Notes under the pieces: model-generated | What the model saw: the letters and a program-made list of their open reading frames with translations, nothing else | The model's database searches: none | Told to the model about the DNA's origin: nothing | Source of the DNA: Macrocystis pyrifera | Lineage: Eukaryota > Sar > Phaeophyceae > Laminariales > Laminariaceae | Length of the DNA: 64,000 nt | Direction: 5' to 3' | Assembly: GCA_031763025.1 (NCBI GenBank) | Contig: JASSKH010000006.1 | Span: forward strand, 11,839,979 to 11,903,978 | Shown here: positions 1 through 64,000 of the stretch, one piece after another | How positions within the stretch are numbered: the stretch's first letter is position 1 | Layout of the letters: each line of letters begins with the position of its first letter | Made by a program: the position numbers and the translations under genes

Positions 1-1424
1 ACGCCTCTATAGAGCTCCTTAAGGTCAAGTGAGGAGCCTTAGAACTTTTGGGGTGAACCTCTATCGTAGAACGCCTCAAAACCACGGTGGTTCCCCAAAG
101 GGAAACCACACTTCTAACTCCCAAGAAATATCAGGTAGCGACAGACAATAACAGACGATGACGTCCCCACGCAATGAACAACGCTATTATCGGTTCTCGG
201 TGGCGCGGTCCTTCGCTCGACCGCTCGCGCCATCTCGCTATACCGTGCTGGGAACAACCTCCCTCGAGGTCAGAAGGCCAAACCCTTGCAAATTGTTTGC
301 TGAGGTACTGACCTTCGGCAAGGTAGAGATGTCACGACAGTGACGACAACACAACGCTCGCGATCGGGGTTACCTACTGTAGTGCGGGGAAGAACCCCTC
401 CGGTCGATATTTAAACTATCCTTGGAGAACTCGCCGAATGGCCACGTGTGTAGTCCGTGGATTATGACTCTAAAGTCATAGCCCGTAGTGCGTAGCTCTG
501 CCCGCTATACGGGTTTCGGCAACTATTTGGTGGATGTTCTTCTCCGGAGAGGCGTGGAAGTCGCCATTTCCGTCAGCTAAACCACGACTGGAGGAAATGC
601 GCGATACAGCGGGGTGGCACCGCCAAATCGGGTCGGAATGGTGACAAGCTATTTTGGAACCGGTGCTATGTATGGGGATTCTCGCTATTCACAGAACCGC
701 GATATCGGGAGTCCCACTGCAGCTTCAGATCCGAGCAGCTACGTCACCCTGGCCACGCGGAAGACGCCTGAATAGATGGAGTACGTACCGCAGTCGTCCC
801 TCGATAGTGCCGGTATGCGCCAGCCAACAATACCGGCATTATTGCGGTAACCTGCACTAACTACTCCGCACACTACCACACGTAGTGTTGGGCACTGGCA
901 CAGTAAGCACTTATTGTACGTCCACGACGAAGGCCGTCCTATAATACGAAAAAAAACCACTAAATGCGTTTCGGGAGGAGAGGGGAGAGAGAAGAACTCT
1001 CTGACGCCGCCCCCGGGCAGTTGGGTCTTTTGACGGGTTCCATGTCCTTGCTTTTTTTGTGGTTGGTCTCTTTCTCTGCGTTGCGTTGTGTACCTGATAC
1101 CTGAAACTCGTACCGGGCACAATATTTTGCGTTACCTTCATTTTTTTCGAGTGGCTATCCCTTTCGCTTTTTTCGTTCTTGTGTGTGCTGTTTGTGTTTG
1201 CTGGTGAGAGCCTTACTACGCTGTGCACCAAGGGTAGGAGCGATGGCGTAACATTCAATATTTCATTCGTGTATCAGATATTAGAACGATTTTTGCCGTA
1301 CGTGCACGAAAACGAATAACATCAAAAATTGTCACATCATCGTTACATGCATTGTTTTTGATTTTTTGCTCGTGTTTTTGTGTCGATAACCGCAAGCCCC
1401 CCCGGCCAATGCCACTGGTCACCC
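1..1424. other. Gene-free stretch
   Basis: No convincing coding exon, RNA gene or clear repeat is visible here. The open frames are short, lack recognisable domains and overlap on both strands. The first 60 bases contain a GAGCTCCTT...GTGAGGAGCC motif that loosely resembles the ends of the intronic MITE family seen near 14.8, 32.2 and 51.2 kb, but the match is too weak to call. Confidence 0.4.
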
Positions 1425-1500
1425 CGGTGGGCTAGTGTAGCGGTACCCTCGAATGCTACCAAGAGTTAGTGCTGGAGTTCGAACCCCACGTGGGTCGACC
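1425..1500 (+). repeat. tRNA-like SINE head (pol III A and B boxes)
   Basis: A sequence matching the internal pol III A box (TAGTGTAGCGG, 1433-1443) is followed 34 bases later by a perfect B-box match (GTTCGAACC, 1477-1485). The spacing is that of a tRNA gene. The flanks do not fold into an obvious acceptor stem or anticodon arm, so this looks like a tRNA-derived SINE head or decayed tRNA relic rather than a working tRNA. No second copy was seen in the window. Confidence 0.4.
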
Positions 1501-1714
1501 TTTTGAGTTTAGTTGCAAAAGCAAAAAAAGAAGCAGGATCAACTGCTGAAAGCGCGTCTAGTAGCGTAGGTAGGCGCAATTCGATGGGATTCGACGAGGA
1601 AAGGAAGGGCTCGAGTGTTCTCGCGATAAAAATGCCTTCCAAGGCAAGAACCGTAGTAGGGAGGAGGGAGGGAAAAGAGCCTATGATACTTTGTGACTCC
1701 TGTTGTGATTCATC

Positions 1715-1860
1715 CCCCCCCCCTAGTTATGGACCTACTCGACAACCATATCTACCCCCCCCCCCAAAAAAGGTCCCCCCCCCCCCCCCCCCCCCTTAAA
1801 ATTTTACCCCTCCCCCCCCATCGTTTACCTCCTCCCCCCAAACGTTTACCCCCCCCCTTG
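1715..1860. repeat. Poly-C low-complexity tract
   Basis: This is a run of C-rich blocks. The longest is 21 consecutive C at 1775-1795, followed by TTAAAATTTTACCCC-type blocks. It leads directly into the palindromic satellite, whose spacer also carries a C run (TTTACCCCCCCTGG), so it is probably the expanded edge of that array. Reading frames through it (Pro-rich) are artefacts. Confidence 0.8.
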
Positions 1861-1879
1861 CGGATATGAACCCCACAAA

Positions 1880-3350
1880 CTCACCCTTCCCATATCAATG
1901 GATGATATCAGCGGGTGACGCAGTATGTCAACTGGTATATCAGCGGGTGATATCGTATATCAACAGGTGATCCAGATATATATATATCACCTGTGATGCA
2001 ACGGGTGCTATACTCATAATAGGGGGTCGGGTGAATATGTCCGGGATAGTGTCCGGGGTATATATAAATATCAACACCGCAAATTCCCCCCCTGCCCCTG
2101 GTATTTCGGTGTGTGATGTACTGCAGTGTATCAAAACTGATATATCAGCGGGTGATATGGTACATCAACTGGTGATATAGCTATGTCATCTGTAATATAC
2201 GCAAATGTTTACCCCCCCCTGGAGTTTCAGCTGGTGATTGTAGTATATCAGCGGGTGATATATTATATCAACTGATCATATAGATTTCTCACTGTGATAC
2301 GCAAATGTTTACCCCCTCCCTGGTATTAATTTCAGCGGGTGGTATAGTATATTCGTGGGTGATGTAGTATATCAACTGGGAACATAGCTATATCACCTGT
2401 GATGACCAATCTTTCACCCCTTGTTGCGAGTTAGGGGATCTCCCTAGTCAGGGGATCCTTTTGGTCTTACGGGATCCCCATTTGTCCTAGGGGATCCCCT
2501 CCCATCTTAGGGGATTCCCTCTCCCCTTAGTGGATCCCCTCTTACCTTAGGGGATCCCCTCTCCTCTCAGGAGATCCTCCCTCACCCCAGGGGATCCCCA
2601 ACGGCCTTAGGGGAGACCCCCACCATGTGCGCCCCTCCCTGGCATTTCAGCGGGGGCGACACACTGTACTCTACCAACAGGCGATGTAGCATACCACCCG
2701 CTGCCATACAAAGTTGATACCAGGTGTACTATATCACCCGCTGATATACCAGATCACTCGCCGGGATATCCCGGGGGGTGGGCAAAAAATTGCGCATCAC
2801 AGGTGATGGCCTATTCATACCAGTTCATACACACTATTATAGTGATATAAAATATCACCCGCTGAAAAAGCAGGGGGGGGTAAAAAAATTGCGTATCACA
2901 ATTAGTTGATGTAGCTATATTACCAACCAGTTGATATACTTTGCCATCCGCTGATATACCGGTATATTCTATATCACCCGCTGAGATATCGGTGGGGGGG
3001 GGTAAAAAATTGCGTATCACAGGTGATATATGGCTATATTACCAGGTGGTATACTATTGTTTATATATAATTGCTGGTATACCAGTTGGTACTCTACATC
3101 ACCCGTTGAAATACCAGGCGGGGCAAACATTTGCGGGGTCAATATTCATGTGTGCCCCGGACACAAACCCGGAACCCCTAGTATAATAGCATCCGTTGTA
3201 TCACAGGTGATGTTGTACTGCTGTGTAGCTATATCACCAGTTGATATGCTGTATCACTCGCTGCTATCCCCAGTTGATATACTATAATATCACCCGCTGA
3301 TGCGTCTATTACTATATCACCCGCTGTTATCACCCGTTGGTGTTACAGGG
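1880..3350. repeat. Palindromic compound satellite
   Basis: A degenerate array is built from near-palindromes of the type TATCAGCGGGTGATAT and ATATCAACTGGTGATAT, separated by ATCACCTGTGATACGCAAATG and TTTACCCCCCCTGG spacers. From about 1880 to 2400 the unit reads in one direction (CAGCGGGTGAT, TTTACCCC). From about 2640 to 3350 it reads in the opposite direction (ATCACCCGCTGA, GGGGTAAA). The two arms flank a different array at 2425-2625, so the whole block is a large imperfect inverted repeat. No coding signal is present. Confidence 0.75.
2425..2625. repeat. GGGGATCCCC tandem array
   Basis: About eight tandem copies of a unit near 24 bases are present, with core AGGGGATCCCCTC and a pyrimidine-rich spacer ending in CTT. 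The core is itself a perfect palindrome. The array lies at the centre of the inverted satellite block. Confidence 0.75.
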
Positions 3351-3359
3351 GAGAGTGGA

Positions 3360-5900
3360 GTTGCGGGGTTCATATATAAGCAAGGGGGGGTAAACCAATT
3401 GGGAGGAGGGACACGTTTTTTGGGGGGAGGGGTATTTTTTTATCGGGGGGTGGGGAGTAGATATAGTGGTCGAGGGGACCCATAACTATTGGGGGGGCAT
3501 CAATCGTACCAACCCCGGATCTCAGTCACGACCAGGAAGGAGAGAAAATAATGGCGAAGGTAATAAATGGGATGGAACAAAAAATAGTATATCTGGTATG
3601 CAGTTTTGAACCCCGATTGTGATGGGAAATCAAGCGAAATCGCGTGTTGCTTTGTCATCCGGCGGCGCCTCCCGGCACCCCCTTTCCAGCCGGGGGGGGG
3701 GCGATTGATGGCCGAGCTATACGCTCGGTGTTACTCATTTCAATCGGTAATAAGTTTGCTACCGCAGTCAAGCATACTGATTGATTTTCACGACAGTAGA
3801 ATGGCTACACTGACTGAGCCGGTCATTGCCCAGCCCTGGTCCCACTATCTATCTGTACAAAGCCATAAGCGCGTAGCCGGCACTTTCAGCCAGCACTAAA
3901 GAGGGACCGCTACTACTGCTGAACTGTAACAGTACTACCGAACTGACTGTAGTACTGTTGTTGCATGCTGTACTGTTGTTGTTCTGCTGTAGTAGGCGCC
4001 GGGGCCCCATTTTACATCTTACCGACGCCAACACACGTAATGACTCACGGAGACCAGAAGCTCTCCCAACCAGCTTTTCGAGTGGTGGGTTGTCCCTTAC
4101 GGGCTGTGTGCTGTGCTTCTGTATCGGTGTGGGATGTGGGCTGTGTTCTGTTCTGCTGTGTCTATGCGGGCTGTGGGCTGTGTATATTATTGGTATAACA
4201 ACAGTTATAGTTAGTTGCTGTCCTGCTACATCGATCTGCAGCCTGGGTACGATTTCTCGTGCTCTACAGGACCACAACTCCGCCCACGCCAGCAAACAAC
4301 AGCAGAAGCACGAAGGAAATTCTGGTAATTTTTTAGCCATCATTTATTTTTATTTCGGATCGAGGAGACAAACTGCAAACAAACAACCGTTGTAACTCTT
4401 AATACCGGCCTGGTAACCTTTTAACCCTAAAATAGTGAGTAGTACACCACTGATTTAAGATGATTTTACGCAAATAAATGTACAGCAGTAGTTGCTTGCT
4501 ATATATGTCATCCCACACAGCCACCGTCGATCCCCTCTCCCCCCTGTCGTCGTATATCGCGTGATAGAGATGGATACTCCTCTACTAATACGCCTGGTAG
4601 ACTATTCTAATAGGCCATCGCATACCAGTCAGTATCATCAGCAGTAGTAGTAGTACCAGGCAGCACCGTTAAATACTCTGAACACTACAGTTAGTTCCTG
4701 GCAGCTTTGTTAGCGTTTTGATCTTCTACGCTCAGTACTTCCTTCGGACGTTCCTCTCTCCCTTCCCTCCTCTCCTCCGATCATGGACATGGGTGCGAGA
4801 CCAACGAGAACAAGAATCTTACCGCAGAACTATGCAGAAACCTAACCTGCAGGAATTCAACCGGTACTTCAAGTCTAGAGCTTTGCTGCGTCCCAAGAAT
4901 TTTCCGAGAAAACTGTTCAACACAGCAAAAAAAGGAACACGATATGGAACGATCGATGGCACTACTTCCCAGCTTCGCTTCTCTGTACAGCAATGAGTAA
5001 ATGAGTATAATACAGGATCGTCACCCACCACCGAAGGAAGTCCCGATCCCTGGAGGCAGCGCGCTGCACTTTTCATACGTACGTCCTGTGTCTACTGCCG
5101 CTGTGCTCCCGCGAGGTACGAACTGATCTGATCGCACTACGTTGCCTCGTCATACCCCAAAGGCCGCCCTCTCCCAATTGCCTCAATCAGTCTCAATCTT
5201 GACAATGTCCAAATTCTTGTCCCAGGTAACCCAGGTGAAATTACACGGGTTGCCAATTGCTCGCAGTGTGGTTTGGGTTGCAGGCATGGTTGATTATAGT
5301 CGTACGCATGTCGGCATTTCTACCGTACGTAGTACGTGCTGGGTATCTCCTTTCCCGGGAAGTGCCAGCCACTGCTGTCCTGTAGGATCTGCCGTCGCTG
5401 AGGTTATCTACGAGTACTGTAGCTCTCTCATGCCGGAAGGAGCTACTCTAACCCGTACCCGTTTGACTTGATGCCGCTCCATCCAGGGTACGGCTTACGC
5501 TGTTCGACTGCTGGATGTACTGATTTATTGATTTTGTGTTCTTGGCGTACGAGTACTTCTATTACAGTATCTTGAAAGGAGTCGTGTTCTTGGCATACAT
5601 ACGAGTTTCGAAGGCAACGAGTAAGCACTCTGTTCGTAAATATAAAAGTACGGTACTGATATTTCAACCAAACACTCCTTACATAGATCATTTCCCCTTC
5701 TCTCTCTGCGAGCAGCCCTCCATTGGTCCCATCTCGCGCTGATACCTACCAGGTATACCAGGTATCAGGTGTCATGTACGGGGTATCGTTCACAGTATTG
5801 CGAAGCACAAACATACTACTGCTGTGCACCTGGTGTGATGCTAGGGCTACGGCGTGAGCTTACTGTGCTGTAGTTTTCGAACCTCTTTACCCAGGTATTT
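3360..5900. other. Gene-free stretch
   Basis: Nothing recognisable was found. It contains poly-G/C interruptions, CTG/GTA-rich stretches around 3.9-4.2 kb and short open frames without start context or domains. A 54-residue ATG frame at about 4830 (MQKPNLQEFN...) has no supporting feature and is not called. Confidence 0.4.
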
Positions 5901-5904
5901 AATA

Positions 5905-6090
5905 ATCGAACCTCTTTACTATCGGTACTCGTATCGTATTCTCGATATATCATGCGATATTTTTCGGGATATATCAATATCGATACCGAGAATATTTCCG
6001 GGATGTCTCAATATATCGTATCTTGTAGTATCGCATGATATATCGCAGATACCGATATCATGCGATACATCACATGATATAAGTTACGAT
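5905..6090. repeat. AT-rich GATATATCG palindromic repeat
   Basis: The motif GATATATCG / CGATATCATGCGATA is repeated irregularly and is self-complementary at nearly every step. A related stretch lies at 7545-7690. The ORFs in it (isoleucine/serine/tyrosine rich) are products of the repeat. Confidence 0.6.
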
Positions 6091-6099
6091 ATGACGTGT

Positions 6100-7540
6100 T
6101 TATACACACGCCGGTAATGTTTATCAAAGGGATTACGTGTGTGTTTTGGTTCGGGTCTAGATTCCGGATGAAAGCCTAAAACAAACGCACCAGCATCAGT
6201 ATGGCCGAAGCAAGCGCTGCGCACGTTGATAAACAAGACTGCACTTCGTATATACAGTAGGTTGCATGCACAACAACAGTTCGATGCAGGTGGACGCGAG
6301 AGGAGAAAACTTTGAAGTAAACAAAAGCCGAAAATTTCTCGCGACGGTAGTGGGGAAGGGAGAGACGAATGACTGCTATGTGACCCGGGATATGAGTTAC
6401 TCAGGGAGGGAGCTTGACAACGCAGTGCACAGAAAATTCGCGTCGTAGATGGGACGGGAAAAAAAAAAAGTACGTGTATCGCAAATAGCGAGCATGAATG
6501 TTAACTTAATATTCCTGCACGTTTGGTACACTTGTATTGATCGGTTGGGTGCTTAACAGCCAATATCAAGATCAACTTAAAAATGACTTCAGAACTACAC
6601 TACAGCTTGAATCGCTGAAAGCGCTGGGTGATGGCATTTCAATAGGAAGACGTGTTCCGTAGCGGCATGTTTCCCGTTAATAGTACCGAATCATTGAAAG
6701 CGCTGAATGACGGCATTTGAACAAGAAGACATGTCACTGGTGGACTAATATAGGGCATAGACTGCATCCACTATCTCTCTACAACAACACAGTGATATTC
6801 GACCAGAAGTGCCCGACTATGTTAGTTGGCACTATGCCAAGGTACTTCATAACTGCTAACGAGTATCGAGAAGGCAAAAAATACGGGCAAAGAAAGAAGC
6901 GAAGCAAAACAAAACAAAACTGACAAGGTTGTTTTTTGCTGGTACGGTCAGTCCTACATACGTTTAATGCATGTGATGTGTCCAGCTGATCATGTTCAAC
7001 AGAGGGACGACAAAAAAAGGCCAGACATAAGACAAGACAAGAAGAGGGCAAAGGCAGAGAGAGCCGAAACAAATCCACGATTAAACACCACGGCCTCATT
7101 CGCACATCACTATGTAGTTTCGCACTATATTCGGTCGAATTAGAAAAGCGCACAACAAGCTGCAAATCTACGTATGTTTTACATAATCATGTGTCCATTC
7201 GGCACGCACAGCTTTGGCAAGCGCCGTTGATTCGTTTCCTGACCTCCCCTACGAACAAAACTACACAAGACAACCATCGAACAACCCAATACCACATAAG
7301 TGTTGATAGGAGTGCAGGAAAAAAACAAGGCTCTCGACGTTGTACGTCTGCAGAACATGAACCTCTATCTGAAGCTAGACGCTGCATGACATTGTGCCGG
7401 CGCATCCTGGAACTTGTGCTGTGCCACGACGGTGTTATCCTCAGAGCAGCTGGGCGTGCTACTGTGGATAGTGGGCTCTCTCCGCAAAAAGGCCGCGGGG
7501 TTTTGTTGAAGTTGTGTTTGCCTGCTGTGTCGGGGTGATC
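6100..7540. other. Gene-free stretch
   Basis: No feature can be supported. The longest frames (about 120 residues, on both strands near 6.8-7.5 kb) overlap each other and show no domain, signal peptide or splice context. A duplicated phrase ending in GAAAGCGCTGNNTGANGGCATTT occurs near 6615 and 6695, so the segment contains a short local duplication. Confidence 0.35.
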
Positions 7541-7544
7541 TGGC

Positions 7545-7690
7545 AAGATATCATATGATATATCACGATAAATCGTATCTCATATCATGCGATATTGCAA
7601 GATACGATATATCGAGATATCGTATCCATATCCCGATTTTTTGGGGCTGATATCGAGATATCGTATCCCGTCCAAAAAATTCTCGATAAC
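7545..7690. repeat. AT-rich GATATATC palindromic repeat
   Basis: This is an irregular run of GATATC, CGATATATCG and TATCATATGATA palindromes, of the same kind as 5905-6090. It lies about 400 bases upstream of gene A. Confidence 0.6.
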
Positions 7691-8074
7691 GATCACTGCT
7701 CTTTAGCTTCATCATCTAATGACTGTTTTTATATTAATAGTCATATCTCAAAATATGAGCAAAATCGCGGCGTACACACAAATCGCTTCTTGTTTTCGCG
7801 GAGCAGCTGTATACAGCAGTCCCAGGTATGATGGGCAGCTGTAGACTTCAATCTATTTCGTCTATCACCGTGTGCCGGCAGCCAGAACACTTTTGTAGCA
7901 GGTTTGAAGTTTCCGTCTTTGTTTGTTTCCCAGTCTGCCTCGTCCACGACTACGTTGCGCATATGCATGTCGGCAACCGCAAGCCGAAGAATGCGTCGTA
8001 CGAGTACGCCTCTTGAGTTGTCCTGACCGCCTGGTTCGATTTTTTTTGTTCTCGACGTGTGTCTGTTTTGTTGC

Positions 8075-8096
8075 AGGTCTGTCGTGGAGGAATATC
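8075..8096 (+). other. Probable 3' splice site in the 5' leader of gene A
   Basis: A pyrimidine/T-rich tract ends in TTGCAG at 8071-8076 and is followed by GTCTGTCGTGGAGG, 20 bases before the ATG of gene A. Gene C has the matching TTTCAG plus GTTTGTCGCGGAAGG just ahead of its decayed start (around 52829, minus strand). Conservation of both the acceptor and the following leader suggests an intron in the 5' untranslated region, but the upstream exon was not found. Confidence 0.45.
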
Positions 8097-11000
8097 ATGT
8101 TGCGTTCGCCACGTAGTGGATCAGTATCGTCCGCGTTGTTATCGGTGGTCATCCTCGTTGCCGCGTCTACCGTCACCACCACCTCGGCCCAAAGCCAGAA
8201 CAACTGCGTGTCTTACAATTCTTCCTCGAAGGCCGGGAACCCAGGGGGTGCTTCGATCGCGGACCCGAGCTACTTCGGCTGTGCAGACGAAGGCTTTATC
8301 GTGGCGGTGGAAGCATCGTACTTCAGCCCAACCAACTCGCTCTCATGGACGTAAGTACCAGTGACAGACAATACTGCTGCTGTAGACAACTTCTATACCA
8401 CAATTTTCTTCGTAGAACAGGGATAGGGGTTGGAAGGAGCAAGCATGTAACTGCACGGAGAGGGGGTTGCCAATGCTGCAGCACTGCTCTGGTGTGCATT
8501 AATTCGTACGCGGTGCCAGCATCAGTCAAAATATCAGCTGGTACCAGGTGTATTTGCCACAACGACTACTGACTACGGGGCTCGATGTAAGCCGGAATGG
8601 TGGAATGGCAATGGGGCTGGACACTCTTCGATTAGTTGCTCCCCCGGCCCCCGACCCCGCACTGCTGTGCCATGGTGGCGCCTGGTAAATACTGGACCCC
8701 CCTCTCCCCCCTCCTCTACGCATGTGACTCATATAGGAGCACAAGTTGGACCCCCCCCTCATCCCTCCCCTGTACGTGTCACGCCTGCTAAAATTTTAGA
8801 CCCTCCCCTCACCCCTCCACTGTGAGGGGGGTGTACAGTACACTACTTGAGTTTCGCGCCATGGCAATTGCGCCTCGCCATGGCAGGCCATGCCACGTCA
8901 TGGTACGTCATGGCACTTTACGGGCTCCCACGAATTGCCATGGTGCTTCATGGCAACGCTATAGAGGGGTGTCATGGGAGGTGCTATGGATATCCACGGC
9001 AATGTGATGGGGTTTCACGTCGCGTTATTTCGTAGCAAGCCATGAAAAACGCCATGACATTAGTTGGCGCATGTCATTGTCATTCATGGCATTTTCATGG
9101 AACGGCCCGTGACATTTCCATGGGGCCATGGAACGAACCATGACAATTCCATGGTAATGCCATGGCGGTACCATGGCGTGTGCATGGATGGTGTCGCCGT
9201 GACATTGATATGGGGCGCCATGGCGTCGCCATGGGTTACCATGGCATTGCCATTGCAGTCCATGGACTGCCAAGGCATAACACGCGCCAATGCGATGACA
9301 GACCCATCATAGGCTATGCATAATTTCATGGCGTGCGATGAAGGTTCGTGGCCGCGATGGCATGGCAATTCCACGGACCTTCGTGGTACGTCATGTCCGA
9401 CCTATGGTAGTTCATTGCGTACCATGGAGGTGGCCTCCGTTTTACGCCGTGACAGTCCATGGAAGTTCATGGCAATGCCGTGGTCCTTCAAAGTACGCAA
9501 TGACAGAGCATGTGGTTGGCCATGGAGAAGTTCATGGTGCGCGATGATAGACCCACGACCGGTCACCGAGGAGTTCAAGACTTACGATGAATGCTTATGG
9601 CAATGCCATGGACGTTCACGGTACGCCATTACAGATCCATGGAAGCTCATGACAAGACCATGGCAACGCCATCGACCTTCATGGTACGCCATACACAATA
9701 TATTCATGGCAGACCCATGGTTGGCCATGGAGCAGTTCATCGTACGCGATCACAGACCCATGACCGGTCATGGCGTGCCATGAAGGTTCATGGCAATACC
9801 ATGTCCCTTCACGGGACGCCATGCCAGACCCCTGGCATATCATTGAGAAATTCAAATAGGACGATGAAAGGTTCATGGGCTTCCGTGGCATTTCCATACT
9901 GGCTCGTGGCAATACCATGAGACCCCATCCATGATATCCTGGTGGCGTCTAGCAATGCCCCGTCCTAATTTAATAGTGTAGATCATTAATGAACAGGCAC
10001 CCTTGTGTTCATTCATGCCGGTGGCATGGTGTAAGCCGTGGCAAGTGTCGTGGCATCGCCATAGCATTGTCCTGGCGTGTTGCCATGACGTTCTGCGATG
10101 ACTACGGTATTGCAATGCCACATGAAAATGCCATGCGCCGTCATGTGCCCCATGACCTGCGATGGAAAAGTAAAATAGTACAGCTTGTTGCCCTGTGAGT
10201 GTCGCAAATTCTATCCTTGGAACCCTCGAAAGCAACCACAAAAAAAAACGATAAACTGTTGCAGCCTTATCAGCCGTCTATATGTACCTGGTAAGTATGA
10301 TGTGACGAGGCCTCCTTTTCCTCAAGAAAACACAAGGATAACAAGGCTGGAGCTTCGCGCTCGCTCGCCCCATTACAGCATAAAGCTTTGGTTACTAGGG
10401 ACAAGCTCCACCTAATAGCCCGCCTACGGTTAGCGCGAGTATTTCTTTCTTGTCATGCTGCGAATTACGGCATGAGCCTTAAAGCATTTGAAGTATAATC
10501 CTCTGGACTGAAATGTAAGGACCGGCTGTTATTCATGTTGGATTTTAAATGGTTCTTATATTTCCGTCCAAGGTGGCAATCAGGTGTGAGGATCGACGCG
10601 TCCTACCATATAAGTTGCAATCAGCGTTTGCAGCTGACGGGGTTCCACAGCTGATACACTCGATCACAAAATGGGCCCGCCAACAAGAAACACCTCGTAA
10701 TCTGAGCAATCGCTACAAATTTTAGTATAACACCATCCTTGTGTAACCTTGAGCATCGTTGACCATTGTATTGGACTTAGTGCAGCGCCCGCCTCCAAGC
10801 ACGTTTTCCTTGAATCCAGTTTTCTTGGCGGAGGTCCCATTACAATCTGGGAGGTAGGATCTTCGGGTTGGTAGAGGTTCAGGTATTTTGGTTCCTGTTG
10901 GGATCAAGGTACGGGCGAAGACCCAACCCAACCCCTGACTCTAACCCTAACCCTAACCCTGACCCTAACCCTAACCCTAACTCTGACCCCAAACCGCAGC

Positions 11001-14000
11001 CGACACGGGCCAAAAACTGGCCATAAACGCGGCCGCGCCACGTTTGCATCGAACCAGGAAATTTCTCAACTGCGGACGACGATTCCGAAGTGCAGACCGC
11101 GCTGCGCAATTTTCAAGTGAAAAACGCCCTAAAGATCCTACCTCCCAGATTGCAAAACCTACTCCCTTGGCGTCCCTCTAAAAGGGAACCTTCTGTTCTT
11201 ATTATTTAATATTTACTTTTCTTTCTTGTGGGCTTATACTGTACCTGGTACAGCTGTACCCAATATCATTATTGTTGAAAATAAGTTTTTTTGCATACGT
11301 ACAAGCCACTATAGTAGACCATGGGATGATTGTTTGTCGGGCGCGCTTTTGCAGTGGGAGTAGGTTTTACAATCTGCGAGCTCGGATGTTTAGGGGTGGT
11401 TTTGACTTAAAAATTGCGTAGCACGGTCTGCACTTCGGAATCATCGTCCGCAAAAGAGAAATTTTCCTGGTTGGATGCAAACGCGGCACAGCCGCGTTCA
11501 TGGCCAGTTTTGGCCCGTTTGGCTGCGGTTTTGGGGTCAGGGTCAGGGTTAGGTTGGTTAGGGGTTGGGTCTTTGCCCGTACCTTGATACCAGCAGGAAG
11601 CAAAACACCTGAACAGCCTACCAACCTAAAGATCCGGGCTCACAGATTGTAATACTAATATTACGGGGGACATTGGTGAATAGGACCGAATATTGCTAGT
11701 AAAAACAGGAAAATAAATAGGTCTTTGTCTGTACCGTAGATCCTATTTACTATGGTCCCACCCCGTGACAAGCCCAAAAACGTGGGTCTTGTCTCTCATA
11801 CAAGTATGGTCTTATCTTTTACTATTAAAAAATCCAGTACTACTTTCCACGTGTTTCTTTTGTCTCGTGTCAAGCCGCTGTACCCGGTCTTATCTCCAGT
11901 ATTGCCTTAAACCGAACAGTTTTAAAATGGGTACATCGCCTGTTGTATTTTATGACTTTTCTCAAAGTCAGTTTTCGGGCGAGGTCAACACCTCCTCAAG
12001 CGAGCCACCTCAGAAAATTCGATGCACGCCTGCCGTAGCTTGAGCCGGATGTCACTAACTGTGGTGCTGCACAGCCCCATGAGCATAGATCCGGTGTTCA
12101 GCTTCTATCACGAGGGATCAAAACAATGATAAAAGTGTAGGGTTAGCAAAACAGGGGGGGATGTAGGGGGATGTACAGTGTTGGGGGTCTATCGTGGGAT
12201 CTCATCACTATGCCTCCCCGATATTAATCACACGGCACAGCCCTGCTCGCAATATAGATCCCGTTAGCACGTGTCCGGCTCTAGTAGCGTTGCTCCGGTA
12301 TAAACTGTTGTGTATCACTTTTTACGTAGCCAAGGACCGCGGGGTTGTTTTGATATACGCGTGGGTGGTGGTGCAATTGTCCTTTGTTCGTTTCAACCCA
12401 TGTCGTCTCTTAACCGGGCGCGAGTGGCTACCCTCTCCCGGTGTTTCAGGTCAATTTCCCTCAAGGCAGGAGCATTTCCGAGAGATTCGTGGAATGCGTA
12501 ATGGATTGCTCAACCATGGCACCTTTCCCCGCGCACGGATGGTTGAAAACTCAGGTGCTCTGGCGGGGGATGTGATCGGCTCGTTCAGCAGCGGCAGCGT
12601 TGCTGAGGGCTCGATGTCATTCACGGTCGGCATCACGGAAGTGCAGGCCAGGGTTGCAGAAGGCCCGTTGGGCCCCTGTCGGACATACACTTTGGAGGAT
12701 ACGACCTCGACAGCTCCTGGAATGACGTATTTTTTGCGCTGAAAGGTCCAGTCATGTGAGCTTTCGTGAGGTCAATGGACATGTGGCGTTAATCCCTGCC
12801 ATTCGTTTCGGCAAAGAACGGCGGTTTCAACAGTTTATTCCTCGGACAGATGATTGATTTTAACTTATTGATTTAGATCCTTCAGGACAGATGTGTTCCT
12901 GATCTGTATGATCAGCTCATGTTTATCGGGTAGGGGCCGTACTGCCTTATGCTCTATACTGTATAACATATTTCCCGGGTTAGGTCCGTACCGTGCAGGT
13001 CCTGCACGACATCTGATCACTGTAGGTTGGAATCTTGTTTAGGTTATCTAATGTAGATCGTGATCTCTCCGACGCCTGCAAGATTTCAGCATCCCTCCTG
13101 ATCGTGACAATGCCACTATGCGAATAAACCTAACCGCTCGAGGGTAGGGGTCAGGGCTTAGGGGTAGGGTTAGGGTCGTGAAATAGCATTAGGATTGGGG
13201 GTTAAAATTAGGGTCAGGGTTTGGGTTAGGGATAGGGTGGTGGGGATCTACGGTTGGGGTTGGGGTTGGGATTCGGCTATATGAACAGGTTCGCAACGCC
13301 TCGACGCCCCAGAGTGTGAAGATCCGTGATCGAAAGGTATACATTATAGCCTGTACGTGTCCAAGGCCGGGAACGAACGTGAAATGATCGACAACCAAAT
13401 CGATATACATACACTATGTATACTCGCGCAAGTAGTGGAAAAAGTCAAAACCTCTTCATGTATCGACAGGCTGCACGTGCACGTAAACTATGACAACAGA
13501 CAGCAAGGATGTCTGAAATTATGACCCAATCAGATGGACCCAAGATTGAGATAAACATGTCCTCACCATGTTAGGACCGAACGTCTTGGGGTTTCGTTTA
13601 GAGACGCCATCGCTTCCCTACGTCCTAATTCATCACAACAAGCCACAGCAGGGCCGGCTAAGCAAAGTAGAATATAAACCTTTCCGTTCCGCCTTATGCA
13701 GGCTTACAGCAGCATTCGCAGTGTTTTCCTGCAACGCAAGGTTAATTGATCCCCACGAATTGTCGCCGAGGTGAGCGCGCACCAGCGCGAGGGGTTGTCC
13801 CGAGCGAGCCCTAATTGCTTTGAGGCAGGAAGTCCCGTCGAATCCAGTATTCATAAAGAATCACCACTGGCGCTATTGCTATATATACCTCGTGCGCGTT
13901 ATATACCTTGTACTGCACTCGTCAATACCGGTATGGTACCGCTACAATGATTTACACTGCCGCGCATCAATCAATGTAAGTAGTTTGGGTTAGACGAGCC

Positions 14001-17000
14001 TTCCTGCCCCGGTTCGATGGTCCCACCTATACTTCGGTTCGTTATCAAATATAGTCAATATACTGTCTTGGTCCCGCTTTGTCTCCCGCAACAGCGCATC
14101 TTGATGCACGCGCGCTCTTGCATTGGCGCCAACTGGAAGTGATCTTTTCCATGCTTCGGTAGTATCTGCTGCTGCTTCGTGCGCGCTTGCGTGGTGTCTC
14201 ATTCATACATCTAGCTGAAAACCCCCCTACTCTTTCAACTCGCCGACCACCTACCCAGTGCCAGACCCCTGCCCGTCCACGCTCGCGAATAGAGCCCCGT
14301 ACTACTGTACGCGGTCTTCTTCCTTTCTATCTCAACGCTTCCCAGCCTCTGTGTTCCCAGTTCAACCAACTGCATCCGTCGTCAACGTTTTGGGCCTCTT
14401 GTCCATCTCCTCCTTTCAAACATGCATATTTTTCAGTACCTCTCCACAAACCCCCAAAATTCGTCTGTTCAATCTTCCGCACTGGGTTTGCTACAGTTTT
14501 GTTTGATTTTCCCGACACTTCACACACTGCGAACCGGGCAGCTGACCACAAACCGCTGCCATAACAGCTATCCGAGAGCATGCTGGGTATTACCGTAGCG
14601 TTCAGGTTTACAGCCTTGAGCTGCATTCCCACGCTCGCCGCACTAAACACGTCGGAGAGACTACCGTCGCTGTGTTTTGGTGTGTCGGCTTACTGGGTCC
14701 CGTGGTTTCCTAAATACGTCAAAAGGCCTGATAAGAGCGATACCGTTTACGTCTCAACCGGGTGATGCCACTGCAGGGAAATATACCACTTTTTTGCCTT
14801 TCGACACATTATTTTCCCGATCGGTTGAGCTCCTCTAGCGAGAAACTGTAAACGTGCCTGTTACAGTAGTATACTTGTTCTGGCTACATTCGTTTTAGGA
14901 CGACAACACATGGAAATGCTGGCCTGGTTGCGCGACTAAACTTCTTCGAAGTGATGTTTCGGGTGAATTATCGAGCTCCTCTTTATGTGAGGTGTCCAGA
15001 AAATGTAACACCTACCCCTACCGTGAGAGGAGTCGAGCGCGAAATATGAACTACCCGGCAGAGCTAGAGAGATGACCACAGGCGGCCATCTGGCATGGGA
15101 GAGGATATTGCACTACTGATATACATACCCACCGAGCGTGTTCGAATTGTACGACACATTAGGTTCTTCCAGCTCGCCCTTTTAAGGATTATTCTTATCG
15201 GAGAGCTTTTTTTTTCCATAATTCCATGTTTTTTTCGCGCAATTTTGTTGATCTTCCAGATTTTCCTGATTTTCTTTTTCCAAATATGCGAAATTTAACA
15301 AACATGATTTTTTGTGCTTTTGGAGAATTTCACGAATAGTGACAGAATGCCTCCGTATATTGATACATATCTCCAATTATCTCCCGAGCTTTGGAAATTC
15401 TGGAAGAAACACTCTCCGATAAGAATGGACCTACTGTATATCCCTCCTTACCAAAAAAAACGACACACTTCTCTGCCGGTGGGTGGGGATGGATTCCTTG
15501 TGCGCTGTTCATCTCTTTCTGTTTGTTTTCTTTGTTTTCTGAAGGTCAAACGACGGGGACGCTGTGTTGCTGCCGGACATATCGGGTTCGTATTGCGGAG
15601 ACGACACCTTCGCCACGGGCGTAACGGTGTGGACGTTCGCCGAACTCGTGCTTGGGATTGTCCTGGAGTGCGCCTATGTGACCGATACGTGTGCGCCCCC
15701 CGAACTATCCTTCCGATCTCGTCGAAGGTACTGTACGTACGTCACGGGAACCGCAGTACCCCATGGCGTAAGCACGCGGCAGACGCGTGCTATGATACAG
15801 GTAGCCCGATTATTTTTCCGGGCGACGGTGCTCCTAAGCTGAGGAGCTATCCTGCAGAAAGATTCGTTAAATACGTACTCTATAGGAGAGCAGTGCCCTA
15901 TTTTCTTCTGAGGGCCTCAAGTTAACAGCTAGCTCAATATCTCACCCGAAAACGTGGCATTAATAAACATTCGTGCGTGCATCAACCTTGATCAACATTT
16001 TGCTGTGCGTTAGTCCCAACACCAAATACGCTATAGGAAAAAGGTATATTACCAACTGGTAGTTAGCTCGCGTGAGGAGCTGAGCCGGTCACAAAATATT
16101 GAGGTTAAAACGTGCAACTCCCTACCGTGGGGTGAATTGCGGATCATTCAACCGGGTTAGGTTTAATTTGCTTCGTCAAAATTCGGGTTTTTAGGGGTGA
16201 AAAGGGTTTGGGTGAGGCGAAGCTCCTCCTTGAACGACGAGGCTCACAACTACTGAGTGTTACCCATACGCACAAGGTGCGGAAGTCAGCCCCCCACAAG
16301 CGGTTCTTTGCAGGATGCAGCTCACGTTTCGTTGCGTGGCACTCCCACAGTAAGTTCAGATTCGTTACGGGGTGTGGCTTCACAAGCATGAGAGAAGAGA
16401 GCGAGACCGGCATTAAATGCACTAGAGGGAAGCATTCAAAGGGAACGGTGGGGGTGACTCTGTCGCGGGGCGTGCACGTTGACGTGCATTCCGTCAGTCG
16501 ATGCCGTAAAGCGTAGCCCTTTTACGTGTAGAAGGATAATTACTTATTTCTGGATAATTTGATGTTAGATGGCCCGACTCAATATACCAAAAAAAAAGTG
16601 GCGTCGATTGCGATGGTGCCATGGCCATTTCTCCACCATATATTTTGGTCAGTCAATCCACATACACACGAGCAGCGCAGACCCACGTCTTCTTCTTACC
16701 AATTGTCCCGCGCGACGGTGTTAAACCCCCTTCGTGCCGTGCGCGAACGCCGATACGTCTGGTTCCGGCACCGACCCAGCGACCCCTTCGCCGAGCACAA
16801 TAGACACCACGGACGCACCGGGCGTTTCTCCGAGTACTATGGCCGCCACGGATACGCCAAGTTCTTCTGGGGGCACCGCGCCTGCCATGAGCACGCCAAG
16901 CCCTTCCGTAAGCACCAGCCCCACCGCCGACTCACCAAGCTCTCCTGCCGGCACAGGGCCTGCCATCGACACACCAAGTCCTTCAATAAGCACCAGCTCC

Positions 17001-17670
17001 GGCACCGACAAACCGAGCTTCTCTGGCGGCGCCGGGCCTGTCATCGACACACCAAGCCCTTCCTTGAGTACAAGTCCCAGCGCCGACGCACCAAACTCGC
17101 CAGTGAGCACCGTGCCCGCCACCGACGCACCAAACTCGCCAGTGAGCACCGTGCCCCCCACGGATCCACCAAGCTCTTCTGCAACCACCGCACCTGCCAC
17201 CGACCCGCCAAGCTCTCCTGGGGGGGGTGCGGGGGCCACCACGGACCCACCGAGCGCTTCTGGGGGGCACCGCGCCAGCCACCGACCCCCCAAATTCTTC
17301 TGGAAACCCCGACTCCACCGACGACACACCAAGCCCTTCTGCTAACAGCGCGTTGTCCACCAGGGGCGCGCCGACCTCGTCGGGGAGCACTGCGGTCATC
17401 GCTGGCGTTTCGGCAGCGGGGGGGCTGTTGCTTCTGGCGATATGTATCACCGTTTCGTGCTGCCTTTACCGACGAGGAGAAAGAAGGGCGCGGCACCCCC
17501 TGAAACCCTGGGATACCTTTGGAACGCCAGTGCTTTCCGCCGGGAGGGGAAGCGGTGGGAGCCCAACCCCTGAAGGAGGGCGTGCGGCAAATGCAAGCGA
17601 AGGTGACCACCTCCCCCCCTACCGCCTCCCCCTCACGCTTCATGACCAAAAATTAAGTTGTAAAATCTGA
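8097..17670 (+). CDS. Gene A: long-stalk single-pass membrane protein of a four-copy family, with interruptions
   Basis: Four coding exons are proposed: 8097-8350, 12555-12755, 15545-15727 and 16780-17670. Donors are GAC|GTAAGT, GTGAGC and GTACTG. The exon 3 acceptor follows a strong TTTGTTTTCTGAAG tract. Exon 1 encodes a signal peptide (about residues 1-31), then NNCVSYN and YFGCADEGF. Exon 2 holds SFTVGI and GYDLD. Exon 3 holds SYCGDDTFATGVTVW, LECA and TCAPP. Exon 4 is a Ser/Thr/Pro stalk of about 200 residues, a membrane helix (GVSAAGGLLLLAIC) and a tail with PWDTFGTP. Expected length is about 508 residues. Breaks: a 6-C run at 15696-15701 and a 6-G run at 17262-17267 each look one base too long, and exon 2 carries two compensating frame changes. 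These could be consensus errors or real decay. The family is not recognised; a surface adhesion or receptor role is inference. Confidence 0.65.
8850..10170. repeat. CCATGG/CATGGCA-rich degenerate array
   Basis: About 1.3 kb are packed with CATGG, CCATGG and GCCATGGCA motifs every 10-25 bases, in both orientations because the core is palindromic. Recurrent phrases are TTCATGGCAATGCCATGG and ACCCATG. It lies in intron 1 of gene A. The many Met/Trp/His-rich open frames on both strands are by-products. No fixed period is visible, so it is closer to a decayed motif array than a regular satellite. Confidence 0.75.
10839..11158 (-). mobile_element. MITE with internal telomere-like repeats, copy 1
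   Basis: About 320 bases with imperfect terminal inverted repeats (ATTACAATCTGGGAGG at the left, the complement CCTCCCAGATTGCAA at the right). The interior contains several CCCTAA repeats at about 10935-10985 and shared phrases such as GGTACGGGCGAAGACC. It is inverted relative to the copies at 11365 and 58777. No coding capacity; a non-autonomous DNA transposon is the likely class. Confidence 0.65.
11365..11653 (+). mobile_element. MITE with internal telomere-like repeats, copy 2
   Basis: Same element as copy 1 in the other direction. It begins TTTTACAATCTGCGAG and ends CTCACAGATTGTAAT, with GGGTTAGG-type repeats inside and the shared phrase TTGCCCGTACCTTGAT. Together with copy 1 it forms a close inverted pair about 200 bases apart in intron 1 of gene A. 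Confidence 0.65.
12893..13065 (+). repeat. Dispersed intronic repeat (family R4), copy 1
   Basis: The segment starting CTGATCTGTATGATC, with TTTCCCGGGTTAGG, GCAGGTCCTGCACGACATC and a GATC-rich end, is related to 33340-33555 and 35283-35475. All three lie in introns of the membrane-protein family (A intron 2, B introns 2 and 1) and share the same direction on the plus strand. Confidence 0.5.
13141..13272 (+). repeat. G-rich telomere-like tract
   Basis: Degenerate TAGGGT, TTAGGG and GGGGTT units run through this stretch, ending in several GGTTGGG blocks. It lacks the ends of the MITE family that carries similar repeats, so it is a separate interstitial tract in intron 2 of gene A. Confidence 0.5.
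14809..15008 (+). mobile_element. Short intronic MITE-like element (family R2), copy 1
   Basis: About 200 bases start ATTTTCCCGATCGGTTGAG and end GAGGTGTCCAGAAAATG, so the ends are imperfect inverted repeats (ATTTTC / GAAAAT). Shared interior phrases include GAGCTCCTC, TTCTGGCTACAT and GAAATGCTGGCC. Copies lie at 32239-32453 and 51179-51383. Each sits within about 1 kb of exon 3 of a family member. Confidence 0.6.
16069..16125 (-). repeat. R2 element, inverted end fragment
   Basis: The sequence CGTGAGGAGCTGAGCCGGTC followed by ACAAAATATTGAGG is the reverse complement of the left end of the R2 family. Only one end is recognisable. It lies in intron 3 of gene A. Confidence 0.45.
16780..17340 (+). 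repeat. Minisatellite-like Ser/Thr/Pro stalk repeats in gene A exon 4
   Basis: Degenerate units of about 13 residues, pattern ATDxPSSSxGTxP, repeat through the stalk. One 39-base unit encoding TDAPNSPVSTVPA is present twice in a row almost perfectly (17083-17160). Such a stalk is expected to be O-glycosylated and extended. The shadow frames rich in Gly/Val or Arg/His here are not genes. Confidence 0.7.
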
Positions 17671-18015
17671 ACGTAAACGTCAGGATTAATATCAACGGTT
17701 GTACATAGAAGTACGTGAGCTAAGCGGTAGTCCGTCTCACAGGGTTTTGGGTCCGACTCGTGTGTGCTACGGTATAGGGAGACCACCCCCACTTTCACTC
17801 CAGCGTACGCACTGGGGCTAGTGGCCCTATATCTCACTCAGAAGTGGACCTCAAAAGTATGTCGTTGGCACACCCTAGCAAACAATGCCGTACAAAGTGT
17901 AGGGCGGGGCTTATATCGTGAAAACGAAACAACGCAAGAGCTCCAGACCTACGGATAAAATAGGGCAGTCACTCGGCTGCGTGAATCTGAGCGTCTGAAA
18001 ATGCAGGACTCGACT

Positions 18016-18104
18016 CGTTTAGGACCGCAGTCCCGTTTTGGGGACAAACCGCTCAACTTCTAAGTAGTTTGTCCCCAGAGCTGGACTGCAGTCCTAACTA
18101 AACG
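18016..18104. mobile_element. Palindromic mini-MITE (family R1), copy 1
   Basis: An 89-base near-palindrome. The left arm is CGTTTAGGACCGCAGTCCCG then GGGGACAAAC; the right arm is its imperfect complement (GTTTGTCCCC...GGACTGCAGTCC...TAAACG). Related copies are at 30816-30900 and 40443-40530. It has no coding capacity and could form a hairpin. Confidence 0.7.
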
Positions 18105-21100
18105 GGTGAAACATGACCCCCCTTGCGTGCTACGATGGAGGATGCATTTGCCTTCTGAGTCTCCCCACCCGAATATCTCTGTTCTACTTGTATTACTGAG
18201 TCATTAGCAAGTCACCCAAAAAAAAGACTTTTGAGAAGAACGAAAGAGCAAAACCGAAGAACGATACCGTGTCCCACTGGGCATCAACAATAAACCACAA
18301 ATGTCAATAATATCCCATCCATAAAGCATGCTTGAAGTAGAAATACCGTTCCTCGGTTAAGGATAAAATTAACAGCCAGTAAAAAATGCACCCAATAGGC
18401 AAAATGCTATATTAATAGTCAGTAAAAACTGGCTTCATAAGGCTAAAATATGCTACTCCTGTCGTAGCATGCGTGATTTTGGTTTTGCAGTGATATATAT
18501 GTACTAATAATCTTCGGTCTCGATCGCTTTCAAGCTCGACTGGTTTTGGGTGGAGCAAAAGGCGCAGCCTTTAGGAACAGACCCTTATGGGAAGGTGGGT
18601 GGGCCCACAGTTGTCGGAAATGTTTCTCGCAGGCATGTTTGAAAGTTATGGGTGTTTGGGGGGTCTCACTCTTTGTCCCCCTCCCCTCCGGTACCCCAAA
18701 ACCGAAGCAACTTGCTCTTAGTGTGTTTGGTACAAGGCAAAACAGTACTGCTTTGACAATTCTCTCTGCTACCGTTTTAATGTTGCGATTGGGCTGGTGG
18801 TGCTGATACTGACAGACCCGTCATGGAATCACCTCAGTGCATATTATACTGTGTGCTTAAGGAAGAACGACCATATGCGTTGGCCATCGGGATAGGCATC
18901 GTCAGTTTCTCTCTTGTGGAGAACGGATGGCGCAGTGGCACCTATCCACCACAAACAAAATGTACTCTTGGCGTCACGCTAGACGAACGGATGCCCTCGT
19001 GCACGTATTCATGTGTGAAGTTGGCTAACGCACAGCCCCCTCTCTGTCCTCGGCTATCCCGTCCACTGTCTCTGTCTACTGTCCCGCCCCCGGCACCTCT
19101 ATTGACTCTGTACACGTTCTCCGGCCCTTTGGCAGCTGGCTCCTCCTCCACGAGAGGCCCGCTACCAGCCTATGCCGAGCCTCCACTTCGGCGTGACGCG
19201 CTACCATCGTAGTCCTTGGGCTACGGTATCGGACTGAGATACGCTGTGCGTGCTGGACATCGGGCGACAGCCTTTCAGGCACCGGTGGCTCAAGCTCAGC
19301 ATTAGTGGGGAGGGGAGACAAGTGGAGAGCGGTCTGTTCATGATATCAATGTTATTAAAAAACCAGTAGATCACCGAGGCGTTGCTTTACCGTTGTTGAT
19401 TGATAGTTGGCGTCAGCCCCTATGATAGATCAGCGTATTAGATGTATCTACAGTATACAGAAGCGCGGTGAACAGATGAACCATGAGCTTTATTGCTGAC
19501 GATAAAGTTTCCACTCTCAAAACGGAAAGCTGCGCCAGCATATCATTTCGAGAAAATTATGCATTTAGTTTTATAGAAACCCATACCCTGACCCGACGTA
19601 GACCGTCCAGACGAGACTCATGAGAACCTAACATTGAGTCCTGGGAGTGCTACCACAGTACTTTTGCTACTTGCCTAAGTCAAGCCAACGATCACATACA
19701 TGGACACGGCCACCCATCCCTATCTCCATACGGGACCACGTGATCAGCCCTGGTGATGCTATTCCTTGTTTGCTCAAGCCAACGGTCACATAGCCATCCA
19801 GCACCACGACCAAAAAACAAAACGACAATGTGCGATTCTCGTCCAAAAGTCACGACGAAAAAATCGAAACAGCGGCGTACGATTTCTGGACTACACGAAG
19901 GCGTGTTTTTTCACAGTTTTTGTTCACCTGGTGCAAGTATACCCCCCCCCCCTGCCGGGATCTTAAAGATGGGATGTTCCTTTTCGGGCAGGGCGTTGGA
20001 TACTCAAAATATCACGGGGGAATATCGGTTGGGAAAAATACGCTTGACACTATGGTCGATACAAGATTCAGTTTTGTGCCAAATGATCATGGTGAAAAAC
20101 CCGTTCACAGGTGGCAATTAATTAGTCATGACGTACATAATAAATGTGCCCCCTGTACAAGCCGCCCCCCCCCTCTCCCACGATCATCTCATCCTAGGGT
20201 ATGGAGGGAGCACTTAAAATTTTGAATTTACTGGTTTAGTGCTGTGAGTAGCTGTCATCTTTGTTTGAATGTCTCGAAAATGTTTCTGCGGTTTACACTT
20301 TTGGCGATAGGAACCGCCAAGAAATTGTGTGCTACGCTGCGATGGAGCCCCAGCACAAAACCGAGTTTGCTGCAGTAGCTCCGTGTTTGACCACCGTACA
20401 AGGCCTCTCGCGCTAGTAGCTGAAACCTGGGGATGATAAGGGGGTCACCCCTCCCACACGGTACCCAGGGCCTCCTACTATTAATAGTGTCGCCTGAGAC
20501 TTCGAGGCAGCGATCCTGGGATCGACCTTGACTACCACGCAAACGAAGTACCACAAGGTCGTGAACTGACCACCGCATATATAGCCCGAGAATATTACCT
20601 TTCGCGATAGCTTGGTCATCGGCGCCGCCCCTCTTCCCCCCCGACTCTGGGGGAACGGACGCGAAAAGTAGATATATGCACGTTTCATCACGTTTCGTAA
20701 AAGGTTGGGTGAGAGGCGGATCGAAGCCCCTCCTTGCACAATGTGGGCGTGAGCAAATCTTTGTGGAGACATTGAACACAGTAGCGCACCATTAGTCTGA
20801 TATAACGAGAGGTTGGCGACATCTTGTGGGGTTTACTACACATTCTTCGGCGTCTCCACGAGGGGTAGTTTGCGCCCACATCGTGATAGCCGGGGGGGAG
20901 GAATCTCGGCCACCTGTGAAAGTGAGTCAACCCGCCGAAACGTGGTGCCACTGGCCATTTTGTTAGCTGTGAAGCCCCCCACACACACGGGTAAGTCTTG
21001 TTACGTTCGTACCGTAGCGCCTGTTCGTTGTTGTTCCTATGCCCCTTTCCTGCTATGTCGATGGTTAACAACTGACCCAGGAGGCAAGACTTACCATTTC

Positions 21101-21228
21101 ATCTCCTCTCCCCCGAGCCGCTAAGGCTGATTTATGACCGAAGTGGCTCGGATCACGGATAACGTAAGCAAACAGTCCGTCATCGTCCGCATCATCATCA
21201 ACATTGTCATCCTGGCCAAGCCGTGATA

Positions 21229-21231
21229 TCG

Positions 21232-21304
<73 letters not shown>

Positions 21305-21312
21305 CATCATCA
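21229..21312. repeat. ATC trinucleotide microsatellite
   Basis: About 27 near-perfect ATC units with occasional ACC. The run of methionines read on the minus strand is an artefact of the repeat. Confidence 0.9.
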
Positions 21313-23790
21313 CGATAGTCGCGTTCGTGATGATCACCATGATCTCCACAGAGTGATCATTACCACCATGATCATTATCATCTTCATAATCAGCATCGTC
21401 AACGTCTTCGACGCCTGGAACAACAGGTTACCCCCTTGTCCACGATCGGATATAGAAAGAAGACACTCCTTGCTGCCATTCTTTTGACATCAGTGGGCTC
21501 TGGAAACATTTTACCAGGTAGATATTTTAAATAAAAACTTCATCCTGGTGAGCTATTCCGAAGACTTTGTGTAGCAGAGGCCAACAACACGGAAACTAGC
21601 TACAGAAAAGGACGGCGACGAATTTCTTTGGGCCGAACTATTTTATGACGGCCTGGCTCTTCAACTCGGAAAGTTTACTATGGTAGGGTGGGTGGGGCGA
21701 TGCCATCATTTTCACTACCGCGTTAACGCCATTCGGGCAAGTTGATCTGTACCTCACTCAAAATTGGACGCACATGTTTGTTGTTGTCGCAGAGTAGCCA
21801 ATAATCCCATGGTGGTGCGCGTCGCGGAAAACAAAAGATTTATCCAAATTGCGACTATTGTCCGGCGGGAGGCATACCCAAGACGAAATTAATTGAGACG
21901 CTACCGTTTCTTCAGGAAGTTCGGCACGAATCGAAGGAAACAATATTGTTTTGTGAATTCGGGGAGACGAAATTAGAGCCTGGTATCAGTGTAGGGCTAC
22001 CCTTTATTTACCCCCTATAAGATATGATATCTCCATAGTACTTAAGTCATGTTTTTTTCGCTGGAGTGTGCTATATAGAATTACTTATAGATATCTCGAT
22101 CGCTGAGCGTGCTCGGTTGGTACATCCCTGGCCTCTCTGAGCTCCCGCTTGGGAATCGCCTCCTTCTATTACTTGCCGGACCTTTCATGCGGGTCTTTGT
22201 TTTCTCCGTTTCTCTTGGCACTTTCAGTCCTTCTTTCCTTTTTTCTTCTTTCGTTTCGTGTGCGCGCGTGTACTCGGAGCACGGCATCGCGGGCGAATCC
22301 GGCGCCGACGTGGGTGTCGGCGGATGGTGGCCGGTAGAGAGGGGTTGCAAGGAGCGTGGTCGCCGGTTTCGTGGCTAGGCGTCGCGTGTGCCTCGAGACA
22401 CGAGGGAAGCATGAATGGGTTCTGCCTGGCCTCCATTCGTGGTTTCTGATAGAGTATCTACGAGTTTATAAGGGTCGTTCGGGATTACATGATAAGATCC
22501 AAGAGGTGCTTATTTTTGCGACCGGGCTTGAAGTTCAAAGAGAGAGGTGCGCAGGCTGAGCACCAACATTGTCGAGCTGGCGAACGACGGCCACGGTGAG
22601 CACCGGACTTTACGCGAGGCGGGTGGCGTAGATCACTGTGGCAGAGAGTGAGCGAAGCTTTGCCCGGACCGAATCGGTGGCGAGATCGTTGCGATAGAGG
22701 CGGGCGGCGTACGAGGCTGAGAGAGAGGCTCGGCTGTTTTTTTATGTTTTTTTTTTCTTGACCGGTGTGAGGTGTTCCAATCTGGCAAGGAATTATTACA
22801 CTTGAGGGGACGGGGATCTTTTTTCCCCCCGAATTTTTCGGTTTCTTTTTCATTGTTTTTGCGGCGCTGCTGTGCCGTGCTGTGCTTTATCTTTCGTACA
22901 TACGAGTACAGACATAGAGCATATATATAAAAAGAAGAAAATACGTACCCTACCTGGGGTATGTACGTACGTACGACGTGTGAGCGAGCGTAGCCATAAA
23001 CCGCCCGCGACGCGAAGCGTATGTGGCGTCCGAGCTGTTTTCTCCTGAAGCATGGCGGCGGGACTCTTGGCATTATCAAGTCGCTACTTTGCAACTACAG
23101 TCACGAAAAAAAACAATATTCAATCATGGACCTCCATCCGCTTCGCAAACTGTGATGTACTTTTCCTTCCTGAGCGAAGCGCCTTGTGTATCGTATCGCA
23201 TTACATCGCAATATGTTGGGGCTTTCATCATGATGTGACTAAAAGGTGATATGATATTTGGTATTTGATACATACGTTCGCTCTGCAGGGATACATCGGC
23301 CTATATAAGGTGGCATAAGATGATATATCGGCCTATATGAGGTGAAATGCGTGATATAGCTATCCGATATGTGGCAGAATATATCGACTTGCTGCCTCGA
23401 CGATATGTCTTGTATCTAGGCGTACATTTTGAGCGGAATATTCGTCCAGGATATATAGCTGGTACGTATGTACGAGTACGAGTACGAAGCGTGACGCACA
23501 CACAAGGAGACGCACCAGGAGTCTGTGTCCGCTGCTGTCTTCCTGTCGTGCGGTTTTGATCCGCGATGAGCGTGTCGAACGCAGCATCGCCTGCGGCCTC
23601 AAGCGAGCCACAGCCACAGCAGTTGCCTTCGACATCGTCCAGCGCCGCCACACATCTACATCCATATAACCTCGCGGAGAAGGGGTTGCTGTGTCATCAT
23701 TCATCATACTTTTTGTGTACCGGGTAGTACGTAGCGGGCACAGATCGCCAAATACCGAGTCAGTGCTTTACCATCAGTGTGGCACAGGCC

Positions 23791-24021
23791 TGTAGCCAAA
23801 AGATACCAAGCCGTGGAGGTTTCAGTGTAATCGCATGTGTGAGTGGAGCAGTGGCCGGGGATCCTGTGTGATGTCCCCCTAGCCACCTGGCTCGTGGTCC
23901 GATGAGGATCACTCCGTGATAATACAAGCTCTAAGAACAAGACTTACTGAGTGCGAGGCCAGCGAGACTGGTGGAGTCCCTCGCTGGAAGCCCTCTTGCT
24001 GATATCATCTGGCAGAGGCCA
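23791..24021 (+). repeat. 5' LTR of the Ty3/gypsy element
   Basis: A 231-base terminal repeat beginning TGTAGCCAAAAG and ending GGCAGAGGCCA, matched by 28461-28690. The start TG and end CA are the usual LTR borders. Confidence 0.9.
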
Positions 24022-27000
24022 TAATATCTAGATATTCGCGGAACTTCTGTTGGAGGAGTTTTCGGCTGCGGAGTATTGGGTCACAGCTGGGAAGGCAGTT
24101 GGCCCGTTGGACGGATCGAAACGGCTTGAAGCGCACAGCAGGGGAGGACGCTCCGGGAGCTGGAGGACGCACAGGTCAGGCGGCAGTTTCTCCGTTATTA
24201 CAGTAGAGTCCAGGTGGACTGCTGTGGATTATGGCGCACACGGCAAGCACGCCGCTGGTGGTAGGGGAGTCTCTGACTCCACCGAAATACGGAGAGGTGT
24301 GGACCGAGCAGGCCTCTCGTGTTTTTTACGCAGCGTACCTCGATTATGAGGAACGGCTGCAGCTCGCCAACGCTCAGGGGGTGGTTCAGCACTCCAAAGT
24401 GAGCATGGGCCAGCTTATCCCCAATTACATTCATCGGTGTTTTGAGGGATTTTACAAGCATCAGACTACGATGACCGCCTCGGAGTTGTTGGACGCTGTT
24501 AGGCAGCACGCTGGTTACACAACCACCAGCAACAGATTTGACACCTCGCGGGCGGCAGCGGACTTGCGTCACGTTCTCTCAATGAGGCGCGATGAAAAGC
24601 AGGGCGGTGAAACATCCGTCAAAGACCGCGCGATGATGGTAAACTCCGCTATGGAAAAGTATTTTGCGGAGAATCACGCGGTGCATGCCATGTACCGCGC
24701 GCAGGACCGTTCGTGGTTGCCCGGACCGGCGGAATTTGTGAGCATGGCGTTGGTGGATGGCTTATGGCCGTCCGAGTTCAAAAAGTACGTAAAAGGTCAG
24801 CTAACGTACGCTGCAGGGTGGAAGAAGGACCCGGCATTGGTCATGGACCAAATTTTTTCTGCTGCAGAACAGTGGAAATTCATCGAGGCGTATGGTCGGA
24901 AAGATGCTGCAGGGGCAGCTGAACCGCGACGCCAACAGCAGCAGAAACCGAAACAGCAGCAGTCCGCGAAAAAGTCGTTTGTTCGCGTCTGTTTCGAGTG
25001 TGGTGATCCCAACCATTATGTTTCTGATTGCCCAAAAGCTCGCGGTGGCGGCACAGCTCCCAGCAGTGGTGGGCGCGGGTCGTCAGGGTATCGCGGGGGC
25101 CGCAATGGCGGCCGGGGCAGATTCAACCATGGACGCGGGCGCGGTGGCCGTGGTGGCAATCAATTGACAGCGGGCGGTGGAACTTCTGCTGTTGCTTCTT
25201 CAACTTCTGGTGCGCCAGCGGCAGGAGCCGCTGGGTCGGGATCTGGTTCGTCTGTTGCCGGCCGAGCTGTATACGTTGGAGGAGCTGGAACATCGGTGGG
25301 TGCTGCTGGAGCGAGAACTTCGCCATCCACCGAGCGGGCGGAGTCAGTGTCTGGTGCTGCTGCAGGGGCGGTAGCGCCGGAACCGTCTGTATATTCGACG
25401 TCTTGGTCGGGGTGGACCGCCGATTCTATTTCTTCGGCGCCGGCTGTAGGAGGGCAGCCATGGCGTCAGGTGACTCTTGGTACCGACCAGAGTTCAACGG
25501 CAGGTGAAGTGCCTGTCGATCGCAGCGCTGAGTGTTTACGCGCTGATCTCTCTTTGCCAGGGTCGGTTGGTTCGCTGATGGCGCGTGTGATCCTTGATTC
25601 GGGGTCGGCGCTCACGTCCATCGGTGTCGGCTTACTTCAGCAGCTGTCTTCGCATTTCGGCGGCGCCGATCTGCAAATTCCGTTCGAAAATGGCCCGCAG
25701 CAGGCGAAAACCGCTACGGGTGTTTCAGTGATGGTCACGCACAAAACGGTGCCGATTGCCGTGAGTGTACGGACGCCGTGGGGAGCGGTGAAATTGGAGC
25801 CCATCACTTTCGCGGTCATGCCTGGTACAGATAACGTCGTTCTGTTTGGCATGGCTACCATGAAAGCTCTTGGCATCGACGTCTACCGTGAAGCTCTGGA
25901 GAAGCTTCGCCCTCGCGCAGTGCCGGTATCGACCGGTGTGGAGACTCCGAGTTACCTTGCGGCGCGCAGAGTGACGGTTTCCGTGCGTGCTTTTCAGACC
26001 GAGGCTACGGTGGATGCTCCGGAGGACAAGGCGGTGGAACATTTGGTCGACCGGGGGCCAGACATGTTCATGGATCCGGAGGCGGAGCGGACGGCCCGAG
26101 AACGGGCGTTGGAGGACAGCGTGCAGCAGGCAGAGCAGAGTGGATTAAGCGTCGGCGGAGCAACCCGTTTGCGCGAAATTTTGGCTCGTCGCGTGGGTGC
26201 TTTTCGCCGTGCGCTGTGTGGTGATCCGCCAGCGCAAGTGGAGCCGATGCGAGTGCAGCTGAAGCAACAGGCGAAGCCTGTCAAGGCAACGCCACGTCGG
26301 TACGAACCGACGAAAAGGGACTGGCTCTCGAAGTGCATTGCTGCTTTGGTGTTTTTTGGCTTTGTCTACCACAACATCCAGGCGGTGTGGGCGAGTCCGG
26401 CGATGGCGGTGCCCAAGAAGGACTCTTTCCGTTTGGTGAGCGACGACTACTCGGCGGTGAACGCACAGGTGGAGAAGTCCCCGGGCGTCATGCCCAACCA
26501 TGAAGACATGGGAGATCTGCTGGGGGCGCGTTTCTTCGGCAAGCTGGACCTACTTCAAGGGTACTGGCAGATGCCTTTGGCTCCGGAGGCGCAAGACGTC
26601 TTCACCATGGCGACAAGCGACGGTTTGTTCACGCCTACCCGTGTTCCCCAAGGTGTTTTGAATGCGACTTCTTATTTCCAAGGTGTCATGACTGAAGTGT
26701 TGCGTGGTTTGGATTGCAAAGTTTGGGTCGATGACGTTTTCTTTTTCGCAGACACCGAAGAAGCTCTTCTGCAGCTGCTTGATGACATTCTTGAACGCCT
26801 GGAGAATGTTGGACTGTTTGTCGCCGCCCACAAGTGTACCTTCTTCTCTCGTGAACTGGTCTGGTGTGGTAAGGTGTATTCCAATGGTGTCGTGTCCCAT
26901 GACCCCGCTCGAGTGCAAGGTTTAAGTGAAATGCGTCGTCCCGAAAACGCTGGAGAACTAATGCAATTCTTGCAGGCTGTCAACTGGTTGCGTACATCGT

Positions 27001-28460
27001 TACCACGTTTAGCGGAAACGGTAGCACCGTTACGTGATTTTTTTGGAGGAGCTCCTTGTTGGGGCTACACGTCGGACTAAGCGAGTGGCGCGCAATCGTG
27101 TCATCAAGGATACCGCGTGGACGGAGGATCGGGTGCGGGCGTGGAATGCCGCACGGGGTTTGGTGGCGCAAGCAGTGCCGCTTCATCATCCTCGTCCCGG
27201 GTGCGTTGTTTTGATGTTTCCTGACGCTTCTGATTTCCATTGGGGTAGTTTTCTCACCCAAGTGCCTGAACACGAATTTCGCAGTGGATTGGCGTTGGAA
27301 AGCATGTCTCACGAGCCTCTCGGATTTCTGAGTGGTTCGTTCACAGGTTCGCAGTTGCGCTGGGCGACTGTCGACAAAGAAGGTTTTGCGATCGTTAATA
27401 CGTTCCGGAGGCTCGAATACCTGCTTTGGGGTGGTGTTCATATCTTTACTGATCATCGAAACTTGCAGTACATTTTCAATCCGGAGAAGTGTGTCACGAC
27501 GGTCACAAAGACCATGGCACAACGCCTAGAGAATTGGAAGGGTGTTTTAGGACAATACCGCTATGCAATCGAACATCCCTGGCGATCGAAACTGTTGGGG
27601 GGGATCTGTTGTCTCGTTGGGTCAAAGTTCCTACGGTGCCTGTTCGTTCGGTTGCCGTGCACAGCCCATGTAATGCTGACGATTCGCTTCCCGCATTGGA
27701 TGTGATTCGTGCCTCGCAACAAAGGTCTGTCGCTCGTATCGGCGTTGGTGTTCATGAATTTTCGACAACCTTCGGTCAAGCTACCTTGGCCGATGATGGT
27801 TTGTTTCGTGTGCGTGTTGGGGTGCGTGACGTCTTGTGGATTCCGCCGGATGATCTTGCTCTTCAAACTCGTTTGATGGTGTGCGCGCACATGCGCTCGG
27901 CTGGTCACCGTGGTGTGGCGCCGACTTTGTTTCGCCTGAAGGAATATTGTGTTTGGCCTCACATGGATTCTCAGGTTCGCGAATTCGTTCGCCAGTGTTT
28001 GCACTGTGTAGACACGCGTGCAGGTGCACTCATTCCTCGTCCCTACGGAGACACGGTGCATGGTACCGCTCCGGGAGAAGTGGTGCACTTTGATTTTTTG
28101 TATGTTGGCCACAGCGGGCCCGAAGGTAGCGATGGCCTGCCTGATGAGGATGGTTTCCGATATGTTTTGGTCATCATGGATGATTTGTCCAACTACGTGG
28201 CGTTGGAACCGGCCGAGGCTTGTACAGCCGAGGTCACAGCGAAGCATTTGCTAGCCTGGTGTAAGACTTTGGGGGTGCCGCGTGTGTGGGTGAGTGATAC
28301 CGCCACGCATTTCAAGAACAGGGTGCTTGCTTTGTTGAGCGACGCGTTGCACATCGAACATCGTTTTGCTGTCGCTTACACGCCGTGGTCGAACGGTACG
28401 TGTGAACGCATGGTAAAAGAGGTGGTACGTTCGTGTCGAGTGAACTCGCTTTGGGGGTGC

Positions 28461-28690
28461 TGTAGCCAAAAGATACCAAGCCGTGGAGGTTTCAGTGTAA
28501 TCGCATGTGTGAGTGGAGCAGTGGCCGGGGATCCTGTGTGATGTCCCCTAGCCACCTGGCTCGTGGTCCGATGAGGATCACTCCGTGATAATACAAGCTC
28601 TAAGAACAAGACTTACTGAGTGCGAGGCCAGCGAGACTGGTGGAGTCCCTCGCTGGAAGCCCTCTTGCTGATATCATCTGGCAGAGGCCA
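28461..28690 (+). repeat. 3' LTR of the Ty3/gypsy element
   Basis: A 230-base copy of the 5' LTR, identical apart from a 4-C instead of a 5-C run. A short G-rich stretch (TTTGGGGGTGC) lies just before it, where a polypurine tract is expected. Confidence 0.9.
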
Positions 28691-28744
28691 TAGGCCCCAA
28701 CCACGAGCAAGTACCGATGTGACACGGCGGTGACGTACATATAT

Positions 28745-28935
28745 AGGTGATAACAGCGCACGAAAGCACGATATACAGGGCAGATAAGATATAAAGTGAT
28801 TTATCACAATACACAAGGGAGATGATATATAACAAAATATATAAGATATCTCAAATATATATGAGATATATCACACGATAATACATTATATATCATATAT
28901 ACCCTGGATATGTAACATCTCATGGCGATATATCG
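28745..28935. repeat. AT-rich GATATATCAC repeat
   Basis: Irregular ATATATCAC / GATATAT units, similar in kind to the tracts at 5.9 and 7.6 kb. It lies directly downstream of the 3' LTR. Confidence 0.5.
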
Positions 28936-29110
28936 AAAAATGCCCGTGATATGGACATGACCAAGAAATAATATAATTTTTCAATTTAATTAGTATTTAC
29001 CTGCACTTTTTCGTCTCATAAGGGTATGTACACACAAATAACCTGGTACAACACAAGGCATGGGCCAGCCACTCGTGTTGGTGATTTAGGCTTCAAGAGA
29101 TGTTCGTCTG

Positions 29111-29235
29111 CCTGATTTCGGAAAATGAGTATTAGCTCTATTTCCAGTACGAAATACAGCAGTTGGAAATTTCAATTATTTCGTCTCCTCGAATTCGGAA
29201 AATGAATAATTACCTCTGTTTCCAGTAGGATTTTA
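29111..29235. repeat. Dispersed CGGAAAATGAATAATT repeat
   Basis: Two internal copies of TTTCGGAAAATGA(G/A)TA followed by CTCTATTTCCAGTA. The same words recur at about 39338-39395 (inside the TIR transposon) and 58495-58550 (gene D intron 1). It is probably a fragment of the transposon family seen whole at 39176-40392. Confidence 0.45.
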
Positions 29236-29683
29236 TTCGATCACATTTGTCTTTTTAGTTTTATATATGGTCCCCAACTATCGACTGCTGTTGGGCTTCT
29301 ATTAATATTAATAGAGCAAAATTAAAAACCTGTCCCACTCAACAAAATGACAAAAAACGGTATACTCGTGTGTTTTGATCATTTTATTGTTCTCCCTGCT
29401 ACTATTATTTGGCTCTACTATTAATAACTGTGGGGGGCGTTCATCGGGTTGTGCTGTCGTTCTTTCGCAAAAATGACAGGTTTTTGCTTGCTATTTTAGC
29501 ATAGGGCTCTTCAAGAGAGGAGGCTAAGTTAACATTGGAAACACCGCTGCCGTAGTATTTAATAGCTCACGTCGAGCCTGATATAAGGGCTGTTGTTATC
29601 GAATAACGTTTCCCCCCTGATTTTACTCTTTTCTTGAAAACAAAATTCAGGAAATTGAACGGAGGGTAAAAAGCTGGGAACGC

Positions 29684-30139
29684 TCACGAGCATTCCTCTT
29701 CAGTGGGGAAAAAAACAGGAAAATCGGGAAAAAACGTTGCGCGAAGAGGCTTACGGCTCACCCAATCACGAGCTTTAGAGAGGCTCTTGAGCTTTGTACG
29801 CGAAGAATCCCATTGCTCTAGAGTTGGATGCATGATGAAAAGTGTAGCATTTTTTAGGAATTGCCCCCCAACGATAGTGTGGATAGAGTCTCTCAGGCGG
29901 GGAACCCCCGCCAGCCAGACATACGCATACTCCGGGTGCCAAAAAACATGCGCTACTTCTATCTCGTGGCACGCCGCGTCGATCGTAGCATTAGTAGCAT
30001 CAACAGGGTAGTCTCTCTCAGCTCCTCGTCTGCCTGTCTGGCGTCGACAAACACGCCCGAAACTCCGGCACCCGATCTCCAGTGCCGTACAGCGCAATTG
30101 AGCCCAGTACCGCAGGAGCTTCAAGCGTGCGATGGTCAC
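29684..30139 (-). CDS. Unrecognised open frame, possible exon
   Basis: A 151-residue frame on the minus strand that stays open further upstream to about 30.26 kb without an ATG; the 151-residue version begins at GTG. Its composition looks protein-like (EIEVAHVFWHPEYAYVWLAG, DSIHTIVGGQFLKNAT), with no low complexity, but no domain is recognised and no splice sites were established. The opposite strand also holds a 102-residue frame. It may be an exon of an unrelated host gene, a transposon relic or chance. Confidence 0.2.
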   Translation of the reverse strand: MTIARLKLLRYWAQLRCTALEIGCRSFGRVCRRQTGRRGAERDYPVDATNATIDAACHEIEVAHVFWHPEYAYVWLAGVPRLRDSIHTIVGGQFLKNATLFIMHPTLEQWDSSRTKLKSLSKARDWVSRKPLRATFFPDFPVFFPTEEECS

Positions 30140-30815
30140 GCAGGGCGATACTGCTGTGGATGGTCGGAATACGGTGGCGGTGGATCTCGCGGAGGGATAG
30201 GGCCAACTTCCAAAGGGCCCAGAACGTACGAGGAGGGATTCCGGGGGGTGGGGTGGGGGTGGGGTCGCGAACGTTAGCTCACATTATTCAAGATACATGT
30301 TGAGGCGACGGGCGTTTATGAGTGTGGATTGTAGCCGAGGGTGTGCTATGGTTTGAGATGAAGTAGTTGCAGCTGCCAACATTCTCTCCGTAAATAAGAG
30401 ACTTGCTGATGGATCGAGGGAAAAACGCGCTGCGTCCTCTTTCGCCCAACCACACAGGAATGAAAATGCAATATCATTACGTCTCAATACCGAGTCTGTT
30501 AGTATCAACGGTTCTAGCAGAGCTGCTCGGTTGTCCTATGCATGCCCTTAGAGTCAAACACTTGTCCGCTGTAGCATCCTAGCTGACGGCAGGAGGAAGG
30601 GACTCAAACTTGACACCTAACGTGTTCGCTCGAAAGCCGTATACGAAAAAGGCCCACACGCCTTTCCAAAGGTGTTAGTGCGTAACAAACACAGGATTTT
30701 CTGCGGTAACAAACGATAGAAGATTGGAAGCGATCGAGAGTGCAAGACGTTTCTGTTATTATCACACAATGATAGAGCGGAAGGGAAAGGGTGCACGGCG
30801 TGGCTGAGGTTGACC

Positions 30816-30900
30816 CTTTTAGAACTGCAGTCCCGTTTGGGGGACAATCCAATCACATTTCAAGTAGTTTGTCCCCTAAACGGGACTGCGGTACTAAAAG
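30816..30900. mobile_element. Palindromic mini-MITE (family R1), copy 2
   Basis: The cleanest copy of the family. The left arm CTTTTAGAACTGCAGTCCCG with GGGGGACAA is mirrored by TTGTCCCCTAAACGGGACTG with GGTACTAAAAG. About 85 bases, hairpin-forming, no coding capacity. Confidence 0.75.
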
Positions 30901-31258
30901 GTTAAGTCGATTTAAATATTGCTGGTGTTGTACATGAGGCAACACTCAAACTGATTATGTCCACATTTACCACCTTGAGTGAGTCGTAAAGGGAGAGAGG
31001 GGGGAGAGGGCGGTCGTATACATTTTTTTGCTTGCCTTAGTCATTTTACCGTTGACCATGCATCCCTTTTGAGTAGGAGCACCGTTCGTACTCTTTGTAG
31101 AGACGAATTCAACATTTGGGGCGCTCAAAATCTTTTTGTTTTTTCCATAATAATTTCCACAGAAATACAGCGACCACCCTATCCACATCCTGCTTTACAG
31201 TCCGTGGCCGCCATCTTTCTCCTACTGTAGGATAGTGATAAACTGTTCCTTCTACTGT

Positions 31259-34200
31259 CTAGTGTACCAAGGGGAGAGGGGGGGGGTTCTGAGTCACCTC
31301 ACCTGCGCTTGCACGAGTCACATGCGTCGCGTCTCCTCCTGTTATATAGGTGCGGGCGCCATCTCTCTGCTGCCCGTCCGCAGCCGCCGCTGACGCCCCA
31401 AAAGTATCCCGGGGTGTAACGGGCTGCCGCATTTTCGTTTCACGGCGACGCAAAAAGAAGGACACCACGCCGACGCTCACGGCCAGAAAGAAAAGCCCCC
31501 CCCCACGGAGGCGCCAACGATCACCATGGGGCTAACAGAAGAAGTCGACGATTCGCCGGAAGACACGCTTTTCGCGGAAGGGGTTGGTGCGGATCCATAC
31601 GCACCATCGTCATCATCTGCGTTCATGCACGTATATATATCGCGGCGGGGTCGAAATTATATCACGCGGGATAAACGGAAACAAACAGGGGGTGTGATTC
31701 CAGGCTTGCGAGTGTTGCGAGAATGTACATAAGTTTGGTCAACTGTTGAACAAATGTGCCAAGCCACACGTAAAGAGATTATGGGGCATACCGAGCCACG
31801 TTTTGATGCAATCAACCCCTAAACTGTAAGCGGGAGACAAATCTATAATCGGTGCCTCACGACGGAAAGTACGCCGTCGCTTATGCCTCACGGGCATGGA
31901 TAATAGAAGGGTCGTGAAGCCGCATACTTCCCGAACAAATGCTTGGTCTCGCTCCCCTTTTTCTGCCCGTCAGTCTATATAGCAAGACAGATACTTGGTG
32001 CAGAATGCGAACGGCCCGTTCTACGATAGGAGTACGAAGCACGAAAACAAATACCCAAGATTCTTCAAGTGGGAAACCGCAACAAATCTACAAACCAAAC
32101 CTATGTACATACAAGTACCGCGTCGACGCGCTATGATAAAAGGACGAGGAGACAAAATATGCATCGAATTCAACGATAGTTGGTACACGTAGCTCTTCAG
32201 ACTCACCCATGGTAAAGAGGCTTGCACTTTTGGACTCAATATTTTCTGACCGGTTGAGTTCCTCGAGTGAGCAACCATTAGTATACCGGTTACTACAACA
32301 TATCCACTTCGGCAGCAGTACATTTGTTCTAGGGCTACATACGTACTAGTAGCGCATAGAAGTGCTGGCCAGCTTGCGCAAACACGATTTTTCAAAGCCA
32401 AAACGTTTCCGGTTCGACATTGATCTCTTCATATAGAGAGCTCAGAAAACGTGGCACCACCCATAGAAAGCCATCGCTCTTGAGGTGAGGAGCTCCGTCA
32501 GTCAGGGTGATATGTTTTGCGCCGAGAAGTGCAACCAATACGCATCGTAGCGCGATGCCGTGACGAGACGCACGGTGAGGCAGTGAGGATACCGTCGCTC
32601 GAGAGCACTAAACGAGAACCACCCGAGCGCGTGCACAACTGCGCTCTCAAAAGAGATTGCTGCTGTTTAGCTGCTGGGGCGTTTACGTCAGGGGCACTCA
32701 TCCCACAGCTGTCAGTAGGTAGGTGTTTGCACTTTTTCGCTAGCCAGTTTATGGCCGCGGTTTGAATTGAGCTCTCTCCAAGTGAAAGTACTGCAGGTTT
32801 ACGATATTTTTTGCTACAGTAACAGCAGAACAATGTTTTTTGGGAATCTAGAACATCTACATCTTGATCGGATCGCGCGAAGAACCTTCTTCGAAGCCAT
32901 GTTTCGCGTGAGATATTGAGCTCCGGCTCATGTGAGGGACTCGCCCAGAAAATGATGCACCACCCACCCCCTACGTGCCCCCCATATCTTCTCCGGGGAC
33001 GCACCTTGGATGAGACTGACAGGGTAGTTCGGGGGAGCACACGTTGTCGTGACATTTGCGCACTCCAGAACAGCCCCGTACACGATGTTGTCGAACGACC
33101 ACACCGTCACACCCGTTGCAAACGAGTCTTCGCCGCAGGAAGATGATGACGTGCCCGGCAGGGCAACATCGTCATCGTCGAAGTCCCTTCGCGCAAAGCA
33201 AACAAGAGAGGTAGGTGACATCGCCGACACGTTCGTACGGTGCGAACGGCTGCAGAATGAGCGTGATACGATTTTCGTGTATTCGAACAGTTGCTATACC
33301 CCTCCGACAAATCGTCGATTCCCACTTGATTAATCTATACCGATTATCTCGTGCAGGGCAGAGATGTTGCTGTGATTTGTATGAACACGCTCGTATTTAC
33401 CGGGTGGGAGCCGTATAACCTGCGTGATCTGATCGACCGTAGAACATGTTTTCTGGGTTGGATCGGCATTGCAAGATATGTGCAGATCCTGCGCAACATC
33501 TCTTAACGGAAGGCTAGGACCAAGGGGATCTACCTGTAGATGATTTAGATCATGATCTATCTGTCCGACCCCTGTGAACAATTCCCACACAATAACCGCT
33601 TGTTTTGCGTGTACAGTAGTAGTGCAAGCCCTTTTCTGCATTGGCCACCTATCGTCGTCGGCGCTTGCGGTATTGTACTTCCGGACTTGCTAAGGAGCCC
33701 ACAGGTACTGCGCAGCTTTCTCGTCTTTGTCTTTACTCGTCGCAGGCAGCAGATCTGCAGGACGAAGTCGCGGCATTCGGGATATTCTTTTGCTGTCTTG
33801 AGCATACTGCTGTGTAGTCTACTTGCGTTAGGCCTCTGTACAAAAGGCGATCCGCTTCAACCTTGGGATGGGTGCTACGATACGGGTAGCACGTTTTGCC
33901 TTCCAAGGGGAAAAATTCTGATTGTTTGGTCTTTTCAACAGAGGAACCACAGCACACTGTACCCAACATCGTTCGTTTCAACAACTATTTTCGACATGGA
34001 ACCTGTACAGCAGTAGGCCGTGGGACTTCTCATCGCGGGCTAGAAGCGTAGTCGTTTTCATCGAGCCGTTTTATGGGTGACGTACTGGCATGACATAGAG
34101 CTCTCCTCAACCAAGGTGCCTCAGGAATGCAGGTGCACCCCTCTGCCGCGTCCTGCGTCCGAATCCGTCCATTTAATCGGCTTCCCCATCCACGGGCACG

Positions 34201-37200
34201 GCACCCGTTGTGCAGGTGCCACCACAGGCCTTAAGCCGGACCCCCTGCTAGACAGTCTGACGGGAAAATCTACTATTGTACTGTGGTACGACACACAAGA
34301 GGGCCTATAAGCCCGCTTGTACGCGAAGCGAATAGACGTGTACTACTACGTACGGTAGAAGTACGAGCACCTGTTTATGCTGGGCCCCCTCACTTGGAGA
34401 GCTCCTAATGTATATAAAACAAAATGGTGTCACAGAAACGGCGAACGATTATTTTAGCTTCGGGCCGTCGTAGCTGTTGTTCGCACCATCTGACGTTGTC
34501 GAAAAAAGGTGAGATCAACGGTATCGAGTAGTGCTTCAGTCGAGGAGCCGCGTCAGCAGTCATAATCTGTTTTTGGCTGCAATAAGATATGCTACCGCTA
34601 TACCCGTGCCCTATCAAGCTTCAATACCGGGAGCCGTCAACACCGCATCTCCCCGAACTCACCCGAGAGGACCTTTCCACAAGAATGATACCCCGGCCCC
34701 ATCGGCATCAATGTCGAATCCTCCGATGTACATGTCGCCCAGGAAGGCATAACTGTCGAGGTCTTCAACGCTCGTTTTGACTTGCGAGATGGCTACCGTG
34801 AATGACACGGAGTCCTCGACCGCGGCGTAGCTGCTGAGTGAGCCGACCGTATCCCCACCAGAGCACCTGTGGGTTTTTATTTATCATTTGTGGTCGGCGG
34901 GAACGTGCATCATGGCTGGATATAACTCGTGAGTCGGGAGAGAGGACAGCCGGCCGCACTTGATCCTAAAAACACTCCAGCATGCTTAGGTATATATACG
35001 TGAATGCATGTCTATTTCCTTTCGCTGGTCGTTGAGCCTTTTGATTTTGGGCTGTACAGACCTCAAACCTTCAAAGGCCGGTGGACCTTTCGCTTTTCAC
35101 AGGTGCACGGAGCGTCATCGAACTTTACCTTGCGTCACACCACGTTCGAAATCATCCGAAGCGGAACTTCGTGAGATGTCGCAATTAGTGCGTGAGGGGA
35201 CGCTGTGTTCAGGGAAGGGCCCGCGTCCTTGCAGATCATCGATCCCTGCGTAAATAATGCAGGCTTTTCAGGGAAGACTGCAACCTGATCTGTATGATCT
35301 ATATAGCTCATGTGGTTGGGGGGGGGGGGGAGGTGGGTAGAACAGCAGTCGTCGTGATGTACCTAAAGAAAAAGTTTTCTGGATTGGATCTGTTGTACGA
35401 TATAGAGATCCTGCACAACGTCGCATAGCGGCAGAGGTTAGAATTTATATTTTCTACAGCAGTAAATCGCCATCTGTCTGATGATGCGTCGACCGATCTG
35501 AAAGGTCCGCCCTGAGATGATCACCACGGATAGGGGGTCAAGTTTGGGGCCTGGCCGGCGAGACCAGGAGCTTAAGCAACGAGGACTGTTGTGGCCGTTA
35601 GTTCCTGTGGTGATTGCATGAATCTTCGGTTCGTAAAGCTAATGGAGCATGCCCGCGCCAATTTCCAGCTCGAGTCTCTGGTGGTGCATTTCACCCTCTG
35701 ATTGATGCTGATTTTTCTCGACATACAAACAAACGCCTACGTACCTGGTACGTAACGAGAAAGAGCGAGTGAGGTCGGCGAATTCATAGCACATCCGGTG
35801 CGGAAACGTATGCGCCTTTTGTTTTCCCGTGTACCTGGTACATAAGAAACGGCGGTTATACATATCATACGAATTTTCGACGAGGCTGATATGCAAACGA
35901 TATCGTTGAAATCCGTCGACTTGATGTGGTATACCTAACACAGTGCACTCGTTATGACATGTGCTACGCGGTCAACCAACTCACCAGGGCGTGCAGCAAG
36001 TCGGTGCAAGCACAAATGACAGCAGTCAAGCTTTGCCCTGAGGTACCTAAAAGTCACCCTGATCTGCCCATCACTTACAAGAAGGGACGGTTTCGGCTGC
36101 TTGGATTTACCGACGCTTCCTTTGCAGCAAATCCTGCCACTCGCAAATCGACTACTGATTCGATCTTCTTGCTGAGCGGAGGACCTATCAGCTTCGGCTC
36201 CATGACGCAATCAATCGTGGCACAGTCTACCGTCGAGTCCGAGCTCAATGCGCTTAGCTATGAATCTAAGGATGGAGAGTATATGTCGAACTTTCTTAAC
36301 GAGCTTACGTTCGAGAACTTCAACTCCGTACCCACCCACTGCGACAACACAGGAGCTCTAACAGTCGCAGGCAATCCTACTAACTCATCAAGGACAAAGC
36401 ACATAGCACTGCGCTTCTTCTTCATTGGGGAGCTGATCAATAACGGGAACACCACACTTCACCATGTCCCAACCGAGAAAATTCTCGCTAACTATGCAAC
36501 CAAGCATCTCGCAAAGGTCCAGTCCGAAAAGGTACTCGCCAAATCAAGGATCTTTCTAGATAAAGGGGTCTCCTGCGACACACTCCTGCTGGTTAACGTA
36601 TTATTTCTCCAACGGGTGATATCATGAAGCAACTAATGTAAGATCAAGTTGGAAGAAGATCGGTGACGTCACACGTACGTACCTCTCGTAAAGACAACAC
36701 GACACAAACCGGGATCATAGGAAGGCCAACACCAACAACATGAAGGAGCTACGCGGGTAGCCACACATCAAAACAACAACCTCTACACCATGTCCGACAA
36801 CCAGGAACACGAGGGGAGACCCACACCAGGGATATTTCATCGGACGACGAAAGTACGACCACGAGAGACCAAGAACGGCGAACGTGCTTCTGTGACATGT
36901 TTCCCTTCCTAGAAGAGGACTACCCCGAAAAGGCGGAAAGGCGGAGAAGATAGCTGACTGGGCACTTGGGCAACACACCCAGGCCTACCCGCACAAGTTA
37001 TTTAGCTTATTCGCATGGGCCGTGGCTGCTGCAACCATGTTCTATTGTTATTGCCCTCGATGAAATGTATTCGAGCGCTGTTCTCAGTTTGCTTGTCTCT
37101 TTTTTTGTGAAAGTCGCAGGTGGAGTTGTTGAGAGTGACAGGAGAGGCCAGTCGGGACCAGCACAGACGGAACCTCAGAGTGCTGTGTTTGGCTCAGGCA

Positions 37201-40200
37201 GAGCGTCTACTTGTTGACCATCGGTACCACTTGCTACAGTACTCGGCGGGGACATATATCCAGCAGCAGCACACGAAGACGGCACGAGCACCCGCACCAG
37301 TACCACAGCAATGGGATCGATATCATTGAGGTGTAATTGGGGTTGCAGGGCTAAATACAAGACTGTTGGTCAATGAAAAACGAAACATGAACGGGGAGAG
37401 ATCTCCAACAATCAGTCAGAAATATGACGACGCTCTCTTGGCCAAAGCAAAACATGTCGGTTGTTTATTACAACAAGTAAACGACAGATTGACAAGAAGA
37501 GATCTCTGTACCGCGAAATAGTTGTTGTTGGCGAAATGAGAACCGAGGTGGATGCATGCTCTAGGGGCAAGAGCTTGCCGGCGGCGTCCTACGGTGTCCT
37601 CCCAAACCTGAAAAAGCCCACTTTTTGCCATTCGAGACGGATGCAGCAGTAGCAGTAGTCGTAGCTCATGTTTTTCATCTATTTTGTGCACACCAGCGGC
37701 CAATGCGCTGCACTGAGCGTGGGACCCAAGTGTCTGAGCCAACTCTTACTCTTGTATGCATCGCCATCCTTGCACAACAAGACAGCACTACAACAGTAGC
37801 AGGCACCTGGTCTGGTGTATAGACGTCTCCCCAACTCGGTATGGGATATGGGATACGTTGGTTGTATGGTATATAGGAATATGGGATATGGGATATGTCG
37901 GTGGTATGGTATATGGGAATATGGGATATGTTGGTGGTATGGTATATGGGAATATGGGAAAACCACCGTATGCGGTATGGTATGTGTTGACGGTATGGTA
38001 CGGGAAAAACACAGTATATCGTATGGTACGTTTGCGGTATGGTACCATGGTACGATGTCGTGGATGTATTATATGGCTAAATTTGCCTGGTGGTATGGTA
38101 TGTTTCAGCATATAAGGTCCGTAAGGGTCGAAAACGTCGTACTAATATCATCTGTAACAAGCTTACATATCGGCCATTGGAAATTGTTCGAAAATATAAG
38201 CCTTGCGGACAGACAGACAGACATACAGACAGACAGATTTGCATTTACCAAAACAGAGACTCAGTTCTACAAACTGAGAATTTTTACCAACAATATTTGG
38301 CCCTAGTCACTATGGTGCCCCGTAATAGATACCGTAAATCAACGAGCGGTGTGGGAATGCTGAACCCTGCCATATGCGCGAAAAAAGGTAGGCAAGCAGT
38401 AGTGTGCCGGGGCGGAGAAGGTAAAACAAAACATCTGCTGCGACGACGCCTCCACTGCATAATAGTCCATAACGCCGCCGAGGGTAAAAAATCCCAATAC
38501 GATGTTGGATCCGCAAAGAAAGAGTGATGTGTGATCCAAACTTAAAACAGAAAAGCACTAGTACTACAGTGCACTATTGATGGGGACGAGCCTTGCCTCA
38601 CGTAAGGAGCCTATTAATAGTTGATAGATACCAGGCAAGTAAGACTTGTAGGTGCGCCAAGTGCATGCGTATATATATGTGTGTGGGGCGGGGGGCGCTG
38701 ATGACCTCGTGGGAACCCCGCAATTTCACCCTGTCCCCAGCCTCTTCCATCGTTCTTATTCCGGGGGCAGCGTGTGTGTGCTCGACTTGCCTTGCATCAT
38801 CATGCATATTGGGCCTCGAGCGACCGCAGCGGACATCTCGCACGCGACCTCTCACCCGTTTCAATTCCGCACTGCCGTTGCGGGAGCAAAACACTTGGAA
38901 TTAATATAGTATTTTTGTTTTCCCGACGATGCAGTAGTAAAGGTTGACAAGCTCCACCCCGCGTGGATGGTGGAGAACATTTTCCTGCAGCTACACGGTG
39001 AATATTATCGGATACTTTCCTGCAGTATCGGTAGTGTAATCAACGCTTCTCCCGCACAGAGTCTCTCCCCTGCCTGCTTTCCAGGGGATATATGGGGTAT
39101 CCTCGCACCCGCGTGCCATGTTTTAGTCCGTATCTTGACGCATATATATACAAAAGGACTGCGGTATTTATATTACAGGGCCGATCCTAACGGGGACAAA
39201 AAAAACGAACAAAAAACGAAATAAAAAAACGAAGAGCAGAACTAAAAAAGAGCAAGCGAATTTTCTTGGTCGAATTAAAAAAATTAGAAACATAGATCCC
39301 GATACCTCCGTTTTCACATTTCGTTTTTTTATTTCGTGTGCCCGAAGACGGAAAATAAATAATTCTCTCTATTTCCAGTACGAAATAATTAAATTTACAC
39401 AGGGAGTATTCAAATTTTCCAGTGCCTTGGTGTGCATGTCACGTGTGAACTGCTGTCAACCCCTTTTCAACTGTATTTTGTACCCCGGCCCTATTGTGTC
39501 GATCTGCTGTTTCAGTGCGCGAAATGGTACTGGCCGAAATCAATTGGAAATCGAACCGGCTGTAAGTGTTATCGTCTCGTCGATCCAGGGGAGTCGCTGG
39601 CCAGTAGTCAATCGTGAGGGAAATAATGCAAAACGCGCGCGGTTCACGCAGCTTGCAAAGTTGAGTATCGACCGATCTGCCGATCGGTTGAACTCACAGC
39701 TGACGTGCTTTCTTAGTTTTGTGTAAAAAAAAGTCCCAGAGGGCTTAAAAACTACGAAATGGGTGCCAAATGCCAAATAACGAAATATGGGATACCCAGG
39801 GTCGAAGAGAAACATAGCAGGAGCTCGAAGCGTTGGGATGAAGTTCCGATAAAGTTTCTACGACCGGTTGGCAAGCGCACGATGCCCGAGGTAGTGCATG
39901 TGGCTGCCACGCGGCTTGTCTGCTGACGGCGCGAGCTTATACGGGTAAGGAATCACCATGGGGTGCCCTCGCAAGAAACCAGAATCAGGAAGTGGCTATG
40001 TGGCGGTGTATTTTTCAACATGAGTCCCACTCTAAACATTCAAACGTCTGCCATCGAACATCGATGGCCGACACACAAGTTCTAGCGCACTACGAAAGGA
40101 GCGGGTTGGACCACGAGAAGCGCCTGCTGCGTAGGGTGCCTCACGTGTGCGAGTTGCGTCTATCCACCGCCGCTGTCGAGCGCTATATCCGGGAATCACG

Positions 40201-41531
40201 TGATGTGGCGGTTGAGCCATTCTGAAAAATTGCACCGCGTAAAAAATTCGACTCGGCTTCTTTTTATTTCGTTTTTTTTCTCGGTATTTTAGGACTCAAG
40301 CTGGTGTTTTTTACGAAAAACGAAAGTCTATATTCGCTTTATTTCCGTTTTTGTTTTTCGTTTTTGTTTTGCCCCCGTTAGGACCGGCCCTAATAGCGTT
40401 AAAAACGCTCTTCGTGGTCCCTGTCCAAGGTGGAATAAATTGCTAAAAACAACTGCAGTCCCGTTTCGGGGAGAAACCAGTAAAATTCCCAGTATTTTGT
40501 CCCCAAACCGATCTACTAATAAAGAGACTGCATTTTGCCATAAAAGGCTCAGTCAAGTCAGCTCGGAGACACTTTAGCGCGTTATATATATTTTTTGTTT
40601 TTTTGTTTTTCCTAATAATTGAACATCTATCCCTGGAGGTCTACCTCTCTATCGCCACCCGGATACGAGCTCACACGTTGACAGCAGCAGCGGTGGAAGG
40701 CGAACGAACAAGCTGCCGTCGGGAAACCTCCACACGTCGGACATAGCATGGTCTAGACAATCTACGAGAGTAGTTAGCCCCTCACCTGCCGTTACGACCT
40801 TATTATGAAGGATCTGCGTGCGAATATAGATCCGACCCAGGTTAGCATGTCATAGTCATATATCATGCAAGTTATACACCCCCCACCCGCGGCAACATGA
40901 GCGAGATCAATGACATACAGACCAAAATATATATATGTGCCCTGAAATAAAGTATCTCGATCATCAAGTTGGGAATCGATGATCTGCCAGAAAATAATTC
41001 GGCACGAACACTCGCCAACCAATGGAATTAATAGAGTGCCAGTTCGCCATACTCCACTATTCTGTCGTGCGACACAGATACGACCCAAAATGCGTACCAG
41101 GTTTTCTATCACTGCTGACACCCGTCCTCCTCGGTCCTCTCTCCGATACCGAGCGATGCCACAAAAAATGCAGCACGTACAAATATGCGTCGTGACAGAT
41201 ACGATCAAACTGTTGTAAGGTACCGTGGTAGTACTCACGTCCATGATAGCCCATCGAGAGGGCCAATCGAAGAAAAGGATGTTGATTCCACCGCCACGAT
41301 GAAGCCGTCGTCCGCACAAGTAAAGTAGATCGGATGAGCGAACATAACCTCCCACAGGTTCCCAGCCGAAGAAGAGGTGTTGTAAGATACACAGTCCTCG
41401 CTCTGCGCCGCTCCGGTGGTAAACGATGCGGCAAAGAGGACGGCGATCAAGAATGCGAACCGATTTGATGATGATGCCGATGGTACTGGTGGTGGTGTCA
41501 CCACTCTTTTTTGTGCCATGCGCAGCCGCAT
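31259..41531 (-). CDS. Gene B: short-stalk single-pass membrane protein of the four-copy family
   Basis: Exons in order of transcription: 41239-41531, 34663-34866, 33005-33186, 31259-31616. Donors GAC|GTGAGT, GG|GTGAGT and AAG|GTGCGT and the AG acceptors keep phases 2, 2, 1. Signal peptide about residues 1-43 (core FAFLIAVLFAASF), then EDCVSYNTSSS and YFTCADDGF. Exon 2 carries TCSGGD, SFTVAI, GGFDIDADG and FLWKGPLG. Exon 3 carries SSCGEDSFATGVTVW, LECA and TTCAPPNYP. Exon 4 is a stalk of about 30 residues, a helix (LFFLAVSVGVVSFFL), RRRETK and PRDTFGAS. Six ectodomain cysteines. The start at 41531 is chosen because a TATA-like box lies 40 bases upstream; a second ATG is at 41519. One frame slip lies at a 9-C run, 31496-31504, inside the helix; 7 or 10 bases would give about 345 residues. 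Intron 1 (6.4 kb) holds a copia fossil and a TIR transposon. Confidence 0.75.
32239..32453 (+). mobile_element. Short intronic MITE-like element (family R2), copy 2
   Basis: Begins ATTTTCTGACCGGTTGAG and ends GAGCTCAGAAAACGT, imperfect inverted ends. It shares TTGTTCTAGGGCTACAT and GAAGTGCTGGCC with copy 1. It lies in intron 3 of gene B. Confidence 0.6.
32877..32953 (+). repeat. R2 element, right-end fragment
   Basis: The phrase AACCTTCTTCGAAGCCATG through GCCCAGAAAATG matches the right half of copy 1 (AACTTCTTCGAAGTGATG ... TCCAGAAAATG). The left half is absent. It ends about 50 bases from exon 3 of gene B. Confidence 0.5.
33340..33555 (+). repeat. Dispersed intronic repeat (family R4), copy 2
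   Basis: Shares GTTTTCTGGGTTGGATC, GCAGATCCTGCGCAACATC and a GATC-rich end with 12893-13065 and 35283-35475. It lies in intron 2 of gene B. Confidence 0.5.
33869..34080 (+). repeat. Dispersed intronic repeat (family R3), copy 1
   Basis: Begins GGTGCTACGATACGGGTAGC, continues with GAGGAACCACAGCACACTGT and ends near a TTTTATGGGTGACG phrase. Related stretches occur at 48372-48560 and 50388-50575, with a short match at 15788. The GTGCTACNATANNGGTAGCAC start is itself nearly palindromic. It lies in intron 2 of gene B. Confidence 0.45.
35283..35475 (+). repeat. Dispersed intronic repeat (family R4), copy 3
   Basis: Shares CCTGATCTGTATGATC, GTTTTCTGGATTGGATC and AGATCCTGCACAACGTC with the other two R4 copies. 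It lies in intron 1 of gene B. Confidence 0.5.
35870..36630 (+). mobile_element. Ty1/copia retrotransposon fossil (RNase H end of pol)
   Basis: A broken fragment whose product matches the Ty1/copia RNase H region: GFTDASFAANPATRKST, AQSTVESELNAL, HCDNTGALTVAGNP and SRTKHIALRFFFI. The D, E and D residues expected at the active site are present. Only the end of pol is seen; no LTR was identified. Its direction is opposite to gene B, in whose first intron it lies. It is older than the Ty3 copy in this window. Confidence 0.85.
37041..37256 (+). repeat. Dispersed repeat (family R5), copy 1
   Basis: About 215 bases (TGCCCTCGATGAAATG, CTGTTCTCAGTTTGCTTGTC, CGGGACCAGCACAG, GTTTGGCTCAGGCAGAGCGT) are matched in the same direction by 55178-55412. 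No coding signal is shared. Confidence 0.6.
37840..38110 (+). repeat. GGTATGG minisatellite
   Basis: Tandem degenerate units of about 33 bases built from GGTATGGTATATGGGAATAT and GGGATATGTTGGT, becoming sparser after 37970. Tyr/Gly/Trp-rich frames on both strands are products of the repeat. Confidence 0.75.
39176..40392. mobile_element. Non-autonomous TIR DNA transposon (hAT-like ends)
   Basis: A 1.2-kb element bounded by inverted repeats: left CAGGGCCGATCCTAACGGGG followed by A-rich ACGAAA repeats; right end the complement of TAGGGCCGGTCCTAACGGGG plus the same A/T-rich repeats. The CAGGG start resembles hAT termini, but no matching 8-base target duplication was found. The interior has no recognisable transposase. 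It lies in intron 1 of gene B. Confidence 0.65.
40443..40530. mobile_element. Palindromic mini-MITE (family R1), copy 3, degenerate
   Basis: The left arm CTAAAAACAACTGCAGTCCCG with CGGGGAGAAAC is well preserved; the right arm (TTTTGTCCCCAAACCG) is only partly so. It lies just outside the TIR transposon, in intron 1 of gene B. Confidence 0.55.
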
Positions 41532-41570
41532 CGTGCTTGTCCTCTTAGATGCACCACCTGTGATGTGTGA

Positions 41571-41586
41571 CATATATAATATATCG
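41571..41586 (-). promoter_or_regulatory. TATA-like box of gene B
   Basis: On the minus strand the sequence reads GATATATTATATATG, with its downstream edge 40 bases before the ATG at 41531. A start of transcription about 30 bases downstream would leave a short leader before that ATG. No other promoter element was identified. Confidence 0.5.
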
Positions 41587-42519
41587 AGAGGCGTGGAGAG
41601 AGTTGTCGCGCGTATTTTGATATTTTCAGTCCTTTTCGTCAAGTGGGCGGGCAGAGACTCCTGCATACTGTCGCAGCGTTAACTTTTACGAGGTACGCAC
41701 TACTGTATGTACGTACTGTAGTACAGGGTGCCATGGTAGTTAGAAGCCACGATTGACCCGTAGAGCAAGTATTCCCCTATGTCTACACACCATGTTCGGA
41801 TCTTGTTGGATCTGCTCCTTTAAAAAACGCTGAAAGCTGAACAGGGACTCAACAACTAAATAAGGGAAAGAAGGTGCTCGGCGCGTGAGTGCTTGGATCT
41901 ACTCCTATAAAGAATATACGCTGTGTACAAGGCAATAGGGTGTCGACGGCTTGAGTCTGTTGTCGTGCGGTTTATTATGTATCTCTCCGCCATACTTTCG
42001 CTTTCTCGTTTGGAACTACTGTGTGCATGGACTGCTGTAGGTGTCAGAGCAAGATCCCTTTCTGCTGCGAGGTTCATATCGATCTTCCGCAGAAACTACT
42101 CCAAATGCTACACACGGGTACGCTAAGTGACGCCGGTAAGAAAGTAAGTGCTCCTCACTCGCCGTGTCCATCCCGCATCGATTAATCTACAGCTACCTGT
42201 GCTGCGCCGATAAGGTATATACAAAACACACTACGGTACGAGTATACCAGGTAGTCTACAAGGCCTGTGGCCGAGATATACATATATATAGCTCTCACTC
42301 GCAAAGGTGTCCCCCATCGCGCCACTAGCAGCCCCTTACGACCCAGCGGACTGAAGATCGCTGTCGAACGAAAGCAGACTGTGTGTTGGACACAACATGC
42401 CTAGAAAATTCGGTTCGAAGATCGTCGTGGAGTTGGACACTGACTCGAGGCCTTTAAGGTTCGGGTGCGCGCTGAAAAAACAAATTAAGCAAAGCTTTTC
42501 GAGGGTCGGGCCAAACCTC

Positions 42520-42760
42520 TCGGGTGGGGTCGGGTCGGATCGGGTCAGCTGACCCGACCCGACCCGCGAAAATTTTGAGGTGTGTTGACTTGACCCGACC
42601 CGACCCGCGAGATTTTGAAAGCCTCTTGACCCGACCCGACCCTACCCGCGAGATTTAAAAAGTTGTTGACCCGACCCGACCCGCCATCTTCGGATTGACC
42701 CGCGAGACAAGGGGATCATGCGGGTCGGGTCAGCTTGACCCGCGCGACTATTTATCTTGA
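42520..42760. repeat. GACCCG satellite, array 1
   Basis: Units of about 35-45 bases with core TTGACCCGACCCGACCCGCG and an AGATTTTGAAA tail. The left edge also has the complement (GGGTCGGGTCGGATCGGGTC), giving a perfect hairpin with the first unit. A second array lies at 43330-43640. Confidence 0.75.
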
Positions 42761-42825
42761 CCAGCAGGTCCGACCTGTGGATCCGGCCCGTGGGTCGACA
42801 CTTCCCTTTCTTAGAGGGTGTACCG

Positions 42826-43133
42826 TGTAGGACACACCAGCTTTTGGTATAGGATCGGTACGGACGATCTCACGAAACAGCCATCAACGATGGTGGGAGA
42901 GGAAGAGAGTGTGTGTGTGCCAGGCACGGGCCTTGCATTCCAATCTGCAGTGACTACTTGTCACGGAACAATGTCACTGCTGACGACATGTCTGCTGACC
43001 GCAAGAAATAGGCCAGGAATATGGATGACCACAGTCGTAAAATAAGATATACAGATATCCACAACCTCGGCGAATGGTGGGACCTCCGCGGGACAATACC
43101 CATGCGACGGTCTGGTCGAGAACCTGGAACCCT
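42826..43133 (+). repeat. Dispersed repeat (family R6), copy 1
   Basis: Matched in inverted orientation by 54660-54912: GTAGGACACACCAG, TTGGTATAGGATCGGTA, GGGCCTTGCATTCCAATCTG, CTTGTCACGGAACAATGTCA and GGTGGGACCTCCGCGGGAC. A further phrase (ACATAGATGTCGNGTCGAAC then TGGGGGTCCTCCCCACA) occurs beside both copies in the same direction, so the element has a complex or rearranged end. Similarity is high, but the frames do not agree on one protein. Confidence 0.55.
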
Positions 43134-43329
43134 CATCGCCCCCCAAAGTTTGAACGCGTATTACTGGAGAACCCAGCACCACTTTTGAACATAGATGTCG
43201 AGTCGAACCTGGGGGTCCTCCCCACAAATATTGTTGGGTATTTGTACGAGAGAAGCCTTTGGGTAAGAGAAAGCGGGAAGTGTTTTGAGTGTCGGATCTA
43301 CGAGCCGGATGCGCGGGTCCGATCCGCGG

Positions 43330-43640
43330 ATTAACAGAAAAGAACCCGCGGGTCACGCTGGCCCGACCCGCGATTGACCCGTTTCTCGCGGGTCATGACC
43401 TGACCCGACCCGTGAGCTTTTCATCACTTGTTGACCCGACCCGTGATATTTGAAAAACTCTTGACCCGAGACCCGACCTGACCTGACCCGACCCGCGAGA
43501 ATCGAAAACCTCTTGACCCGAACCGATCCGACCCGTGAAATTTTGAACCTTTCCTGACCCGACCCGACCCGATCCGTGGCATTTTGAACACCCCGTGACC
43601 CGACCCGCGGGTCGGGTCATGACTCGCGAAAAGCCCTGGT
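43330..43640. repeat. GACCCG satellite, array 2
   Basis: Same unit as array 1 (TTGACCCGACCCG...GAGATTTTGAAAAC) in the same direction. The two arrays bracket the R6 segment. Gly/Arg/Val-rich frames on the minus strand follow from the repeat. Confidence 0.75.
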
Positions 43641-44279
43641 CTGAAGGCCATTCCCGTACCCGCGGCGAAACAGGGAACATGATACAATAATACAAGGGAG
43701 GCTTCGCCGCGGCGGGCTGACGCCCGCCTGCGGCTACGCGCATGCCCGTAATGGCTAAGGGCGTACCGGTGTGCAACTCTAGGTTATTAGTGCGACAGTA
43801 CTGCTAAGGAGTGCATTGAAAAACACAAGATTGAGTGACAAGAAAGGAAACGCTGCAAACACGAGAAAAACAAACATTATCATCCGCCATCGGCCCAACA
43901 ACGCATCACTCGTTCGTATACAGCAGCAAGCAGCACTACAAAGAACTACGTACAAGACACTCGGCGTCCGTACTATATAATTCCTGTACGTATATATACA
44001 AAACAATTAGTTGAGCAGCAGTGGATCGAGTAAACCCGCAGTACGAAGCGCCAGCGATTACGTTGGTGCAGCAAGTTCAGCAGCAGAAGCAGCATAGCGT
44101 ACAGGTACATGTAGTACGAAAATTACTCTGGCACGAGACCTCATCCGGCACGCCATTTCAATTGCGAGACGGTACTCGTACAGCTTCCGCAGCAGATGGA
44201 TTCGTCTTTCAGCTTTAAGATGCGGAGATACATCACCGAGAGGAATTGACTTGCACAATAAGCATGCTCACACGGGGAT

Positions 44280-44400
44280 CAGCAGCAAAAACATATCGCG
44301 GACACAGCAGCAGCATTAACAGCAGAACATAACAGCAGCAGGACATACATAGCAATAGCATCAGGGCAGCGGATGAACAGCGGCAGCAGCAGCACCAGTA
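44280..44400. repeat. CAG-rich interrupted repeat
   Basis: Interrupted CAG/ACAGCAG units. A similar stretch lies at 45730-45830 on the other side of the LTR pair, and each is followed by a GCACGCCCGA(A/G)GC phrase, so the flanks of the LTR pair are themselves related. Confidence 0.6.
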
Positions 44401-44506
44401 GCATATCATGCACGCCCGAAGCTGCCCCTGGCACAGCAGTCGGGGCAGGGGAGCCCGGTGGCGCACGAGGAGGAAAGGCCAAATAATATATCTCAGGGCG
44501 ACCTAC

Positions 44507-45706
44507 TGTGATATGAGTGAAGTACTCATGGGCTGTAGATACAGATGATGTTATGTTGCAGTCTTGTAGCCTCATGAATACGAGAATAATCGAAAGAATG
44601 GATTCACCTGGCGGATATTCCGTTGGTCGAGAGTAGCGTTCTTTTAAGAATGTTCCCTTGGGCGGATAGCCCGTTAGACGAGAGTAATGTTCCTTAACGC
44701 AGATATGACCATGAAGCGAGAAACTCTTATATTAGCAGATGAACGATTGGTAGCTGTACGAAAGTTCTGTAGGAGTACATCAGATAAGAGTAATTTAGGA
44801 GAGCTTGTGGTATAGGGTGGGACCAGTATATCTGGGTGTCGAGTCCCTCCCCCGTAGCTCTCAGTTCTCTGTTAGAGCACTTACTTCCTCAGCTCTCGCC
44901 ATCAATAAGAATATTTAATTTAGAAGGAGCGAAGCATTGCTTCCCAGCACCCAGAAACACCTGCGTCCCTTACCCTATCTCGGCCTCCACATCACATCTG
45001 GCGTTTGAGTTCTGTCTTCCTCTCCTTTGGTCTCCCTCTAGTGGTCGTTCTCAGTAAACACCCTTTGTTTGGGTCTTGTTACGAGATGTGGGGGAACCTA
45101 TAGCCTCATTTCTTTTGTTTCGAACAGCCGCATCTTCGACCACCTTTTCCTGGTCGTTTGGGATGAACTTTGTCATCATCCTTCGACCATATTGTGGCCT
45201 GTATAAACGAATATTCAGGGTGGGTTAATGTGATATGAATGAACTACTCACAGGTTATATATATAATATGTTGCAGTCTTGTAGTCTGACGAATACGAGA
45301 ATAATCCCAAGAATGGATTAAACCGGTGGATGTTCCGTTGGTCGAGAGTAACGTTCTTTCAGGAATGTTCCCTTGGGCGGATAGCACGTTACACGAGAGT
45401 AGTGTTCCTTAACGCAGGTAGGACCATGAAGTGATAAGTTCTTCTATTAGAAGAAGAACGATCGGTAGCCATAGGAAAGTTCTGTAGGAGTACATCAGAT
45501 AAGAGGAGTTTAGGGGAGCTCGTGGCGAGGGGTGGGACGAGTACATCTGGGTGTCGAGTCCCTTCCCCATAGTTCTCACTTCTCTACCAGAGCACCTCCT
45601 CGGCCTCGCCATCAATAAGAAGCTCTAAATCAGAAGAAGCGAAACACTGCTTCCTAGCTACCAGAAACACCTGCGTCCCTTACCCTATCTCGGCCTCCAC
45701 ATCACA
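44507..45706. mobile_element. Small LTR retroelement relic (TRIM-like)
   Basis: Two direct repeats, 44507-44996 and 45229-45706, both start TGTGATATGA and end CCACATCACA, the TG...CA borders of LTRs with short inverted tips. They enclose only about 230 bases with no coding capacity, beginning TCTGGCGTTTGAG (a TGG-start primer-site candidate) and ending GGGTGGGTTAA (polypurine-like). The size fits a terminal-repeat retrotransposon in miniature. The two LTRs differ at many positions, so the copy is old. The outer five bases do not match. A tandem duplication of a solo repeat is the alternative. Confidence 0.55.
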
Positions 45707-45729
45707 CACTGCTCTGTGAGGGGGCCTGC

Positions 45730-45830
45730 GTGAGCAACAGCGGCAACAACAGCAGAACAACAGAGCAGCTGCTCCTAGCAGCAGCAGCAGAGCAGCAGCA
45801 GAGCAATGGTAGAATAGCAGCAGCCAAGAG
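45730..45830. repeat. CAG-rich interrupted repeat
   Basis: Interrupted CAG/AGCAGC units on the right side of the LTR pair, related to 44280-44400. Confidence 0.55.
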
Positions 45831-45839
45831 TAGGCCTCA

Positions 45840-48800
45840 CGGGGCAAAGGTAGGCCGACAACCAAGTTCTTTGGCGACGAGACCGTCATAAATCAAGTAT
45901 AGACCACTCAATTGGTCCAACTCACAGCTGACATATTCACACCCGACCAGCCGGCAGCCAGGGCACGGCGCAAGCACGCCCGAGGCCGCCCCCGACACAG
46001 TGGGGGTCGGGGATCACGATGAGGCAGTTTCGTCCCGTGAGGTGAACCTCGTCTTGCGCTAGCACGAACAACGCTAAAAGTGCGTCTAAGACACGTTGAG
46101 CAGCGCTGAAAGCACAGGGCCAACAATATCGTATATATATATTTGTAAATCAAACACCTAGTATCCGGTACAGCTTTTCAGACGTAGAGAAATGTCAGAA
46201 GCGAGGTCACGCGTCATCGAAAAATAATACTACAGAGCTCGAAGACGTTTTTTCCGGTGTGTGGACGAGCTACAAACCCCCTCTGTTACGTTGCATCGCC
46301 TCGCGAACCGACAAATAAAAGACTGTACCCTGTGTCCGGCTAGTCTGTAGGACATGCATGTATATTTCTAAATGTTTTGGGTATTGATTTCGGGACTGAT
46401 CCTGAAAACATAAAATCCCACCCGACCATCACACATCAAAACAGCGATTCGACAATTTCTGCTTGCCGACGACGGTCGATTCCAGAGCGTTGCAAACTCC
46501 TTTCACGCACCCCGCAATGGCAGTGTTCGGTTGTGAGGCGTTTTTGGCCGCTGCTGTTATGGTTTACGAGTACTAGTTACTCCATCTGTGATTTCAAGTC
46601 GCTTTGAAAAAGACTTGGCAATCAATCAATGTGTTTTCAATGTTTGTGGCTCGTTTTCGTTTCTCCGTTGTTCTTGCATTTGCCAAGCACTGACCGATCT
46701 CAAACAACTCAGCTTTATCGCTAAAAAGTATTTAGAAATATTACGGAGAAGCATGGCACTCACAACCCAAACTTTGATTGTAAACGTAGGGAAATATACC
46801 TTTTTATGGACAAATTACGAGTTCTGATCACTATGTCCCCCGTAAAAGTATGTTGGGGGGGCTCACGTCTGATGGAACCCAGGATTTCGTACGCCTACTA
46901 CTTGTAACAGGTCCGCCACCTTGACGGCCAATTTTCTGCTGCAGAAATACATGCAACTAAATCCCTCTTCTTGCCAAAACGGCGCAAGAATGAGCTACCA
47001 CAAAAAAGCGGGGGGCACTGCCTGTACAAGCTCCCACTCTACAACCTTCCAGACATGCCTGGTACACAACATAGACCGTCTGAAAACAGAGGGGACGAGT
47101 TCCGACCCGCGATAAATCTTAAGCCAACACTTCTCCCACGTATTTTCCTGGGTACGCCTCTCGGCAAGTTTACCGGCGGGGAAAGACGCAAGGTACGATG
47201 ATTTCATGGTTAACATCCCCGGCCAAACCAAAATTGGAGTTATTTACCGTTTCCGCCAAGGACTATACCGCGGAACAAAAAAACGGTGTCACCGACGAAA
47301 CTTTACCTGGAAAAAAGCTGCGCTCCCACCGAGAAAATACCGTGAGTCGACGTTGCTGCCTAAACATATGTCATACACGTAAAGGGGTAATCATTAAGAA
47401 ACCCACACGGGCATGGTTCGTGATTCAACGTGCGATTAGGTGTACACACCGCAGTCCAAGGGTCTAGGCTTCAACACCGACCGTGGTTAGGCGATCATTG
47501 AGGAGGTCGACCTTGCATTGCAATGTTCCGTACGAAGGAAAATGGTTCGTGAGGATGGTGCCCTGCTGCCGCACTGATAGGTATCTAGGCCTATCATAGG
47601 TATGTAATACTTTGAACAACTCAACCGCACCCGTTTCTCCCGCCGTGGTCTAATTTTCCAGAAGCAACAACGTTGACGTCCGCTACCCTTTACCTTTTGT
47701 CGCTACATCCAATTTGAACATCCTGCCCATCGACTATACCTCTGGCTACACGTACCGTCTTTCGGCAATCAATCCCCCCCCACCTGGGCTCAGAGGGACG
47801 AATGACGGTGAAAGCGCAATCAAACGTATATTGATGACTGCGGCAAATGCCCGCGCGAGACCCGTGACCTGCCGTGGGAGAAGGGGGGAGGGCGTCGACC
47901 CTTAGCGGTCGGCTGGCTTATCCGCCGAAGAAACTGAGCTACTCCGCCAAACGTTTGTCATTGTTTGGACTATGGATGACCTCTTCACCGCTTCAGACGC
48001 TTCATCGGACGACTGGTCTTTCTGAGCAAAGGCAAGACGAACTAGCCACGCTCTCGACTCGTCTTCCACTACAACAGTACTGAGCTTGAAAACCGGGTGC
48101 CTGAAAAGCCGTCGCCCGATTCTCATCACAGCGGAACTTCGCCGGATACCGCATACTGCTCAAGCATACGATGGTGGCGATTCATGGTAAGGTGGAGGCT
48201 CCACATAGGGTCGTGGTGGGCTTCTTAGAGAGGAGGAGCCAGCTTCCGAAAGGGTGGAAAACATTACAGCAAGTAGGGGATTCGTGGGCGCGGCGCGGGG
48301 CAGTGGACGGGGCGGGTCGATCATTAGAAGAAGGATAGAGAATTTGCTAACTTTCTTTTACACAGTAGAAGCGTGCTACGATAGGGGTCTATAGCACTTT
48401 TGGTTTGTCACTGAGACTGACGGAGCTTCTCGACCGAGGAACTACCTTAAACCATTTGATTTTACAACATTGTTCGATATAGACCCCGTAGGCCACGGGG
48501 TTGGTCATCGGGAGTAAGCATTCACGGTTCTTAAAAGCCGTTGTTTGGGTGACTTACTAGTAGTGTAGGGCTGCCCAAGCGAGAAGCCCCGCAACAATTA
48601 CAGGGGCACTCCTGTCGCGGCATGCGACATGAAATAGAAGCTTGTCGCCGAGGGCGTATGGTGAAGTGATACAGCTGCCAGCCGTCAGTTCTCCATGAAC
48701 GAGACATCCGAGGTGGCACACGGCCATCACGTGTACAAGTTCATCCCGAACAACAACACCAAAAGGTTTTGAGGTATATCAAGTTAATTTGCCTTTCAAT

Positions 48801-49300
48801 CTTAGTAGCCTCAACATTCGCAACGGTGAGGCGGGGGGAGGGGCAGCGAAGGCACAGTTGTCAGATAAAAATTCTACTTCTCCATACACTTGCTAAGAGC
48901 AATTAAATTCAGGTTTTGAATCCCGTTGAGGAGGGGGGCGGCGTACGTATTTGTCGCTTGCCATCGCCATTCCACCATTGACCACGCATCTTTTTCGAGA
49001 CGGAGTTTGCCGGGTGAGTGGGGGGAGGGGAAAATTGATTCAATCATACATGCAGCAGAAACATTTATGAGAACAGCTTTCTCTACTTCCCATAAGAATC
49101 CGTGCTTGAACATCACCTTTTCCGGGACCAAACCGACGGGAGGTTGGAATCGATTGAGGACGGAGCGTTTTTCTATCTATTTTTTATCTGATCCAAGACA
49201 TTAAACAAATCCGACGGAAACGAGTACGGTGTAGCGCATGGCTAGAGCCTATCTACTGCTGGTTGTTGTTGGAGATGCAGAGACAAACCAACCTGTGAAG
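45840..49300. other. Gene-poor stretch
   Basis: No gene can be supported. Short frames between 46.9 and 48.2 kb read like degenerate coding sequence in places but share no recognised domain and switch frame often; they may be a decayed mobile element. A probable R3 repeat lies at 48372-48560. Poly-G/C runs are common. Confidence 0.35.
48372..48560 (+). repeat. Dispersed repeat (family R3), copy 2
   Basis: Begins GTGCTACGATAGGGGTC, with GAGGAACTACCTTAAACC and ACATTGTTCGATATAGACC, ending AAAGCCGTTGTTTGGGTGAC. It is alignable by eye with 33869-34080 and 50388-50575. It lies just beyond the 3' end of gene C. Confidence 0.4.
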
Positions 49301-50387
49301 TTTCACGTTTGATAAGTATTTACTGCGCCATAGGGTGGGACGTGGCGGGGTTCACCTAGTGCATATGCCACAGCTCCTCCTCCTCCTCCTCCTCCTCCTC
49401 CTCCTCCTGCACTAGGGGTGCCACCACGACCACCTGCTCCCCCCCCTCCGGCCGTACACTGGCGACCCGAAGGTTTCCCGAGCTTTGTCGGGGTTGCGAA
49501 CCTTCCTCGCTCTGCTCGTATAGAGACCGAACGCCACAACGGCGCTTATCGCGAGCATGCGCAGCCCCCCTGCCACAGAAACGCCAATGATGGCCATTTG
49601 GGCTACGGAAGAGGCCGACGACTCGCGGGTCGTTGCGGTCCCTGCTGAAGGGCCTGGCGTATCAGCGCCGGAACCGATGCTCACGGAAGGGTTCGGTGTG
49701 CCGCTGGCTGCAGGTACTACTGTGACCCCCGAATCACTTGGTGGGCTCGATGGCTGGCACGCTGCCCCCGAGAGAGCTTGGCGTGTCCGTGGCGGCGACG
49801 GTGCCCCCGGAAGAGCTTGGTGAGTCGGTGGGGGGAGAGTAACCCCCAGACGAGCTTAGGGCGTCAGTGGCGGCGGCCACAGTACTGACGGAAGGGGCTG
49901 GCGTGCCGATAGTGGGCGCGATGCCACCAGAAGACCATGGTGCGTCCGTGGCGACCACAGGGCTCACGGAAGGACTTGATGTGGCGGTAGAAGGCAGGTT
50001 GCTTCCGTAAGAGGAAGGTGGGTCAGTAGTGCCGCCATCAGGTGGATCTGATTTCGTTCGCGCATGGGCATGGTGGTGGGGTTGGAAAGCACCGCGCGGA
50101 GAAAGTGGTGTGAAAAGCAGGCGCCGCTTGTGGCTGCCAGTACTAGTATGTTTACGCGCGAGTAGACCACACATCGTAGTAGTCGACACTAGCGCTGTTC
50201 GAAGCCGTAGTAAGTAATGGAATGTGTGGTCAATGCTACTCAATCTTCCCGTCTCTCCATTTACGCATGGCGAGGGAGAATCCAGTCTGCGGCGCCTACG
50301 ACGGAGAATGCACGCCGGTGTTTATGATCCGAAAGGGAGGTTTCGTCAAACCCTGCCCTTTTAACGTTGCCGAGTCTCGTTGCTGAT

Positions 50388-50575
50388 AGGTGCTACAATA
50401 TTGGTAGCACTTTTTGGCCAAGATATTTATGACAGGCGGGGAGTTTCAACCTAGGAACTACCCAACACTGTTTGTTTTGTTTACATATTTTTTTCCAGGA
50501 ACAGACCTAGGTCAACGGGATTTTGCATCAGGTTAAGCGTACGCTTCTCCCTAAAGCCGGTTTAGGGTGGCACAT
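50388..50575 (+). repeat. Dispersed repeat (family R3), copy 3
   Basis: Begins AGGTGCTACAATATTGGTAGC, with AGGAACTACCCAACACTGTTTG, ending near AAAGCCGGTTTAGGGTGGC. It is related to 33869-34080 and lies in intron 3 of gene C. Confidence 0.45.
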
Positions 50576-51178
50576 GGAGTTACTCAAGTAAAAACTAGCC
50601 CCACGAAAATTGCGGATGCACTCTGCTACCGTAGCATGCGTCTATTTTCCCGTCCTTCTCCTCGGTCCAGACATCAGGACCAATCCAATTGCCAGGTATC
50701 GAACAAAACGGTGGCAACGTTTGCGACCGCCACGATGTGGCGACATTAGCATTTGCCGCTCGAGAGCAGCTGCTACGCAGCCCAAAACATGGAAAACACG
50801 GATTTAAAGTTATGTGACGGCCTTAATTTACTTGCGTCAGGGGTGGCATTTCTCCCCAGCGACACACCTTCCAGGAGGCCAGCAGGGAAATCCGGGGGGT
50901 GCGCACGTCTCTGTGGCATACGCGCACTCCAGTACAAGCCCATACACAAAGTTGGGAGAAGACCACACGGTTGCGCCCGTTGCGAAGGCGCCACTGCCGC
51001 AGGCGGAAACCACAAAGTCCGGCAAAAGTACATCTTCCTCAACACTTTTCCTTCAAGACCAAACGGATTAAAAACAGCGCACGCGAGGATCATCCCTGCC
51101 GAAAAGGGCACGTAGGTTAGGGATGGTTCTTGGAGTGATACTACGGCATGGGGCATACTACGTAGCTCTTTTAGGCTC

Positions 51179-51383
51179 TATATTCTTCGACCGGCTGAGC
51201 TCCTCAAGTGAGCAACTACCGGTCAGTGTGTACGATAATTTCAGGTCTAGTGGTACATATTTTTTAGAACACTACGTAGTAGGACATAGAAACGTTGGTT
51301 GGGTTTGCGCGAACGAACCTCTTTTAAGTCGTGCTTCGGGTGATATATTGAGGTTCGTCGGGTGAGAGAGCTCAGAAAATACA
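51179..51383 (+). mobile_element. Short intronic MITE-like element (family R2), copy 3
   Basis: Begins TATATTCTTCGACCGGCTGAG and ends GAGAGCTCAGAAAATAC. It shares GAGCTCCTCAAGTGAGCAAC and GACATAGAAACG-type phrases with the other copies. It lies in intron 2 of gene C, about 130 bases from exon 3. Confidence 0.6.
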
Positions 51384-52829
51384 ACAAGGCACCACTCGCG
51401 CGAGGCACTACTTCTTGTAGAAAAGGGAGCTGAAGGGAGCGTCGGCGTATTTCCTACACATTCTCACAGTACGAGAAATAGGGTAGGCGCAAGTCCTGCT
51501 CTAGCCGGGTAGCCGTCTGTGCACACCTCTCTTCCCTGCTAACTGCTACTTCGCTCCAGGAAAATGAACGGTATCGATCGCTCTTCCCACGGCTTGCCGT
51601 TGCGTAGGCTATCGCGGGACCCGGCTACGATGTCAGGACACGAGAGTTGTTGAAACGACAAAACCGCCATTGCCGAAATACTTGAAGGATATCGGCAGGA
51701 CGGACCACATGTGCTCGTTGGATTGAAAAACCTCACCCGAACAGATCTTTCCACGAGAAAAGTATGTTATCCCAGGTTGTATCGAGGTCGTATCCTTCGA
51801 AGTACATGTCCGACAAGAACGCATGGGAGCCTTCTGCTGGTCTGCACTTCCACGATGCCCACTGTAAATGACACCGAGCCCTCGGCAAAGCTGCCGCTGC
51901 TGAACGGGCCGACTGTTTCCCCCGATAGGGCACCTGAGGTATTCAACCATTGGTGTATGAGCGAAAAATAGCCAGGGGCGGAAACTCTACATGGAGATAC
52001 CCGCTGTCCATAAAGTCTGTCAGTTCTACCATTTAGGATAAATTGACACTACAGGCCAGGAGAGGGCAACAGCCGCGCACACTACAAAAACGAAACGGAA
52101 GGAAGCCCGAGCAACGATTACAATCGTATCACCCATACGTATTTTTAGCAACCCGGCGATTTGTTGGCTTTTATTGCACACCGAGGGGATTCGATCTAAA
52201 CTGAACACCCGAGCTACTTCTTACAACCCGGTACACCGCAAGGAACTTGTACGACACCGAGACGCGTAGGCCGTCAGCCCACTACAACAGCGGGCACTGA
52301 GAAAGGCAATCTGTTACCAGTTATTCACCAGTGTATCCTGTCCCCCTGCCGTGGATCACGCGCACTCAGTACGTATACTATACGAAATTGCAGTGGCTAC
52401 GGAATATGTCCTTAATATGTATTGCAAAATCTGCCCTCTCTGCCTCGTAGTCTGTGACCACATAGAGGTTGCATCTGCCAGGCATGAACTTTCAACACTG
52501 ACACTACTGTAGACGTGTTTGATGCCGATGGGCAGAACCAACCGTTTATGAAGTAAATAGCACGCACATGACACGCTCACGTCCATGAGAGGGTACTGAG
52601 TGAGGTGATGTACGACGCTTCCACCGTCAGGAGAAAACCGTCGTCGCCACAGCCAAAGTACGTCGGATCCGCGATTATGTTGTTATCCAGAGGAAGAGTC
52701 GAATTACGCACAGCTGTTCTGACTTTGGGCCGTGGTGGTGGTGACGGAAGACGCGGCAAAGAAGCTGACCGCCACGGATATCGCTGCTCTCTTTGTCGAA
52801 CGCAACTTGCTTTCCTTCCGCGACAAACC

Positions 52830-54650
52830 TGAAACACAACACGCCGAGAGCCAGAATGATCTTGTTTTTCCAACCAGATACCACCGAATGGTACTAACTG
52901 CCTGTACGTGTTAGTCTAATTCCGGATGAAGGAGTACAGTGATTATAGACTTCAGACAGGTGGAAACTTGGGCACCAGTAGACCCGAGAATAAGACACTA
53001 CTGTAAACGTAGCTGGGCAAAAAGAGTCGTATCCAGAGTAAGCGCTGCTCCAGCAACAAAAGCACCGCGGTCGCATGCTCTGTCTCTAGACTGTACACCA
53101 CACTTGTCCCACTTTTTTATGAGACTTTTATTTTCTCGCTGCAGTCGGCCGAAAAGGTGATACGTAGAGTGGAGTAGCTCGCAACCTCTGACGAACATAC
53201 CACGTCGCCCGGAAGTACAATGACTGCTGTGTTGGTTTTCATTCTACCTGTACTATATCACTCGAACACTATTTACACTCACGGCCAGAGCAAGGGCAAA
53301 CGGAAAAAGAAACCCAGAACCGACACCGCTTTTTTCAGATTCAGTCTTCCAGGGGAGGGGGGGATCAGCCACACTAATACGAAGTGGTACGCTGAGTAGG
53401 GAATGACTAGCGCCCCCACCTTTCCGCACGAACACCTCGCGATTTCTGCGCAATCCCACAGCGCATATTCTCTTTCAGCCGTTCGTTGTAGAGGGCCGAA
53501 TTATTCACCTCAGATAAAATTAGTGCTCGGAAACTTGCAGATAGGCTTCGTTGTGCACTTAATGGTTCTTAACGGACAGTGTGTTGTCTGCCGAAGCTTG
53601 TATGACGGTATGTCGAACACAGAAAATTCGGCCCGCTGGTGGGGAGGGGGGGTTGGTCGGGCAGGGTCACAAGGGCATTTGTTTCTTGGTGCCCGTGCCC
53701 TCGTCCAGAGAATAGTACGACACGTGCTTTATGTAAACAATCTGAGCGCAAGAGGCAAAGCTACCACAGAGGGAGAAAGGGCAAATTCTCCGGCGAGGGT
53801 GTAGGACATGCTCCCAAGAAGTATGCGATTATTGCTGATGGAGCTTTGTCCGCCATGCCCATTAACATCATCCAGTACATACAGCAGTGGGTCTTTTAGT
53901 TAGGGTATCGCTTTATTACGGGCAGACTTCGGCCTGTTTTCGGTTTTATTACTGTTGTTTTTGGACTCGTGTTGTAAACATAATAATCTTGAAAAACAAA
54001 TCATGGTCGGATAGAATGGCGCGCCAAGCACACAGCAACAGCAAACAGTACTGGCATGCATTAAAAAATAACGCAGTGATGAGAGCCGTAAGTGACCAGA
54101 AAGGCCAAACGGATCGCATGCGATTGAAGCAACTTCTTTTGGTTTTACGTACAACAATTAACCTTATACTTTATACACCGCTGTACTGCGTATGCCAGGG
54201 TATCATTTATTCTGACCAGTAGCGCGTGTCGACTAGTGTCGAGAAGTTTGCCCCGCCGAAACCGAGTCAAACCCACAAAACGACGAGCCAACTTGCGGCG
54301 ATCAGATCAGTTCGTACCTCGCAGTGCAGTATGTACCGTAGCAAGGCAGCAAACAGTAGGACGCACACCAAGACGTACGTCGTGCAGCGCATTGACTTCA
54401 CGGATCGGGCGTACGCCGACGGCTGACAATCCCATCCACCCCAGTCCACCCGCTACGTACGGTAGAATGATGTGTGATCGATTCGTTTGGCTGTGCTTTT
54501 GAGGCGCTTTCTGAGAATAATCGTAGCGCAGCGACTTTCGTACAAGTCGCATGTGCCACAACAGCAAGAGGTTGTAATTACCCCGGTTGCAGCTGAGCGA
54601 GAAGGAAATCGCCCCTTTCCCCGCCTTGCTGAAATACACAGCAGCAAGTA
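52830..54650. other. Gene-free stretch upstream of gene C
   Basis: Apart from a probable 5'-leader acceptor of gene C near 52829, nothing is recognised. Frames near 53.4-53.9 and 53.9-54.2 kb are under 135 residues, without domains. Confidence 0.35.
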
Positions 54651-54659
54651 AAAGTGTGT

Positions 54660-54912
54660 GGGTTCCAGGTACTTGACCAGACCGTCGCATGTGGGTATTG
54701 TCCCGCGGAGGTCCCACCATTCGCCGAGGTGGTGCAAATAATATCCGTACCCATATTCCTGGATTATTTGTTGTCGTCAGCAGTGACATTGTCCCGTGAC
54801 AAGTAATCACTGCAGATTGGAATGCAAGGCCCGTGTCTCGCACACACTCTTCCTCTTGATGGTCGTTTCGTGGGATCGTCCATATACCGATCCTATACCA
54901 AAGCCTACTGGC
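54660..54912 (-). repeat. Dispersed repeat (family R6), copy 2
   Basis: Inverted match to 42826-43133, with the same order of phrases on the minus strand (GTAGGACACGCCAG, TTGGTATAGGATCGGTA, GGGCCTTGCATTCCAATCTG, TGGTGGGACCTCCGCGGG). Copy 1 sits between GACCCG arrays; this one does not. Confidence 0.55.
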
Positions 54913-55177
54913 GTGTCCTACGCGCTACGCTCTATAAGAAAGGGAAGTGCCACATAGATGTCGTGTCGAACCTGGGGGTCCTCCCCACACTTGGCGTCCA
55001 CGAAGGCTCGCGCGTATGGCAGCTCTCGTTTTCTCGTGACAACAAAAGAGGTTGTTCGTCTTTTTTCTTCTCATCGTACGACACAAGTATCATTTAATAA
55101 TTAATAGCGTACCATACACAGCAGTACCAGGCCGTACACACATACGATACGTACAGTACTAACACACTGCTGTACTG

Positions 55178-55412
55178 TTGTTGCCCTCGATGAAATGAAT
55201 CCGAGCGCTGTTCTCAGTTTGCTTGTCTCTTTTTTGTGAAGTCGCAGCTGGAGTGAGTTGGTGAGAGTGACGAGAGAGACTAATCGGGACCAGCAGCAGC
55301 ACTGACTGACGGAACCCCAGAGTGCGGGGTTTGGCTCAGACAGAGCGTGTCTGCTTGTTGACTATCGGTACTATTAATACTCGTTATCGTACTCAGCGGG
55401 GAGTCTCTGTAT
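55178..55412 (+). repeat. Dispersed repeat (family R5), copy 2
   Basis: Same direction as 37041-37256, sharing TTGCCCTCGATGAAATG, GAGCGCTGTTCTCAGTTTGC, TCGGGACCAGCAGCAGCAC and GGTTTGGCTCAGACAGAGCG. Confidence 0.6.
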
Positions 55413-55559
55413 CATCACAACTGCCAGTTGGGGATCATGGACCCCAACCGACACGTCGTAGCGAGCGGCAGTATCAAGAAAACCCGCTGTATTGCTATTA
55501 ATTGCTGTGCAGCCGATTGGGGACCACGACTCTCAACCACGACCCTGAAAGGTAGTATT

Positions 55560-55571
55560 AATAGTAGTAGT

Positions 55572-55619
<48 letters not shown>

Positions 55620-55622
55620 ATA
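55560..55622. repeat. TAG trinucleotide microsatellite
   Basis: About 16 near-perfect GTA/TAG units, flanked by looser TAATAGTA repeats to about 55.66 kb. The poly-Val and poly-Thr frames are artefacts. Confidence 0.9.
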
Positions 55623-55679
55623 TGATAGTAGTAATAAGTAGAAGTATTAATATAATAGTAGACTCTCATACTGCGACGG

Positions 55680-57020
55680 CCAAGGACTATCTCCACCGTC
55701 TCAGTTGATTACCCACGCTGGGGAGATAAAACAACTCGATCATCAGTTACCCAGCCCTGCATTTTTACCTTTGTGCTGTTTCATGCCCACAGTGGGGTTA
55801 CTATAGAGTACCGAAATATGTGTCACGAGGATCGCAAAATGAAAGCGAAGTAAAAAGTAAAAAACGCACATACATGCGATACCTACATTTACTATACTGT
55901 ATTAATTAAATAGTAACATCAAGGGTGTTCTTCATACACACATTCGTACATTATGACGGTCTGGTTTGTCGTGGAAATTTTCGTGAATCGCCTTTTTTGT
56001 TCTCCTTCCTCTCTCCGCGACTTCGCCAGGTCTCTTTTATTCGTCTTCAGGCTTTCTGTCTGGCGGGTATGGCACCGCCAGTCGCACCACCAATTCGTAC
56101 TATAACTCTAATTTCTGTCGTATTAGATACCAGGTACCATGTACGGGTACGAGCAGTACCAGGTAAAACATTGCCCCAAGGGCAGCTATCCTTCCCATAC
56201 GTACGCTCTCCACGTCGTGGAACTATTCGAATTCAAAGAGCAGCTTTGGAACGTGCTGGAGGTGCTGGCCACAACAAGTAAAGGTAGAATGGTCAGAATG
56301 GAAAGAACGTTGCCGCGAATGGCTCTGAATGGCTAATACTTTTCTAATAATTTCCCAGGAAGTAATATCTTCCTGTTGGAACGGGAAGTATTTCCCTCGC
56401 AGGAGAGTTCTCCATACGGTTCCCTCCCTGGATACTCTACTCTGTACCGGAATGTGAGGACTGCTTTGGTACTAATAATTATATACAAAACGATTCTTAC
56501 ATCTCCGGACGGAGTACCTTTTCTCAAAGCACCCGGGTCTCGAAGGCCTTGGCCTGTACGAAAACTCCACGACGACTTGCTTCGAGAGCTATGATGGGAG
56601 TCATAACCCACATAGCTTCGAGCACGTTCGACCCTCGCATACCAACACATCCGTATCAGAGGCTTCCCGAGAGTGGCGTGAACGCGGACAGGCAGCAGCT
56701 ACCGGCGATCACAGCAAACGCCTTTGCGAGTGAGTGAGACGTTTCTAAGATCCAGTTCGACGAAAACGCAGCTGGTTCTGATGGCTGCCCCGGTCAACGG
56801 AATGCCAAAATTCCAAAAGAAAAAAAGCAAGTAGGCGTACAGGTAGAAATGGCAACACCGCATGCATTACCCTACGTGGCACCTTGTTGTCTTCGCCGTG
56901 TTAAAATCTTGGACTGTATAGGTTGGAGAAAATCGCTCTTTCTTTGCACTGCAGTTACGACAGATAGTACGCTCACGCACAAGAAGAGGCATGTCGTACT
57001 CTTTGGATGTCTAGGCTTTA
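55680..57020. other. Upstream region of gene D
   Basis: No firm gene. A 65-residue ATG frame at 56139-56336 (MYGYEQYQVKHCPKG...) overlaps a 118-residue frame and has no recognised domain. CGTACC/GGTACC motifs are common, as elsewhere in the window. Confidence 0.35.
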
Positions 57021-57031
57021 CCTTCTTTTGG

Positions 57032-57041
57032 CCTATATAAT
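57032..57041 (+). promoter_or_regulatory. TATA-like box of gene D
   Basis: CCTATATAAT lies about 80 bases upstream of the ATG at 57121 and only 12 bases upstream of another in-frame ATG at 57052. A transcript starting about 30 bases downstream would exclude the 57052 ATG, which favours 57121. Confidence 0.5.
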
Positions 57042-57120
57042 AACGACAAAAATGGTCGCCACGACTTTGCGTTCCTCGACGTGTCATGCACAGGCAGTTA
57101 GAGTGCCCAAGACGAAAACC

Positions 57121-60100
57121 ATGCAGTGCAAGACACAGCAAAGGTTAGCGACGGCGCTAGTCGCATCGGTCGCAATTCTTGCCGCTTCTACGGTCACCAT
57201 AACCACAGCCCAAACCCAGGACTGCGAGTTGTACTACCCCGACTCCGGGGCTCTATCATGGAACACTACGTTCGCAGAGCAGAAGTACTTCAGTTGTGCA
57301 GAATATGGCGGCTTTCTTGTCGGCGTGGAAGCCACAAAGGATGACACCCTGGCGCTCGACGCGCTCTCGTGGACGTGAGTACAACAGTATTGTATTAATA
57401 ATACACGGGACAGTTACGATATCTATATGATGGACCTTCCAGCGAGAGATTTCATAAACTTCAAAGAAACCTACCTCGACTGAGTCGACGGATGCTACAT
57501 TTATTTCCAGAAATTTCTCATAGCTACTTCGTACGTACGTATTTTACTCTGTAGTAGTGTACTATTATATAGACCGATTTCTTCGAATAGAAGGAACGGG
57601 GTAATTATTAGCATACGAGGGACCAGGTACCAGATACGATTAATAGGTACACTTGCCGGACAGGGGAGGAGAAGGCAGAATATGCGCAACTGTTTAGCAA
57701 GGGTCGACCGTTTTCTACTCATAGACGACATGTTGTAGGGCCGCAAATAGCCCGCGAGATGGCTTTTCCCTTTTGTTTTTGCCATTTTTCTACTCATAGA
57801 CGACATGTTGTAGGGCCGCAAATAGCCCGCGAGATGGCTTTTCCCTTTTGTTTTTGCCATTCATGGTCTGGGAACCAAATGGAAAGTTTGAAGTTTTCGA
57901 GTTTTCATACATCACTCGTACGCGTACATACCCCCCAGCAATGAGCTTCTTGAACACTCACCAAACTGTAAGTACTGCTGTAACACAGTTGCACCAGGTA
58001 CGTACCACTGTACTTACGAGGCTGTACGAGTATATATGTGGTGTATTATTTTTGAAAATGTTTTTGTGCCCCACCCGTCGTCGCTTGCTCTGAAACCGCA
58101 CAAGTTGAGCCTGACGATGGCTAATGTTGTACCCCCCGCGTCGGTTTGGACGGCAGGTGGTCAGGGTGCCAAATAGGAGCAGCGTAAAACCCCAGTTTGG
58201 CGGCAGGATTTAGAACCTCGCCCGCCTGATGGGGCCTTTTTACACCGGGTGCAATTATTTCTGTGCAGATGAAGAACGCATTAACCCCCGAGTTACCCCG
58301 CACTCGTAGGGAATCTTTATTTCTCGCGGTAGTCTACGCGTGTGCGTTATTCACGCCGCTAGTTCTACACATCGACATCCATGCACACCTAAGAGTGCCC
58401 GTGCTGATGATTATTTTAGTCTAGCAGAGAGATGGCTCGAATGACAAGCTATTATCGAGTCGCAAATTACAGTACGAACCAGCGATTTGGTCTCCCCGAC
58501 TTCGGAAAATAAATAATTACCCCGAATTCGGAAAGTAACTTATTTTTTTTCATCGAATGTTGCTACAGTAGAAGAACGGTTTAATGTGAAGAACACACAC
58601 ACACTCAATTAATAGTTGTTTGTCGATCTAGAGGCGGCAGCAAACAAAGACAGAGCGTAAATACCAACTATTCTCGTATGATATTCGATCGCAAATAAAT
58701 ACCTGTTAACCCCTTGGGACCCCGAGATGGCGACCATTACGATGATTGGTAGCTTTGCCTGGTCTGCGAGAGTGGGTTTTGCAATCTTTGAGCTAGGATA
58801 TTTAGGGGTGTTTTTGACTTGTAAACTGGGTGGAGCGATCCGCACTTCCGAATCTTCGTCCGCAATTGAGAAACTCCCTGGTTAGATGCAAACGCCGCGC
58901 AGCCGCGTTCGTTTATGGCCAATTTTAACCCGTTTTGCCTGCGGTTTGGAGTTAGGGTTAAGGTTAGGGGTTGGGTTGTGGGTTGGGTATTTGCCCGTAC
59001 CTTGATCCCAACAGGAACCAAAATACCTGAACAGCCTACCAACCTGAAGATCCGGGTTCACAGATGGTAATGGGGCCTCCTACGAGAAGCGACAGCGCCC
59101 CGAAGGGAAGATAGGACCATGTTGCACACAGCTCCTTGCGTTGTAACTCGGACACCAAGTTTTGCGTCACTCCCGCCCAGACCACGCAGTTGCGGTTGCG
59201 GAAATCGTCACTACTAGTTAACGCCAATGTCCCCCTCGGAGGTCTTACGAGGATCAAAATTTAAAATGGAGACATTCGGCAATGCAATGCCGAATGCGCT
59301 CGATACGAAAAAGAGGTACTTGTAGCACACGGGCTTAAAGGAAAATGATACATTTTGCTGGAGAGAAAGTTAAATAAGGAAAAGAATAAAATAGGAAATA
59401 AGGTGACGAAAGAAAAAAATAGAAGCGAGAAGGGCAGGAAAGACCGAGATGATGTTGTGTCCCCTGAGCATGATGCAACACGGATACAAAAAAGAAAGGC
59501 GTTTGTTTTTCCAGAAAAAACGTTAAGGGGGACAAAATAAAGGATACCAGGTTCCTTGTACGAAATTAAAATAAAGGACAGACGGAAACAAAACAGACCA
59601 CAAACAGGAACCGAACGGAAGGGTACCCAGCCCGGGTTCCGCATGCAACGATGGGAGTTACCACATGGTCTGTCACTTCTTTTCTAACCTTCGACAACGG
59701 CGGCGCCCGCACAGCTAGCTATACGTGTGTCCGATTTGTGCCTCGAGAAAGTATCATGAACTGCATGACGGAATGTATCTTAGACCGCACGTTATCGTAC
59801 CACTTTGTGGCTCTATCATCTGCCCGACTTTTTATTTCGCCAACAAAAGTGTATAGGCTGTGCAACAGCAGTGCACATGGTAAAAATCTGCAGTACCCGT
59901 ACATATTTCTAATGTTTTACGTATATTTCTCGTACATAGCACCAGGGCATGTATTGTCGTATGTTTGCGGAACATAAAAACGCGGCAAAAAGATAGTGAC
60001 GTACCGTACTCGCCACTATCTCAAGGGTTAGATAGTGGCAAGAGGTCCTTCTTTGTTGGATTTTCACATCTTGGAAACCTGGTGGACCAACATTGGTGTC

Positions 60101-63100
60101 CATACGAGGTGTACACCAACTTGCTTTGGCACCATGTTTCTGAGATCAACAAGATAAGAGAGCCACAAAGCGGTGCGACAACGTGCGGTCTTATCATCAG
60201 CACAATTTCATACGGACGAAAACTACCCGAACTCTTTCCATTAGCTTTTTTGGCCAAGGATGAACATATTGCAGAAAGAAAACGATACAACAGTGCCTAA
60301 GTCTATGTACGCTCTCGTTGGCCCAAGTACCAGGCTTGATCCTCTATCGAGAGGATCCCGATTGACGAGACCTTTCAGGATGGCTGTTTCCCAGCAAAGC
60401 ACCCCCCCCCACTTGTGACTACATATAAACTTGACCCCGGTAGTACATTAATGTCTGCACTGCGGTCGGTCGCTAGCTGATCTCATTGTCAGCTCTCTTC
60501 CGGATGTTCGTTGGCGTTCAAGATCTGCTTTCTCTTGAGCATTTCGCTAGCTTTCAAGGTGTTTTATTCTGAAAGAACCTTTAGTTTTTCAACTTTTAAT
60601 TCGTCAATTTCGTCAACTGTTTTTTTTTCCACACCCGCCCCCCGCCCCCCTTCCGTCCCCTCCCTTCCAAGCCCCCCCCCTATCGCCCGCTTGGATATTA
60701 ATCTAAAATATTGTAGCTCACGTTCTTTGGGCATGGACACCTGGGGGCGCTGATCAAAGGAGATACTGCATTGAAAGCGCGCATGATATAACCCAATCTG
60801 CTATTTATTGTTACGAGTAGCTTTGAGTACTCGTAGCTGCGCTGGCTACTTCGAAGTCGCGACTGCCCGGCACCTGTCATGCCCGAACCCTCCTCTCGGC
60901 GCTCACTTTCATGCCCCTCACCCTCCTCCCTGCAACTCACCTTCATGTACGAGTAACACATCCGCCCGTGCATTGCTCCACCCATGTGTCCTCAACTCGT
61001 TGATATCACGGCAGCATTAAATCTTGCGCCATCTCCTCCTACCAAGACCTGGGCTATACCGGGCATGTTTAAAATGTTCCCAACACCTGATTCATAGATT
61101 GATTACAGCACTGGTTCGAGTTTGAAATGAAACAATTGGCGGGAAAGTCCAAGGCCAACGGTTAACCACACAACAATCGTGTAGTTCAATAAATGGAAAT
61201 GCACGCGTCTGCCTGTTGTCTTAGTTATTTTTATACGATCGCTATACGCTACCCCCCCGAAGGGAGAGATGCATTAATGGATCATGTACATGGTATGCAT
61301 CTGACATGTGATATTATAGGGAAGTGTGCTCATTTCCCCTCTCCCATAAGTGGTTCATTCAACTCTGGCACGCTTCCTTCACCCATGGGGTCTCGTCTGG
61401 GATATCCACGGGTTTAGCACTGATGCGTAGGCATACTTGAATCGTAGCATGTAACCGACACATACGCTTGGGGGAACCGTTGAACAACTCAGGTGCTCTG
61501 GGGGAGAGGTGATCGGCTCATCCAGCAGCGGCAGCGACCCCGAGGGCTCGGAGTCCTTCACAGTGGGAATCAGGAAAATTCGAGCGCACGTGTTGCTTGA
61601 GTTTCCGTACTTGGGTAATTTGATCGTCGAAGGGTACGACGTTGACGATGACGGGACTGGCTCGTTCTTATGGAAAGGTCCTTTAGGGTGAGTCGGGGGT
61701 GGATTTGATACCCCCGCTATTAATTTCGGACAAGCCCGCCTCGAGGGCTTTCTGGTGCTCTACTTGGGTAGGTCTCTTCGTCTGAATGTGTGCTGTTTGC
61801 CTGTAGGGGCTTGTGAAAATTAATTGGTGGTGAACTCATGGACAGTAATGCGAACCAAGGGTCAATTACTGCTGTAGATACGAAATACATTTCCTATGTG
61901 TGTAAGGAACGCAAGTATTGTAGGATACAACAACGCACCTAGGGAACAGCAGTACAGTATCTGCCAGGAGAGCCGCGACGCTACGTATGCAGATCATATG
62001 CTTCTTGGAAAACGTAGGGACATAGTAGACCGCAATAATGCAGTATACTTGCGCGTGTTTATTTTGCGAGCGCGGAAGCACCACCAGGAGAGACAACAAC
62101 AGCAGACAGGTGATGCAGGGAAGGCCTTGCCCTAAACCTACGTACAATAAGTGCAGCTGGGTGTTGTCGTATCGAAGTGCTCAAAACGTGAAAGTCCCAA
62201 GCCCCTTCCACACCCATCCCTCAAACGAGCGTGTCATCGGTGTTGTTTCCCCTCTATTTTTTTCTTGGTGCAAAGGGAGGTCGGAGATTCTTCCGCAGTC
62301 GTGCCGGACACGGCATACTCTTACTGCAACGACGACTCGTTTGCAACGGGGGCGACTGTGTGGGCTTCCGTCAACTACGTATATGGAATTGTACTGGAGT
62401 GTGCAGAATTGACGGCGACGTGTGCACCCCCGAATGTTCCAGCCAGTCTCCTCGACTCAGGTATGTCGTCGGAAAACGTCACTCCTGACGTAAATGCTAC
62501 ACCCAGCAACAACCGTTCACATTATAGCCGTGACAAGCGTGACTTGGGCTCCGTACCGCTCTCGAGGGACAGCGTCCATTACCGTATGTACCGTGTGTGG
62601 TCTGTTGAGCTTTGCGCTCGAATTCTGATAGTTTGTGCTGTGCGGTGGCAAGCGCGATGGGGAAGAGAGCTCAAGATAAGGGGGAAGGGTAGCCCATCCT
62701 TCCGGTGTAAAGCACAAACATCAGCTCGCACTGTGATGTAGGCGCTGAAGACTGAAACCTTCCTCAGCATACACCATATCATACTGTATTGAAATGAGTT
62801 ACAATTCATCGGTCATCGGGGTTTTTCAGCAATTTCGCCGCAATACCGGCTGCCGTCTACTATAAACAGAAGTATCAATATCAATGGTGGTACTGTAGCG
62901 TGCCCCGCACTCCGCCGCCTTATTCGTCGACCCGGAAATCACAGGGCCACGTCTCTCTACGCTGTACCACTTACATCGCATTGCTGCCATCTCGTGTGCG
63001 AACGCTTCCAACTGTCCATCAGATAAGTCAACACCCGCGCCGAGCTCTCTTGTTCTCACACCCGAACCGAGCTCTTCCTCCATCCCCACCGCCGGATCAA

Positions 63101-63375
63101 GCGTCAACCGTGAGGGGTCAAAGTCTTCTTCCGTGAACATGAAAGCTATCATTATCACGGCCGCGGGCGGGGGGCTGCTTCTGATCGCGGCAACTATCTG
63201 TGCGACGTGCTGCATCCGCCGCCGCGGAGAAAGCAATAAAAGCAACTCCAACAAGATCCCACCTGGAATTGCTGGCGTAGGGCCTATGACCGAGAGGGAA
63301 CAAGGTGGGGCCAGCACCCAGCAGGGTAGAGTTGTGAACAATACGAACGGAGATGACAACCCCTTGTCTCGATGA
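57121..63375 (+). CDS. Gene D: intact short-stalk single-pass membrane protein of the four-copy family
   Basis: Four exons: 57121-57374, 61493-61687, 62276-62460 and 63023-63375. Phases are 2, 2, 1; the joined length is 987 bases, an exact 328 codons plus stop. Donors are GAC|GTGAGT, GG|GTGAGT and CAG|GTATGT; acceptors CTCAG, GCAAAG and ATCAG. Signal peptide about residues 1-30 (core LVASVAILAAS). Ectodomain cysteines at about 35, 59, 86, 167, 192 and 199, within DCELYY, YFSCAEYGGF, TCSGGE, YCNDDSFATGATVW, LECAEL and TCAPP. Exon 2 holds SFTVGI, GYDVDDDG and FLWKGPLG. Then a Ser/Pro stalk (about 212-250), a membrane helix about 253-276 and a basic tail (RRRGESNK) that lacks the DTFG motif of its relatives. 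No known domain is recognised; a type I surface protein is the safe call. The start at 57121 matches the signal-peptide starts of A and B. Intron 1 is 4.1 kb. Confidence 0.85.
57711..57860 (+). repeat. Two-copy 75-base tandem duplication
   Basis: Two perfect or near-perfect head-to-tail copies of a 75-base unit (TTTTCTACTCATAGACGACA ... TTGTTTTTGCCAT). It lies in intron 1 of gene D. The duplicated peptide seen in its frame is not a coding signal. Confidence 0.9.
58777..59071 (+). mobile_element. MITE with internal telomere-like repeats, copy 3
   Basis: Starts GTTTTGCAATCTTTGAGC and ends GGTTCACAGATGGTAA, with GTTAGGGTTAAGGTTAGG inside and the shared phrase TTTGCCCGTACCTTGATCCC. Same direction as copy 2. 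It lies in intron 1 of gene D. Confidence 0.65.
59651..60300 (+). other. Unrecognised open frames within gene D intron 1
   Basis: Two adjacent frames of 108 and 111 residues. The second (GKRSFFVGFSHLGNLV, SGATTCGLIISTISYG, LPELFPLAFLAKDE) has a protein-like composition but no ATG, no splice evidence and no known domain. It could be a relic of a mobile element. It does not resemble the membrane-protein family. Confidence 0.2.
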
Positions 63376-64000
63376 CCTTAGGGTAATCGTGCCGTGATAT
63401 CTAGCGAAATGTATATTTATTTTTTTAAAAAAAAAAAATCTGAAGGGTCGTATTTCATGGTGGCAAATACGTCACAATGGCACGAGTAGGTTTTCCTTGC
63501 ATTGTTTCTTCTCGTCGCGATATGAGCCCCTTGCAAATCCAGTCGGACAGAATATACGCTCCACAGCGATTGTTTTACCGCCCTCTCTCTGTTGTCACGC
63601 CACGGAAATAGCACGACTATTTTCGCACCGTCGGCTTGGAAGGCAGATCGTCCTTCTCTAGGAAAGCGTGCGGGCAAGCGCGTGTTCATTGCCGCGGTGG
63701 GAGTGAATCCTGTACTCACCTCGTCCAGATCCAGTTGGAGACTACTCCCATACTTACGTGTTTCCACCAGGAATACGTGCAGCTGCAGCTGAGTAATACT
63801 CTCGAACATTCCCGTCAAGCCAGTGAAAAAGTACTTGCATACTCACGTGTCTGCGACGTGACGTAAGACACTTGCTCTTCCCATGGTTTCAGGCACTTGC
63901 TCTTAGCAAGGAGCAGTGTAAACCCATGTGATTCGTGAGCTTCCGCCGGGATCCCTTTAATACGGAATTGCTGTCGTGATATGTGCAAGAGCCTTTATGT
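63376..64000. other. Region downstream of gene D
   Basis: It begins with an AT-rich stretch (ATGTATATTTATTTTTTT then 12 A, to about 63440) that could serve 3' end formation. The rest shows no supported feature; frames of 66 and 133 residues overlap on opposite strands. Confidence 0.35.

What the first reader, a model, noticed from the sequence alone, without database searches (positions are those of the whole stretch)
8097..63375. A four-copy, apparently undescribed family of stalked single-pass membrane proteins
Seen directly: four loci (A +, B -, C -, D +) share the same four-exon design, donors, acceptors and motifs (DC/NC...YF.C, TCSGG, SFTV(G/A)I, G(Y/F)D(L/V/I)D, C....FATG.TVW, LECA, TCAPP), then a Ser/Thr/Pro stalk, a helix and a basic tail. 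I match the ectodomain to no family I know. Clustered, diverging surface proteins with mucin-like stalks are typical of recognition, adhesion or self/non-self systems, but that role is inference.
Basis: partly seen in the sequence, partly recalled or inferred. Interest (0 to 1): 0.88.

Follow-up and report, generated by a model that had tools for sequence, protein, structure and literature searches.

The report
Stalked β-prism-like surface protein genes
A stretch of an unidentified eukaryote's genome carries four related copies of a gene for a cell-surface protein whose outer part probably has a lectin-like fold, but only one copy reads as intact.

Summary
The four-copy family is real: D (+, 57121-63375), B (-, 41531-31259), A (+, 8097-17670), C (-, 52808-49412), matched exon by exon. 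Conserved pieces differ mostly at silent sites in the proposed frame, not in shifted frames. Assembly error at base runs cannot be excluded for A and B.

No sequence family matched, but the fold is probably known. For B, 39 of 50 listed Foldseek rows are β-prism I proteins (jacalin-type lectins, VMO-I, insecticidal proteins; best E 0.016). D gives a jacalin-type lectin at ranks 1, 3 and 4, without significance. Both models have pLDDT about 40. Profile comparison with VMO-I and jacalin-like repeats is suggestive at best. Best reading: a membrane-tethered, lectin-like adhesion or recognition family, largely decaying here. Ligand, location and organism are unknown.

The parts
57121..57374 (+). 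D exon 1: signal-peptide-like start and Cys-ended module 1 (C59...C86, the second Cys in exon 2); acceptor of a likely 5' non-coding exon at 57092-57093
61493..61687 (+). D exon 2: module 2 (SFTVGI...GYDVD...WKGPLG), no Cys pair of its own
62276..62460 (+). D exon 3: Cys-ended module 3 (C167...C192) and TCAPP
63023..63375 (+). D exon 4: Ser/Thr/Pro stalk (residues 212-250), helix, short tail, stop
41239..41531 (-). B exon 1, open
34663..34866 (-). B exon 2, open
33005..33186 (-). B exon 3, open
31259..31616 (-). B exon 4: short stalk (about 30 residues), helix with a frame change at a G run (31496-31504), tail
   Evidence: the 31259 end read by eye
8097..8350 (+). A exon 1, open
12555..12755 (+). 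A exon 2, two frame changes
15545..15727 (+). A exon 3, frame change at a C run near its end
16780..17670 (+). A exon 4: long repeat-built Ser/Thr/Pro stalk with a frame change near 17262, helix, tail
   Evidence: the 17670 end read by eye
52581..52808 (-). C exon 1 relic: no ATG, two stops, frame change
   Evidence: ends read by eye
51737..51933 (-). C exon 2, two frame changes, the first shared with A
50868..51050 (-). C exon 3, frame change at a C run shared with A
   Evidence: ends read by eye
49412..50047 (-). C exon 4: repeat-built stalk with stop and frame change, helix, tail
   Evidence: the 49412 end read by eye

Best explanation
A small dispersed family of type I membrane proteins. 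A signal peptide sends an ectodomain of three β-hairpin modules, roughly one per exon, to the cell surface. Modules 1 and 3 begin and end with a cysteine (28 and 26 residues), probably disulphide staples; module 2 has none. The modules most likely close into a β-prism I, as in jacalin-type lectins and VMO-I. The domain stands on a Ser/Thr/Pro stalk of variable length, probably O-glycosylated, anchored by one helix with a short tail. It most likely works as a tethered lectin-like adhesion or recognition protein that binds a glycan with the loops of the prism. Here D is the intact copy, C is dead, and A and B are interrupted. Shown: the family, exon plan, coding constraint, interruptions, stalk and hydrophobic segment. 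Supported, not proven: the β-prism. Inferred: disulphides, surface location, glycan binding, recognition.
For: Four homologous loci with one exon plan; coding constraint, strongest in exon 3 where codon position 3 changes most in 6 of 6 pairs. Two hydrophobic stretches only, residues 8-30 and 248-277, and a stalk 54% S/T/P against 26% in the whole protein. Six invariant cysteines. Foldseek of the B model: 39 of 50 listed rows are β-prism I proteins, best E 0.016, probability 0.98; D model: Mevo lectin, a jacalin-type lectin, at ranks 1, 3, 4. A VMO-I repeat-unit profile fits module 1 best, 4 of 200 column shuffles as good; module 1 against module 3, 2 of 100. A bacterial Cys-jacalin profile aligns on modules 1 and 3 in 4 of 4 listed alignments.
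Against: Both models are poor (mean pLDDT 40.7 and 39.6); no Foldseek match reaches E 0.001; the D list holds 14 GFP-like rows and only 4 β-prism rows by my count; the 39 rows for B are redundant (10 are banana lectin) and 12 are insecticidal proteins. Pfam scans report neither Jacalin nor VOMI. hhalign P values are 0.05-0.3; shuffles match the bacterial profile's score 26 of 200 and jacalin's 52 of 150. Module 2 shows no sequence likeness to modules 1 or 3 (52 and 10 of 100 shuffles). No ligand, expression or localisation data.
Confidence: 0.5

Rival explanations
1. The ectodomain has another, perhaps new, β-rich fold; the β-prism likeness comes from weak models. It would still be a stalked surface protein, for example a cell-wall or matrix linker.
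For: pLDDT about 40, no significant fold match, GFP-like rows for D; no sequence family.
Against: Two copies, modelled apart, both put β-prism proteins first, and the Cys-ended module pattern had been compared with VMO-I before any model was seen (note, written before the fold search was collected).
Confidence: 0.3
2. A β-prism domain that does not bind sugar: a structural coat or matrix protein, as VMO-I is in the egg membrane, tethered to the plasma membrane.
For: VMO-I-like repeat match better than the jacalin one against shuffles (4 of 200 against 52 of 150; the jacalin profile held one sequence).
Against: Most of the lectin rows are sugar binders (recalled); nothing here separates the two.
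Confidence: 0.2
3. The family is a decaying remnant with no product, D included.
For: Three of four copies interrupted; repeat- and retroelement-rich surroundings; no transcripts could be examined.
Against: D is open over 328 codons in four exons with GT-AG borders.
Confidence: 0.12
4. A and B are intact genes and their frame changes are errors at runs of one base; only C is a pseudogene.
For: Several breaks lie at G or C runs. The retroelement's LTRs differ only in the length of one C run while its pol is split over frames.
Against: A and C share two breaks at the same places, and in exon 2b A and C differ as much at position 1 as at 3 (10, 5, 6).
Confidence: 0.35

Closest known systems
VMO-I, vitelline membrane outer layer protein 1 (Pfam VOMI PF03762, PDB 1vmo)
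   Same: Modules that begin and end with Cys, spaced like modules 1 and 3; C..GF..V/E...L...C pattern; 1vmo is rank 20 in Foldseek for B.
   Different: No WGxW or DDTALN-type motif, no Cys pair in module 2, added stalk and helix; no Pfam match.
Jacalin-type lectins (Pfam Jacalin PF01419; banana lectin, horcolin, Mevo lectin)
   Same: Most of the β-prism rows for the B model and the first row for D; a GxDxD stretch in all four copies.
   Different: Plant jacalins lack the Cys staples; no profile match; the GxDxD stretch is in module 2 and its use as a sugar site is untested.
Cys-containing jacalin-like domains of Myxococcota (L015, L020, L026-L055)
   Same: C...C modules; alignments fall on modules 1 and 3.
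   Different: Score within shuffles (26 of 200); bacterial proteins without the stalk plan examined here.
Mucin-stalked single-pass surface receptors (general kind)
   Same: Signal peptide-like start, S/T/P stalk with repeats, one helix, short tail.
   Different: No known ectodomain family by sequence; ligand unknown.

Membership tests
VOMI / VMO-I (PF03762) | Profile match to PF03762 | tested here: not met
   Not reported for D at E<=10 nor for 10 pieces of the family at E<=1
VOMI / VMO-I (PF03762) | Cys pair closing each of three repeats | tested here: not met
   Present in modules 1 and 3, absent in module 2
VOMI / VMO-I (PF03762) | WGxW and DDTALN-type motifs in repeats | tested here: not met
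   Seen in 1vmo and most of the 17 units, absent from the family alignment; D has DDT once but not in B, A or C
VOMI / VMO-I (PF03762) | β-prism I fold | tested here: inconclusive
Jacalin (PF01419) | Profile match to PF01419 | tested here: not met
   hhalign with a single jacalin 52 of 150 shuffles as good
Jacalin (PF01419) | β-prism I fold | tested here: inconclusive
   B model: 39 of 50 listed rows, E 0.016 at best; D model 4 of 50
Jacalin (PF01419) | Sugar binding | not testable with these tools
   needs binding assay
Stalked type I surface protein (general kind) | Hydrophobic start, S/T/P stalk, single hydrophobic segment, short tail | tested here: met
   Hydropathy and composition of D; no trained predictor on hand

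The most novel reading that the evidence does not exclude
A lineage-restricted family of membrane-tethered, Cys-stapled β-prism lectins built about one module per exon, whose middle module (exon 2) changes fast while exon 3 is constrained, and whose copies turn over by duplication and decay as in allorecognition or gamete-recognition loci.
Probability: 0.2. Interest if true: 0.65.

Novelty: new variant of a known kind. Interest (0 to 1): 0.4.

Why it matters
If right, it gives a candidate surface lectin with a defined plan and a testable ligand question. Passages of PMC4700764 say that proteins of fertilisation in brown seaweeds had not been described, although some sperm-egg binding proteins had been isolated from Fucus, and that lectin-like receptors had been seen on Ectocarpus male gametes. 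Whether this window comes from such an alga is untested. It also turns a claim of four proteins into one intact gene and three interrupted ones.

Tried and rejected
Relatives by sequence: viral contigs, 18 stretches matched a pattern and none was confirmed, a DNA pattern gave 0; genome contigs, 100 stretches and none confirmed; phages, no match. Metagenomes and eukaryote genomes were not searched. Weak rows (Sortilin E 0.053, FliP 1.5, hexokinase 0.41, antibody 0.48) were rejected as chance. Retroelement relatives in viral contigs: none confirmed. Of 20 ORFs scanned with Pfam at E<=0.01, only the 3 of the retroelement matched; other ORFs were not scanned. No tRNA and no Rfam match. In one search no bacterial locus joined the jacalin seed, so that test rests on one sequence. 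In one search twelve loci were read by position; by eye L015, L016, L018, L020 and L023 look like the domain, the others seem to be in a wrong frame; I went on with L015 and L020 only. One search kept 32 of 50 rows (100 residues or more, distinct). Programmed frameshifting as a cause of the A/C breaks was considered and set aside, since read on, the exon 3 break leaves the stalk frame (by eye); not tested further.

Papers: six searches; I saw listings of at most 15 rows each and noticed no description of this family there; one search found no paper holding both its terms. Only PMC4700764 was opened, passages only.

My note and the idea called the LTRs identical; one search shows one difference in the length of a C run.

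Full report
Observation. tblastn of the D product against the window returns matching exons at four loci, and a family HMM over six frames shows no fifth locus at E below 0.001 (one further row at E 0.81). B spliced alike is open through exons 1-3. Introns 1 and 2 are phase 2, intron 3 phase 1. In one search's border table the exon ends first entered for A exon 4 and for C exons 1-3 were off by one to several bases; the coordinates given under parts are those read afterwards.

Coding constraint. Over 300 nt of alignable pieces, 6 of 6 pairs have pS 0.41-0.59 and pN 0.18-0.26 (dS 0.60-1.16, dN 0.20-0.32); in frames shifted by 1 or 2 the two are about equal. By exon, codon position 3 changes most in exon 3 in 6 of 6 pairs. 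In exon 2a it does so in 3 of 6 pairs (B-D: 10, 11, 9 at positions 1, 2, 3). In exon 2b, read for A, B and C only, it is never the sole highest. Exon 1 was read for A, B and C over 15 codons. The numbers are small; a fast exon 2 is a hint, not a result.

Interruptions. C lacks the start codon and has two stops and a frame change in exon 1. A and C share a frame change at a G run early in exon 2 and one at a C run near the end of exon 3; each changes frame again inside exon 2 and in the stalk. B changes frame at a G run in the helix. Only D reads as intact. Real decay or error? For decay: C's point changes, and breaks shared by A and C. For error: several breaks sit at runs of one base; and the LTR retroelement at 23790-28692 has LTRs of about 234 nt with no substitution and one difference in the length of a C run, while its RT, RNase H and integrase lie in different frames. 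I leave A and B open.

Architecture. D has hydrophobic stretches at residues 8-30 and 248-277 and no other 19-residue window above 1.6 on the Kyte-Doolittle scale; the stalk, residues 212-250, is 54% S/T/P; the last 55 residues hold 8 K/R and 5 D/E; one sequon lies in the ectodomain, at residue 48. Stalk length differs: 39 residues in D, about 30 in B, at least 163 in A, where 39-nt repeats build it. A, B and C share (D/E)TFG in the tail, D does not.

What the ectodomain is, by sequence. Pfam at E<=10 for D and E<=1 for ten pieces, NCBIfam at E<=1, and the PDB by sequence and profile give nothing credible. By eye, exon 1 and exon 3 resemble the Cys-ended hairpins of VMO-I (note). A profile of 17 VMO-I repeat units from six proteins (1vmo and Myxococcota loci) fits module 1 best (P 0.049) and module 3 second (P 0.17). 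Column shuffles reach the unit score in 4 of 200, the full VMO-I score in 9 of 200; module 1 against 3: 2 of 100; 1 against 2: 52 of 100; 2 against 3: 10 of 100. A single jacalin: 52 of 150. A Myxococcota Cys-jacalin profile of 32 rows aligned on modules 1 and 3 in 4 of 4 listed alignments, but 26 of 200 shuffles reach its score. Several profiles were tried, so the lowest of these fractions should not be taken alone. Sequence does not prove kinship.

By structure. AlphaFold on shallow alignments of 10 rows gave mean pLDDT 40.7 for D and 39.6 for B, with like strands over modules 2 and 3; module 1 is not resolved. Foldseek for B: of the 50 rows listed (369 matches at E<=10), 39 are β-prism I proteins: 26 jacalin-type lectins (10 of them banana lectin), VMO-I at rank 20, and 12 rows of insecticidal proteins with a β-prism domain; the assignment of names to fold is my knowledge. 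Best E 0.016, probability 0.98. For D, of 50 rows listed (379 matches), Mevo lectin is at ranks 1, 3 and 4 and one such insecticidal protein at 16, but 14 rows are GFP-like. None reaches E 0.001. I take β-prism I as probable, about 60%; no control model of an unrelated sequence could be run.

Function. A tethered β-prism on a mucin-like stalk most simply works as a lectin-like adhesion or recognition protein. Sugar binding and location are not shown. Clustering with decay and a loosely constrained exon 2 fit recognition, but also plain loss of function.

Novelty. A sequence family without a match in the collections searched, probably a known fold in a tethered setting: a new variant of a known kind. 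Eukaryote genomes could not be searched, so relatives may well be annotated elsewhere, and the organism remains unidentified.

Noticed in passing
23790-28692: LTR retroelement on +: zinc knuckle, RT, RNase H and integrase domains lie in different frames, yet its LTRs (about 234 nt) show no substitution and one difference in the length of a C run; either recent and defective or run-length errors in the assembly.
   Followed up: partly
18012-18097 and 30812-30897; partial copy near 40451-40510: Dispersed 86-nt elements that fold as long hairpins (z -5.65 and -9.07 as DNA; the third copy -0.76), perhaps MITE-like.
   Followed up: partly
57711-57860: Perfect tandem duplication of 75 nt inside intron 1 of D.
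   Followed up: no
42544-43625: Arrays of about 41-nt units rich in GACCCGACCCG.
   Followed up: no
10921-10989; similar stretches by eye near 13140-13260 and 58950-58990: Telomere-like ACCCTA/TTAGGG-type interspersed repeats (for the first; for the others).
   Followed up: no
17512-17523 (A), 31397-31408 (B), 49466-49477 (C): The cytoplasmic tails of the three interrupted copies share a (D/E)TFG motif that the intact copy D lacks.
   Followed up: no
L026-L055 (Myxococcota): A profile of two Cys-containing jacalin-like domains matches 37 of 377 genomes (at most ten candidates scored per genome), against 7 of 377 for Pfam Jacalin: a bacterial group that the Pfam model seems largely to miss.
   Followed up: partly
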